Positions 1-64,000 of a DNA stretch of 64,000 nt are shown here, in pieces. Within the stretch, counting starts at the first letter, position 1. Each line of letters begins with the position of its first letter. The stretch comes from Sipunculus nudus (Eukaryota > Annelida > Sipuncula > Golfingiida > Sipunculidae): positions 22,887,714 through 22,951,713 of the forward strand of contig CM049320.1 in assembly GCA_026874595.1 (NCBI GenBank), written 5' to 3'. Both the position numbers and the translations under genes were made by a program. Below the pieces are notes generated by a model that did no database searches, was not told the DNA's origin, and saw only the letters and a program-made list of their open reading frames with translations.

Positions 1-440
1 GTGTGCATCTTTACAGATTCTTCACTTTTGTAACCTTAATAAATGTGTGCATCTTTACAGATTCTTCACTTTTGTAACCTTAATAAATGTGTGCATCTTT
101 ACAGATTCTCCACTTTTGTAACCTTAATAAATGTGTGCATCTTTACAGATTCTTCACTTTTGTAACCTTAATAAATGTGTGCATCTTTACAGATTCTTCA
201 CTTTTGTAACCTTAATAAATGTGTGCATCTTTACAGATTCTTCACTTTTGTAACCTTAATAAATGTGTGCATCTTTACAGATTCTTCACTTTTGTAACCT
301 TAATAAATGTGTGCTTCTTTACAGATTCTTCACTTTTGTAACCTTAATAAATGTGTGCATCTTTACAGATTCTTCACTTTTGTAACCTTAATAAATGTGT
401 GCATCTTTACAGATTCTTCACTTTTGTAACGTTAATAAAG
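1..440. repeat. 44-bp minisatellite, ten copies
   Basis: Ten head-to-tail copies of a 44-bp unit run from the first base of the window, so the array may extend further left. The copies are almost identical: I see one T-to-C change in copy 3, one A-to-T change in copy 8 and a C-to-G change in the last copy. Each unit contains AATAAATGTGTG on the plus strand. The last copy runs into GGGTTTTTAGTTTATGATTT, which resembles unrepeated sequence near 2740-2810, so the array seems to be a local amplification of a piece of a dispersed repeat. Confidence 0.97.
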
Positions 441-1620
441 GGTTTTTAGTTTATGATTTTTTTCTTGAATTTGCAATGACTGGCCAACGTTCTGTTGTGG
501 TTGGGTACATATAGAGCAGAATGGTCCTTATGACTGGTTTATTGTAATCAGGCAGTATTCAATTTTCATAGCCAAATCTACTAAAAGATATTATATTATA
601 TTTTATTATATTTTATTATATAACATTAAATTACATTATATTTATATTACATAATATTATATTATTTTACAATACATTTAATATAATATTATTTTGTATA
701 TTATTATATATAATTATATTATATATTATTATATTATATATTATGATATTATAGATAATAATATATTATTAAATTATATTATATTACACTACCTAATATA
801 TTACATTATATTGTATTATATTGCATTACATTATGTATTATATTGTAATATAGCATATACATTTATGTTATATTATACATATTATTATATTATTATACTT
901 TTATATTATATTTTATTATATTGTATTGTATTGTATTGTATTGTATTATATTATATTATATTATATTTAGTTTCATCTTCCTTTTCATTAAACTAATTCC
1001 CCCGACCCCAACCTTCTCCCTTTGTCCCTCTTGATCAGTAATCCTCGTCCATAACAACGGTTCCTGTGAGGATTTGAATTTATCATAGTAGGCAGGTGAC
1101 TGATAGTGACCACGACAACCGTACGGCCAGACACGAATTGTTTGACCCCTATCTCTGCAAGCTAGATAACCGTTTGTAATCTCGGGTCCGAGTTGGCAGA
1201 ACTAAATATACCAGGTGAACTTACACAGCGAGGGAGTTATCAACATTTCCTCCGGGGATATATTCGGACTAATGAATCCCTAAGATCCAACAGCAAGGGA
1301 TTGATATTCTAACCAAACGAAACAAAAAACTGTCTTTTTCTAGTTACGCTGGTTCGAAGGCCTAGAAGAGCCACCTTGTCTAGATGACGTCACCACTGAA
1401 ATGACCACGTGATCATGTTGCAGGTGACCTTTAGCGTTTTAATAGATCTTTTGTTAATAACATAAATATGTAACATAAACATTTACAATATTATAAAAAT
1501 AAAATTATGACTGACAGCTAGGGATACGACAAGGTGATTAAATAATTATCAAAAAGCAAATATAGAAACATACAAGCCAAGTGAGCAGGCAGTCTTTACT
1601 TATCCGAAGGTCAATCATAT
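441..1620. repeat. Dispersed composite repeat, copy I
   Basis: Non-coding sequence that aligns in the same order with 2740-3900. Shared landmarks are a stretch of TATTATATTA-like DNA (560-970), a CCTCTTGAT..A.TAATCCTC-like segment near 1030, a module near 1115-1170 containing CCGTACGGCCAGACACGAAT, and a segment near 1320-1460 containing ATGACGTCACCACTGAAATG. The right part (1540-1620, AATTATCAAAAAGCAAATAT) also matches 30105, 46618 and 56381. I find no coding potential or clear terminal inverted repeats, so the class is unknown. Confidence 0.7.
560..970. repeat. AT-only low-complexity tract
   Basis: About 400 bases composed almost entirely of TATTATATTA-like motifs, with TTGTATTGTATTG runs near 925-945. 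It is the expanded counterpart of the AT tract at 2900-3125 in the paralogous copy. Any reading frame here is compositional and should not be treated as a gene. Confidence 0.9.
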
Positions 1621-2340
1621 TTGTCTGGAAAATGCAGTAATACCTTATCCTGCGACACATACCTTATCATAATACTCACCTCACGGTTATGCCTTAGTCC
1701 CACTGGGGTTTTGGCCTCTTGCCCGCCGACGAATAAAAAGTTTTGCCATGGGTTGAGTCTGCTTGCGTGAAAAATGTTGAAAACAAAAAAATTGAGCAGT
1801 CCATTATAAATTTGACTTATTATCATTCTGCGAAGTTTAGACTTATATCCTGCGAAAAGTCGGTGACACGTCTGCTTTGGTCGCCGAGATTCTCCGACTA
1901 ATCCCCTGCCCAAACCCATGAATGTTCGCCGAAGTTCTGTGATACTTCGGTAAATGTTTGCATATGCATCGGTGTTATTTGACGAATGTTCTCAAACGGC
2001 TTTTCAGCATCTGCTTATCATCCCAGAACTGGTGGAGATTCATAGCCAAGCATGCATTGCCGAACAATCACAGATGTATTGGGGATGCCTTGTGAGTTGG
2101 TGTCACTTTCTGTTTGGAGGTCGAGTTTGGTCAGTTATTGTGACATGCGCCACAAATATTACAGGAAATAGTTGTCATGAACGTAATTGTATATGCCGTT
2201 GTGCAATAAAAGTCATTTACTTTTGTTTCCTTTATATTGACGATTTATATAATATCATGAGAGACAACGCTTTTTCTATGACTCGAAAGGACATCGATGC
2301 CACATCTGCTTATTATCATAATTTAATTTTACCATCGGCA
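1621..2340. other. Unassigned spacer
   Basis: Intermediate-composition sequence with two open frames (minus 1611-1919, plus 1954-2343) and no recognisable domain. No splice-site or codon pattern convinces me that either is translated. It separates the two paralogous repeat copies and ends at a (TA)n(TG)n microsatellite. Confidence 0.4.
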
Positions 2341-2359
2341 TGACAATATACGGGTTTGA

Positions 2360-2360
<1 letters not shown>

Positions 2361-2434
<74 letters not shown>
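2361..2434. repeat. (TA)n(TG)n microsatellite
   Basis: A compound dinucleotide tract: TA repeats to about 2405 followed directly by TG repeats to 2434. Similar TA tracts recur at 4471-4516, 22832-22890, 29386-29441, 29775-29860 and 59070-59134. Confidence 0.95.
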
Positions 2435-2437
<3 letters not shown>

Positions 2438-2739
2438 TCCCAGTTAGCGCATCCTAGGGATTTGTGTCAGCATACGGCGCTGAAGTTGAATAATAAATGA
2501 TAATAGATTATCCTTCACCTTCCTCTGATATCATTTGTAACGATAAAAGTCAGCGGATAAAAAAATAACATGAATTTGGTCTAAGTACCCCATGATGCTT
2601 ATTGTCACAAATAAGCATAAATGGAGAATTTAGGAACACGCTATTCACCTTAATATCTTGGCCATGTTGCCTACATTATTTAAGGACAATAACCAGTTTA
2701 CAGCGTGTTGCACCTAAAAAGCTATAAATGTAACGTGTG

Positions 2740-4030
2740 AACACCTTTATAGATGCTATACCTTTGTTACGTGATTGAAGGGCTTTTAGTTAATATTTTT
2801 TTTCTTAAATGTGCTCAGGTTTCGATGTTGATCAAGTAAAGATCAGAAAGGGGCTTTGTTTCTTATAACCATGTGATATTAACATTCCATAGCCCAGTCG
2901 CTTTAACGATATGATATGATATTATATTATATTAAATATTACTATATCATATTCTATTTTACTATATTATATTTTATTATGTTTATTATAATATAATATT
3001 ATATAACAACATATTATATTATATTAAATTTTTTATATTATATTTTATTATATTTTATTATATTATATAATATCTTATTATATTATATTATATTTTATCA
3101 AATTAAATTAAATTAAATTAAATCTAGATTTACTCTTGCTAGTAATCAAACTGAGTCCAACGACCCCCAATACCTTCCCCCATCCCTCTTGATTAGAAAT
3201 CCTCATTCATGATAGCATCTCACGTGCAGTTTCAACAGGTGACCAATAGTATATACGACCATACTACGACTCGGCACGAATTGTTTGATCACTATATCTG
3301 CCAGCTTGATATTTTTCTCGGGTTCGAATCGAAGAGAACTAGGGATTTGACATCATCCCCTGACCCTGCCGCCACGGTTCTCTTGTGAAATATTCGAACT
3401 GATAACACACCAAGGTCCAATAACATTGGATTTTACAATACTCTAACCAAATGAGACCAAAACTGTTTTTTTTTTTTCAGTAAAGCTAGTTCGGTGGCCT
3501 AGGAGATTTCCCATGGTCTTAATGACGTGACAATTGAAATGAACACGTGATCTTTAGCCAAAGAGGCTGACAGTGACCTTTTAAGCTTTTTAATTTAGCC
3601 TTTGTTAATACACGCACTGTGCTGTAACATTAGCATGTATGTGAGGGTTTATGTGTGAGTGTGTAGGCATATGTCAATAGTAATGCGGTCCGCTTATCAT
3701 ACCGGGTCATTACAAATGATAACATGACAGCTGCAGGTCCGGTGCGTATCCGATGTTAATGCTGATAAAAATGCAACACACATGGCCTGTGAGCAGGTAG
3801 TCTTAACATATTTGCCACATTCTTTATACAGCTTAATTCGGTCGATCGCTCGATAGACCTTAATGGACGCATGTGAAAAAAGAAACACTTCGGTGTCTTT
3901 ATGCAGCAAAAAGATCTACCTTATTTTTTTACCTCACTGGGAAACCTCATGTGAAGTGCGACGTCATCGCTGGTCGTGATGGCCTCTAAGGTATGATTTG
4001 AACCTTATCCCGCGCAGGTCTACATATGTG
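2740..4030. repeat. Dispersed composite repeat, copy II
   Basis: Diverged paralogue of 441-1620 in the same orientation, with the AT-rich tract (2900-3125), the CGGCACGAATTGTTTGAT module (about 3270) and the ATGACGTGACAATTGAAATG segment (about 3520). Its right part (3683-4030) matches the B module near 46680-46870: the CGATCGCTCGAT and GCAGCAAA.GATCTAC landmarks are followed by AAACCTCATGTGAA.T and GGTATGATTTG. This links the left-hand repeats to the modules that border the large duplication. Confidence 0.7.
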
Positions 4031-4467
4031 AAAGCATCTACAATACGTGCATGTTTTGGTTTTTAGGGGTTATGTGATGAATATGAATTATGATAGTTGG
4101 ACCTTTTTTGTGTATTAATGTTTCAAAGTGTGTCGACTCATGATCCTGTAGATTAATTATGAATGTACGTTCCCATAAAAAAATGTGTCGGTGATCATAT
4201 GAATCATATGTATGTATGGACGTACGTATTATTTATGAGAATATGCATGTATATATGCTTCCATAGAAAAGGCATGTAGATACACGATATATATTTGATT
4301 ACCGAGCACCTGCACTGAGCAATCAGTCATCCCAAATAACCCTGCGTATTCGCACACTTTACTAAAGAACTTGCAGAAAGCGGCCAGAATTGATGGCTTT
4401 ATATGATGTGAGGCATATAATAAATAAATAATGTCCGTTCACTAGAAGCAATGAACCTACATGGCTA

Positions 4468-4556
<89 letters not shown>

Positions 4557-4595
4557 AACATTTCAAAGTATTTCGATTCCTGTTTAAAATATAAA
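4031..4595. other. Featureless spacer with microsatellite
   Basis: No gene seen. It contains a (TA)n tract at 4471-4516 continuing into (GA)n at 4517-4549. The rest is AT-rich unique sequence. Confidence 0.6.
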
Positions 4596-5584
4596 CAGTG
4601 AAACTCCTACTTGCGGACAACTCAGTAAGGCGGACAAATCACTAATGCGGACACTAAATCTCAGTCCCATCAAATTTGCCTCTATATTAAGTTTAACGTA
4701 AACTTAGTAAAGCGGACAACTCACTATCCCAGACAACGGACAAAATTTCCCGTCCCGCCTCTATATCCAGTACATATTTTGACCCTCTAATGGGGACAGA
4801 CATCTCGAGTTCTATTTTTTGTTCATATATCAGCCGGAAGATGGCGCTCCGAGGTCGTGACCTCGTATGATCTGTTTTGGTCAAAGCGACATACCAAGGA
4901 CAAGCATAATTTAATGAAACATCTTGAATTAAACATGTGAATATACAGTCGAAATTGTTGTTTATTTCTATTAATGTGTAGATATCACAATCTTTACTTA
5001 ATTAAGATTGGCCGGTCAATTAGAAAAAAAAAGCTTTCAAACAGCTTTTCATTTGACAAGACCACCATAAAAGACTTAAGTTTGTGTATTGTGATCGGCG
5101 TATGGCCCGGGGAGCTTAAACTAGTTAGTGACAGTTTGAACTTTGTTATGGTGAATGCGTTGTAAAGACTACCCTTTAACAAATAATCATGCTGTCGGGT
5201 TGCTGTAAATAATCAATCTTTTATATACCTAGTGCAACCATTCATGAACTATGCTTACTTAGAAGAGGAAACCTGGTACGTCGAATTGACACTGCGGCCT
5301 AGATTAGTGTGCGAGGCCTAGCTGATGTAGTTGAAGGAGAGAAAGAAAGTCTTTCCTTTTTTAATAATTATACATTTATAAATTTCAAATGCATATTTAA
5401 GCTATTTTGAAAATGATTTCAATAAAATTTATGTATTTCAAATTAAGCGTAAACATAATCAAAACAGAGGATATCAGTAACATTCAATGAAGAATTGACG
5501 CAATACGCCAAACTCCTCTAAACAGGACAACTCACTAATACGGACAAAATCCTCCAGTCCCTTTAGTGTCCGGCTAAGAGGAGT
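4596..5584. mobile_element. Tigger/pogo-like non-autonomous DNA element
   Basis: The left end reads CAGTGAAACTCCTACTTGCG and is followed by repeated CGGACAACTCA and GCGGAC motifs. The right end, read on the minus strand, begins ACTCCTCTTAGCCGGACAC and continues with GTCCGTATTAGTGAGTTGTC. The ends are imperfect inverted repeats and the right end lacks the outermost CAGTGAA bases. CAGT-beginning ends followed by CGGACA motifs are typical of Tc1/mariner Tigger-pogo elements. The interior has only short frames (62-63 codons) with no transposase motif, so I call it a non-autonomous or internally deleted copy. The TA target duplication is not clear because both flanks are TA-rich. Confidence 0.6.
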
Positions 5585-5785
5585 ATATATATTTATATAT
5601 GTATATATAATAAAATCTAAATATATTTGTATATTAATATTGTAATCATGGTTATAATATTGCTTTGATAGTTAGATTTTAGGAACCATAAAATCTTATT
5701 GCAGACTTTGTGTTAATGATATTTATTTTTATAATGTTATCATTTACGAAACTAATTGTGAAATTTCTTGTCTTCAAATTTATAT

Positions 5786-5798
5786 TTATATTCTTCAG
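5786..5798 (+). promoter_or_regulatory. Predicted 3' splice site before glycosyltransferase exon
   Basis: A pyrimidine-rich TTATATTCTTCAG immediately precedes the open frame at 5799. An ATG at 5861, out of frame with the enzyme, opens a short overlapping frame ending near 5933; this would be awkward as a leader and favours translation starting in an upstream exon. Confidence 0.4.
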
Positions 5799-7196
5799 GG
5801 TATAAAAGACACTACGGAAAACACAGAGAAACTCACCTTCCGGAAACAAGCTGGATCAAAATGTATGTTAATGACATGTGGTCTAGTTTTCTGCGTCACC
5901 ATCTACGTGACGTCACTTCCGGTTGCAAAACATGACGCAGGATACAACAGAATCCATTACGTAGTACCCTCAGTGCCAACATGTGACTTTTTCATAGGAA
6001 ATCTCACAGATGAGAGCGCTAAATACCACTTGCTTGCTATGTACGATCCAGGTAATTGCTCTGAAATACCAGATATGTCGAAACCTTTGTTTACCTCTCT
6101 GCCAACATATAAAGAAGAAGAAATGATGTTATCAGGGCACCCTGTCACAGAATTATGGAAACTCTGTTCAGGTAAAAATGTGGTTGGCGCCCCCTATCGC
6201 CTTTGTCAAGGATTACCGCCAGGGTATAGATACCATCCGTTGGCAGTTCAAAAATATGAATATGGAACAAAAAAGAAATTAGCTTTGAGTGAACTGGGGG
6301 AGGTTTGCTACCATAAGAAACTAGCGATCTTTGGACATCCCAACAACTTAGCGCACAAAGGCGGACCACGTAAAGTATTAAATAACCTTATGTCAGGATT
6401 ACGCGCCATTGGCAAAAAATACGTGTTCAACCCACGTGACCTGGAGAGTTTTGATTTTCTGCTTTCACTTGATCCTCATCAGGGGTTTTTCATGTACTAC
6501 ATGGGGGAGAGTTTAGCAAAAAGGTTTTATCTTGGCCCAACTGTGATATATTACCAGTTCCACTTAGAAAGGATAACACAAGCTGTACGGAATTACTCTC
6601 ATATTGTTTCCGCTTCCAAAGCAGCGTTGCAGACAGATCAGTATTTTCCTCATATGCCTTTAGACCCAAACCGCGCTGTTATAATACCAACTGGCATCGA
6701 CGAGACTATATTTTCACCAGAAAACAAAAACTCAACATCGGAAAAGGATTTTTATGCGCTGTCATATGTGAAACATGGCTGCAACGAAATACTTCTGCGA
6801 AATGTAAGAAAAGTGTTAATAGCACATGAAGTTAAAATTATAAATGTCACATACGGTACATATACCGAAGATTATTTCAGAACCAGTCTTGCAAAATCTA
6901 GATTTGCAGTTGTGTGTGACGGCATAGAAACACAAGGTATTGCTATGCAAGAAATTATGGCTATGGATGTACCGTTGTATGTCATGAACCCTAACAGCGT
7001 TCCGTATTTTAGTGAAAGAGTGGGCGTAGTTCTTAAGGATAACGTCAGCGTTGAAGACTCGTTAAGTGAATTTATCAATGACGTCAAATCAAGAACGTTT
7101 GAACCTCGACGCTGGCTGCAAGAAAATCTCAGTTTGGCCACAGCAGCAATTAATACAATGAAAGTACTTTGTGGACTCCCAAATCCCTGGAATTAA
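5799..7196 (+). CDS. GT-B glycosyltransferase, GT4-like, type II membrane form
   Basis: From the ATG at 5865 the frame encodes 443 residues without an intron. Residues 2-18 are hydrophobic, like a signal anchor. A GHPNN...KGGPRKVLNNL segment (157-175) resembles the N-terminal donor-proximal loop of GT-B enzymes, PTGID (275-279) the usual inter-domain motif, and E355-x7-E363 in CDGIETQGIAMQE the EX7E nucleotide-sugar motif of retaining GT4 enzymes. Seven N-glycosylation sequons (N46, N64, N243, N289, N327, N393, N421) fit a lumenal domain. The frame stays open upstream to 5799, directly after a pyrimidine-rich TTATATTCTTCAG 3' splice site, which would add a short basic cytosolic tail before the anchor, as in Golgi enzymes. 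I therefore take 5799 as the probable exon start and 5865 as the minimal start. The donor sugar and acceptor cannot be read from the sequence. No canonical AATAAA follows within 400 bases. Neighbours are transposons. It could instead be a transferred or retrocopied gene. Confidence 0.75.
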   Translation, partial: GIKDTTENTEKLTFRKQAGSKCMLMTCGLVFCVTIYVTSLPVAKHDAGYNRIHYVVPSVPTCDFFIGNLTDESAKYHLLAMYDPGNCSEIPDMSKPLFTSLPTYKEEEMMLSGHPVTELWKLCSGKNVVGAPYRLCQGLPPGYRYHPLAVQKYEYGTKKKLALSELGEVCYHKKLAIFGHPNNLAHKGGPRKVLNNLMSGLRAIGKKYVFNPRDLESFDFLLSLDPHQGFFMYYMGESLAKRFYLGPTVIYYQFHLERITQAVRNYSHIVSASKAALQTDQYFPHMPLDPNRAVIIPTGIDETIFSPENKNSTSEKDFYALSYVKHGCNEILLRNVRKVLIAHEVKIINVTYGTYTEDYFRTSLAKSRFAVVCDGIETQGIAMQEIMAMDVPLYVMNPNSVPYFSERVGVVLKDNVSVEDSLSEFINDVKSRTFEPRRWLQENLSLATAAINTMKVLCGLPNPWN

Positions 7197-7319
7197 AACA
7201 AAATAACGGTATATCAATAATTTTGACATGCGAACCGTGACATTCGGTTTTCATGGTGTGCACGCAAAATGGGAACCCCCATGAGCGGTTTCGAGAAACT
7301 TGGATAAATAATCCGCCAG

Positions 7320-7420
7320 GATTCAATATATACATATACAGTACCTGTCTAATGCGGACAGTCAAGGGACTAATATATGTTGTCCTTAATAGCCAGGTGA
7401 TCGTATTAGGCATGTTTGCA
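7320..7420. mobile_element. Tigger-like terminal fragment
   Basis: TACAGTACCTGTCTAATGCG followed by GACAGTCAAGGGACTAATAT and TTGTCCTTAATAGCC has the CAGT-plus-CGGACA organisation of the element at 4596-5584. I see no matching opposite end nearby, so this is probably a solo end or a remnant. Confidence 0.4.
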
Positions 7421-7519
7421 ATTAAATGTCATGGAGAAAACATTCAATCAAAGGTCCGCTGATCGGAATGTTGGCTGTACGGGCTTGGTGGAACCACTCC
7501 GTTGTACCTAGAATCTTCT

Positions 7520-8480
7520 TATTGACATCCAGGAAGGTCCATGTAATCTATCCTTTGAAACCTGAAATAAGGTCTTTGTTACCCAGATTCTCGTAGCTAT
7601 GGGGCTCGTAAGTAACCCCCCCCCCCCCCCCACCTTCCGAATAATTAAAGATCTGATACAAAATCTCCGGTATCTGAATGACTAATGATCACAATGATTC
7701 GTTGCATACATAATGATTGTTCAGTGTTTCATCTGTTCCTTCAAACTGGTTGCGTCACCTGTATTTTTTTTAAATTCCTACGCATTTTTTTCTTTACTTT
7801 TGAGACATTCAAAGAAGGGGTTGTTTGTTAACAGGGCACAAATCATTACCGTTACGCCTAGAATCTTCTAGCTTGACATCTCGGGAGGTCGACGAAATGT
7901 ATCTAAGGAAACCTGAATTTACCAATATCGTCCAAGGTATGGGGCTCGTAAGTAAACTCAGAATAATTAAAAATTTGATACAAATAAAAAGCTCCAGTAT
8001 CTGGATAACTAACCCATTGTTCGACATGATTCTTCGTATCCATTTTGATCATGGAGTGTTTCCTTAGTTTCTGCGGACAAATACTGCACCTGTATTTTTT
8101 ATGCATTTTTTTACCTTCAAATGAATCAGTCTGGCTGTTAATAGGGCACAAATCGTAACCATGAGTCCTAGACCTATAATCCTCTAACTGTACATCCATG
8201 GAGGTCTCAGGCAAATCTCATAGGAAACCTGAAATTAGGTCATAGTGACCTATATTCTGCAAGATATGTGAACATGATTTGAGTACTTTACAGGACAGAT
8301 TGGCATTACTGTTTAAAGGTTGGACCTAGAAACTTCAAATTTGATTCAGATCCACGGAGGTTTCTGTAAAACTTTCTTGGAAACCTAAAATTATGTCCTA
8401 ATAATGACCTATATTCTGCAAGCTGTGAGAAAAAAACATGATTTTAACACTTTATTTTTTAGTAGCAGGATGCGGAATAA
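7520..8480 (-). repeat. ~150-bp dispersed repeat array (inverted orientation)
   Basis: Four degenerate units, near 7520-7620, 7830-7950, 8145-8270 and 8320-8450, share the order CCTAGAA.CTTCTA, GAGGTC, GGAAACCTGAAATTAGGTCA, TGACCTATATTCTGCAAG, and in two cases ATGGGGCTCGTAAGTA. Read on the minus strand they match the units of 18200-21020 and 49500-52600. The unit at 8237-8251 contains a perfect AGGTCA-TAG-TGACCT palindrome. Confidence 0.7.
8237..8251. promoter_or_regulatory. Perfect IR3 nuclear-receptor palindrome (ERE consensus)
   Basis: The 15 bases are AGGTCATAGTGACCT, two AGGTCA half-sites inverted with a 3-base spacer, identical to the consensus estrogen-response element. It lies inside a repeat unit, and nothing in the sequence shows that it is bound. 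Confidence 0.5.
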
Positions 8481-8639
8481 GGTCACTGTACTCTATACCT
8501 AAGGTCTATTGGCAAAATGCATGAGTTCAGAACTCTTGGAGTCATGTTACCCATTGTTTAAGGTTCCTTGAATTCAGCGTCATGGCCCATAGCCCACTTG
8601 CTTTTTGTAAACTTTTAATTTAAAGCTCACCGTCGAGGT

Positions 8640-8930
8640 TCGTTTTGCGTCGAGGTTCGTTCCATTTTACCATGTCTGACATTCACATTTCTAAGTAGGC
8701 GCAGGGAATGTCCCAACAAGCTGCTAAATTAATCTAAATCTAACTTAATCATCGCAAGGCCGTTCGCCCAGCACAGAATACGAACTGGTATTATGAACAG
8801 TGTATACCGATTGTGTACACGACCATCGTACGGCCAGACCCGAATTATTTTACCACTATCTCTGCCAGCCTGATAATCGTATGTATAACCCATGGCCCGT
8901 GTTGACAGTACTGTAATTTCAAAGGACAAC
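8640..8930. repeat. Dispersed repeat, partial copy (module C)
   Basis: The segment CCATTTTACCATGTCTGACA followed by GCGCAGGGAATGTCCCA and TTAATCTAAATCTAA matches 10365-10460 and, in its first part, 35905-35960. The next part (CATCGTACGGCCAGACCCGA, near 8822) matches 1115-1170 and 3270. It is one member of the composite family seen at the left of the window. Confidence 0.65.
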
Positions 8931-10170
8931 GGTCAAAGCAGGCCTTATATCGAGCCAATCAAAATGCCTAATGAGTCGTGTTTCAGAGCTACATCCCCCA
9001 GTTAGTCACCCCCCCCCCCCCCCCACACACACAACGATCTTACTGCCATCATATAGTCTAGTAAAAATAAGGTTGAACTGGGAACATAATATAACAGAAA
9101 TGAGACAAATTCTATCTTACATATTTTTAACTGATATTTCATATTTGCATGATATTTTAACTTTCCTGAAAAATTATATTTTATAAAAGTCCGCTATTTT
9201 AAACAAGCAGTAACAGCAAGGGACTTTATAACAAAATCTCTAGCCTCATTTTTAATTTTCCTCTACTTGTGTCTAGAGAACATTCATAAAATAGCTCGTG
9301 TATCTCGTTTGCACGAGAAATGATCGCGTGCGCATTAAAAAAAACTTTCGCTTTCACACGTGATAGTAATCGCGTGGCACAAAATAAAAATATTTTTGTT
9401 TATGAATTTCTCCTCAGATATTGTCACATTTTGATATGTTTTTTTTTTTAATCTAAAGTGCTGACGTGCAGTGCCTTCTTAGATTTTTGTCACATTTTGT
9501 TTATTTTATTTTATTTTTATGAATTGACGTGCAATACATCTGAATCTTTTAAAACCCCCAAAAATATATTTAGATAAAAAATTACTTTAACTTAATGAAA
9601 TGTTTACGTTAGAGTTCAGATTAGAGTTTTAGCCATACATGTATATCTTTCAGTCATTGTGTTTCCTCGATAAGACAATACAGCATGCAGAAGAACATGA
9701 ACTATAGAAGTAGCAAGGGTGATCATCATGAATTCAATTAAACACCTGTAGATGGCGCTTTCGTCAACCATCTGATCCACAGATGTATACCAGATTTGAT
9801 CAATGACTCAATCCATTGAAAAACAGATGCAATTGTTTCAGATAAGTCTTAGGAAAATGCAACTAAATATTACCGACCGTTAATCACCATGTTCGTGTAT
9901 CCGAAAAAAAATAATTTCCCTCGGATGTGTTCTGATAAAGCCGCGCTCCATTATATCTTTATAGTGACCATTAATAGGTTTCCTCTCAATGTAAAGATAG
10001 GCAGTCGTGCATATCACTCCTTCTTGCCTGTAGTTCACATGCTCCTTGTTTGGTGGCGCTGCAATAGCCCTTGGTTCCGGGGGGGGGGGGGAATTTTCAG
10101 GAATTAAAAAAAGGATGAAAATATGGGAAATTTCCCTTTTTGGACAACCCTACGTGGCATAAACAAATTG
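8931..10170. other. No gene seen; poly(C) and AT-rich spacer
   Basis: Contains a 16-base C run at 9009-9024 leading into ACACACAC, and a 13-base G run at 10079-10091. The short frames present lack any recognisable domain. Confidence 0.5.
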
Positions 10171-10174
10171 TTAA

Positions 10175-10560
10175 ACATAGGTGTTGCGTGACTAAAGTCG
10201 AGTGGTACCACCTTCTAGTATAATATAGATTTACAAACGGTTGTCTTTTTGGTCAGAATCAAGAAATGCTGCTAGTGTAAAATGTTGAGAGGGAACGCCA
10301 ATGATTTTTTTTAACAAAACAGTACAATATTGTAGACACCTGTGTCTGGAAGCATCCCATGTAGACGGGTCCCATTTGGCCGGGTCTAATATTTACATTT
10401 CAAAGTGGGCGCAGGGAATGTCCCAGCGGGGTGCTTAATTAATCTAAATCTAAATTAATCATTGTTATGCCGTTGGTCTAGCACGTTGGGATATGAAATG
10501 AAACGGTTTTATGAACAGGTGATTGATGGTGTACACGACAACCGTATGGCAAGACCAGTG
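10175..10560. repeat. Dispersed repeat, second partial copy
   Basis: Aligns with 35735-35960 through GGTGTTGC.TGAC, AGATTTACAAACGGTTGTCT, AATATTGTAGACACCTGTG and TAGACGGGT.CCATTT, then with 8640-8830 through GCGCAGGGAATGTCCCA and GTGTACACGAC. It gives the longest single picture of this family's order. No coding capacity. Confidence 0.7.
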
Positions 10561-11720
10561 GCGTAAAAAAGTTTTTTTTCATTGGGGTTTGATTGGCGTT
10601 ATAGCGGCAATATTCGCGCTTCCTTGAACAGGGGGGTGTCTGGGGGGGGGGGGGGTCTGGAGGGGAGGGGGGTGTGCCCCCCTCAAAAGCTGTTTTTGTT
10701 TTCAAAGTGAATTGGCGCAATTAGCTGTATACATTAAGTGAAATTTCGATTAAAATAAACAAAATTACCATCGAATATGACATATTTGTCAGATAATGAA
10801 TGATTACCGTATATGATTACAAACAAATGGAATTTTGGGCTTTAATGATTATATGACTGGCAGTGAGAATATTTTGGTTTTTGACTTTTGATTACTGAGC
10901 TGACTTTCAGAAAAGCTTAGCAATAACGATGGCTGTTTCCTTTGGTGTGTGGTCAGAAGGCTACACGCACACAATTCACAACATTAAACCTCGAAAATTT
11001 TCACTCAGATCCAGACACTTCCTACTGAGATTTCATTAAGACCAAAATGTCAAGGACCTTTTAATTGTCATTATTAGTTCATTTCATAAAGAAATTAAAA
11101 TTTTGTTATAATAGCCATACTGATGAATCATAATTTATTCAGAGGATTATTGTAACTTCACAACACTTATTATGCCACCTTTGTGTTTTCCACACTTTTT
11201 TATCAAACAAATGATTTAAACTGAAAAGGTAATACAAGAGTAAAGTTCATTCATACATGTGTTGTTGTCAGGAGGTAAAAACCCTTGAATTTCTTAATTT
11301 GGACATATTGACAAAATAAGCTCAATGACAGTGAAAATTCACACTAAAACTAATATTTCTCAGCAATCCTGAAAGTTGGTGTGCTTACTGGTCAGTCATT
11401 GTAGTCAACCTACAGTTGCCGTTATGTTAAGGCAAACAGTTCCCATTGGATAAAAAAAAATTACATGTGTCACGGATAAATAAAATCCCATTTACCTTAT
11501 AATCTATGTACTTTTATCTAGAAATTCTCTTTTCTCAATAATGCTCGCAAGGATGAAGATCAACACGTTAATCCTTGGTACCCTCGCATCTACTACAACT
11601 TAATGTTTGCACATTTTATTGTTGTTTTTTATATGTTTTTTTGCTTTGAGATACTGAAGGTTGCGATGAATCAGTCAAATAAATAGTTTCAAGTGAACAA
11701 CAATATTTTGAGTAATCAGA
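10561..11720. other. No gene seen; G-rich patch then AT-rich spacer
   Basis: 10630-10680 is an unusual G-rich patch containing a 14-base G run (10642-10655) and further runs. The remainder is AT-rich and holds no frame longer than about 80 codons with any recognisable motif. Confidence 0.5.
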
Positions 11721-11721
11721 A

Positions 11722-12030
11722 CGGCTTCTGTGGCTCAGAGGTACAGCGCAGGACTCAAAGTGGGGAGATCGTGAGTTCAAACCTCAGCCAAGGCCGTGAG
11801 ATTTTTCAGGGTCGTTACTAACCCATGCAGGTTGAGCTCTCTGCAGGCTTAATGGGGAGGCTATGCCCAACAGTCATGTTTCACTCACAAACGAGTGCGC
11901 CTTTCGGGGGTTCCTCGGTGTTATGACCCAGCAGGGATGACAAAAACCCAGGACCCGCAGGAGGGGTACACCGAACCTGGTTGACACCAGGATAACCGGG
12001 TATTAGCTCCTGTCACGTAGTCTGAAACCG
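11722..12030 (+). mobile_element. tRNA-derived SINE
   Basis: The first 75 bases (11722-11796) form a tRNA-like head with a Pol III box A (TGGCTCAGAGG, 11731-11741) and box B (GAGTTCAAACCTC, 11773-11785). The outer ends CGGCTT and AAGGCCG are almost complementary. The anticodon arm does not pair, so it is not a functional tRNA. A roughly 230-base tRNA-unrelated body follows, without an obvious poly(A) tail. Confidence 0.65.
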
Positions 12031-12734
12031 AAATGGAACTCTGCAGATGTACATAGTAAAAGTTAAGCAAGCATTTGAAAAAAATGGAGGCGGTTACCTC
12101 CACCTCCACCCCCCCCCCCCCCCCCAATAAAAATAATAAGAAAAATGAATATTGCAAATTTATTTGCAGACATTCTTGCAAAATACTCGCCCAATAGGCA
12201 AATTTTAGAAGAATAACAGATGCATGAAGGTAGGAGTTCCTATATATGGCCAATAATGCTAGAATGTGATATGATTCAACATATAATTAAATATCAGAGA
12301 GGTCATGCCATCTTTATGAGTGTGTTTTATTTTATTTTTGAATGCTTCTATTTGACATAAAATAACTGATGTCAGTGTACAAAACCCTTCATTGGGATGT
12401 GACTTGTTGTAGGTACAAGATCTGAGGACAGAAGTGTATAGCTAAGCCTATTGATTTCAGATAATTCCTATGCTATCCAAATAATTCTGTCACCAAAATT
12501 ATGCTTTATCTAATTTTTGGTAAAACCATAAGACATTGCAAAATATTTCTTGTATGATGATTTTTCCCATCACTTCAACATATTACCTAAGAAATCCCAT
12601 TGGAAAACCCATTTGAATTATGGGCAATTGATGTTAACTTTTCAGTTTGTTAATTGTTACGGAACCTAATATCAACAGATCACGTAGTCGTGACGGGCCT
12701 AAATGTTGTTATGGAGATAAAAAAAATCAGATTC
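12031..12734. other. No gene seen
   Basis: AT-rich spacer with a 17-base C run at 12109-12125. It adjoins the outer edge of the LTR at 12735. Confidence 0.5.
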
Positions 12735-13409
12735 TGTAACACTATAGGCAGCGTGAAATGTCTAGGGGAATGAATAAAGAAGTCAGTGTTTTTTTTTTGT
12801 TAACAAATAACTATAATTTATTCTTAAAACAATCCTAACGTTACGATACACTAAATCATTACAATTTCACAGTATAACAACAGTATAATAGCAAATCAAT
12901 ACCATCACACAGTAAAATAAACAAAGTGCACAGTATCTGGATACCACCACTGTGACAGCGATTAGCCCTTTAAAATGTATAAGCCGGATGAACAGTTCAC
13001 ACAAATCTTCGCAGAGAATAACAGTCCAATGTAATTACAAAATCAATCTACTGCAATCCAAACTGAAATCCTGGCAGTGATCCGAAAGGAATATTCTCTC
13101 ACCTCTCTACTCCCGGCTCAAAAACACAGCCCCTATTTATAACTTCTCCTCAAGCCGAGAACTTTCCATTTCTCGATTCCAAAGAACCTAACATGATACA
13201 CAGTTCACACGCGTTACAAGAAACATCTAGAACAACGTCGCTGTGTTTCTACATATCAGGGTTCACACGTGGGCCAACCCGGCTCGGCCAGGCGGGAAAG
13301 CCCCAGACTAGCATGACAGCGAGAGTTAACCAGTGCAACACCCGGCCAGGCGAGGCCGCTACAACACGAGTTACGCCTGTGTCACACAATAAAAATGACA
13401 TCTGCAACA
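12735..13409 (-). repeat. 3' LTR of the Gmr1-like element
   Basis: On the minus strand the LTR begins TGTTGCAGATG right after a purine tract and ends AGTGTTACA, giving 675 bp with TG...CA ends. It holds a TATAAATAG box at 13141-13133 and an AATAAA signal at 12822-12817, in the expected promoter-before-polyadenylation order. There is no 5' LTR in the window, so age cannot be estimated from LTR divergence. The end position rests on the TG..CA rule alone. Confidence 0.7.
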
Positions 13410-13419
13410 CTCCGCCTCC
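13410..13419 (-). other. Polypurine tract
   Basis: GGAGGCGGAG immediately precedes the TGTT start of the LTR on the minus strand, the expected primer site for plus-strand DNA synthesis. Confidence 0.6.
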
Positions 13420-13541
13420 TGTAAGGAAAAATAAAGTTTTCTCATAAAAACTTTCTTTTTGCGATCACAATCACAATTTTTATAAATATCTCAAAAATCA
13501 TCTTATTTACAACATTATATAAACATCTCATTTACAACATT

Positions 13542-14180
13542 TCATAAACATCTCGATAAGCAATCAGCAAGTCCATTGTCTTTCCCTATAATGTGTTTGA
13601 TTTCAAGGTTGTAATCCTGTAAGAACAAACTCCATCTCAACATTCTTTGTTTTTTACTGTTCAACTTGTTCATGAACGTGAGGGGATTGACTGATGAAGT
13701 AACATAAACTTCAAATAGTTGCAATGCCAAAATCAATGCCAAACATTCTTTTTCAATAGTGGAGTAGTTTTTCTGGTTTGCATTAAACTTTCTTTTCAAA
13801 TAACTAATTGGATGATCTATGCCATCATTGCCTTCTTGTAACAACACAGCACCAGCAGCAGTATCACTAGCATCTACAGCTAACATAAAAGGTACAAAAA
13901 GGTCTGGAGCTACCAAAAATGGTGAACTTTGCAGAATTGCTTTCAAATTATGAAATGCATGTTCACACTGAACATTCCATACAAACTTTTGTTTCTTCTT
14001 TAACAAATTTGTCAAAGGTTCAGCTACAGCAGAAAAATTTGGACAAAACTTCCTGTAGTATCCAACCATACCAAATAAGTGCATTATTTGCTTTTTGTTT
14101 TCTGGTCTAGGAAAGGCAGAAATAGCACTTATTTTAGCATCAACAGGTTTTACTTGACCCTGCACTACAATATGACCCAA
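13542..14180 (-). pseudogene. RT connection and RNase H of Gmr1-like element
   Basis: A 212-codon open stretch. Its first ~95 residues are the gypsy RT thumb/connection region (motifs GYYRKFCPNFS and PLTNLLKK). The remainder is RNase H, with DASDTAAGAVLLQE and the YSTIEKECLALILAL helix containing the catalytic E. The later YTDHNPL-type motif is shortened, retaining only VNPLTF, so the residues that normally hold a further catalytic D are lost by an in-frame deletion. It ends at a stop about 130 bases before the LTR. Confidence 0.85.
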
Positions 14181-14630
14181 AAATGTTACTTGTGCATGAC
14201 TAAACTAAGATTTTACTAAGTTGATCGTCAGACGTGCTTCACTGAGTCATTTGAAGAGGTCCCGAAGAATTTGTAGATGTTTCTCCCAGGTGTCGCTGTA
14301 CACGATAAGGTCATCAATATATGCGTCGCAGCCCTGAATGTCCTTGACAACCATATGGATGAGGCGCTGGAATGTGGCTAGCGAGTTCTTCTTGCCAAAC
14401 GGCATAACTTTATACTGGTACCGTCCTTCTTTCGCTCATTCTGTCAGTGGAACTTGCCAGAATCCTTTTAGCAAGTCAAACTTGGAAACATATCTGGAGC
14501 TACCGACTCTATCAATACAACCATCGAACCTCGGAATTGGGAACGTGTCAGTCTTTGTGACAGAGTTCAGTTTTCGATAATCTGTGCACATACGGTAACT
14601 TCCATCAGGTTTTGGCACAAGAATACATGG
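14181..14630 (-). pseudogene. Reverse transcriptase core of Gmr1-like element
   Basis: Contains PKPDGSYRMCTDYRKLNS, SKFDLLKGFWQVPLTE and the active-site YIDD (14321-14310). Decay is visible as a TAA in the WSSPC-type motif near 14632, a TGA at the end of the QVPLTE segment (about 14435), a missing block between that stop and RRYQYKVMPFG, and further stops in the palm-thumb stretch near 14250-14200. The catalytic aspartates of YIDD are intact although the frame is broken. Confidence 0.85.
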
Positions 14631-15232
14631 TTAACTCCAGTTACTGTTACTAGGTTCAATAAAATCATTGTCCAGCAAATACTGAATCTCATCCTGTAGA
14701 TACTTTTGCTTTTCTGGATTAAATCTATATGGATGTTGCTTGACTGCGCTTGCCTCCCCAACATCGACGTCATGGCACAACATGTTAGTTCGCGTTGCAA
14801 TGTCACTAAACAAATGTTCATAATTCCGCAGCAGGTTCTTGAGGTCTTGTTGTTCTTGTGCGGTTAGGTGTGACAGTTTAGCTTCAAGGTTGTTAAGCAC
14901 GTCTGAGTTTTTTAGTGGTACTGCTCCACAATGAATGTCTACATCACACGTACAATCAGTTTCTACTTTAATTGGGCCAGGGTCAGTTTTTACACAATTA
15001 ACAACAGTAACATTAAGTACAACATCTGATGTGCTATTTCTGTCATTATATGGTTTCAACATGTTATTATGGCACAGTTGTTTTTTCTTACGCCTATCTG
15101 GTATTAACAGTATGTAATTTAAATCACCGACTTTCTTGTCAACAATGTAAGGACCAAAATACCTAGCTTTCAGAGGTCTGCCAGGGATGGGTAGTGAGGC
15201 AAGGACCTTTTAACCAGGCTCAAACGTCCTAC
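14631..15232 (-). pseudogene. Integrase GPY/F module fused in frame to RT N-terminus
   Basis: The frame starts with the integrase C-terminal region (RYFGPYIVD, GPY at 15155-15147, then LNYILLIPDRRKKK). It passes LKPYNDRNS and a low-similarity acidic linker, then enters the gypsy RT N-terminal region (LRNYEHLFSD, HPYRFNPEK, LLDNDFIEPSNS). One stop lies near 15210, before the GPY. A single frame through both domains is the key evidence for IN-before-RT order. Confidence 0.85.
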
Positions 15233-15318
15233 TTATAGTGTGCTTGTCATACTTTGTTTTCATTTTACTTTGTGCAAATTTTAGATTTGACTTTGCAATC
15301 TCACAAGCATTGTGTAGT

Positions 15319-15950
15319 TTAGTGCGAAAGTCTGAGACATACTGCAATAAACGAAGAGATCAGGATTTTCACACAAGAGTTTTTCTTTAAGCATTGTCCA
15401 AAAACTAGTTCAAAGGGACTGAAACCTAAAGACTCTTGGAAGGATTCCCTGACAGCAAACAGCAATAGGTTGATTCCTTCATCCCAGTCTTTCTGTGTGT
15501 AATAAAAATAAGTCCTAATCATGTTGTTTAATGTTTGTTTTGTACCTAGCTCAAGCATAACTTGTTGGAATAAGCCAGACATAAAATTAGACCCTTGGTC
15601 AGACTGGACGGATTTTTGTAATCGAAAAGTTGTTCAGAGCCTTGACAACACTTTTGGCATTAATTTTTCGCAATGGTATTGCCTCAGTAGATGCGAACAT
15701 AATTGTCAGCAAGTATTCATGTCCAGATTTTGTTTTGGGCAGTGGTCCAACACAGTCAACAAAAATCCTACTAAATGGTTCCTCGAAAGCAGGAATAGGC
15801 CTAAGTGGAGCTTTAGGAGGATTCTGATTGGGCTTGCCTGCCATCTGGCATGTATGGGATGATTTACAATATTGTACAACATCAGTCCTGAAATTAGGCC
15901 AATAGAAGTGTGTCTGAAATTAGGCCAATAGAAGTGTGTACTAAATTTCT
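15319..15950 (-). pseudogene. Integrase zinc-finger end and catalytic core
   Basis: The CC half of the HHCC finger (CKSSHTC) is followed by the catalytic core in two frames. D1 is in FVDCVGPLPKTKSG (15757-15755). D2 is in DQGSNF (15600-15583), in another frame. The conserved TLNNMIRTY and DWDEGINLLLFAVRE segment follows directly after the MLELG helix, so the block that should carry the catalytic glutamate has been deleted. A 26-bp tandem duplication (15888-15939) adds a frameshift within the finger region. Confidence 0.8.
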
Positions 15951-15956
15951 GATAAG

Positions 15957-16930
15957 TTTTGGAGGTTACCACCGAAAACAGCCGAACTGCATTCGGCAAA
16001 GACCGGAATTCCTGCATCTCTAGCGCAGGATTAAAGTCTATTGTGTGTATGAATACCGTGTCTATCAATGACGGATTTAAGCATATTTAGCTTGACATTT
16101 GACCAAGTTACCGACTCACATATATGGTGAGTAAATGTGAAAGAAAGTGACTCTGGATCCCTTGCCTCTCATTTCTTATATCAGCAGGCAATGATAAATA
16201 TCCCCAAATTCATCACTGTAATCCTTTCGCATAATGTTGAAATGACCACAACCAGTGTCGCTGCACTTTTACCTTGCATTTACATCTTTAATAATTCTAG
16301 TTGTATCACGTAGACTATCCAAGGAAGCATGTGTAAGTATCTGTTTTTTTATTTACAATGACGCGTCACGGGTATTACACCACAAAATAGATTCCACAGG
16401 TTTACCAATATATAAAATATGTGTCATGGACAAATAAGTCCTGTTGGTTAATATTGTCGATGCATACTCTATATTTTCTCGATTTACTCATTTTGTTGTA
16501 ATTTAATCACTGTTTCAGCGAAAAATCGTTCTATTCGAATGAATTTGGGCATAGTATAATTGATATACATAGACAGACCGTCTGTGTGGAGCATGATTTT
16601 TGGAATGCTATGTAAAATAATATGTAACTTCATGTAAAATAACAAAAAAATGTCATGTTATATAACAGAAAATTCCAGAAAGATCACATGTTATGTCATG
16701 GAAATGAAACATGACATGTCAGTGAGATAACTTGGTAATATTGTGGTGTAACATGCATTTAACTGCAATTTTTACAGCAACTTTTACTGGCAACCCTGCT
16801 ACCAGTATATATTACTATAAATATACTTGGCAAGTTTTGGAATGACATTGTAAAATATCATTAAAATCATGTAAAGATACATGCAAATATTATATGGAAC
16901 AATTACTTGGAAATCTTACATGATTAAACA
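15957..16930. repeat. Module A, left border of duplicated unit 1
   Basis: GGAGGTTACCACCGAAAACA starts a module also found at 30560, 47080 and 56863. It includes a conserved hairpin GCCGAA-CTGCA-TTCGGC (15981-15997), then a run rich in ACATGTAAA/TTTACATG pieces (16600-16930). It is non-coding. The Gmr1-like element abuts its left side. Confidence 0.75.
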
Positions 16931-19900
16931 AATCAAACTTTAAAAATTCTAAAATGGAGCCGATATAAAAATCCAATTACCATTTAATTCCCCTACTTGA
17001 AAGAAAAACAGACTATTCAAATAATAAGCTATATAAAGGTCTTCACATTTTAAGAGTTATTTACAATATGTGAGATAAAGCAGGAAGTAGAACAGTACAG
17101 GTGGCACCAGCTGCAACCTATCCACTAAAACCAGGTATTCTTAGTAAAATTTTAGGCTATTCCTAGGATATTCAAGCAAAATACACTTTTCATACAAACA
17201 TATAAAAAATACCTTTTCTTCAATGATTAAAGTCTGTTTCTATAATTTTAATTCAATTTTTTTCTTAAAAAATAAATAAACATATAATGACTAGAATATC
17301 AGCAGAAGTTGATAAAATCCCTCAGCTAAAAGAGGTATGTATGGGTAGTAGCAGAAAACAAGTATGAACTATCTGTTCTCAAACTGATGAAGATCTGTTA
17401 AAATGTCTCTAGTTGAAGTCAACAACTTGAATGGTAAAAACATGTTGTACCAATCAATGTGTTGTAACAGAAGTGATATAGATTTGTATCATGATAAACA
17501 CTGTGTAGGGGATAACCTGTACAGTAAGATATCCTTAGACATCCTGAAGGCTTGACCGAGAGTTTATTGATATACATCTGGATTGTAGAAATTAAATGAC
17601 TGTGTTAAATTATTTCGGAGATTTCCCACTCACAAAAAAAAGGAAAAGGCTAAAAAAAATAGTAAATGTACTGACGCTGAAGGTGCCACCACCACAGCAT
17701 GTTTAATAACGATCGATCCAGTGGTTCCTGAGAAATTTTAAAAGAATTTTACTGTTAATAACTTTGTGACATGCAATGTAGGCCACGTTAACCAATTTTT
17801 AAATGAGACAATATATTGATATATTTCTGCCATGAAGAAAGAATGTGCCTATGCATAATTCTTTGAGATATCCAGCTCAGACGAGCTGAAATTTATAAAA
17901 TGAAGAAACTGTGAGTGGCGCCAACAGGCTGCTGCGACCGTTACGGATCACCAACGCCTATAAGCCTACAATATTTATAACAATCCATCATGTGGTTTTT
18001 GAGAGAAATATCAAGTTTTTTTCATGTAAACAGCTGAGTGATATTAAAAATATCTTGATATCAACTTAAGAAAATACAACCCATGGGCCATGCTAACCCA
18101 TGCTTAACAGATTTTGACAAATAGGAATAACATGTACATGTATTAATTATTAATGTTATGATCTGGTGAAAAATATTTGCAAAGTCAACTTGAACAATAT
18201 TTTTTTGCCCATAGTTTTCAGACAACTGGTTACACTAACTTTACTTCCAAGAACTTTCAGCATGCTTATTTAGAAGATTCCATGTCTGACAATTTGTGTC
18301 CATCTGACTTATAGGGTCATATTCTTTCACAAAGTTCACAGAATATAGCTCACAGTAACTATATATAAATATAATACATGTATAGGGTTTCCAAGAAGAT
18401 TATGCTGAAACTTCCCTGAATCTTAATTAAATTCCAAATTACTTGGACTTTGAGCCCGTATGATTAACTGCGTGGTAACAGCATCTTTTATATAGATCTT
18501 GCAGAATATAGGTCGCAGGGACCAAGTTCGGGTGTCCAAAGAGACATTACAATTACATAATTTTACATTAAGAAGACGTTTCTAGATCCAAAAGTAAAGA
18601 TGAATGCCATGTCTGAATTTTTAGGTGCTATAAATTATGTTTTCCACTCGTAGTCCACATAATATAGGCCATCATCTCCTAATCTCAGGTGTTGAAGGAT
18701 ATTTTTAACTTAAGTTTCTAGGTCAATCCATTATGATTTGTGCCCGTCTGACCCTCACAGTGCAAAAATATTTTTTTCTTAAGCTGGCAGAATATAGTTC
18801 TTAGTGTTCTAATTTAGGAGTTAAAGTAGACTTGCCAAGGACCTTCCTCGATTTTATACCACAAGGTTCTAGATCTAACCGTTAGGTTACGTGCCAAGTC
18901 TGACTGTTAGGAAGCTAAACTTTATGTTTTGCGCCCACAGTTCACAGAACATATGCCACTATGACCTAATTTCAGGATTCTAAGGAAATTTGCTCAGGGC
19001 TGCTCAGGATATAATGTTAGTAGATGTTTTAGAGTGGTCGATATAGGTCAGATGATTTAGAGTTAGCTCAGCCATAAACATGTTTTATGAGCTTTGAACC
19101 ATCAACTGACACATGAACAGTAATGGCATCTTATAAATCATTCAATATATTCTTGAAGTCTTTTAGCTTTCTCCACAGTTGGTGAATTTTGATTCATTGT
19201 TTGGACTTGCCCCTTTCTTCCTTTATCTATTTTTCTCTCTCTGTCGGGGTTTATGACCACAAACATCCTAAAACATATATTCTATTTCTATAAGGATCTT
19301 TCACCTCCTTTGTATTTATATGATAATAATTGTAGCATCAGAAAACAGACTCATTACGATAAAATCCTTCATATAATGATACCCTTTTAAAATTTTACCA
19401 ACAAACAAACAAGGAAAAAAAACGACAGTACATTCACAAAATGTTCACAGGAAACAAAATTGCAGTGATTGAGATACAATATCAATCTCCAGCTAAAGGA
19501 GAATTAAACTTATTTATGTTAGTACAAACAACATTTATAAAACAAGGGACCAATTTACAGATGGACAGACAGATGGCCCAGACCAACTGATCAAAATTTC
19601 ACTTTCTGCTAAGTTAGGGGAATCAGGATATAATGTTTAAATTATTCCATATTTTTTTCAGAAAATCCATTTTGGTAGGGGCATGATGAAAATGTTTGCA
19701 TTTTTTATATTTTTCAATTATATTATTATAGAAATTTAATTAATTTGCAAAACAAACAAAAACCCTGAAAATATTAGTAATTCAGAATTATTTTCTAACA
19801 GTTTTATCCTTAGTTTGGCTTATAACATTCTCATTCCATATTATGCAGACACATCTTTTTATTATTTTTTAAATCATAAAGATATTAAAATGAATATAAA

Positions 19901-20172
19901 GAACATTAATTTTTCAGGACGAAATCACAAAAAAGTGACCCATGGGTCATGACACTCGGTTGACTAGGAAGACATTCAAAAAAGGAATTTATCATCTGTA
20001 TACCAACTTGTGCAGGTCGTATCCCCATTCAATTGTTTCAGTTAAAATTCTTAAAATCAATAAGAAGGAAAGGTTCCATGATAATATGTACAGCCATTCC
20101 CATCAAACCTAGCCTTTCTGTTTGCAATCTGCTCGGATAAAAATGACCATGCACTTTGTTTAAGGACATCTC

Positions 20173-20428
20173 TGGATATCAAGACAGAAGATTCTAGATC
20201 CAACAGTAAAGTTGTGTACCCTATCTGACTGGGTACTTAAAATATTTTTGACCATTAAAATAGGTAACGATTTCCTGATTTCTGGTTTCTATGGTTTCGC
20301 TGGATATCAAGACAGAAGATTCTAGATCCAGCAGTAAAGTTGTGTACCCTGTCTGACTGTCTTGGTACTTATAACAGTGGAACATTCTAGGGCTAGCAGA
20401 TACAATTTGTGTCCATCTGATTTTCAGG
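20173..20428. repeat. 128-bp tandem duplication inside copy 1
   Basis: TGGATATCAAGACAGAAGAT begins at 20173 and again at 20301, each followed by TCTAGATCCA.CAGTAAAGTT. The matching place in copy 2 (51062) has the motif once, so the duplication arose after the copies separated or was lost in copy 2. Confidence 0.85.
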
Positions 20429-20831
20429 GAGCTAAAAATCATGTTTTCACCCAATTGTTCATAGAAAATAGATAACCAGGTCTTAATTTTATGTGTCCAT
20501 GCATATTTACCCAGGAACTGCCTGAATGCGATGTTAAAAGATTCTAGGCCTAGCGACTGACTGACTGGTCGATCAAAATCATGTTTTAAGCCAGTAGTTT
20601 ACAAAATATAGGTCACCATGAGCTTATGTCAGGTTTGCAAGGAGATTGTCCTAGGACCTACCTCGATCTGGTGAGAAGTTTCTTGATCTAAAAGTTATAA
20701 TTAAGAGCCCTATTAACCGACAAACTGCATCATCTTTAGAACTCAAAACAGAAAAAGATGAGTAATAGGTTTCCTATCAAATTTCTAACTATTCTGGAGA
20801 GTATTTTCGAGCCCCATAGCTCAAAGGATAA

Positions 20832-20846
20832 AGGTCACATTGACCT
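20832..20846. promoter_or_regulatory. Perfect IR3 palindrome (ERE consensus)
   Basis: AGGTCACATTGACCT. Neighbouring units give AGGTCACCATGAGCT (20610-20624) and AGGTCACTATAACCT (20986-21000), each one base from consensus. It matches the estrogen-response-element consensus; function is untested. Confidence 0.5.
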
Positions 20847-22842
20847 TATTTCAGGTTTCCTTTAAAATATTTAAAGGTCTTTATGGGTGTAATGTTGGAT
20901 TATCCATGGCCTATCATATACAATTTGTGTCCTGTCTGATTGACTGGGTAGTAAATCATGTTTCCAGCCTTTAATTTGCAAAAATAGGTCACTATAACCT
21001 AATTTCCGGTTTCATGTGCATGCTCAATTTTTTTTAAAATAAACAAATCAGTAAAATGTAAAAAATAAATGCTCTTTTCAAATTAGGCATACGCATGGTT
21101 GGATGAGGGAGAAACGATAAAATAATGTTAATAAGTAAAGTTTCTCAACATAAATTTAAGATTGAAGTTTATATTCAAATTCAAGCAAGTAAAGAAAGAC
21201 AAATAGTTCTTACTGTGCTGAAGTAAAGAAATTTATTCACAACATGAACATTCACACTTTAACAGCAATACCAGTAGGTCACTTTATAGACACAATTAAA
21301 TGTGCACTTAAATCAATGTAACTCTTTGTTACACGAAAAAAATTAAAATGCTGCAAAGAAAAAAATGAATGAAATATTTTAAATTATAAAAGTCCTAATC
21401 GTGTTAAAGGGGGGGGGTCTAGCTCAGCAATAGTACTTAAGAAAAAATGGGCCATGGTCAGGTTGGGCAAAATTTAATTAAGGTACTGATTTTGTATAAA
21501 TAATAATAAAACTGCTTACAGGAAAAAAAGGTATCATGGACAAAGTTGGGCTAAAATTAAGGTACTCACTTTACATTTATGCCAATAACAAAAATGACTA
21601 AATTCTCTTCTAATTTCTGCTATACATTAAAATCTACATTCAATATATAGTTCTACACTTACAAAAGTGTGTAACGTAATGAAACGAACCTTTTACAGGC
21701 TCATGCATATTTATTTAGGTTGCATGAATACAATGACCTGGTCGTTGCGCATGCGCAGATGTTTCTGGGTCGCTACCACTATTACCAAAACAATAGCTTC
21801 ACGTGGTCTTTTCCATGTATCTGTCAACACATCGTATCGGATTCATTCTCGTTTATGTTTTCCTGCCGGGATTTATTATGTCCAAGTATTGTTGATCATA
21901 CTTCCTGCACCATCTCGGGTACGTAGAGCAAGGAATTATCAGTGATCAAGTGGGTACAACTGCAAGTGCAGAGAGGGGAACGTGCACGGAATCAGACACC
22001 TGTCTGAGCTGAGGCGATAACGCGGGACCCGTGTGCCGGCTTGCTGTCACTGTCAGATCTGGTTCCAAAGATTTACACTGAAAATAATTTTGAGTTTGGT
22101 TCTGGATTTTCTTAACAGTTGGTTTATTTAAATTTGTGTGTCAGTGATTAAACCATTAGCACAACCCTCGTACCTACTTCCACTCAGTGCCTTCAGTTAT
22201 AAATATTTTATGAGCCATGGGCAACTCCCCCCCCCCCATAATAATAAATTGTTAAACAAGTGTGCTCCATGCAAGTATTTTTTATTTAATGATATTTTAA
22301 CACGACTTATTCTGAGTACTAAAAATAAAGTTATCAGTTGTGTTGTCAAAAAGCTGTGTAACCAGAGTTTCCTAGAATATTAATTTGTTAATTTAAATTA
22401 ATATAATATTTAAGTCTGTCATGACCTTACTTTTCCACTAATAACTTTCACTCACTTTGTTGTAAAAGTTTCTTAAATAATTAAGCCATAAACAATAAAA
22501 TAAGTGGATCCCAAAGGAAAATGATCTGCAATATTTAGACCCATAGGTAATAAGACAGGGATAACATTATGTGCCTAGAATGTTAAGGCAATATTTCAGC
22601 TTGTGCAACCTGTGAATCACAGGACATAAAGATACCAGATGATTGAACTTTGAATGTATGGTTGATTTTGTTAATACATATTATATCAAATGTTAAAAGA
22701 CCAAAGTGTTTCTTGTGTGATTAATGTATAAAACAAAATTGCATGACAACAAATTTGCCAACATTGATAAGGATGTGGATACTTCTTTGTACACTTAAAA
22801 TTACCTGAAATGTGTTTGTATTTGTTTGTATATATGTATATA

Positions 22843-22894
<52 letters not shown>

Positions 22895-23251
22895 TAGTCA
22901 ATGAACACAAAAAGAAGAGAGACATCAACGCCAACATTTCAAACAATCATATTATTTGGATAACATGTACAGATTGTTGCTAAATTTTCAGCTACCCCTG
23001 TAGCCTTCGTCAGAGCGAGTGACTAACTGTAAACAAAGCTGATAGTGTGTCCCTTCGCTAGGTCAACGGGGCTGGCTTGCCAGCTAAACTCATTAATCAA
23101 TCTGATGTCTTGTCAGGACTGGCCTGTGTATGTCCACATGAAAACAGGGCTGCTGGGGTGTCAAAGACAGGGAGGGGTTAGTCTCGAGGGGAAAAGTATG
23201 TGCTGAGTGCCGGGTATTTACAGAGAAAAGCCAAGTCTTTGTTTAATCCTT

Positions 23252-23554
23252 TTATGTGCGTACGTAGTATATGAATGTGCCTTTGCTGGAGGGAAAGTTG
23301 CCTTTAAGGATGGTGCATGTTAAATCTCGAAGAGAATGGTCGGATTTGTTGAAATGTGCGGCCACGGGGAATCCGGGAGTGTTGTCGCGGATGGTTTTTT
23401 TGTGGTTGTTCATTCTGAGCCTGAATTTGGTGCCGGTTTCTCCTATATAATTTCCCTCCCCATTGGGGCATTTTTTACAAGTAATGAAGTAAATGACATT
23501 TGAGGATACAAGTAATGACGTAAATGACATTTGTAAATACCCGGCACTCAGCAC
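23252..23554 (-). pseudogene. GIY-YIG endonuclease fragment of a Penelope-like element
   Basis: Residues NVIYFITCKKCP (GIY strand with a CxxC), NYIGETGTKFRLRMNNHKK (YIG strand, conserved R, H) and HFNKSDHSLRDL match the C-terminal endonuclease of Penelope-like elements. This domain nicks DNA to prime target-primed reverse transcription. The upstream end holds a short repeated segment (GTAAATGACATTTG at about 23485 and 23519) at the junction with the inverted arm. A second frame (HIKGLNKDLAFLCKY) continues into the left arm, so a frameshift lies near 23280. Only the C-terminal part of the protein is present. Confidence 0.75.
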
Positions 23555-23740
23555 ATACTTTTCCCCTCGAGACTAACCCCTCCCTGTCTTTGACACCCCA
23601 GCAGCCCTGTTTTCATGTGGACATACACAGGCCAGTCCTGACAAGACATCAGATTGATTAATGAGTTTAGCTGGCAAGCCAGCCCCGTTGACCTAGCGAA
23701 GGGTCACACTATCAGCTTTGTTTACAGTTAGTCACTCGCT

Positions 23741-23768
23741 CTGACGAAGGCTACAGGGGTAGCTGAAA
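23741..23768 (+). ncRNA. Hammerhead-like core motif in Penelope-like terminal repeat
   Basis: CTGACGA (23741-23747), a stem GCTAC/GTAGC closing an AGGG loop, then GAAA (23765-23768) resembles the conserved CUGANGA...GAAA part of a hammerhead ribozyme. Penelope-like elements are known to carry these in terminal repeats. The inverted copy lies at 23013-22986. I could not establish stems I and III, and an extra A and a G-U pair weaken the fit. Confidence 0.3.
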
Positions 23769-26005
23769 ATTTAGCAACAATCTGTACATGTTATCCAAAT
23801 AATATGATTGTTTGAAATGTTGGCGTTGATGTCTCTCTTCTTTTTGTGTTCATTGACTGTCTTAAGCCAGCACCCGGAGAATTCAGAAATGTTATATAAA
23901 TATATATATATATATATATAATGTTTATTTGAATACATAGACAAATATATGAAATGCCTTATTATGAGTTGTGTAGTATAGGTAGTAATGTGTACAGCAA
24001 AGGTTAAGCCCGTTTTGTTTGCAGTTCATGCTTTTCAAAATTTAATTAGGTGGTCCAAGGGCAAAGCTAGTCAAATAAATGTACATTGTCAGCCTTAATG
24101 TAGGTTCAAAGCCATTTCAGATCAATATAGTAGACACCACATTTTATGACATTCACATGGTAACTAATCATACACATACAGAGGCAAAAGGAAGAGTGTG
24201 CAACACATGTGATTAAAAGACAGTAGAACATGAAATTAAACAAAATAATGATAATTTTATTGTACATATATTCTAGAGAATAAGTTCTATATTATAGTAT
24301 GGTCAGATACACATAAACTTACCAGTTGTTTTTAATAAATATAAAATGTACATGAAAATTCATATCACTGAATGAAATATATATTAAACTAAAATATATT
24401 AGGGAATGCTTAACGAAAGAGTAATTTTTTTAACAAACCTGGAACTGTGAAAGCTGAGGGTTTACTGGTCATATGAACATTTAGACAGTGGATTACATCA
24501 CTGAAAAAGGATAATTTTCTTTGTTCCAATGACCCTCATGCATTCCCAGGCAAACCCATTTCTTATGTATAAGTTTTTTAATTTCTGCAGATGGGTTAAA
24601 AACTGACATTAGCCAAAATGGGCATATATGTATACACCATGTATTGAAAGATTTCTCTTTGATTATTTTCATACATGATATGCAACACTTTCTAGTTTAG
24701 TATATAACACTATAGTCAAAAGATTGAAATGATATGCCATTAGCAAATTTATATTGCCCCTGACATCATTGTTCAATGTCACAAAAAAAAATGAACATTA
24801 AGGGATTAACAGTCAGTACTGAGTAATGTCATCAGTTCAAACTTCTCCCTCAAATAAAGATGATTTATGCTGATATGTTTGCTGCCAGTTCGACAATGTA
24901 GATTCTGTTTTCAGGCAAAATCCATATCCAAACAAGACTTTTTTCTAAAAAAGAAAGTAACAAACTCAATGTGTATTCATTGAACAAAAAATCCATTAAT
25001 TGCATGAACAATCTTAAAATGAATAACAACAATCTTTAATATCTGATGACTTTGAAAAAACATATTCACTTTTAAAAATCAAAACAAAAAAGTGGGACGA
25101 TAACATAAAATTAAATAAAAAATATACCTTCACAATTTTTCTTTCAGTCAACCATATAGGTAAACCATAAACATTAATATGTGAAAAGAAGTGATGTTCT
25201 AGATAACTCGGTAATGGGCCTTCCCTCATGAATAATTTTTGCTTTAAAATTTTAACTGGAACTATTAACTGAAAATACAAGTATTCATTATTGCAACATT
25301 TTCACAGATTTGAATGAAACAAAGAAATAAAGTATAAAAATAAAATATGATAATAATTTCAATATATGGTAGACGGGCACAAGTGAATCTGTAGCACTGA
25401 AGTGGAGCACCCAAAACTGACGCTATAATAATATATTTGTCCAATAAAATATAAACAGTAATTAAGTTAAATAGTTATTGTTGTCTTTGAGCTATTCCAT
25501 ATATTATATCATTACCATAAATACAAGAAATATATGGGGAAATTGGTTTGTTTATGTATTTTAAAGGAATATAAAACGGGATTGAACGGGTTGTCGGTCA
25601 AGTATCCTGCATAATTTTGAACTTGAAAACATACTCGACAGCTTACACCCGCCGGAGGTCACCGGACATAAACACTTACCGCTGAAATGGTCCTGTCAAC
25701 AGATGGTGTATCGTGATTAAATGAGCAGTCATTCACGCTAATTGACGATCAAAACTGGGGTCTTTTCCTTAATTGTGACCATTTTTGGACATCCCTGCCG
25801 TGTCATTTTGTTTACCTGAGCTCCCAGTCGTGTCAGCTGTGACTGCCCGCGCTGTTATCACACGTGACTGCCACAAATCAAGTGAACAACTGATGAAGCG
25901 GTCGCCTGGAGTAATACCACGTGAGGCCGCCAGGGGTCGGGGTTATCCGTAACTAGGCCTCATTATGCAACTGGATTTGTCCTAAGGGAATTTGTATGTG
26001 TTCTA

Positions 26006-29000
26006 TGCATGCATTTTTGAACTCTTATAGTTACCGTGTAAAGTGTGTATGTAACTGTAATAATGTTTTGACAAAGGGTTTAATGTAAGATGGCATATTT
26101 TTCTCTCAAATTCCAATGTACAAGAGTTTCCTATATGTCCCTATAATGATTTCCAATTTTCTTAAATTTGGGATCACTGACCTAAATTCATCTTTTAGGA
26201 TCCAAGAAGTTAAAAATGAAAGCACTTCGCTATCCAACCCTTGGGGTAGACCTAGAGGAGGCATGGTTTGGACGGGTGGCACCACTAGAATCCAGTCTTA
26301 TTGACTAGTAAGTCTAGGTGTAATTGCTAATTCACTGGAAATCTCCAGTAAAATGTTCAGAGAAATGACTCACATAAGTCTATGTTTTCCTGAATTGTAT
26401 AATGTCCAAAAGACACTAGTCAAAGGAATAGTTACATCTAGACATATTATTGTAATGGTCTCGTGTGTGGTTTGCAACGTTTTAAGACTGATAAGTAACA
26501 AAAGAGTTCAGAATACAGAAACAAATATGATCAATCAAACTGCTCATCACTCTCACATGTAATCCTAATTTTGCAGACTAGCTTCCTCAGAATACAATAA
26601 AATACCAAACTCTTATAACATCCTTATAATGAATAGTCGGTCATCAAAATATTTTAAAGATATGTTATATATACATGCTTGCTTGATCACTTCAGTCAGA
26701 AAACTTTTTAACATTGGTAAACCAAAATGTGGACCATAACATATGGAGAAGGGTGTTTTAGTTATGCTAAAATAAACTTTGGGCATTAAAGAAGCCAAAA
26801 ATTAAAACCCATTTTAACAGCTCCACTTTGAACATTAGTTGCAATGAATGGTAACTAAACACATGTGAACTTTAATCATATTTTTATCTTTTTATTACTA
26901 TCACAGTATTCTCAGTTTAAACTTGTAATTATTGTTTTTCTTTGCTCGAATGTTTATTTTAAATATAGTCATTTTACATAATTAAAAAAAAACGACATTT
27001 TATACCGCACAAATTTAGTCACTGTATTATTTGTATTTTTACAATCACATAAAGCATGGTTTGCGTTTGTTTTTTCTTAGAAATGTATACTGTTAGGCAC
27101 TTTTTAACACTCTGAGATTAAAGTGTGCTATACAGATATTGTATTATATAATATAATAATTTTTTAAACATAATTTAAGCCATAAATGGTTCAACACAGT
27201 GAGTACATGCTGGTAAAAGAAATGATTATTGAATCTAAATTTTTACTGACTGCAAATCATCTGAACTGTAGTGATGACCTACTAACCTTCTTCGATTTTA
27301 TGATCTCATAATTCAGATAATAAAACGTGACTTGAATTTTAATATGTTTTCCACTAAAATCTTACTGAAGTGTTCCATCATCAAGTATTGATAAACCTTT
27401 GAGTCAAAATAGACCAGCTCATTAACTCATACAAAATATGAAAAAAAAACAAGAAAAGTATATTCTGAAATGAATCATTATAAGTAAGAAGAAGAAGACT
27501 GTCAGAGGCCTGGAGGTGTATTGTTGATGCTGTGTCCTGCAAATAAAAATCGAACATAATCAATATGATGAATACATCCCATTATTTTTTTTTCAAGTGT
27601 TTTTTATGCTGAACTTATTTTTGTGAGGGGGGGGGGTACAGGAAAAAAAACCCATTAACATGACCCAAAGCTCACCGGTGAATTGGTCCCATATTAAATA
27701 AAAATGTAAAACCTAGAATTATTTTCCTACAGGAAACGTTTTGATATCTTATAGTTGATTACACCTGGAAGAACCTGCAGAGAATTGAAATAAAGTATAA
27801 GGGTTTCAGGGATAAATTTTCAATAAATGTGTATATCAAGCATAAATCCATAGTAGAAATAAAAACTATGCATGATAACAAAGATATCATTGAATATCAT
27901 GATTTAGACACTTTTACGTTTGTAGTGGTATGTACAATACCTGTACTCAAGCTGATCACATTTTTAAAAATGCTAAGAGCTAAAACAAAACAAAATAAAC
28001 AAAAAGGAAATATAAGTCCTCATAATATCATATTCTATAATAAAAATTACCCTGCCACCTACGTTTGAAAATAAATTATGTTAGCAAAATAAGGTGAAAA
28101 TGCAAACCAAACTCAAAGATCAAAACCAACTGCATCACCAAAGGACGTAATCAAGGTTGTCTCAGGACTGTGTTTAGATTTGTTCCAGCATGTCTCTTAA
28201 AACCCCTGGCCATTGTTTAATGAAAGAATTAAAAAAATCTTGTATTTTTCATATGGGTGTTCAATTTTGACAATGATTTATTTTATTATTAATTTTTATT
28301 TTGATCACGGTTTGATCTACCAGAATAAGGTGTATGTTGAGTTTGTTTCATAAATAAAGTTTTATTTTATTTAATTGAGCCAAAAATTAAAGCAATTTTA
28401 ATAAAAAAAGAATGTGTTCTATATATTTTGCCTGAGAAATAGTCATATAAAGTTTAATTGTATATAGACAGATTTATAAAATATTACCTTTTAAAATTCA
28501 ACCAGACTGGAAATAATTTTAAGTGTTCGTACACTATTGTCTTCAGAGTTTAGAACAATCTTAATTTTCAGTTTATAAAAATGGTCGTCTGTGGGCAGCA
28601 GTTTGGTTGATATTAAGGCAAAACTGAAATGTTTATACACACTCCAGACCGTAAAAGTTAAAATCAGATTTGGCCTAATTAACAGAAAAAAAATAATTTA
28701 GGATAACACATCCGTGCGGTTTCAGGAAAATAATAAAAGGACTATGAAAGCACAATCCGGCAAACACATCTGATGAATGATGTATACATGATCCAAGATT
28801 TTGTCATCTCTAAACACGCTCTTGTTTACACTTACAAAAAGTGAATAATAAAAAATGAAAAAAAAATCAACAAACTAATCAGACCAAATCAATAAGAATC
28901 CACTATATAGTGCAATGGTAATACATTGCAGTCGAATTCTGGCCATAACCACTGTTTTGCATAGCGAAGTTCTCTGGGTCTAGCCACAAGGGTTGCTCAA

Positions 29001-29271
29001 AGCAAACAATTGAAAAAAGACCAATGAAAGCAGGGTATGTCATTGTGCATCCAACTCCAAATTTTAAACAATGAACACCTGCTATGGTTGGTCCAACATG
29101 GCTATTCATACATATTTCTAAATAATTTATGCTGCACACCATATAAGGCCATCAGTTCTCCTTGCTGCTTGCAAAGTCGCTGTGCCGACACATGAAGTGG
29201 ATGTTACTCTGACGTCACTTCCCCGCGCCAGTTCGCCAGTTTCAAAAAGTGTGAAAATACACTGAAGGGTT
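26006..29271. other. Right part of duplicated unit 1, no gene seen
   Basis: Collinear with 53245-55820. Contains the best-conserved block of the duplication (about 28108-28225). AT-rich, with a G run at 27627-27636. Frames are short and differ between the copies. Confidence 0.6.
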
Positions 29272-29345
29272 GGGGATCTGTCGTAGCTTAGTGGTTAAGT
29301 AGCCGACCGGAAATCTAAAGATCATAGGGTCGATTCCATTCAGCA
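29272..29345 (+). mobile_element. tRNA-like SINE head, family 2
   Basis: Box A TAGCTTAGTGG (29284-29294) and box B GGGTCGATTCC (29327-29337) are spaced as in a tRNA promoter. The same head occurs at 55823 and 56123 in copy 2. It marks the right boundary of the collinear duplication. Confidence 0.7.
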
Positions 29346-29381
29346 GTGAACCGAATTTTCTGTATATTCTTGGTCTGTATA

Positions 29382-29385
<4 letters not shown>

Positions 29386-29448
<63 letters not shown>

Positions 29449-29799
29449 AATAATAATAATCAAGGTGTCCGCTTATCATACTTTATATATAAGTACAAAT
29501 GAATAGAAATAAATATCTGTGTCAACACAAAGAGCTCTGCATCTTTGTATTTATTGTATTATTATTGGTAATTATAAAAAATTATGAAAAAAAAACCTCT
29601 CCCCTACCCCCACCCCCCACCCTCCGCCCTTAGCACAGCAAAAGCTTTGGCAAGTTTCTATGAATACCACGAGGGAAAGTATTAAGGATTTTTTCTGGAA
29701 CAAGTCTAAAATAATTTAATATATATTATACATATAATTTATAGGTTTCGTATATACCATCCTATACGTTATTTATATATATATATATATTCACTCTCG

Positions 29800-29861
<62 letters not shown>

Positions 29862-29862
29862 C
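29386..29862. repeat. (TA)n microsatellites and T-rich spacer
   Basis: Long TA tracts at about 29386-29441 and 29775-29860, with an (ATA)n stretch at 29442-29460 and another TA tract at 29944-29962. 29465-29480 (GTGTCCGCTTATCATAC) recurs at 56188 and partly at 3683, marking the start of module B. Confidence 0.9.
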
Positions 29863-29964
29863 TCTGGAGAAAAACAACACTTAATTCACAACAGTCTGTT
29901 TTACGGGGTGCGACCCGATCATCAGGTGAATGTGGTTCTAAGAATATATATATATATATATAAT

Positions 29965-31600
29965 CTACACTAAGCACTCTGCAAGGAGCTCATTTCATAT
30001 GACAGCCGGAAGATTTATTTACAAGTATGAATGCAAAATCGAATTAGGTCGAGTAGATACAGTTGATCACATGACAGCTGGAGATACTGTTACTTGTAAA
30101 TAATTATCAAATTGCAAATATAGACAGACACTTGGCCAATTAGCAGTGTTTATTGATCATAGGTCAACTACATTTGCCATGTTTTTATAAAGCTTCGGTT
30201 CACCGCTTGATCCACTCTTGATGTACAAGGGACAGTTTGGTGCCTTTGAGCAGCAAAAGTATCTTCTGATTAAATATACACGAACCAGAGAACCTTATTT
30301 GAATTTTGACGACACCGCTTGCCCTTATGTACTCTCAGGAAATATTTATATTTATTCAATGCAGACCCACATCTCATTCTTTAAAAGGAATTCGGTCCAC
30401 TTTTGTCCTCCATGTTCTCAGAAACCACGTTGCGTATGACACTGTGCCTGCCTTTTTTTAAAGGTTAATGTGTCCGTAGTGACCACGCCGATGTGGGAAG
30501 ATATCATTTAAATATGCGCATCATTTTGGGTGATTTTGCGTGGTAATTACATTGCTTGGAGGTGACCACCGAAAACAGCCGAACTGTATTCGGCAAAGAG
30601 TGGAATGCCTGCATCTCCAGCGCAGGATTAAAGTATATTGTGTACATGAATACCTCGTCTGTCATTGACGGGTTTAGACATGTTTGGCCTGACATTTGAC
30701 CCAGTCACTGACTCACGTATATGGTGGGTAGATATGAAAAACATGTGACACTCGATCCTTGGCATTCATTTCTCTTATAACTAAGCAATGCTGATTAATC
30801 CCCCAATTCATCCAGGTAATCCTTTCGTTTAATGTTGAAGTAACCACAACTAGTGTCGCTGCACTATTACTTTTCATTAACATCTTCAATAATTCAGGAA
30901 ACAATTGTATCACGTAAACTATCCAAGGAGGCATGTGCATGTTAATATTCACAATACCGCGTCACGGACATTACACCGCAAACAAGATCGACAGGTTTAT
31001 CAATAGATCAAATATGTCCCACGAATAAATACCTCCTGTTGGTTATAGTTGGATGGTATTGTCCATGCATACTCTATATTTTATCCATTTACTTATTTTG
31101 TTTGTAATTTACACTCCTAGGGTTTCAGCTTCAAACCTTTTTTATTTGAATGAATTTAGACAGGCGCTTTATCTTCGATAAACATAGACAGACCGTCTGC
31201 GTGGAAAATGTGACATATAATCAACAAGGACATCATACACTTTCATATAAATTGTATGTATTTTTACAGTAAAAATTAATGGTAACCCTGCATCCAGTAA
31301 ATTCTAATTTAAAATTACAGGGCATGATTTTCGGAATGTTATGTAAAAAAAGCATGTAATTTCATCTAAAATCATCTAAAGTAATATGTAATGTCATTTT
31401 AAATAACATAAAATTCGAGTCACATGGTCACATGTCAAGTCATGTAAAAAACATTAATTCCAGTGAGGTTACATGGAAATATTAAGGTGTAACTTGCATT
31501 TTACTTGAATATTTACAGCATGTTTTTAATGACATGTAAAATTACATGGAAATAAACAGGGAATGTTATGTGGTTCCACATGCCTTTCAGTTTAATTAAC
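29965..31600. repeat. Modules B and A, right border of unit 1
   Basis: B (29965-30540) matches 46515-47050 and 56250-56860; A (30560-31600) matches 15957-16930 and 47080-48000. The hairpin GCCGAACTGTATTCGGC (30578-30594) is kept. The order and orientation are the same as at the left border of unit 2. No coding capacity. Confidence 0.8.
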
Positions 31601-32200
31601 CCCAGGTCTTCTGAAGCCATAATATTTTAATTCATGTCAGGAGTTATTTTTTCCAAAAGAAATATCTAAGGTTGGAGTAACGGGTAAATAAACTAAACAA
31701 TTCCATAAATTTATAATAAATTTATTTATTTCAGTATTGCAATAATAAAAAAATCATGAACTAAAACCCTTTAAATAGTCAAGAGGACTAAAAATAAAAT
31801 ATGTTTTTTTCAAGTTAAAGTGAAAGTATGTGCAAAGGGTTCGTGAAAATCAGTTCTACTGTCTAATAAAGTGAATTCTTTTTCAGGTACTCATGTCATA
31901 AATTAAACTCAGGATTTTAAAAGCGTTTCTACACCATTTCAGTTGAAAGATTATTTTCTCCATCAGTGGTTACCATAAGCCCGCCCCGTTCGCTCTTTCT
32001 CGCTCCCTCTCTCTCTCTCTCTCTCTCTGTCTCATATCAACACTGGAAATGTAATGATACATTGTCCAAAATGTGGCGTATTTTTCTTTGTTTTAACTGT
32101 TCGTTCAAATCTTCATACATAAGGTGTCATGTAAGTCAGGTTGTATGCCATTTTTAAAATAACGGATGCATTCGGTTTGATCTTATTAGCATAGTAGCTC
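31601..32200. other. No gene seen; (CT)n tract
   Basis: AT-rich with a CT-repeat tract at about 32008-32030. No supported feature otherwise. Confidence 0.5.
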
Positions 32201-32209
32201 CATCTGACT

Positions 32210-33000
32210 GGTAATAGCTTAAGCCTTGGTCACAACTGCGATACGGTCTCCACACGGTGTTTTGGGCTGAAGTTGATGCCGAAGCAAGTAGCCTTCCTGT
32301 GTCAGTCAGTCAGAAAGAATTTGACCTGACCAAGCAAATCTGGAAAGGCTATGGAAAGCTGCTACCAAGGTCTGGGACCTTAGTACCAGGCGCTTCTTAG
32401 GTGTAATTTTAATAAATTTTAAATTAATGGGGCCGATGGACGCGATGGCACACAAGCCAAGCCAGGAACCGTATGAGGCCACCAACTTTTTCCCACAACG
32501 GTGACCGCAGGAAGCTACAGCACCCACACCCACAGAGGCAGAAGCAGCATGTACCCCCACCGCCGATCTTAGCAGCGGAGACCAGCCATGCCAATCAAGA
32601 GCCGAACTCAATCAATGAATCAACAGAGCTTCGACTGAATGCCATTTTATACTTGCAGTTTATGTCATTTGACAAAGTGAGCAAGTTTTTTCGTCATAAG
32701 CAAAGGTTTCTTCCTCATTCCTATGGGATTCGCACGGAAAGTTTAGTTAACTTTCTGGAAGCCGCAAAGACCCCATACGAATTTCATGGGTCTCTCGGGT
32801 GGTCGAGTAGATATAACAAACCGTACGGGGATCCTACAACATGCGTACGTCTACTGTACGGTGGTCGTACGTGACTGCATGACGAGCGGCCGCCGCATCA
32901 ACTTATACGTTTGCGCTTATTCTGGCGTAATTATAGTAGAAATAAGTACATTTATACTCATATGTAATATTAATTCAGCTAAATATATATACATAAAATA
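32210..33000. repeat. Unclassified CpG-bearing repeat-like segment
   Basis: Begins with AAGCCTTGGTCACAACTGCG and later contains CGTACGG/CCGTACG-type palindromic pieces (32820-32875). Overlapping frames on both strands (32306-32611 minus, 32473-32874 plus) have no known domain. The segment stands out from AT-rich flanks by its CpG content and resembles ends of non-autonomous DNA transposons, but I cannot name a family. Confidence 0.3.
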
Positions 33001-33599
33001 AATTATAATATAATATCTAATATAATATAATTTAATACAATATAATATATTATTATATGCAAAACTTATATATCATATGAAATGGGAACCACTAATTTAT
33101 AGAATAAATATGATAGACCTGGTCCTCTCTACTTTCCGTCCTGAATCGTCATATAGTCTATAATGATATGAATACATGGCCCAATGGACAAGAATCCCAT
33201 GCATTTGATATTCATGTGAAGAATCAAAAATAATAAAGGATTGTTTTACATGTGCGCGTATATGCGCATATGCGTGAAATATCTCTCATGTGATTTAGTA
33301 ACTTGGGTGTTTCCATGTGTCCGTCAATGTAAATAAGTATGTACGTATATGCGTGAAAATCGCCATAGGGTCTGCGTCAACGATCCAATGTACAAATATA
33401 TGAGTCTGCCAGTTGACGCATATACGCATGTACGGCCACACGGAAAACCTACTTTTTTGTACGCATATACGCACATACACATATACGTGCAACATGGAAC
33501 CACTCCTTAACATACTAATTATTTATGCTTGATAGCAGGAGTACTTATTTGGCCCATGGCCAGGGACTAAAAAGTATAATATTACTGAGGGATTACCCT

Positions 33600-34590
33600 T
33601 ACGGCGCCTTAATGAGTTTTCCATAGGTGCGTAGTCTGTATGCGTAGTCCGCATGAGTAGTCCGGAAAAATCGCAATGTAGACTTTTTAACTGTGCCGTT
33701 TTCATTTATCCGTATGCGAAGTCCGTATCCGCACGCTGCCGGGAGCGATTTTTGCTCATTGAGGTGGTTTTCCAAAAAGATGGTTTTCCATAAGTGCGTA
33801 GTCCGTGTCCGTAGTTCGTTTTCCATAAGTACGTATATGCGTTGTCCGTACTCGTGTTGATGGGTGCTCGATGGCTGGAGATTTTCTATCTTTGCATGCA
33901 ACTCCACCATATATTTATTCTACTCTTCCAAATATTTACAACAAAAGTTATTTTTTTAATTGTTTAAATATTTATAATATAATATTTATATTTACAAAAA
34001 GGATCTTAATTATTATTATTAATGTTTTGTTAAAGACAGGACAACACAATTCAACCAAATGCTAATTATGTTTGGTTGCGAAAGATTGATATCAGACATG
34101 ACATTTATACAAGTGGAAAAAGAGATTGTGCATACAGCACGGCGTGAATGGAATAACTCTTTGTTAAACCTGAAATTGACAAGGTGATTGGTATGCGTAG
34201 TGCACAAAAATCGCTCCCAGCAGCGTGCGGATACGAACTACGCATGCGGCTGAATGGAAACGGCCCAGTTAAAAAGTCTACACAGCGATATTTTGCGGAC
34301 CACGCATGCAGACTATGCATACAGACAACGGATACGGACTACGCACTCATGGAAAAGAACCTTAAGTGCGTAGTGCGCATCCGTAGTCCCAATGCGTAGT
34401 ACGTATGCGTAGTCCGTATGCGTAGTCCATTTCCGCAAAGTTCGTTTTCCATAAAGGTGGTTTTCCATAAGTGCGCAGAGCGTATCCGTAGTCCGCATGC
34501 GTAGTCCCTATGCGTAGTCCGTACCGCAAAGTTCGATTTCCATAACGTATGCGTAGTCCGTACTCCGTGTTGATAGGTGCCCGTTGGCTG
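33600..34590. mobile_element. Inverted-repeat element built on TGCGTAGTCCGTA motifs
   Basis: 33600-33765 and 34195-34390 are imperfect reverse complements; for example GTAGACTTTTTAACTG at 33678 matches CAGTTAAAAAGTCTAC at 34265. Both arms and the right flank to 34570 contain many TGCGTAGTCCGTA-like 12-mers and TTTTCCATAAGTGCG segments. The loop (33880-34190) is AT-rich and non-coding. This is best read as a non-autonomous inverted-repeat DNA element with a duplicated right end: the GTGTTGATGGGTGC... segment at 33862 recurs at 34569. Confidence 0.55.
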
Positions 34591-35060
34591 AAGATTTTCT
34601 TTCTTTGTAAGCTATTCCACCATATCTTTATTGTATATTTCCAAATATTAGCATCAAAAGTTTGTTTGTAAAATCGTTTAAATATTACATTTAAAAAGGA
34701 TCATTATTAATATTATGTTACACACGGTTCTTATGTATTCGACTCAAGGGAGGTGGGGGCGGAGGGGTTACATCGGGTCCAAATTTCAGCCGTGTCGGAC
34801 TTACAACTTGTACCCGTAACGGTTTGAAAGTGCGTCTGCACTACCTTATACAAGTGGGTGTGGATTTGCTTGGTTCCTCTCCCATATTATCTCGCTAAAC
34901 GTTGTAGTTAAACACTGTTAAAGGTCATTTTGCACTGCTCGTCGTATTTAATTGCTTGTTAATGTCATATTTAATTGAATAAACGACAGCAGACACTGAT
35001 CTCTTTTATTAATCATGTTGGGTGCAGAGGGATCCGGACCCCCTCCTCCTCCCCTTTTTC
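34591..35060. other. No gene seen
   Basis: 34595-34720 resembles 33885-34020 (the sequence downstream of the inverted-repeat element). The rest is unassigned spacer with a C-rich patch at 35037-35065. Confidence 0.4.
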
Positions 35061-35528
35061 ACCCCAGGATATATCCTACTTCTTCAACAATGCGACAATG
35101 TGAGACGGTTAGCTATAATCTCAAGCTGACATGCGACAATTAATACTGTCGCTTCGACAGTCTGCGACACACACCCTAGTATATATCTTACCCGTGCAAC
35201 AATGATTAAGATACAATACTGTCGCATTGACAATCTGTGACAGTTTGCGACACACACCCAAGTATATATCTTACCCGTGCATCAATTAACACACACCCCA
35301 GGATATATCCTACTTCTTCAACAATGCGACAATGTGAGACGGTTAGCTATAATCTCAAGCTGACATGCGACAATTAATACTGTCGCTTCGTCAGTCTGCG
35401 ACACACACCCTAGTATATATCTGACCACGGCGACAATGATTAAGATACAATACTGTCGCATTGACAATCTGTGACAGTTTGCGACACACACCCAAGTATA
35501 TATCTCAATTAAAAAGCTACAATACTGA
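35061..35528. repeat. 234-bp unit in two tandem copies
   Basis: ACCCCAGGATATATCCTACT starts at 35061 and again at 35295. The copies are almost identical over most of their length. The unit is crowded with TGTCGC/GCGACA, in both orientations, and with ACACACCC.AGTATATATC segments. Degenerate GCGACA-type motifs continue to about 35645. Confidence 0.9.
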
Positions 35529-35734
35529 TCAGTTAAAATGTGCAACAGTGTCCGACACACTCTCCTGTTGTGACAATGTGCAACAGTTAATAAGCATACT
35601 GGAGTTAGTGTCACAAACTGTCGCAAACGGTTGCAGCGACATTGCCAGGTAGAGAATTTAGCTTATGTATGCTGGGGTGTGTGTCATAAACTGTAGCACA
35701 TTGGCTTAGCGGTATGAAATGTAGAATGAAGGTA

Positions 35735-35961
35735 TTGCCTAAGAGGTGTTGCATGACAAAGTCCGGTGGTACATCCTTCAAGTATAAAATAGATTTACAA
35801 ATGGTTGTCTTATTTTGGTCAGGATCCAGATATGCTGCAAAGTATAAACATCTGTAATATTGTAGACACCTGTGACTCGAACCATTCCATCTAGACGGGT
35901 TCCATTTTACCATGTCTGACATTTACCTTTCTAAGTGAGAGCAGGGAATGTCCAAACTTGA
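35735..35961. repeat. Dispersed repeat copy cut by a LINE
   Basis: Matches 10175-10400 (GGTGTTGC.TGAC..AG, TTACAAATGGTTGTCTT, AATATTGTAGACACCTGTGA) and 8640-8700. It stops after GCAGGGAATGTCC where the 3' end of a minus-strand LINE begins. Confidence 0.7.
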
Positions 35962-37785
35962 TTAATTGATTGATAATCTTTATTTCCTCCGAAGAGTTCG
36001 AAGAGTAAAATCAAACGCAATACATATGGAATCATGACAAGAAAACTGATAATAAATAAGTAGTAAATCAGTGAAAGTCCTGAAACGTGAAAAATACAAG
36101 ATTAGAAGAAGATGTAATCATGTTTCAATTAATGTGTTGTAATAGCAAAGAGAGGCATAGATTGTTATTTTTTTATTAAATGAGAAAGATCAGGCAGCAT
36201 TTGGCTTGAAAATCAAAGGCTTCTATTACTGGTCTTACTTCTTTAAAAAAACAAGCTGCCCGATAAATATACAGAATAGAAAGTTTACATGTCCATTCTG
36301 GACAATCTGTCAAATCTTTACAAAGCAAAGTAGCAACAAAGTAGTAATCACCCAGATTACTAAATGCAGCGCTAACTGTGAAGGGAAGTTTATCTAATAT
36401 GAGTTCTAGATAGAGGCTCTGTTTTCACTAGTTTTTGAACATGATAAAGATGCATGAAGTAACGAAGTTATATAACTTGTCGCAAAGATGGCAAAGTTGA
36501 GACGAGTGATACATGTCTGACGCAGATAATAAATGCGCTGAGTAACAGAACATACTAAATGATCCAGGAATGTCCCTGGCGGCGTACCAAATTTTACAAG
36601 GAATAGACGGTTAATTTTGCACAGCGTTTAGCATTCTGAACTCAAGTTTACCTCTTGTTCTTATATCAAAGTGGAGGACACCTTGCTTTTTAATCTGATC
36701 CTGAACAATGTCTTTCCACGTATTCTGATTCAAAAACGACGTCGTAGTCTCCATATATGAAATTAGAGAGTTACTCAGATTGTATGATCTGAACAATCTA
36801 ACAATGTCACAAACAAATCCAGTAGAAATATTACAATTACAGTTACGAAGGAAATGCCAAAGCTTAAAATTGAGTAAACTTCTAGAATTATCACCATATG
36901 GCAAATTGCACAGTCTATCAAAAAATGATAATTTAGCCCGGTCAATAAACAGCTCAATACTAGGCTTACCCAAAAGGCTTAAAGCAATATCAGTTCTAAC
37001 AGGACGTTTAAACACCTGGCTAATATTTATACAGAAACGATGCATTCTTTCCAGACAAACAAAGTCAGACCCTGAAATTCCGCAACTCGGCTCCATATAA
37101 TACACCTGGCTTAACAATAGCCTTGTAGGTAGCTGCTGTGAGCGGATTAAGATCTTTGGTCGAACTCCTAACCCCGCCAGAGACAAAAAAAACCCCCTCC
37201 TTATTTTCTGCATGCAATATCTATCTTATCTTTATACTTAAGGTCACTAGTTTGAGTCAATCCAAGATGTTTATAAAGCCTAGTTTGAGAGAAATCAGAC
37301 TTCCCACGTTTCCAAGATCTTAGCACACTCATCTTATTATATTCTTTTTATACTTTCGCTGAATGTTATAATTTAAGGTTTGTTCGGATTAAACTGAAAT
37401 TTCCATTTCTGACTGTATAAATTGCAATTGTCAATCCTACTTTGCAGCCCGGATATTGTTAAAGATAACATACGATATCATCAGCTTAAGTTTGCAAACC
37501 TATATACATGCCACCAACATTAATACCAAAGCCACCCGCTCTTGAGCACACGGTAAATCATTTATATACAACATGTATAACCATCGCGAAAGATACCCCC
37601 ACCCCTTGCCTGACTGAGCGCTGCACAGAATACCATAAACGTCTTATACCATAATATAGGGCACTTGTTATGTCAGCGTAAGCCTGTTTAATTAATCTAC
37701 ATAATTTGCCTTTAATACAAAGTTTTTATAATTTAAAAAGCATACTGCATTTTTTTTGCAAAAAGTGGCAGTCTTCCACAATCCT
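35962..37785 (-). mobile_element. LINE remnant 1 (5'-truncated non-LTR retrotransposon)
   Basis: The minus strand carries a reverse transcriptase C-terminal half (about 37760-37330) and a post-RT region, ending in GATTATCAATCAATTAATC at 35983-35965. RT landmarks are a degenerate GVRQG.V-type motif near 37600, LYINDLP near 37560 and the ADD of the active site near 37475. The residue before ADD is a stop codon where tyrosine is expected. Frames are interrupted many times. Confidence 0.7.
36611..37213 (-). pseudogene. LINE post-RT C-terminal region
   Basis: A 200-codon stretch. CLERMHRFCINISQ and RTDIALSLLGKPSIELFIDR resemble the conserved post-RT segment of animal LINEs (a VHR-like helix followed by an ELG-like motif). 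The VLYGAEL segment expected just upstream is present in another frame, so a frameshift lies near 37090. No terminal zinc-knuckle is recognisable. Confidence 0.65.
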
Positions 37786-39940
37786 CTAACTAGGGACCCA
37801 TGCCTCTTGTTGCTGAGCTGGATTTGTCTATTACAATATGTTTATGAGCTTTTTAAATTTAAATCTGGGCACTGTGATCAAATTCAAACCAATCTGTCCA
37901 ACCCAACCAGCGTTATAATCCATAAATGATATTGTATGTGTATGGGTCCTCTGACCTTTGACCTTGTGACCCCAAATTGTGAGCCACATGTGGAGGATGG
38001 AAGATTTAAGATGAAAGGTTTGCCTTAAAATACATCCACCATCTTTTAAAAGAAGTAGGTCCTGTCACTTGAGCATTGATCTCGTGACCATAAAATCAAA
38101 AGAGATCCCACTTTTATTATTCTGGGGGTACTTACAAACCCCATAGATCGGAGGATATAGGTTGCAATGACCTTTTTTCAGGTTTCCAAGAGATATTTTA
38201 GAACCTTTAAGGCAGCATATAGTTCATGACCCTAGCCCTAATGGTTAGGATTTGTGCTCTGCTTTAGGACAGCTGGACGGACAGCAGGACAGACAACGGA
38301 CAAAGAATGATTGCTATACCTCAATTAAATTACAGACAGCTTAGCTAAAAAAAATGATGCATTAAGAGTGTTATCACCTAGGCACAAAACATACAAATTT
38401 GATAATTTAACAATTCTATTGTTTCAATATAAGAATGACCCCCAAATCTCAGATCTAAATAAATTGATGAATGTGTCATGATCATAAACACAGATTGAAC
38501 AATGATGGGTATTTCTATTTACACAATCCTTCCTGTAGAGGTATATAGTTATTTAATACTTTATACTGGGATTAACTTTAATTGGCCTTTGATGCCATTT
38601 TATATATATAGCTTGGTATACATTTTCCCATATGACTACATATAGACCTTTACTCTGAACCATTTCAAATACAAACGATATGTATGCCTTGCACCCATTG
38701 GCCCTTGTTTGACTAGGGTCCTTTGTTTTGGCCTTACAGGTTTGGAGTGTCTGAAATAAATTAAATTTAAAGTGAGCAATCACTATAATTGACCAGGTGA
38801 TACAAATTATTTTTCAGAAAGTTAATATTTATACCTCCTTTTATTTCAATTTTTTTCTGCTTTAGTCTTGTAAAAAAACATAACATATCATATCATTAAA
38901 ACTTATTTCTGATTCTGTCATTTTAAAATAAACATGTAGTATAAAAAATTCTCACATCAGATGAAAGATTCTCACATTAGACCCTTTAACAATATATAGC
39001 AAGAGCTGTCAGCAACATCACATTGACTAAATCAGCTTGTGGACTGAAGATCTATGGGCCAAATGCTCTTGATAAAATATCGTCTCAAGATATGTCACAA
39101 TCATCCCTAACATATATATTTCTTTAAACATTAATTTCCAAGTTATTTCTGCTTCATAACCATTTAAGAGAGGGGTATTTCAACATGTTATGATTAGCTA
39201 AGGTCTTGTATGTGCATGGCACAAGTAAAACATAAATATATGAAACTAAAGATACTTGAAGTCATAATAGGAGACTCATAATGGCAGTGTAAAAGTAATA
39301 ATTAAAAACCATAATGCCTCATAAATTGGTGAAATCAACATCTTTGCTCCTGTGTCTAATGCATAAAGTTCTTGGTTGCTAGAGCAAAAAAAAACAAACA
39401 TTTCAAATGCAATCTCATTCAGACATTATACGACAATCATTATCGAACTTATGGCGGTGCTTCCAGTGCAATAAACAGTAGTCATGTTCAACCACAAAAG
39501 GGCAATACCATGGACAGTGAATTGATAAAAATCTATAAAACACGGTAGTTACAACTGTAAAGTCACACGAGTTTTCGTTATTTTAATAAATGAAAATTAA
39601 TTTTAACAAAAGTGAAACGTGAATTATTAGTATGCTATAAATACAACAGTAATTTTTGCAATGTTTGCAAATTATTTGATTTATAATTAAACACAATGAA
39701 TTGTTGTAAAGGCCAAATACAAGCAAAAAGTAGCCGGAACTTCATTAAATTATGAAACTATCTGCTAAATTGTATATCTGCTATTATTCCTTGTTTTACA
39801 TTGCCTTTCAAGGTACAGGCTCAACCAACGACCTTTTTTTAGACAAATCTTATACATGACGTCGCGTTTTGGGGTCAAGACCCCAATTTCTCCTAACCAG
39901 CAACTCCTTTATAGACAATGTTTGTGCATGACACCCGTTG
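37786..39940. other. No gene; one member of the ~150-bp repeat family
   Basis: 38100-38300 contains TTCTGGGGGTACTTACAAAC, CCCATAGATCGGAGGATATA, TTTTCAGGTTTCC and GATTTGTGCTCTGC, matching units at 51745-51900 and 52395-52540. The remainder is AT-rich spacer without recognisable features. Confidence 0.5.
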
Positions 39941-40000
39941 ACCCCTCCCTGCAAAAAAATCCTGGATCCGCGCCTGCAGTAATAGACTGTAGTAGTTTGG
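39920..40000 (-). mobile_element. hAT-like terminal fragment (tentative)
   Basis: On the minus strand CAGGCGCGGATCCAGGATTT resembles the terminal inverted repeat typical of many hAT transposons. No partner end or 8-bp duplication is evident nearby. Confidence 0.3.
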
Positions 40001-40615
40001 TTCTTGTGAAATTGAGTAAAGTCGTCTTCTCCATTCACCTTTGCATGATGCAGGACAGATGAAACAAAGTCATCTTGAGTTGCACCCCCTGAAGAATAAA
40101 AGAAAATAACAAATAAAGTTTGGTGCATGCTTCTTTGTTTACATATGTGAACATGTATCACTGGCTCGAATCAAGCTAACAGCATGAATTGTTAATTAAC
40201 TTGAACATACATTAAACAGCTCACCCAACAAAGATGTTCCCGCAAATAATATAATCACCACCAACACCGAATAAAACACATCACCAAAATAATAAATGCA
40301 TTCTATAATGGAAATAACATTCACCTAGTCTACGTGTCTATAACAGGATACATTATCTTATTAATCAAATTAAAATCACTGCCAAAATATCACAAAAAAG
40401 GTAAAAATTCTTTAGAAGTAATAAATAATAAATATAAACCAGGAGGTATTACAACGTATGATATTTATATTTCTACAACTGGCCTACAGTGACTGAAATG
40501 TTCAAACTGGAACTTGTGGGTCACAAGTCTCAGATGTCAAGGTGTGAAACTAGACGTGGAATCTGACAAGGATGGGTCCTGGCACAAGTGCACTGGCGCC
40601 CCCTATCCCATGTTT

Positions 40616-41087
40616 CCTTACCATAAAATAGTATACTGTTTGCAGTAGGAAATGAGTAGGAATACAGAAGATAGATGCAGCAGGAAAGCAGTAAAAGGTG
40701 CTCCCAGAGCAGCAGTGAAGCAGTATAGCTACTGTGCTGAGTATAGATAATGAGCATAAGAGCTGCAGGAAAGCTGTATGAAAACAGTATGAAAGCAGTG
40801 TTTCAAATATTCAAAATAGCTGTGCAGTATGCTTGCAGTTGCACCAAAGCAACAGGAAAGCAGTATAAAAATAGTATAGCATTCCCAGTGGTTAAATATT
40901 TGCAGCATGAAAGCAGCGTGAATATAAAGATAACAAAGGAATTACAGCATGAAACCAGTTTATACTGAAAACCTTCTCCTAGGCAGCAAACATAAAAGCA
41001 GCAGACAGAGCAGTAGCATACAGTATAACAGCAGTTTGAATGCAGTTTATACTGAATTTGCAGTTTATACTTTTTTTTATGGTAAGG
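40616..41087. mobile_element. TIR-bounded element filled with GCAGTATGAAA-like repeats
   Basis: A perfect 13-bp inverted repeat, CCTTACCATAAAA (40616-40628) and TTTTATGGTAAGG (41075-41087), encloses about 450 bases made of degenerate short repeats related to GAAAGCAGTAT. No coding frame has a known domain. The flanks are ordinary AT-rich sequence. Confidence 0.6.
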
Positions 41088-43060
41088 GTTCATCACCAGG
41101 GAAGGTAGAGCAATCCTGTGTTCGTCTCAGAACTAGGACACTGTTCCTCTAATCTCAATATACTATCAATCATATATAATTTATTTATTATCTGATTTTT
41201 CAAATTTATATATATATATTCATAAAAAATACTGCGGCATATCTATCCCACTAAATTGTAAAATTAACAATAAATCTGTCCCAGTTTGTATTAACAGGCT
41301 AACAGTATTTGCTACCATTAATTGTATGTACACTTTAAAAACATTTGTTCACATAGATTGCCAAAATATCCGAAGGTAATTTTTCAATAATATTATGACA
41401 CACAACTAGCGAATGTTAATAAGAAAAGCAATGGGCACATTGCGTGTTTATGATGTGTTTATTGCAATCTGTTTATTAGCTCAATTTCTAGTTAATCCGA
41501 CAATTAAATTTAAAGATTTTTTCAAATTCCAGAATTTATAAGCTGAGATATATGAGTGAGTATGATATGAAGATTTATACAAAATAAGAGACAGGAAAAT
41601 AATGTGTTTAACCTGACATAAAATGTTATATGTAAATATGTTTTTTGTTAAAAAGATAAATAATTAATAAAAACATTATACATAATTATGAGACGATTTT
41701 AACTGCACAATTAGTTGTAAATAGAGGTTACATTCTGAATTTTTTTTAAATAATTAAACATCAACTTTTCCTACTGGCTGAATATTGACATATAACATCC
41801 CATTCGATCAAATAAAAAAAGGCATTCAACTAATCCTATTATTAGCACAAGGACCTATTAGATGCAATACTGAAGAATCCTTATGGCGATTTTGAGTTTC
41901 ATAATAATAGTGGTTATACAATTGATTCATTTATTTTTTAAATAGGCTAATATATATTTATTTCAAGGGAACAAGGTCCCAGTGAGCTTAATTGTGGTAT
42001 TGCAAATGATTATGGTCTGATCCACCCCCCTCCCAATACACACGCACTCGCACACTAACTTGCTGATTCATTATGCAGATACATTCACCTCAGCACTTTA
42101 AATCCATGATCCAGTTCTCCTCAACAAGTGAGATCATTGCTGCATCTTAAGCTTTCTTTTTCATTTTGACTTAATTGAATAAAGCATATAGAATTAATTC
42201 AATACAATTAATTGTTCACGAAACAGTGTAAATCATTGAACAGTTATCTCGTTAAAACTCGCAAACCAATTATATCATAGGTAGGGGTAGGGTATAGTTA
42301 GCGTTATATTGACCCTCTGGCATTACAACCAGATTACTGGGGCCGGAGTGTCATTACATCTAAGTCTGTGGATCGCACTATAAGGCCTTATGAAGATGTA
42401 AATATTTCCGTCATTTCTCACAAAGCTTCATGGCCTAGGTACACTGTCAATCAACATAAACCAGACCTACCGTGAGCATTTTTTGTGTACTTTTAATAAT
42501 GCCAAATATGAGCGAGATAAGTTCCTGTTTAACCCAGCACGTTGGTAAACCCATCGACATGATTGTTGAATTTATGACCGCATGAACACAAGCATGGCTC
42601 GCACGGGTTACAGGAGGAAGGCAGCTTGCAGGCGATACAGGAAATAACCCGTGTCCATGGAGACGGTGTTTCAGTTCACGTGTATACTACTGTGTTTATT
42701 AATCATTCTTAGATTAATATTAAGATTATGGGCCGTCTACCACAATATGAATGCCACCTGATGAAAGACCACTGCGATACATTCCTCCATATTACTAGTA
42801 TCACAACTCAAGTAGGCTTACCAGCCAAATTATCTGATTGCCTACTGAGTCGGCTTGTCACGGCTAGGGTATAGTGGACTTTTGTACAAAGACATTCAAA
42901 GGTGTAAATTGTAAATAAAATAAAAGAATACAATATAGCAAGTGGTAATTTAACTTATAATATGAAACTCAGATACTCTGAAACTGCTTGCATTTTACTA
43001 TTCTGATGAGTTATTTTTCCTGTCTTAGACGCTTCCTTCTGGCTGTGATTGCCTGGAACT
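41088..43060. other. No gene seen
   Basis: AT-rich intergenic sequence. I see no repeat shared with the rest of the window and no frame with a recognisable domain. Confidence 0.5.
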
Positions 43061-43067
43061 GTAGGTA

Positions 43068-43283
43068 TTGAATCAGAGGAGCTTAAAGATCAGAGCATTT
43101 CTCATGAAGGTGATCATTCCTTTCCTAGTTGCAACAATTTTACTTTGTAGTTCAAATAGATATAATATTAATACTAATTATAGGTCTGTCGGGGCCATAA
43201 GGACCCTTGATAATAATATAAGTAAGACTGAAGGGAGCCCCGTAATAATAATGATAGTCTGGGGGAGGTTGGAGGTCATGTAA
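43068..43283 (+). other. Candidate signal-anchor exon (weak)
   Basis: A 71-codon frame with basic residues, then a hydrophobic segment (about residues 13-29) and an NNIS sequon, preceded by TGGAACTGTAG that could act as a 3' splice site. This is the organisation of a first coding exon of a type II membrane protein, but no downstream exon is identifiable and the frame may be chance. Confidence 0.2.
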
Positions 43284-46200
43284 TGTTGAGCAGGAGGATG
43301 CACATATCTGGGAAGTGGGGGGGGGGAGTGATAATAAAGCTGGAGAGGCCTATGGCCCTATGATAAAAAATAGATATAAAACTGCATTCTCAGGCACTCT
43401 GCGCATTAATTTCCGCCACATCAAAAAAAATTTATTTTGATATTTAATAGAAATTTACCAATGTTGAGCTCCAGCCACTCAGACATTTCTTTCAGGAAGA
43501 TAAAATAGTACAATTTTAATAAGATTTCCTTTGTTATGTAGTGTTTTCAACTGTTTAGCAAAAACTTTCTGTTCTTTATCATGCTTTTCTCTGATCATAT
43601 GATATTTTTATCAAGAGATACCTAGAGAAATAAAAATAAAATAAAGAATCTCCCAGCGCACTGATTTCTTAAAAAAAAAGCTGCACTAACCCAACCTTTA
43701 TTTTTTTTTGTTGGGGGGGGGGGGGGGCCAAAGAGATAGTTGCACAAGCACGCTTAATTTTTTAAATTTTTTTTCATATCTGTAATAATATAACAATAGG
43801 CTCCATCTTTGCTTAAAACAATGCTTTTAATTAGATTAAATATGCTGAGTCCCATGCACTCAGTCCAAAGTCTTGGAGAGTCCCATGGGAAGTTTGGCCC
43901 ATCTGAAGAGAGTCCAAATTTTGAGGGGTCCATGTGAAGTTGAATAGATATATTTTTTTGTCTTTTTACATCATTTATCATGCCTGCATCCCACAAGTTA
44001 GAAATATACTCCCGTTAATATTAGGTTTATACAGTATTCTATACAAAAATTATACGTGAGGTATGGGAAGCTAGTACTGGTCATCGACTGTGATAAGAAA
44101 CAGCTTAGATCCTCAACTCAGGAATCTGCAAGTTGCGAACTAAACCTGGACATCTATAAGAGATTTTGAGCATCACAGATGGTTACCCTTGCATTCCTGA
44201 ATGATATAAATGACACTATCAGTGTAAAAACATAGTTTCAGTTTGATTATTTACAAGATATATGATACATCAAGGGTAATAATTTTTAATCGAACTTGGT
44301 GTTGGCAATTAATAATCAAAGGTGTGGAAACATCAAATTAATTGGCAGGGAATACATGACATGGGCGGAAGGACCATGGTTCTCTGGAGGGTGTGGGAGG
44401 ATGCTACTTCCCTACTGTGAGAAGATGTTAAATATAAAACTGTCATGTGGCACATTTCATGCATTCAAGTTCATGTGTTTGACAAAAATTCCATTTTGGG
44501 AAAACATTTTTATTTATCAGTTTTATACATGTAGTGAGGCAAATGTTATAAGCATGGCCAGGTTAAGCAATTTTTTACTTGTATATTATAAGGTAGAAGG
44601 GGAAAACCTTCCTATTACCCCCCCCCCCCGGCACATAAAAAGTGGCGGGAAAAAAATCACACCTTTTGCCCCCTACGGGCACACCATATCAGTTCCCATA
44701 CATACGTTTATTATCCTTTACATAATGTCAGTGCAGAACAAGACAATATACACCTAATTAAACTAATGGGGAAGGGAGACACCCCAAAGATGCTATGGCC
44801 CTGATATCTAATTAATAGAAAAAAAAGGCGGGCATGCACTTTCCGTGAAATCTGAGCATCCAAAACCCTCTGTACAAACCCCATGATAATTAAGGTCAGA
44901 GTATCGTCAAACTTCTTTACTTAAATTAAGCTTTATAATCTATATTCAGATAACTTTCAGTTCCAATGATATATACAACAGTCTGTGGCTGCTTAGAAGA
45001 ATTTAAATTCAATGTAAATGTTAAATTTTTACAAGCATGATATATCTCACATCTGGCACCAGGTGTGGATTTTACAATATGATCATCCTAAAACACATAC
45101 AAGGAATAGTATCTCCAATTTTTAATTGTCCATTTTGCTACCCCCTGTTTCCCACATTTTAATTATGAAATATTCGATGATTGAAAAGATGCTTGTTAAA
45201 ATTGCATGTAAGTGTACCTTATTTACAAATTTTCTAATGTTTCTCTGTCACATAGATTTTCTTATGATAATCAACGATTGTAGCAGTAGATCTGTACACT
45301 TAAAAAACATTACGGGACATAGATCTAACGTTATACCTACCCGTGGTTTGAAGAAAGACTTTATTTCGTCAAATCAGTGGCTATCAACAGACTGATACTG
45401 GGTACACGGAGTAACTATGGGCGATATTAGGGTCAGTTTCATTCGTTGTGATCACTCATTTAAAAGTAAGAAAGAAGGTCCAAGACGTTTACAACGCTTA
45501 CTTCTATATACTATGTATATTTGTTGCTCGGTCTAAAGATTTGCCTGATTTTTACTTCACTTTCAACAATTTGTGAAACGTGATGTGGAACTTTTTGTCC
45601 ACTTCTGACACGGACTGCGGAAGAACTTAAAAGCCGCATTTCACATCGATCGTTGCACTTGGGGCCAAAGGCCCTGATTCAGAGTAACAAACTGCCTTCT
45701 GCCGTTTGATGGGAGTAGCAGCCAACCAAATGCCAGTTAACAAACACTCGACAGGTATCATGGCTGGCTTCAAGCGCAGCTTGATGACAATTTTTTTGTT
45801 ACTCTGAGTAAAGAACATTTTAATTGACCGATTCTATAATGGCATAACGACTATGTATGCGTAGCCATGTATTCGTTGTGAGTAACACTGATATCAGCCA
45901 GCGAGGTGTGCACGGGGCCAATGTTGTTACATTTCTTTTGATTTGTTACATTTCGCTCACCGGCCGAGCATCCTATGTGCACAAGGACCTGTGTAAGCTA
46001 CGTGTCGGACTCTCTGAGCCTGTGGCCTAGACAAACGGTTTCCGGGGAGATGAACTGTCACTCAAAATGATATTCACAACATGGGTATCGTGTGTTCCTC
46101 GCTTAGCTGGTAAATCGTTTCGCTGGCAACACATCCTGATAATTATGTAGATTCCTTGTCGCTTCAGTCGTTTGTCGCTCATCGGACATTGTTTATACAC

Positions 46201-46510
46201 AGTCAAGAGTATAACAAATATTTATGGAATCAGTTTGTGGTCTAGCTCATACACAGTGGCCTCTACAACTCCTAAAAAGATTTTGCCAACAGCATTTATG
46301 TTGCTATTTATTAATCGTGTGACCATTTCAGCCATTCATAGAGGTCGTGACTTCCAACATCGGGTCTTATCTGATTGGCCAAAATAGAGTGCTCCCAGGA
46401 TAGCAGGTTAAAACAAACAGCGCTTAGGATATAGGTAGTAGGCCTATAGGTTAAGCGCTGTGTAAAGAGCGAAGCGTTTCGTATAAACCATCCGTTATGT
46501 TTTCTATATA
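43284..46510. other. No supported gene
   Basis: Contains G or C runs at 43317-43326, 43713-43727 and 44618-44629. A 153-codon plus-strand frame (44296-44757) has no recognisable motif and reads through a C run. 45679-45809 is bounded by the 12-bp inverted repeat CAGAGTAACAAA / TTTGTTACTCTG. Confidence 0.4.
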
Positions 46511-46514
46511 TATT

Positions 46515-48000
46515 TTTTAATCTACATTAATCACATCACTGAGCTTATTTCATAGCACGGACGAAATATTCATTTACGGTAAATCAAATGACAACTGAAG
46601 ATAAGGTAACTTGTTAATAATTATCTAATGGCAAATACAGGGTTTACTTACAGGTCGAATATATTAGCCATGTTCTTTTGAAGCTTCAGTCCAACGCTCG
46701 ATCGACCCTAAATTTAAGAGGCGTCTTTTAAACGCTCGTCAAATGGGACATTTTTGTGTCATTAAGCAGCAAAGGGATCTACAGTTTTAATACAAGAACA
46801 AGAAAACCTCATGTGAATTTTGACGACATTCCTGGCCGTGATGTACTCTCAGGTATGATTTGGATTTTGTTTACTGCGACCCACATCTCATCCTATACTT
46901 ATAATAGGAATTCGGTCTACATTTGATATCAATGTTCTCTGAAACTGCGTTGCATAGGCCACTGTGCCCTACCTGTTTTTAAAGGTTATTGTTTCCATAG
47001 TGACCTCGCTGATGTGAAAATAAATAATTTTTAATATACACATCATTTTGAGTGATTTTGCGTGGTATTACCTTGCGTGGAGGTGACCACCGAAAACAGC
47101 CGAACTACCTTCGGCAAAGACCGGAATACCTGCATCTCCAGCGCAGGGTTAAAGTCTATTGTATATATGAATACCTTGTCTGTCAATGACGGATGCAAGC
47201 ATATTTGGCCTGACATTTGATCAAGTCTCTGACTCACGTGTATGGTGATTATAAGTGTAAAAAAGTCACTCTGGATCCCTTTCCACTCATTTCTTATATC
47301 AGCAAGCAATGATGATTAATCCCCCAATTCATCAAGGTTATATTTTTGCATAATGTTGAAATGGCCACAACAAGTATCGCTGCACATTTACCTTGCATTT
47401 ACATCTTCAATAATTCTGGAAACAGTTGTATCACGTTAACTATCCAAGGAAGCATGAGCGTAAGTTTCTGTTTATATTTACAATGCATCGTCACGGGTTT
47501 ACACCGCAAAATAGTTCCACAGGTTTATCAATATAAAATATGTTTCACGGACAAATACCTTATGCTGGTTATAGTTGGTTAATATTGTCGATGCATACTC
47601 TATATTTTCTCGATTTACTTATTTTTTTTTGCAATTTCATCTCGGTTTCATCGTAGAATCGTTCTATTTGAATGCATTTGGACATGATGTTTAAAATTGA
47701 TATACAGACCGTCTGTGTTGAAAATGTGACTAATAATCAACAAGGACATACGCACTGATACAAATTGTATGTATATTTACAGTAGAATTTACTGGCAACC
47801 CTGCTGGTAGTTAATTTAATTGCAAAATTACAAAGCATGATTTTTGGCATGTTATGTAAAATAATAAGCATATTTATGTGAAATAACATGTAATGTCATG
47901 TAAACTAACATGACATTCCAGTGACATTACATGCTAATATTGTGGTGTAACATGCATTTAACAGTAATTTTTACAGAAACTTTTACTGATTAAACAAACC
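46515..48000. repeat. Modules B and A, left border of unit 2
   Basis: B (46515-47050) matches 29965-30540, 56250-56860 and part of 3683-4030; A (47080-48000) matches 15957-16930 and 30560-31600. The hairpin GCCGAACTACCTTCGGC is at 47099-47115. The A end again dissolves into ACATGTAA-type repeats (47850-48110). Confidence 0.8.
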
Positions 48001-49499
48001 AAACATTTTAATTTAACTATAAAATTACAGAGCATGTTTTTGGAATGACATGTAAAATTAAATTAAATTCATGTAAAATTACATGGAAATATTATATGGA
48101 AAAATAACTTTGAAATCTAACATGATTAAACAAACCAAACTTTTCAATAAAAGGTGCGGTTTAGAAATTTCTATTAGCAATTTATTCCCTAATTTGAAAG
48201 AAAAACAGACTATGCTTATAATAAAGGTCTTCATATTTTAGGATTTATTTAAGAAAAAGTGAGATAAAAACAGGAAGTAGAACAGAACAGGTGGTACCAG
48301 CTGCAACCTTTCCACAAAACCAGGTATTCTGAGTAAAATTTGGTCCTGGGAATGGTGGCCATCACTAAGATATTCACTTTTCATACAAACATATAAAAGA
48401 CACCCTTTTTAAATGGTTAAATCAGTTTCTATAATTTTAATTTCCCCTTTTTTTAAAAAATATATAAACATATAAATAAATAGAATATCAGCAGAAGTTG
48501 TTAAAATCCAAAAGAGGTCTCTAAGGATAGTAGCAGAAAACGAGTATGAAGTATGTGTTTTCAAACTGATGAAGATCTGTTAAAATGTCTCTAGTTCAAG
48601 TCAACAACTTAAATGACAAAAGCATGTTGTACCTATCAATGTGTTGTAATAGAAGTGATTTAGATTTGTATCATGAAAAACACTGTGTAGGGGATATCCT
48701 GTACAGTAAGATATCCTTAGACAACCCGAAGGCTTGACTGAGAGTTTATTGATATACATCTGGCCTAAAGAAATAAAATGCCTGTGTCAAATTGTTTAAG
48801 AATGTCTCACTCACAAGAAAAAAATGACAAAAGTCCAAAATAATCGTAAACGTTCTGACGCTTTAGGTGGCATCACCACAGCATGTTTAAAAACGATCCA
48901 TTCAGTGGTTTATGAGATATTTAAAAAGAACTCTTAATTGCTCTGTGACATGCAATATAGAACACGTTGACCAATTTTTCAATTAGAGAATAGAATATGT
49001 TGATATATTTCTGCCAAGAAGAAAGAAAGTGCCTATGTATAATTCTTTGAGATATCCAGCTCACAAGAAACACGAGCTGAAATTTGTAAAAAAAAAAAAA
49101 AAAGGAGAAAATGTGGGTGGCGCCACCAGGCTGCTGCATCAGTTACGGATCACCAACGCCCATAAGCCCACTTTATTTTATAACAATCCATCATGTGGTT
49201 CCGGAGAAAAAATGTCAAGTTTTTTTTTGTAAACAGCTGTGTGACATTAAAAATGTTTCGAGGTAGGTTTTGCTTAACCCTATTTTGATATCAACTTAAG
49301 AAAATGTGGCCCATTGGCCATGATGCTTAGCTGAATTTGACAAATAGGAATTACATGTACATATATTAATTATTAATGATATGATCTGGTGAAAAATATT
49401 TGTGAAGGCAACTTGAACAATGTGTTTTTGCCCATTGTCCTCAGAAAACTGGTTTGAGCAACCTTCCTTCTTATTTTCAAGAAGATTTTATCAGGAACT

Positions 49500-52400
49500 T
49501 CGAACATGCTTAGTTAGAAAATTCTGAATTTCCAGGTGCTCAAAATTAGGTTTTCCCCTCGTAGCCAACATAATATAGGCCACCAACTCCCAATCTCAGG
49601 ATACTTAAACTATTCATATTTAAGTTATAAGATTCTAGGTCAATCCATTAAGATTGGTGCCCGTCCGACTCTCACAGTGATAAAATCATTTTTTTTTTTT
49701 GCTCACAGAATATGATTCATCATGTTCTAATTTAGGAATCACCAAGGACATCCCTCGATTATAGATCAGAAGGTTCTAGATCTAATGGTTAGGTTTTAGG
49801 CTAAGTCTGACTGTCAGGCAGCTCAACTTCATGTTTCGTGCCCACAGCTCACATAACATATGCCAGCATGACCTAATATCAGGATTCTAAGGAGATTTGC
49901 TCAGGAGTGCTCTGGATATAATGTTAGTAGATTTGTAAGGGTGACCGATATAACTCAGATGATTTTGAGTCAGCTGAGCCATAAACATGTTTTTATTAGC
50001 TTTGAACTGACACATGAGCAGCAATGGCATCTATAAAACATCCCATAGTCTTTCATCTTTCTCCACAGCTGGTGAAGTTTGATGTTTATTGTTTGGATTT
50101 ATCAATTTTATTATCAATTTTGCTCCCTCTGTCGGGGTTAATGGCCACAAACATCTTGAAAAATATAACCAATTTCTATAAGATATTTTATTCTCTTTTG
50201 TATTTATATGATATTATAATCGTAGCATCAAAAAACAGACTTAATCAATCGAATCCTTCATATATTGATACCCATCAGAAATTTTACCAACAAGCAAAAA
50301 AGAAAAAAAAAAATCAGTACATTCATAAAATGTTTACAGGGAACAAAATTGCATTAATTCAGATAGAATATTAATCTCCAGCAAAAAGTGAATTATATTA
50401 ATTTATTTTACTACAAACAACATTTATAAAACAAGGGATCCATTTACAGATGGACAGAAAGATGGCCAGAACCAACTGATCACAATTTCACTTTCTGCTA
50501 AGAAAAAAAGTTTATAATATACCATATTCTTTTCAGAATATCCATTTTGGCAGTAGAGTAATGAAAAAATGTTTGCATTTTTTTATTATATTCAGTTTTA
50601 TTAATATTTAAATTTTATTAATTTGCAAAACAAAAAAAAACCCTGAAAATATAAGTAAATTCAGAATTATAAGTTCCAACATTTTTATTCTTAGTTTGGC
50701 TTATATCATTCCATATTATGCAGACACATCTATTTTCTTTTTTTAATCATAAAATGTTTAAAATGAATATAAAGAAAATTCTAGACATTCGTAAATGTTT
50801 CTAGACGAAATCATGAAACAAGTGACCCATGGGTCATGACGCTCAGCTGACAAGTAAGACATCCACAAAAGGACTTCATCATCTGAATGCCAACTTGTGA
50901 AGGTGGTGTCCCCATTCAAATGAAGCAATTTAAAATTCTTCAAAATCAACAAGAAGAAAAAGTTTCATGATGATATGTCCAGCGCTTCCCATTAAAACTA
51001 CCTGTTCTGTATGCAATCTGCAGAGAAACAATTGACCCTGTACTTTTTTAAGGACATCTCTGGATGTCAAGACAGAAGATTCTAGATCCAACAGTAAAGT
51101 TTTGTACCCTGACTGTCCGGGTGCTTTTAATGTTTTTGGTCATAAAAAATCACCTTTACATGATTTCTGGTTTCTATGGAGATTTACTAAGATGTCGACC
51201 GGGAGCAGGCAAAATATTGGTCATCATGATTCATTTAAGGTTTCCAAGGCTTCCTTGTATATTACAGTGGAACATTCTAGAGCCAGCAGATACAATTTGT
51301 GCCCATCTGATTTTTCAGGGTACTAAAAATTACGTTTTTGTGACATAGTTCACAGAAAATAGGTTACCAGGCCCTCATTTAAGGTTTCCATGCATGTTTA
51401 CCCATGACCTGCCTGAATATGGTGTTAGAAGATTCTTGACCTGTAGTTTACAAAATATAGGTCATCATGACCTTATTTTAGGATTTCCAAGGAGATTGTC
51501 CTAGGACCTACCTGTATGTACAGTTAGAAGTTTAATGATCAAAAGGTTACAATGTGTGCCCCTTTTAACCAACAAACTGCATCATCTGTAGAACTCAAAA
51601 ACAGGGAACGACGATAAAAAAATTAGAAAAAAATACATGTGGTGCCACCAGCTTTCAAGAAATGATGAACCATTCCATGACCGATATGCATGAAAAGAAT
51701 AATGGTAATCAATCGACAGTTATTAAGATACAGGAGCTTAAGTATCAACTTTTTAACTATTCTGGGGGTACTTACGAGCCCCATGGCTTGGAGGATATAG
51801 ATCGCATGTTTCCTATGAGATTTTTTACTGACCTCCATGGGTTCCAGTTAGAACCTTCTAGGTCCAGCAGTTACGATTTGTGCCCTGTTGAAGGACAGAT
51901 GGACGACGGATAAAGGGTGATCGCTATAGCTTTGCCCCATAGCTCAAAGGATAACGGTCACAGTGACCTAATTCAGGTTTCCTTTGAAATATTTAATGGT
52001 CTTCCATTGGTGTAATGTTGGAATATTCTAGGCCTAGCATATACAAGTTGTGCCCCGTCTGATAAACTTGGTGGTAAATCATGTTTTCAGCCTGTAGTTT
52101 GCAATAGAATAGGTAACCAAGACCTAATTCCGGTTTCCAAGGACGTTTGCCGAGTACCTCCCTAGATGTACAGTTAGAAGTTTCTTGATTTAATTGTTAG
52201 AATTTGTGCCCTGTTGCTTCATCTGAATGTCTCAAAATTAGAGAAAAATATGCGTGCATATTAAAAATATATTGGTGGCTCCACCAGGTTTCAGAAATGA
52301 TGTAACATCCCATGATCAATATGCATGCAAAAATCATGACAACCAATGTATTCGTTATTCAGATACTGGAGCTTTAGTATTATTGTTTTAATTATTCTGG

Positions 52401-52600
52401 GGGTACTTACGAGCCCCATGGCTTAGAGGACATAGATTGCATGTTTCCTATGAGTTTTTATAGACCTCAATGGGTTCCAGTTAGAACTTTCTAGGTCCAG
52501 CGGTTACGATTTGTGCCCTGTTGGACAGATTGACGACTGATGAAGAGTGGTCGCTATAGCTTTGATGTCTTTCAGGCAGCTGAGCTAACATTCAATATTA
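49500..52600 (+). repeat. Degenerate ~150-bp tandem repeat array (unit 2)
   Basis: Counterpart of 18200-21020 with the same unit order. Late units include GGGGGTACTTACGAGCCCCATGGCTT-like openings (51764 and 52396), also present inverted at 7590 and 7940. Response-element palindromes are at 51459-51473 (perfect) and 51955-51969 (one outer mismatch). Confidence 0.75.
51459..51473. promoter_or_regulatory. Perfect IR3 palindrome (ERE consensus)
   Basis: AGGTCATCATGACCT, in a repeat unit of copy 2. A second site, CGGTCACAGTGACCT at 51955-51969, keeps the full GGTCAnnnTGACC core. The copy 1 counterpart of the first site is AGGTCACCATGAGCT (20610-20624). Confidence 0.5.
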
Positions 52601-55600
52601 CCACAACATGGCATCTTCTAGATTATTCCTTGGATTACTGTTCATGAAAAGTTTTGTACATTGGAGTTTCAGTTTCATGTGCATGCTCAATTTTCTTTAT
52701 TTAAACAAACGAATCAGTAAAATGTAAATTCTCTTTTCAAATAAGGCATACGCATGGTTGGATGAGGGAGAAACAATAAAATTATGTTCAATATTCAAGT
52801 TTCTCCAGTTAAATTTAAGATTGAAATTTATATTCAAATTCAAGCAAATAAAGAGAGACAAATAGTTCTTTACTTTTCTGAAGTAAAGAATTTATTCACA
52901 ACATGAACATCCACACTTTAACAGCAATAACGGTTAATCACTTTATGGACACAAATTAGATGTGAACTCAAATCAATGTAACTCTTTGTAATACAAAAAA
53001 TATAATGTTGCATAAAAAAGAAGGAAACATAGAAAATTATAAAAGTTCTCTTGTTCATGCATCCTGTTAAAGGTAGGGGGGGGGTCTAGCAATAGTACTT
53101 AAGAAAAAATGGGCCATGGTCAGGTTGGGCAAAATTTAATTAAGGTACTCACTTTACATTTATGCCAATAACAAAAATTACTAAAGTATCATCTAATTTC
53201 TGCTATACATTTAAATCTACATTCAGTATATAGTTCTATGCATGAAATATTGAACTCTAGCTCCATTAGTTACAGTGTAAAGTGCGTATGTACCTTTAAT
53301 TATGTTTAGACAAGGGGATTAATAAACGGGTCCATAATTTCAATCTTGTAAGATGGCATATTTTTTCTCTCAAAGTCCAATGTACCGGAGTTTCCTATGT
53401 GTCCCTATCATGATTTCTCATTTTCTGAAATTTGGGATCACTGACTTAAAATGAACTTTTTATTCATCAATTAAGACCCATGTGATTAAAAATGAAAGCA
53501 CTTCGCTATTTAACCCTTGGGATGGACCTGGAGGAGGCATGGTTTAGAGGGGTGGCACCACTAGAACTCTAAAAAGAGTTCAGAATACAGAAACACATAT
53601 GACCAACAAAACAGCTCATCGCTTTCACATGTAATCATAATTTTGCAGACTGGCTTCCACAGGATACAATAAAATACAAAACTCTTATTATATCCTTATA
53701 ATACCATGAATAGTCAGTCACCAAAATATTTCAAAGAATTGTTACATATACAGGCCTGCTTGATCACTTCAGTCAGAAAACTTTTCAACATTGGTAAACC
53801 AAAATAAGGACCATAACATATTAGGAAGGGTGTTTAAGTTATGTAACATAAACTTAATATGGGCATTAAAGATGCCAAACATTAAAACCCATTTTAAAGC
53901 TCCTCTTTGAACATTAGTTGAAATGATTGGTAACTAAACACGTGAACTTTTATCAAATTAAAGTTTTATCTTTTTATTTCTATCACAGTCTTCTCAATTT
54001 AAACTTCTTATTTTCTTTTCTTTGGTCGAATGTCTATTTTAAATATAGTCATTTTACATAATTTTAAAAATAAAAGTTATACTGCACAAAATTTAGTCAC
54101 TGTATTATGTGTATTTTGACAATCACATAAAACATGGTTTGCGTTTGTTTGTTTTTTTTTTTCTTAGAAATGTATACTGGAAGGCACTTTTGAATACTCT
54201 TAGTTTAAAGATGGATGTGTCTTGCTGATGCTGTGTCCTGCAAATAAAAATCAATCATGGTTGATATGACGAATACATCCCATTATTTTTTTCAAGCATT
54301 TAATGAAAATAAAATAACCTGATATTTCTTAGCTAAACTATTTTGGAGGGAGGGGGGCTTACACGAAAAAAATTTGAACCTCTTTTCATAGTAAACTATA
54401 TTCCCTGACCCCTTCCCCCCCCCCCCCCGCCCCGGGTCTTTACAAAGATATTTTTGAATATCATGATGAATACAATTTTACTTTTGTAGTGCTATGTTCA
54501 TGCCTGTATACAAGCTGATCACATTTTTTAAATGCTTAGAGCTGAAACAATACAAAATAAATATAAAGGAAAGAAAGTCCTCATATTATCATATTTAATA
54601 ATAAAAGTTATCTTGCCACCTACGTTCAAAGAGAAATGAATTTACATAAACAAAATAAGGTGAAAATGCAATCCAAACTAAAAGATCAAAACCAACTGCA
54701 TCACCAAAGGACGTAATCAAGGTTGTCTCAGGACTGTGTTTAGATATGTTCCGGCATGTCTCTTAAAACCCCTGGCCATTTTTAATGAAAGAATTAACAC
54801 AAACTTGTATTTTTATCTGGGTGTTCAGTTTTGACAATGATTTATTTTATAATTTATATATTTTTATTTTGATCACAGTCTGATCTACAAGATTAAGGTG
54901 TATGTTGAGTTTTTTTATCAATAACGTTTTCTATTCAATGAAGGCCATAAATTAAAGCAATTTCAATATGAAGAATGTTTTGTATATATTTTGCCTGAGA
55001 AATAGTTATGTTAAGTTTAATTGTATATGATAGATTTATAAAATATTACCTGTTTTCAAATCAGCAAGACATTGAATAATCTTAAGTTTTGTACTGTCTA
55101 CAGAGTTCAGAACAAATTTTGGTTTTCATTTTATAAAAATCGTCTGAGGGCAGCTGCAGTTTGGGTGATATAAAGGCAAAACTGATATGTTTACACACAC
55201 TCCAGACTGTAAAAGATAAAATCAGATTAGCATTATTAACACGACAAAATCATTCAAGATAAGATATCCGTGTGGTTTCAAGAAAATTATAAACGGATTA
55301 AAAAAGCACAATCCTGCTAACACATATAGTAAATGATATGTACATGTTCCAAGATTTTGTCATCTCTAAACACGCTCTTGTTTATATATCAACAAAAAGT
55401 GAATAATAAAATGCTATTCCATCACAAGTTAACCTGAAAAAAATAACAAACTAATCAGACCAAATCAATAAGAAGCCTCGTGCAACAGTTATACACTGCA
55501 GTCGTATTCTGGCTGTAACCGCTGTTTTGAATAACGAAGTACTCTGAGTCTAGCAACCAGGGTTGCACAAAGCAAAGAATTAAAATAAGATCAATAAAAG

Positions 55601-55800
55601 CATGGTATGGCATTGTGCATCTAACTCTAAATTTTAAACACGGAACGCCTCCTCTTGGTTATTCATACATCTCTCTACATAATATATTCTGCACACCATA
55701 AAAGGTTATCAGTTTTCCCTGCTGCATGTATAGTCACTGTCCTGTATGTGGTATTACTCTGACGTCACTACCATCACGCCGGTTTGCTTGTTTTAAAAAT

Positions 55801-56200
55801 TGTGCAAATACACAGAAGGGTTAGGGATCTGTCGTAGCTTAGTGGTTCAAGCAGCCAACCGGAAATCGGAAGATCATGAGTGTGAATCCCATCGGCAGCA
55901 CCGACTTTTCTGTGTATTATTGTTTTATCCTTATACAATGAACCAGCATGGCTATTTTACATCTCTCTACATATTATATGCCGCATACTATTTAAGGCCA
56001 CCAGTTCCCCTGCTGCATGTAAAGTCGCTGTGCCGACACATGTCGTGGGTAGAAATCTGCCGTCGCTACCGTGACCTCACTTTGCTTGTTCCCTTAAATG
56101 TGTGCACATACACGTTCGTCGTGGGTCTGTGGTAGCTTAGTGGTTGAGTAGCCGACCGGAAATTGAAAGATCATGGGTTCGCTTTAAGTGTCCGCTTATC
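55801..56200 (+). repeat. SINE family 2 heads in a 300-bp tandem duplication
   Basis: Two tRNA-like heads: box A TAGCTTAGTGG at 55835-55845 and 56133-56143, box B GTGTGAATCCC at 55880-55890 and GGGTTCGCTTT at 56175-56185. The sequence upstream of each head (GCTGCATGTA.AGTC.CTGT and TGTGCA.ATACAC) is also repeated, with a 300-base period. Copy 1 has a single head at 29272. Confidence 0.75.
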
Positions 56201-56249
56201 ATACTTTATACATGAGTGCAAAGGATTCGAAATAAATACACTACACTAA

Positions 56250-56980
56250 GCACTCTTCAAGGAGCTCATTTCATATCACACCCGGAAGACTGATTTACAA
56301 GTATGAATGCGAAATCTAACTAGGTCAAGTAGATACAGTTGATCAAATGACAGCTGGAGATACGGATACTTGTTAATAATTATCAAATTGAAAATAAAGA
56401 CACACTTGGACATTTAACAGTGTTTACTGATCAAAGGTGAATAAAATTTGCCATTTTTTTTATGAAGCTTCGGTCCGCCGCTTGAACGGCTTTTGATGTA
56501 CAAGGCTTTTTTTTAAAAACACTGATGATTAGGGACATTTTGGTGCCTTTGAGCAGCAAAACGACCTTCCGTTTGAATACACGAACCAGAAAACGACATG
56601 TGAATTTTGACGACACCTCTGACCATTCAATACTATCAGGAATGAGTTGGATTTATTCAATGCAGACCCACATCTCTTACTTTTAAAAAGGGATTCGGTC
56701 CACTTTTGTCTTTAATGTTCTCTGAAACCGCGTTGCGTGTGACACTGTGTCTGCATCTTTTAAAATGTTATTGTTCCCCAGTGACCTCGCCGATGTGTGA
56801 ATACATCTTTTTAAAATATACACATCATTTTGAATGATTCTGCGTGGTTGTTACATTGCTTGGAGGTTATCACCGAAAACAGCCGAACTGTATTCAAAGA
56901 GTGGAATCCCTGCATCTCAAGCGCAGGATTAAAGTCTATTGTGTACATGAACAGCTCGTCTTTCATTGACGGGTTAAGCA
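56250..56980. repeat. Modules B and A, right border of unit 2 (truncated)
   Basis: Matches 29965-30700. The hairpin is broken here (GCCGAACTGTATTC then AAAGAG). The module stops at 56980 where the 3' tail of a LINE begins, and no continuation is found beyond that LINE. Confidence 0.8.
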
Positions 56981-58243
56981 TGAATGAATGAAATTTTTAT
57001 TCTGGTTTAAAGGCCTCCGGCCCATAGAACCAATAAGAAGTACAACTGCTCTTGTTTATATATATATATATATGCAAACATTACCTTAACAATATAATAA
57101 ATACAAAAAAAAATTATAAATAAGAAATACAAAAATCTTGCATGCATTAGATTATACGGAATAGTAGATATTTAGTGGAATATAGTGTATTATTAAAATA
57201 AATAACAATAATAATACTCATAATAATAATAATAATAACAACAATAAAAAGAATGATGCAATGATAGCATAATAAACTCCAAATGCCCCTAATGCAAGCA
57301 GTACACAAAGAAAATACAGAGCATTCAAAATACATAAAAGCAAATAATGCAATGCATAACCTAACAATAATAAGAAAATTAAAAAGGAAAATAAACAAAA
57401 AATAATGCAATGATACCATAAACACACTTCGAAGAAACCTAATACAAGTAGTACAAAAGACAGTACAAATTAATACAAAATACATAACACATATAAAAAT
57501 AAAAAGGAGGAAAAAAAAACCAAAAAAAAAACATACAGATAAAGAGAACTGATGCGACAGCAGCTCATTACACTTCACTAGATCCTTATAAAAAAATTGA
57601 AAATTAAGAAATAGCAAAAAATATGTAACAACAATTAACACTTAATGCATAACATATACATGCAATAGAAAAGAAAAAAGTTTATTCTCACAAAGAACTG
57701 TATGTATGAGAGTAATCAATTAGTATATAATTTTTTCTTATTTGCACATGAAAATACATTTTAGGGCGAACAAATCATGACAGATTGAACATGCATCATA
57801 ATATGATCATTTGTTTTGAAAATATTCAACTGTGAATTACTAGATATACAAACATATTTCATCCATTATTTATATTCATGTATAAGCCACCATCAAACAG
57901 AACCATAATCTATGATAGATGTATAATCTTACATTTTAACGGTTCTACTCACTTAACACACTGGTTCCACTGCAAAATGACATGCTGCAATGTTTCATGT
58001 TTTATTACATGAATTGAACCGGGTGCAAGTTTATTTTTATTTATGCACACGAGTACGCAAAAGGTTAAAGAAATAAATATATAAATATATATAGGAAGAT
58101 ACCATTATACTTCAAGGAGAGAACATTATATTTAGTATATCTTTAACATATTGGGTATAGTAAAAGGTCCCTTTAATAAATTCCTTGGGCTATATAGACT
58201 TTCCTTTTCTCAGTTGCCCAATAAACATATGAGGCCAGACTGT

Positions 58244-58468
58244 TTATAACTTGTATGTTACCTGGTTACTGCTGTAAATCAGCCCTGTAAAGTTATCCAT
58301 ACCAGCTCCTATTATTTTATATTCTATATATTTTCTCCTGATAATAGTGTATAATCCACATTCCATAATAAAATGATATTCATCTTCAACAATATTAAGA
58401 CCTTTATTGAAACAATATGTGCATAACCGGTTCTCTCTAGGTATTTTATGTCTTCTTCCCATTTCCAC
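58244..58468 (-). pseudogene. LINE 2 terminal zinc-knuckle segment
   Basis: NRLCTYC...DEYHFIMEC gives a C-x2-C-x12-H-x4-C pattern, the cysteine-histidine knuckle that closes the ORF2 protein of many animal LINEs. It begins out of frame with the segment at 58592-58882, so a frameshift or stop separates them near 58480-58590. Confidence 0.75.
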
Positions 58469-58591
58469 TTCTTAATCATGTACTGAGCATCTGAACCTTG
58501 CCAGGTACAGTATATTCCTTTTTTGGGGTATACATGTTAAGTATTTTTCTATTTCCGACACTGATTTAAAATGCCCATATGTTTTGGGTCT

Positions 58592-58882
58592 CTAGTTATT
58601 AGTTATTTGCTGGTGCCATTCCTGTATACCAATGTCTCTTATTCTTTGTCTGAACTCTCGAATAAATTTATTACAATCGCCTATATCCTGAAAAATCCAG
58701 ACATACCCAAACCCATATCTGTATAAAATTTCTTTCGCCTTAGCTGCCCAGTTAATTCTTCCGGACGAGTCCATTTGATACAAACAATAATATGCTTGAT
58801 TGGGTAAACGTCCGTTTTGCATATGTAATATTTTCACCCAGTACAATATTACCTTTATTATACCCTTAAGCTGCCCAGCCAA
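58592..58882 (-). pseudogene. LINE 2 post-RT segment
   Basis: VILYWVKIL, ILYRYGFGYVWIFQDIGD and FIREFRQRIRDIGIQEWHQ match the conserved tail region between RT and zinc knuckle in animal LINE ORF2 proteins. Everything upstream, including RT and endonuclease, is missing. Confidence 0.75.
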
Positions 58883-58890
58883 ATATTCCC

Positions 58891-59067
58891 CAAGTGCCAG
58901 GGCCTGGAACAGTCTCGGGGAGGTCCGGGTGAGAAAGTTCTAGGTGTGAAAAGCTGATAACGAGGGTGTGAAGACCACCTGGTCCAAGGACCATAAAACT
59001 TGCCTGAGGTGCTATGCACAGAAGGATGTCAAATTTGTCACACAAATACAGATACGCCCTCACGTGC

Positions 59068-59138
<71 letters not shown>

Positions 59139-60052
59139 GAGAGAGAGAGAGTGAGAAAGAATTCATATGTTTACACCAGGACCGGGAAAGTCCAGCAGTT
59201 CACGCAATAGCGGCTCCTGTATACACTCGGATCGACCTTCGATATATTAGTTGAAATAATAGATGAAGACATATAAAACGCCACAGTTATTTTCATGTAT
59301 GATCATCAAAGTTCTAATGGCACGTCATCGATCTGGTAGAACTCGCGAGGGTTTGTGTTTTATTCTGGTTTATGATTGCTAAAAACTTTCAACTACACCT
59401 GTGGAAAGATGGCTCAGGGATTATGTAGTAGGTCAAGTAATGCGCGACGGAAACCGCGCAAGTTCGAATCTCCCTTTTTGCTTTTTTTTCTTTTTCTTTC
59501 ATTTTACAAACTTGTATTTTTACTGAAAAAAAAATTACTATTTTGTTTTTCATTACGAACAAACTGATTCTACCAATCATTATATTTCTAAAAATTGTAT
59601 TATCTTTTATTACACACAGTCATAGAGTTATTTACATACCGAGACGATAGCAAGATACAGTGGACCTCGTCATTGTCACCGTCAAACAAAGCCGGGAATT
59701 ATACGAAAATTGCGTGTGATCAAAGTGTAACCTAATATGATCAACTCTAGGGCTTATGATATAATACTTTATTATGAACTGTCTGAAAGTCATACGTCGG
59801 GGGTGCAAATGGGGAATTCCAAAGTGCGGTTGGGATTGTCGGTATACTAAAGGGCCAACGTGTTCCGCAAGTGATCGTCCGAGTTTGCTTTCAGAATTTT
59901 ACAATTAACATGCACTTGTTGGCGAAGGTACTTACACAAGCATATTGCTATCTCTCAATGTATAGGATACGCGTGATAGCTCCATATGCCAAACCAATAA
60001 TATGCAGCCGCGTTCTGATTACCCTGCCGATCTGTGTGTCACGCAAGTGGCC
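58891..60052. other. Spacer with microsatellite and tRNA-like promoter
   Basis: (TA)n at 59070-59134 leads into (GA)n at 59137-59158. At 59410-59472 a box A-like TGGCTCAGGG and a box B-like GTTCGAATCTC are followed by T-rich sequence, as in a SINE head or tRNA relic. Nothing else recognised. Confidence 0.5.
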
Positions 60053-60075
60053 CAATACAATACAATACAATACAG

Positions 60076-61556
60076 TTTATTGGCTCAAGACAATATATAC
60101 ATTGTATGGAGCACCAGTGTACATGGGTGCATGATTATTTTAAAAATACAATTGAATTGGAAATTACATACATGATCACAGAGTAACACAACCTGAGTGC
60201 ACATAGGACTAGAACTTTAAAAGAAAAAAAAGAAAGAAAGACATTGCTACATGTTTTGGCAAGTATTTGTGCAAATTGTTTAAACCGAAACTAAAAATAC
60301 CCTAGCGGTCCAGCCACTGGGTTGTTGATGATGGTACATTACTTGTATAATTATGTTACCTAAGGTACTGATTGAGAACAAAGTATAAATATGCTGCATT
60401 AAATATGTGCATGTTACAATATACACTCTAGGTACTGAGATGCATAATAAGTGAATACTAATTTGTCATAGTGTAAATTTGGTATTTGTGTGTAAGGCAC
60501 AATACAGAGGTGACATGTTCAAATATAGGCAATATATACTCTTGATACTGGAAATTAATCCTGAAGTAATATTTCCCTTGTAATAATATTTATCTTGTTA
60601 TTGGTTTTCAACATGGTGAAAGTACATCGGTAACAGTACACCCTCATGCTGACAAAATACATTACTAAGGCAGTACATCTACTATAATATATACCATTGA
60701 TACCAAGGTCCAGTATACAAATAATGCATTAACAATCATTAGGCATACCATAAGAAAAGTAATGTAAGTCTCAAATAAAGAGAAAATGTATCCCTTGTAA
60801 TGTACACTTATTGAGTTAGAATACAAATATATACAATTAAAAAATTAAAGAATACATGAGAACTAAAATAAAGCTGTCACAACATATTCTTTGTGTGTGA
60901 TGGGATGTCGCACCTTTGGTTAAATTTTCCATATAATATTTGTTCTTAATACTAGAATACAATGTTGTGAAAGTACAAAAGTAACAATACACACTATTGG
61001 TATTAAATTGCAATATTGCAATACTAAAGCAATACTTCTGCTATAATATACACTAATGGTACTAAAGTGCAACATATAAATAGTACAACAATCAACAACT
61101 TTCATTATATACACCCTTGGTACTGTATAAAAATGCTCAATAAAGATAAAAAAAGATTAATGTCTCTTGTAATGTACACTCTTTGAGGTAGAATGCAATA
61201 TACTTTCAATAAACAGAGAAAAAAACTTTAAAAATACTGGTACATGAAAAAGGAAAATTATATCTATCACAGCATATTCTTTGTAATGCAAAGTGGTATT
61301 TCTGCTAATCATTACTGATCTGTAACTCTTAGTACTAGTTCATTAAATGTGATTGATATAAACGATAACTACTTTTGAAATGAAAGGGAACAATAGATAC
61401 TGATAGTTACATGTTCTTTATTACATCATTTCGAAATTAATTAAGGTTGAGCTGGTCAAGTCAAGTTTGTTATGCAAGGATACTATAACCCTATCTTGTA
61501 TTTATAACCTATAATTATAAAAGTTTGTATGCTAGTATTAAAAATCTACTTAGATT
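60076..61556 (-). other. LINE 3 3' untranslated region with internal periodicity
   Basis: Plus-strand motifs of the form ATATACAC.CT.GGTACT recur near 60417, 60532, 60693, 60980, 61042, 61110 and 61165, usually followed by a TGCAA or TGCATAA segment. The repeats are degenerate and unequally spaced. No coding frame. Confidence 0.6.
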
Positions 61557-61808
61557 TCAAAGGTCCTCTCCTTTGCTGCCCATCAGTTGAATGAGTTTGT
61601 ACATGCTAGGTTTTTTGTAATAAAATTTCTTAATGTATTTTTGGCGAAGAGTCACAAGTTCCCTATTTTCACATTTTAATAAGAAATGGAATTCATCCCC
61701 AACTTCAGAACTGTCACATTTACTACATAACCTGTCTTGTCTTTCAATATTCTGGTGCCTGCCTATTTCTATTGGTAATTTGTGGTTACTTATTCTGAGC
61801 TTACACAC
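61557..61808 (-). pseudogene. LINE 3 terminal zinc-knuckle segment
   Basis: HKLPIEIGRHQNIERQDRLC leads into a C-x2-C-x(10)-H-x4-C knuckle (LCSKC...EFHFLLKC). The organisation is the same as in LINE 2, so the two belong to related families. Confidence 0.8.
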
Positions 61809-61941
61809 AGCTATCCTCTGTTTAGTTGGGAGGTCAGTTAGGTATTTTTCAAAAACAAGGGAAGATTTAATATGTGTATAGAATGAACTGCATTTAGGGC
61901 TTCTATCAACTTCTGCTAACCATTTGTGTGTGTGTGCATCT

Positions 61942-62590
61942 TCAATGCTCTTTATAAGCAGATACCTTATGTGGGGAGCCTAGTCCGTCCTCATATTCAA
62001 AATTAAAGTCTCCTAAACCATGGTTATGAAACATTGTTCTAATGGCTCTTGCCCAGCTTGTTGTGGCTGTGTTATTCATGTAGTTAAAGAGGCCTATCCT
62101 GTAGATCTGATAACTAAATCTTTCCTGTTTTCCAGTAACGAGTCTATTCCAAAAGTTTGTTATTCTTTGTTTAATTAGTAAATCAATTGGAAATCTACCT
62201 AATTCTCCATATATCATAATCTTTGGTGCAGATTTATTTACCCTCATCACAAAATTTAAGATGCATCCTTTCTAGGATGGCTGTATTATCAAATCCCCAG
62301 ACCTCACATCCATACAACAGGATCGGTATCACTATTTTGTCAAACATATCAAGCTGCAGATCTATTGGTAAGTCGTGTGCGACATTTTCTGTATAAACTA
62401 TGCATAGAACTGTTTGCAGAATCATGTGCTGCTTTAATAGCCTGTGTGAATATACCATTATAAGAAAATGTTACTCCTAAATACTTAAAGCTGTCAACTA
62501 CTTGAATGCTGTCCCTGCCCAATTTAAAGAGAAATGATTCCTTTTTAATTTTCCCCCTTGAGAAGATCACTATTTTGGTTTTGTCACTGT
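61942..62590 (-). pseudogene. LINE 3 RT thumb and post-RT region
   Basis: Overlapping frames carry SFKYLGVTFSYNG, VIPILLYGCEVWGF, LERMHLKF and IYGELGRFPIDLLIKQRI, the usual order after the RT palm. The frame changes near 62400 and 62240, so at least two indels separate these motifs. Confidence 0.8.
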
Positions 62591-62599
62591 TAATAGAGA

Positions 62600-63375
62600 G
62601 TTTCCATTTTCACAATATTCCTTCAGCTGGTGTAACCCTTTTTGTAGTTCTGGGGCGAGTCTGCTAGCAGTACAGTATCATCTGCATATAAAATGGTCAG
62701 TAATTTCATCCATGTGTCATTTGATTCATTCTAGATAAGTATAGTTTTGCACCCCTTTTCTAAAGATGATCTTCAATGTCATTAATAAATAGAGAGAATA
62801 GGAATGGTGACAGGTTCTCACCTTGCCTGAGACCACTTTGACTGGAGAAGTACCCAGATACCATCCCACCCACTGATACACAGGATTTGATGTTTTCGTA
62901 CATGTTTTGGATCACCCTAAATATTTTACCTCTGATACATGCTTTAAGTAATTTTCCCCACAGGGCTGAGCGCCAAATTGTATTAAAAGCCTTCCGGATA
63001 GCAATGAAGGCACAGTATAATTTTTTGTGGTTACCCAGAAATATGTCTATTACATTTTTCAGAAGATAAATTTGATCTAGTGTGCTATATCCCTTTCATA
63101 ATCCTGCCTGATTCTCTTTAATTAATTTTTAACTGTTCTGAAATTGTTTGGAGCCTGTCATTTAATATACTAGTGAAAAGTTTCCCCATGCAGCTTAATA
63201 AAGTTATACCTCTATAGTTATCACAGTCTGCTGGGTCTCCTTTGTTTTTGTATATTGGCATTATCATGCCTTTTAGCCAGATCTCAGGGACCTTTCCTTC
63301 ATCTAAGATTCTGTTAAAAAATTTGATATGCAGGGGCATTAACTTTTCACTAGAGCTTTTTATGAATTCATTCAA
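62600..63375 (-). pseudogene. LINE 3 reverse transcriptase
   Basis: MPIYKNKGDPADCDNYRGIT opens the fingers. The palm follows with CAFIAIRKAFNTIWR, where the aspartates expected in the DF.KAFD motif are replaced, then SGLRQGENLSPFLFSLFIND, and YADD (62689-62678), which is intact but in a shifted frame after a stop near 62755. The loss of motif A aspartates indicates an inactive enzyme. Confidence 0.8.
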
Positions 63376-63390
63376 TATTTTATCTTGACC

Positions 63391-64000
63391 TCAAGCTTTA
63401 CTGTTTTTTAATTTGTTTATGCTTTTTATGATCTCAGCTTCTGATATTGGTAGGTTCAGGGATTCATCATTATTGTCTTGTGCTTCAGTCTCCTCAAGTG
63501 AGGCACCATTATTTTCATTATAGTGGAAGTGTGAAACGGCCAAGTTTTTAAAGGACTTATAGAAGTCCTCGATATTAGTTTTTCTGTTTAATATCTTGGG
63601 TTTAGTTTGATTAAGGACTGACCTGTAGTACTTTGGATCTTTAGTTCTGGCAGTTCTTAATTTTCTAATCTGTTCATTTCTACTCCTTATTCTATCCTTG
63701 TTCACTGACTTTTTGTACTGTTTACTAACTTGTTTCAGTTTATTTCTGGTTCCAGTTGTTCTTACTGCTTGGTTAATTCTTTTCGCTCGGAAATAGGCTT
63801 TTCTCAACAATTTAGTCTCTTCACTTAAGTGGAATTTGCCTGTTTACTGCTTTTAACTGTGATTATCCTCTCTTTACCAAATGTTTTGTCTGCCTCTTGA
63901 ATAAAAATATTATTTAGTTTATCATTTATACAATTTATGGTCAAGATATTACTGTCCACATCATCCATGATTGAGCTGACATCTTCATCTGAGATATTTA
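63391..64000 (-). pseudogene. LINE 3 pre-RT linker
   Basis: A lysine/arginine-rich linker (63391-63810, for example KQYKKSVNKDR) ends in LPISEAEIIKSINKLKNSKA, the usual lead-in to LINE RT. A single TGA at 63390-63388 separates it from the RT frame. Between 63811 and 64000 another frame contains IFIQEADKTFG, typical of the segment after the endonuclease. Confidence 0.75.

Follow-up and report, generated by a model that had tools for sequence, protein, structure and literature searches.

Two large non-coding repeats of Sipunculus nudus as probable paralogous units left by an old tandem segmental duplication beside a putative glycosyltransferase-like gene cluster

Two long collinear stretches of non-coding DNA from the sipunculid Sipunculus nudus, found within a window of 64,000 nucleotides (C15:22887714-22951713, which provides the numbering used in this work), are with high confidence considered to be paralogous units derived from an old tandem segmental duplication, a reading that takes in the route proposed below. 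The units, denoted here as A and B, belong to an array with the order A-C2-B-G2-G3, which both contains and adjoins copies of a gene that we read as glycosyltransferase-like. The flank of the array's junctions was not found elsewhere in the genome (1.43 Gb, 153 contigs), and the junctions relate A to B and C2 to G2 as sisters. Positions above 64000 or below 1 refer to neighbouring sequence, which extends from the window for 40 kb on its right side and for 10 kb on its left.

Extent and divergence of the two units

The initial annotation described two units of ~8-9 kb, at 15960-29350 and 47070-55900, matching in one order and orientation. This match was borne out by self-comparison, in which A (15959-30697) and B (47078-56996) form a single same-strand chain, interrupted by indels. 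Eleven blocks picked from the BLAST matches yielded 84.6% gap-free identity over 8158 aligned columns, with a K2P distance of 0.173 overall and of 0.108-0.213 per block. The two intervals as first delimited produced 14 plus-strand BLAST matches (7418 bits), and none of 30 dinucleotide-preserving shuffles of 15960-29350 gave a match at E<=1e-10.

Several details of that description had to be amended. The match does not stop at 29350 and 55900, but continues for another 1.1-1.3 kb, to 30697 and 56996, and the size proposed for both units does not apply to A, which measures 13.4 kb instead of 8-9 kb, mainly because of an insertion of 4.3 kb that is found only in this copy. The distance of 31 kb is correct as a start-to-start offset, but not as the gap between the units. 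The same border modules and the same SINE are indeed present at both units, although the inventory was incomplete, since a third module pair, at 30556-32920 and 46503-47078, is located between them and the array continues past the window.

Architecture of the array and its junctions

The self-comparison of 114 kb revealed the order of the five units and their extension to the right of the window. Unit A (15959-30555, plus strand) is made of an X module, a non-coding body, a SINE and a Y module; of its first junction only the right part, from 15959, is present at the left edge, the left part being missing beside a Gypsy-like fragment. Unit C2 (30556-47077, plus strand) starts like G2 and ends with a Y module, and no homology to the gene was detected there. 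It resembles G2 at 76-80% (30672-32920 versus 69272-71417), with short pieces only further on, and at 35742-35957 it shows short matches to sequence downstream of the other gene copies, which may be either a gene remnant or a dispersed repeat. Unit B (47078-56982, plus strand) is the paralogue of A. Modules and matches to short or inverted repeats aside, no counterpart of the A and B bodies was found in G2 or G3.

Successive units meet at YX junctions, all in plus orientation within the window: that of A and C2 lies at 29945-31526, that of C2 and B at 46503-47984, and that of B and G2 is split by an insertion, with the Y module and the left part at 56230-56982 and the right part from 69272, outside the window. 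A further junction module precedes G3 (87957-89620, also outside the window), while the 114-kb self-comparison disclosed neither an X nor a Y module around the first gene copy (5676-7193). To the left, the array was followed up to the Gypsy-like fragment, and its right end would lie past the 40 kb on that side of the window.

Within the first complete junction, the flank (29945-30371) is specific to this locus and the core (~30371-31233) corresponds to a portion of a repeat that is dispersed in the genome. A genome search with 29870-31500 gave at least 45 matches among the best 40 of 2757 candidates, the copies of the core being 72-77% identical and located on many contigs. At least four of six dispersed copies, when compared with another one, still have sequence in common past the position at which the copy in the array stops, indicating that the array carries a shortened copy of the repeat.

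Insertions and repeats within and around the units

The A-only insertion of 4.3 kb (~21656-25999) has TTCTA at both edges, and B is uninterrupted at the corresponding place (53233-53238). It holds a minus-strand frame (23252-23572) that presumably resembles the GIY-YIG endonuclease of Penelope-like elements and lies within an inverted repeat (22819-23222 and 23532-23947, 91%).

A second insertion, of 12.3 kb and in minus orientation (56983 to ~69271), carries TTAAGCATG at both edges and is the reason why B appears to stop at ~56982. The possibility that B ends at 56996 was rejected, given that the interrupted junction picks up again at 69272, its two parts overlapping by 11 query positions (803-813), and that the same motif is found on both edges of the insertion. 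Judged by eye, the frames of this insertion appear LINE-like, and two endonuclease-like frames, read in the same manner, suggest nested LINEs; the single frame scanned against Pfam (63394-63843) matched vRNAP_dom only, below the cutoff (E 0.0091). Ahead of frames that look like LINE ORF1 by eye, a minus-strand frame (68802-69113) includes ...GDVETNPGP, which we take to resemble a 2A peptide.

The body of A is closed by a SINE (29093-29368, plus strand) that is dispersed in the genome, and that of B by two tandem SINE copies (55656-56184, plus strand, with a tRNA match at 55828-55900). Head-to-tail runs of this SINE are not restricted to the two copies in B, as six matched pieces lie in a row at C15:28609399-28611143 among the best 40 of 2136 candidates. 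Another dispersed repeat in A (19929-20748, plus strand) has its counterpart inside B and hence predates the duplication.

The minus-strand Gypsy-like fragment adjoining the start of A at 15959 spans 13542-15209, perhaps to 15919. In reading direction, Pfam places Integrase_p58_C (14634-15209) before RT_RNaseH (13545-14204), and the position of an integrase C-terminal domain ahead of the RNase H is, we assume, the order of Gmr1-like elements; the frame at 15599-15919 is integrase-like by eye only. A 44-bp satellite with ~98% identical copies enters the window from the left (-1808 to 439).

Absence of a shared protein in A and B

The proposal that the two units share no open reading frame was borne out in the 10 blocks inspected, where jointly open runs reach 61 codons at most. 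Over the 18 such runs of 35 codons or more, changes at the three codon positions total 95/81/102, with the limitation that runs were cut at frame-breaking gaps and a frame spanning such gaps would escape; in the longest run the corresponding figures are 3/6/9. The copies of the neighbouring gene show a clear lead of the third position (33/22/53, 32/24/52 and 31/27/58). A tblastn search of the 114 kb with the protein of the first gene copy gave no match in A, C2 or B at E<=1. Coding remnants in A and B were rejected on the basis of the codon-position sums and the length of the longest shared run in the 10 blocks, and of this tblastn result.

The gene cluster beside the array

The first gene copy, on the plus strand to the left of A (5676-7193), presents an open large exon with a frame of 506 residues from stop to stop. 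Its paralogues in G2 (73399-74817) and G3 (93502-94920), both outside the window and also with an open large exon, show 88% identity to it in either case, across 471 residues. A genome search placed three close copies, all within 90 kb at this locus, among the best 40 of 724 candidates, and weaker partial relatives (66-70%) appeared among the same candidates at C15:22880663-22881066, 23222211-23222532, 30981017-30981380 and 50098207-50098873. The dN/dS values of 0.36-0.40 are as under purifying selection, and the flanks of G2 and G3 show 67-80% BLAST identity, compared to 90% across the gene stretch. Three of the five array units (A, C2 and B) have no gene.

We read the product as glycosyltransferase-like and probably membrane-anchored from its sequence, and not from database results. 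No Pfam family matched the first copy at E<=0.01 and, for the three copies at E<=10, Prominin alone was returned (E 0.087, on the second copy). Glycosyltransferase models of NCBIfam remained below their cutoffs for two of the three copies (E 0.052-0.12), with a dioxygenase model alongside (E 0.061 and 0.081), and the search of solved structures provided nothing useful (one match, E 1.3). In all three copies the large exon begins directly after an acceptor-like CAG|GGT, so the 5' part of the gene could sit upstream, in an A-type unit. That the bodies of A and B are kept for upstream exons or promoter elements of these genes is nevertheless considered unlikely.

Order of the duplications and their probable route

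The relationships among the junctions were derived from a tree of five array junctions and 11 dispersed repeat copies (884 columns), in which the left junction of A is partial and from which three minus-strand dispersed copies were excluded. The array junctions form a single clade (support 100/99). Inside it, the left junctions of A and B (c1 and c3) are sisters (100/99), as are the right junctions of A and B (c2 and c4, that is, those of C2 and G2; 100/100), and the G3 junction falls outside the others with weak support (82/56); 9 of the 13 inner branches of the tree are poorly supported. The pairing of A with B and of C2 with G2 in one and the same tree suggests that [B G2] arose as a copy of the two-unit block [A C2]. 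The dS between gene copies (0.154-0.177) is close to the K2P distance between A and B (0.173), and this resemblance suggests a common age for both sets of copies, with the caveat that gene conversion could bias the figure for the genes.

These data can be integrated in the following model. Unequal crossing-over would have copied the block [A C2] head-to-tail to give [B G2], with homology supplied by the repeat fragment contained in every junction. C2 would subsequently have lost its gene, and later transposon insertions would have split the units and masked their ends. Since each junction includes part of a dispersed repeat, crossing-over between junction copies is plausible, and it is regarded as the likeliest of the routes, with about as much weight as all the others together.

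A probability short of an even chance is given to the formation of the same tandem array by replication slippage or template switching, with the junction repeat as a mere passenger. This alternative overlaps with the model above and departs from it in the route alone. The junctions share unique flanks besides the repeat, as would be found after any tandem duplication, and no founding crossover is visible in the sequence covered. Nothing decisive speaks against this alternative, although the repeat contained in the junctions is present in many copies across the genome.

Tandem duplication versus a dispersed element

The initial annotation had considered either a very large non-autonomous element or an old segmental duplication, to be told apart by the number of copies in the genome, and the search, which passes over simple repeats and very common words, sustained the second proposal and not the first. 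The array, moreover, comprises more than two units and forms part of a gene cluster. The search with 29945-30371, the non-TE junction flank, yielded five matched pieces in four places, all at C15:22.917-22.977 Mb (4 of 4 candidates scored). For the body segment 26490-27600, with 35 of 35 candidates scored, B was matched at query positions 11-634 and 1022-1102; apart from A itself, everything else was limited to pieces of ~500 bases at most, at 65-88%. The remaining three body queries were evaluated on their best 40 candidates. With 27900-29350 (of 2136 candidates) at least 61 matches were obtained, those outside the terminal SINE (query 1194-1451) in A and B only; with 16683-20748 (of 5941) at least 66, those outside the dispersed repeat that begins at ~19923-19929 again in A and B only; and with 16640-19920 (of 2878) at least 57, those over 1 kb in A and B only. 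Among the same best 40, this last query had other matches of up to ~590 bases, to embedded repeats at query 624-908 and at 1498-2386, or to the end on the X side, at query 10-247. That end was matched in G2 and at one further place on the contig (C15:42617371-42617798). Dispersed full-length copies of the body with fixed ends were thus not found with the four body queries and the junction flank in 1.43 Gb, three of the queries covering their best 40 candidates each. Apart from the embedded SINE and dispersed repeats, the content of A and B is, on the candidates scored, ordinary single-locus sequence. The confinement of the flank to the locus, together with the matching of the bodies over more than 1 kb or in their non-repeat parts by B only besides A, argues for a tandem segmental duplication and not for a mobile element.

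It is highly improbable, on these grounds, that A and B represent a LARD- or TRIM-like transposon inserted twice, with the YX modules as its terminal direct repeats. The modules do give an LTR-like look, as direct repeats around both bodies, their core belongs to a dispersed repeat, and coding capacity was not found in the 10 blocks. However, the Y flank occurs at this locus only (4 of 4 candidates scored), no match other than B covers more than 1 kb or the non-repeat parts of the bodies (best 40 candidates for three of the four queries), and the gene units are bordered by the same modules. Moreover, after two independent insertions the ends should pair within each copy, and here left pairs with left and right with right; as the ends are not sisters, the element would have to have been duplicated along with its surroundings. 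A giant non-autonomous element was therefore rejected on copy number, single-locus confinement and end pairing. An assembly artefact, with alternative haplotypes set in tandem, could account for the adjacency of the copies on one contig, but is hardly credible in view of the 15% gap-free divergence and the unit-specific insertions, far above what we would expect for alleles, and of the equally diverged gene copies (dS 0.15-0.18).

The tandem duplication, an event of an ordinary kind, is thus accompanied by what would be anticipated for it: collinear same-strand copies at one locus, non-dispersed content and neighbouring genes of similar divergence. Two large non-coding repeats that looked puzzling can in this way be resolved into one history. 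The case illustrates how the ends of an old tandem array can be concealed by transposons that inserted afterwards, so that the array takes on the appearance of a giant element. With three gene copies and three gene-less units, the locus itself is of local interest.

Comparison with known systems

LARD and TRIM elements are non-autonomous LTR elements with a long non-coding interior between direct repeats. A and B share with them such an interior and such flanking repeats, but differ in that no dispersed copies were found, in that gene units are bordered by these direct repeats as well, and in that the ends of one unit are unpaired in the tree.

A case of comparable logic is provided by the SpTransformer (Sp185/333) clusters of the sea urchin, gene clusters with tandem segmental duplications, alignable intergenic regions and repeats at the duplication edges (PMC8634487). 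In that system, GA short repeats are found at the edges, the units described are gene-bearing and of ~2.7-4.5 kb, and duplicated intergenic regions differ by no more than 10% (PMC8634487). The array of S. nudus, by comparison, has a transposon fragment in its junctions, units of ~10-19 kb, a divergence of ~15% and three gene-less units out of five.
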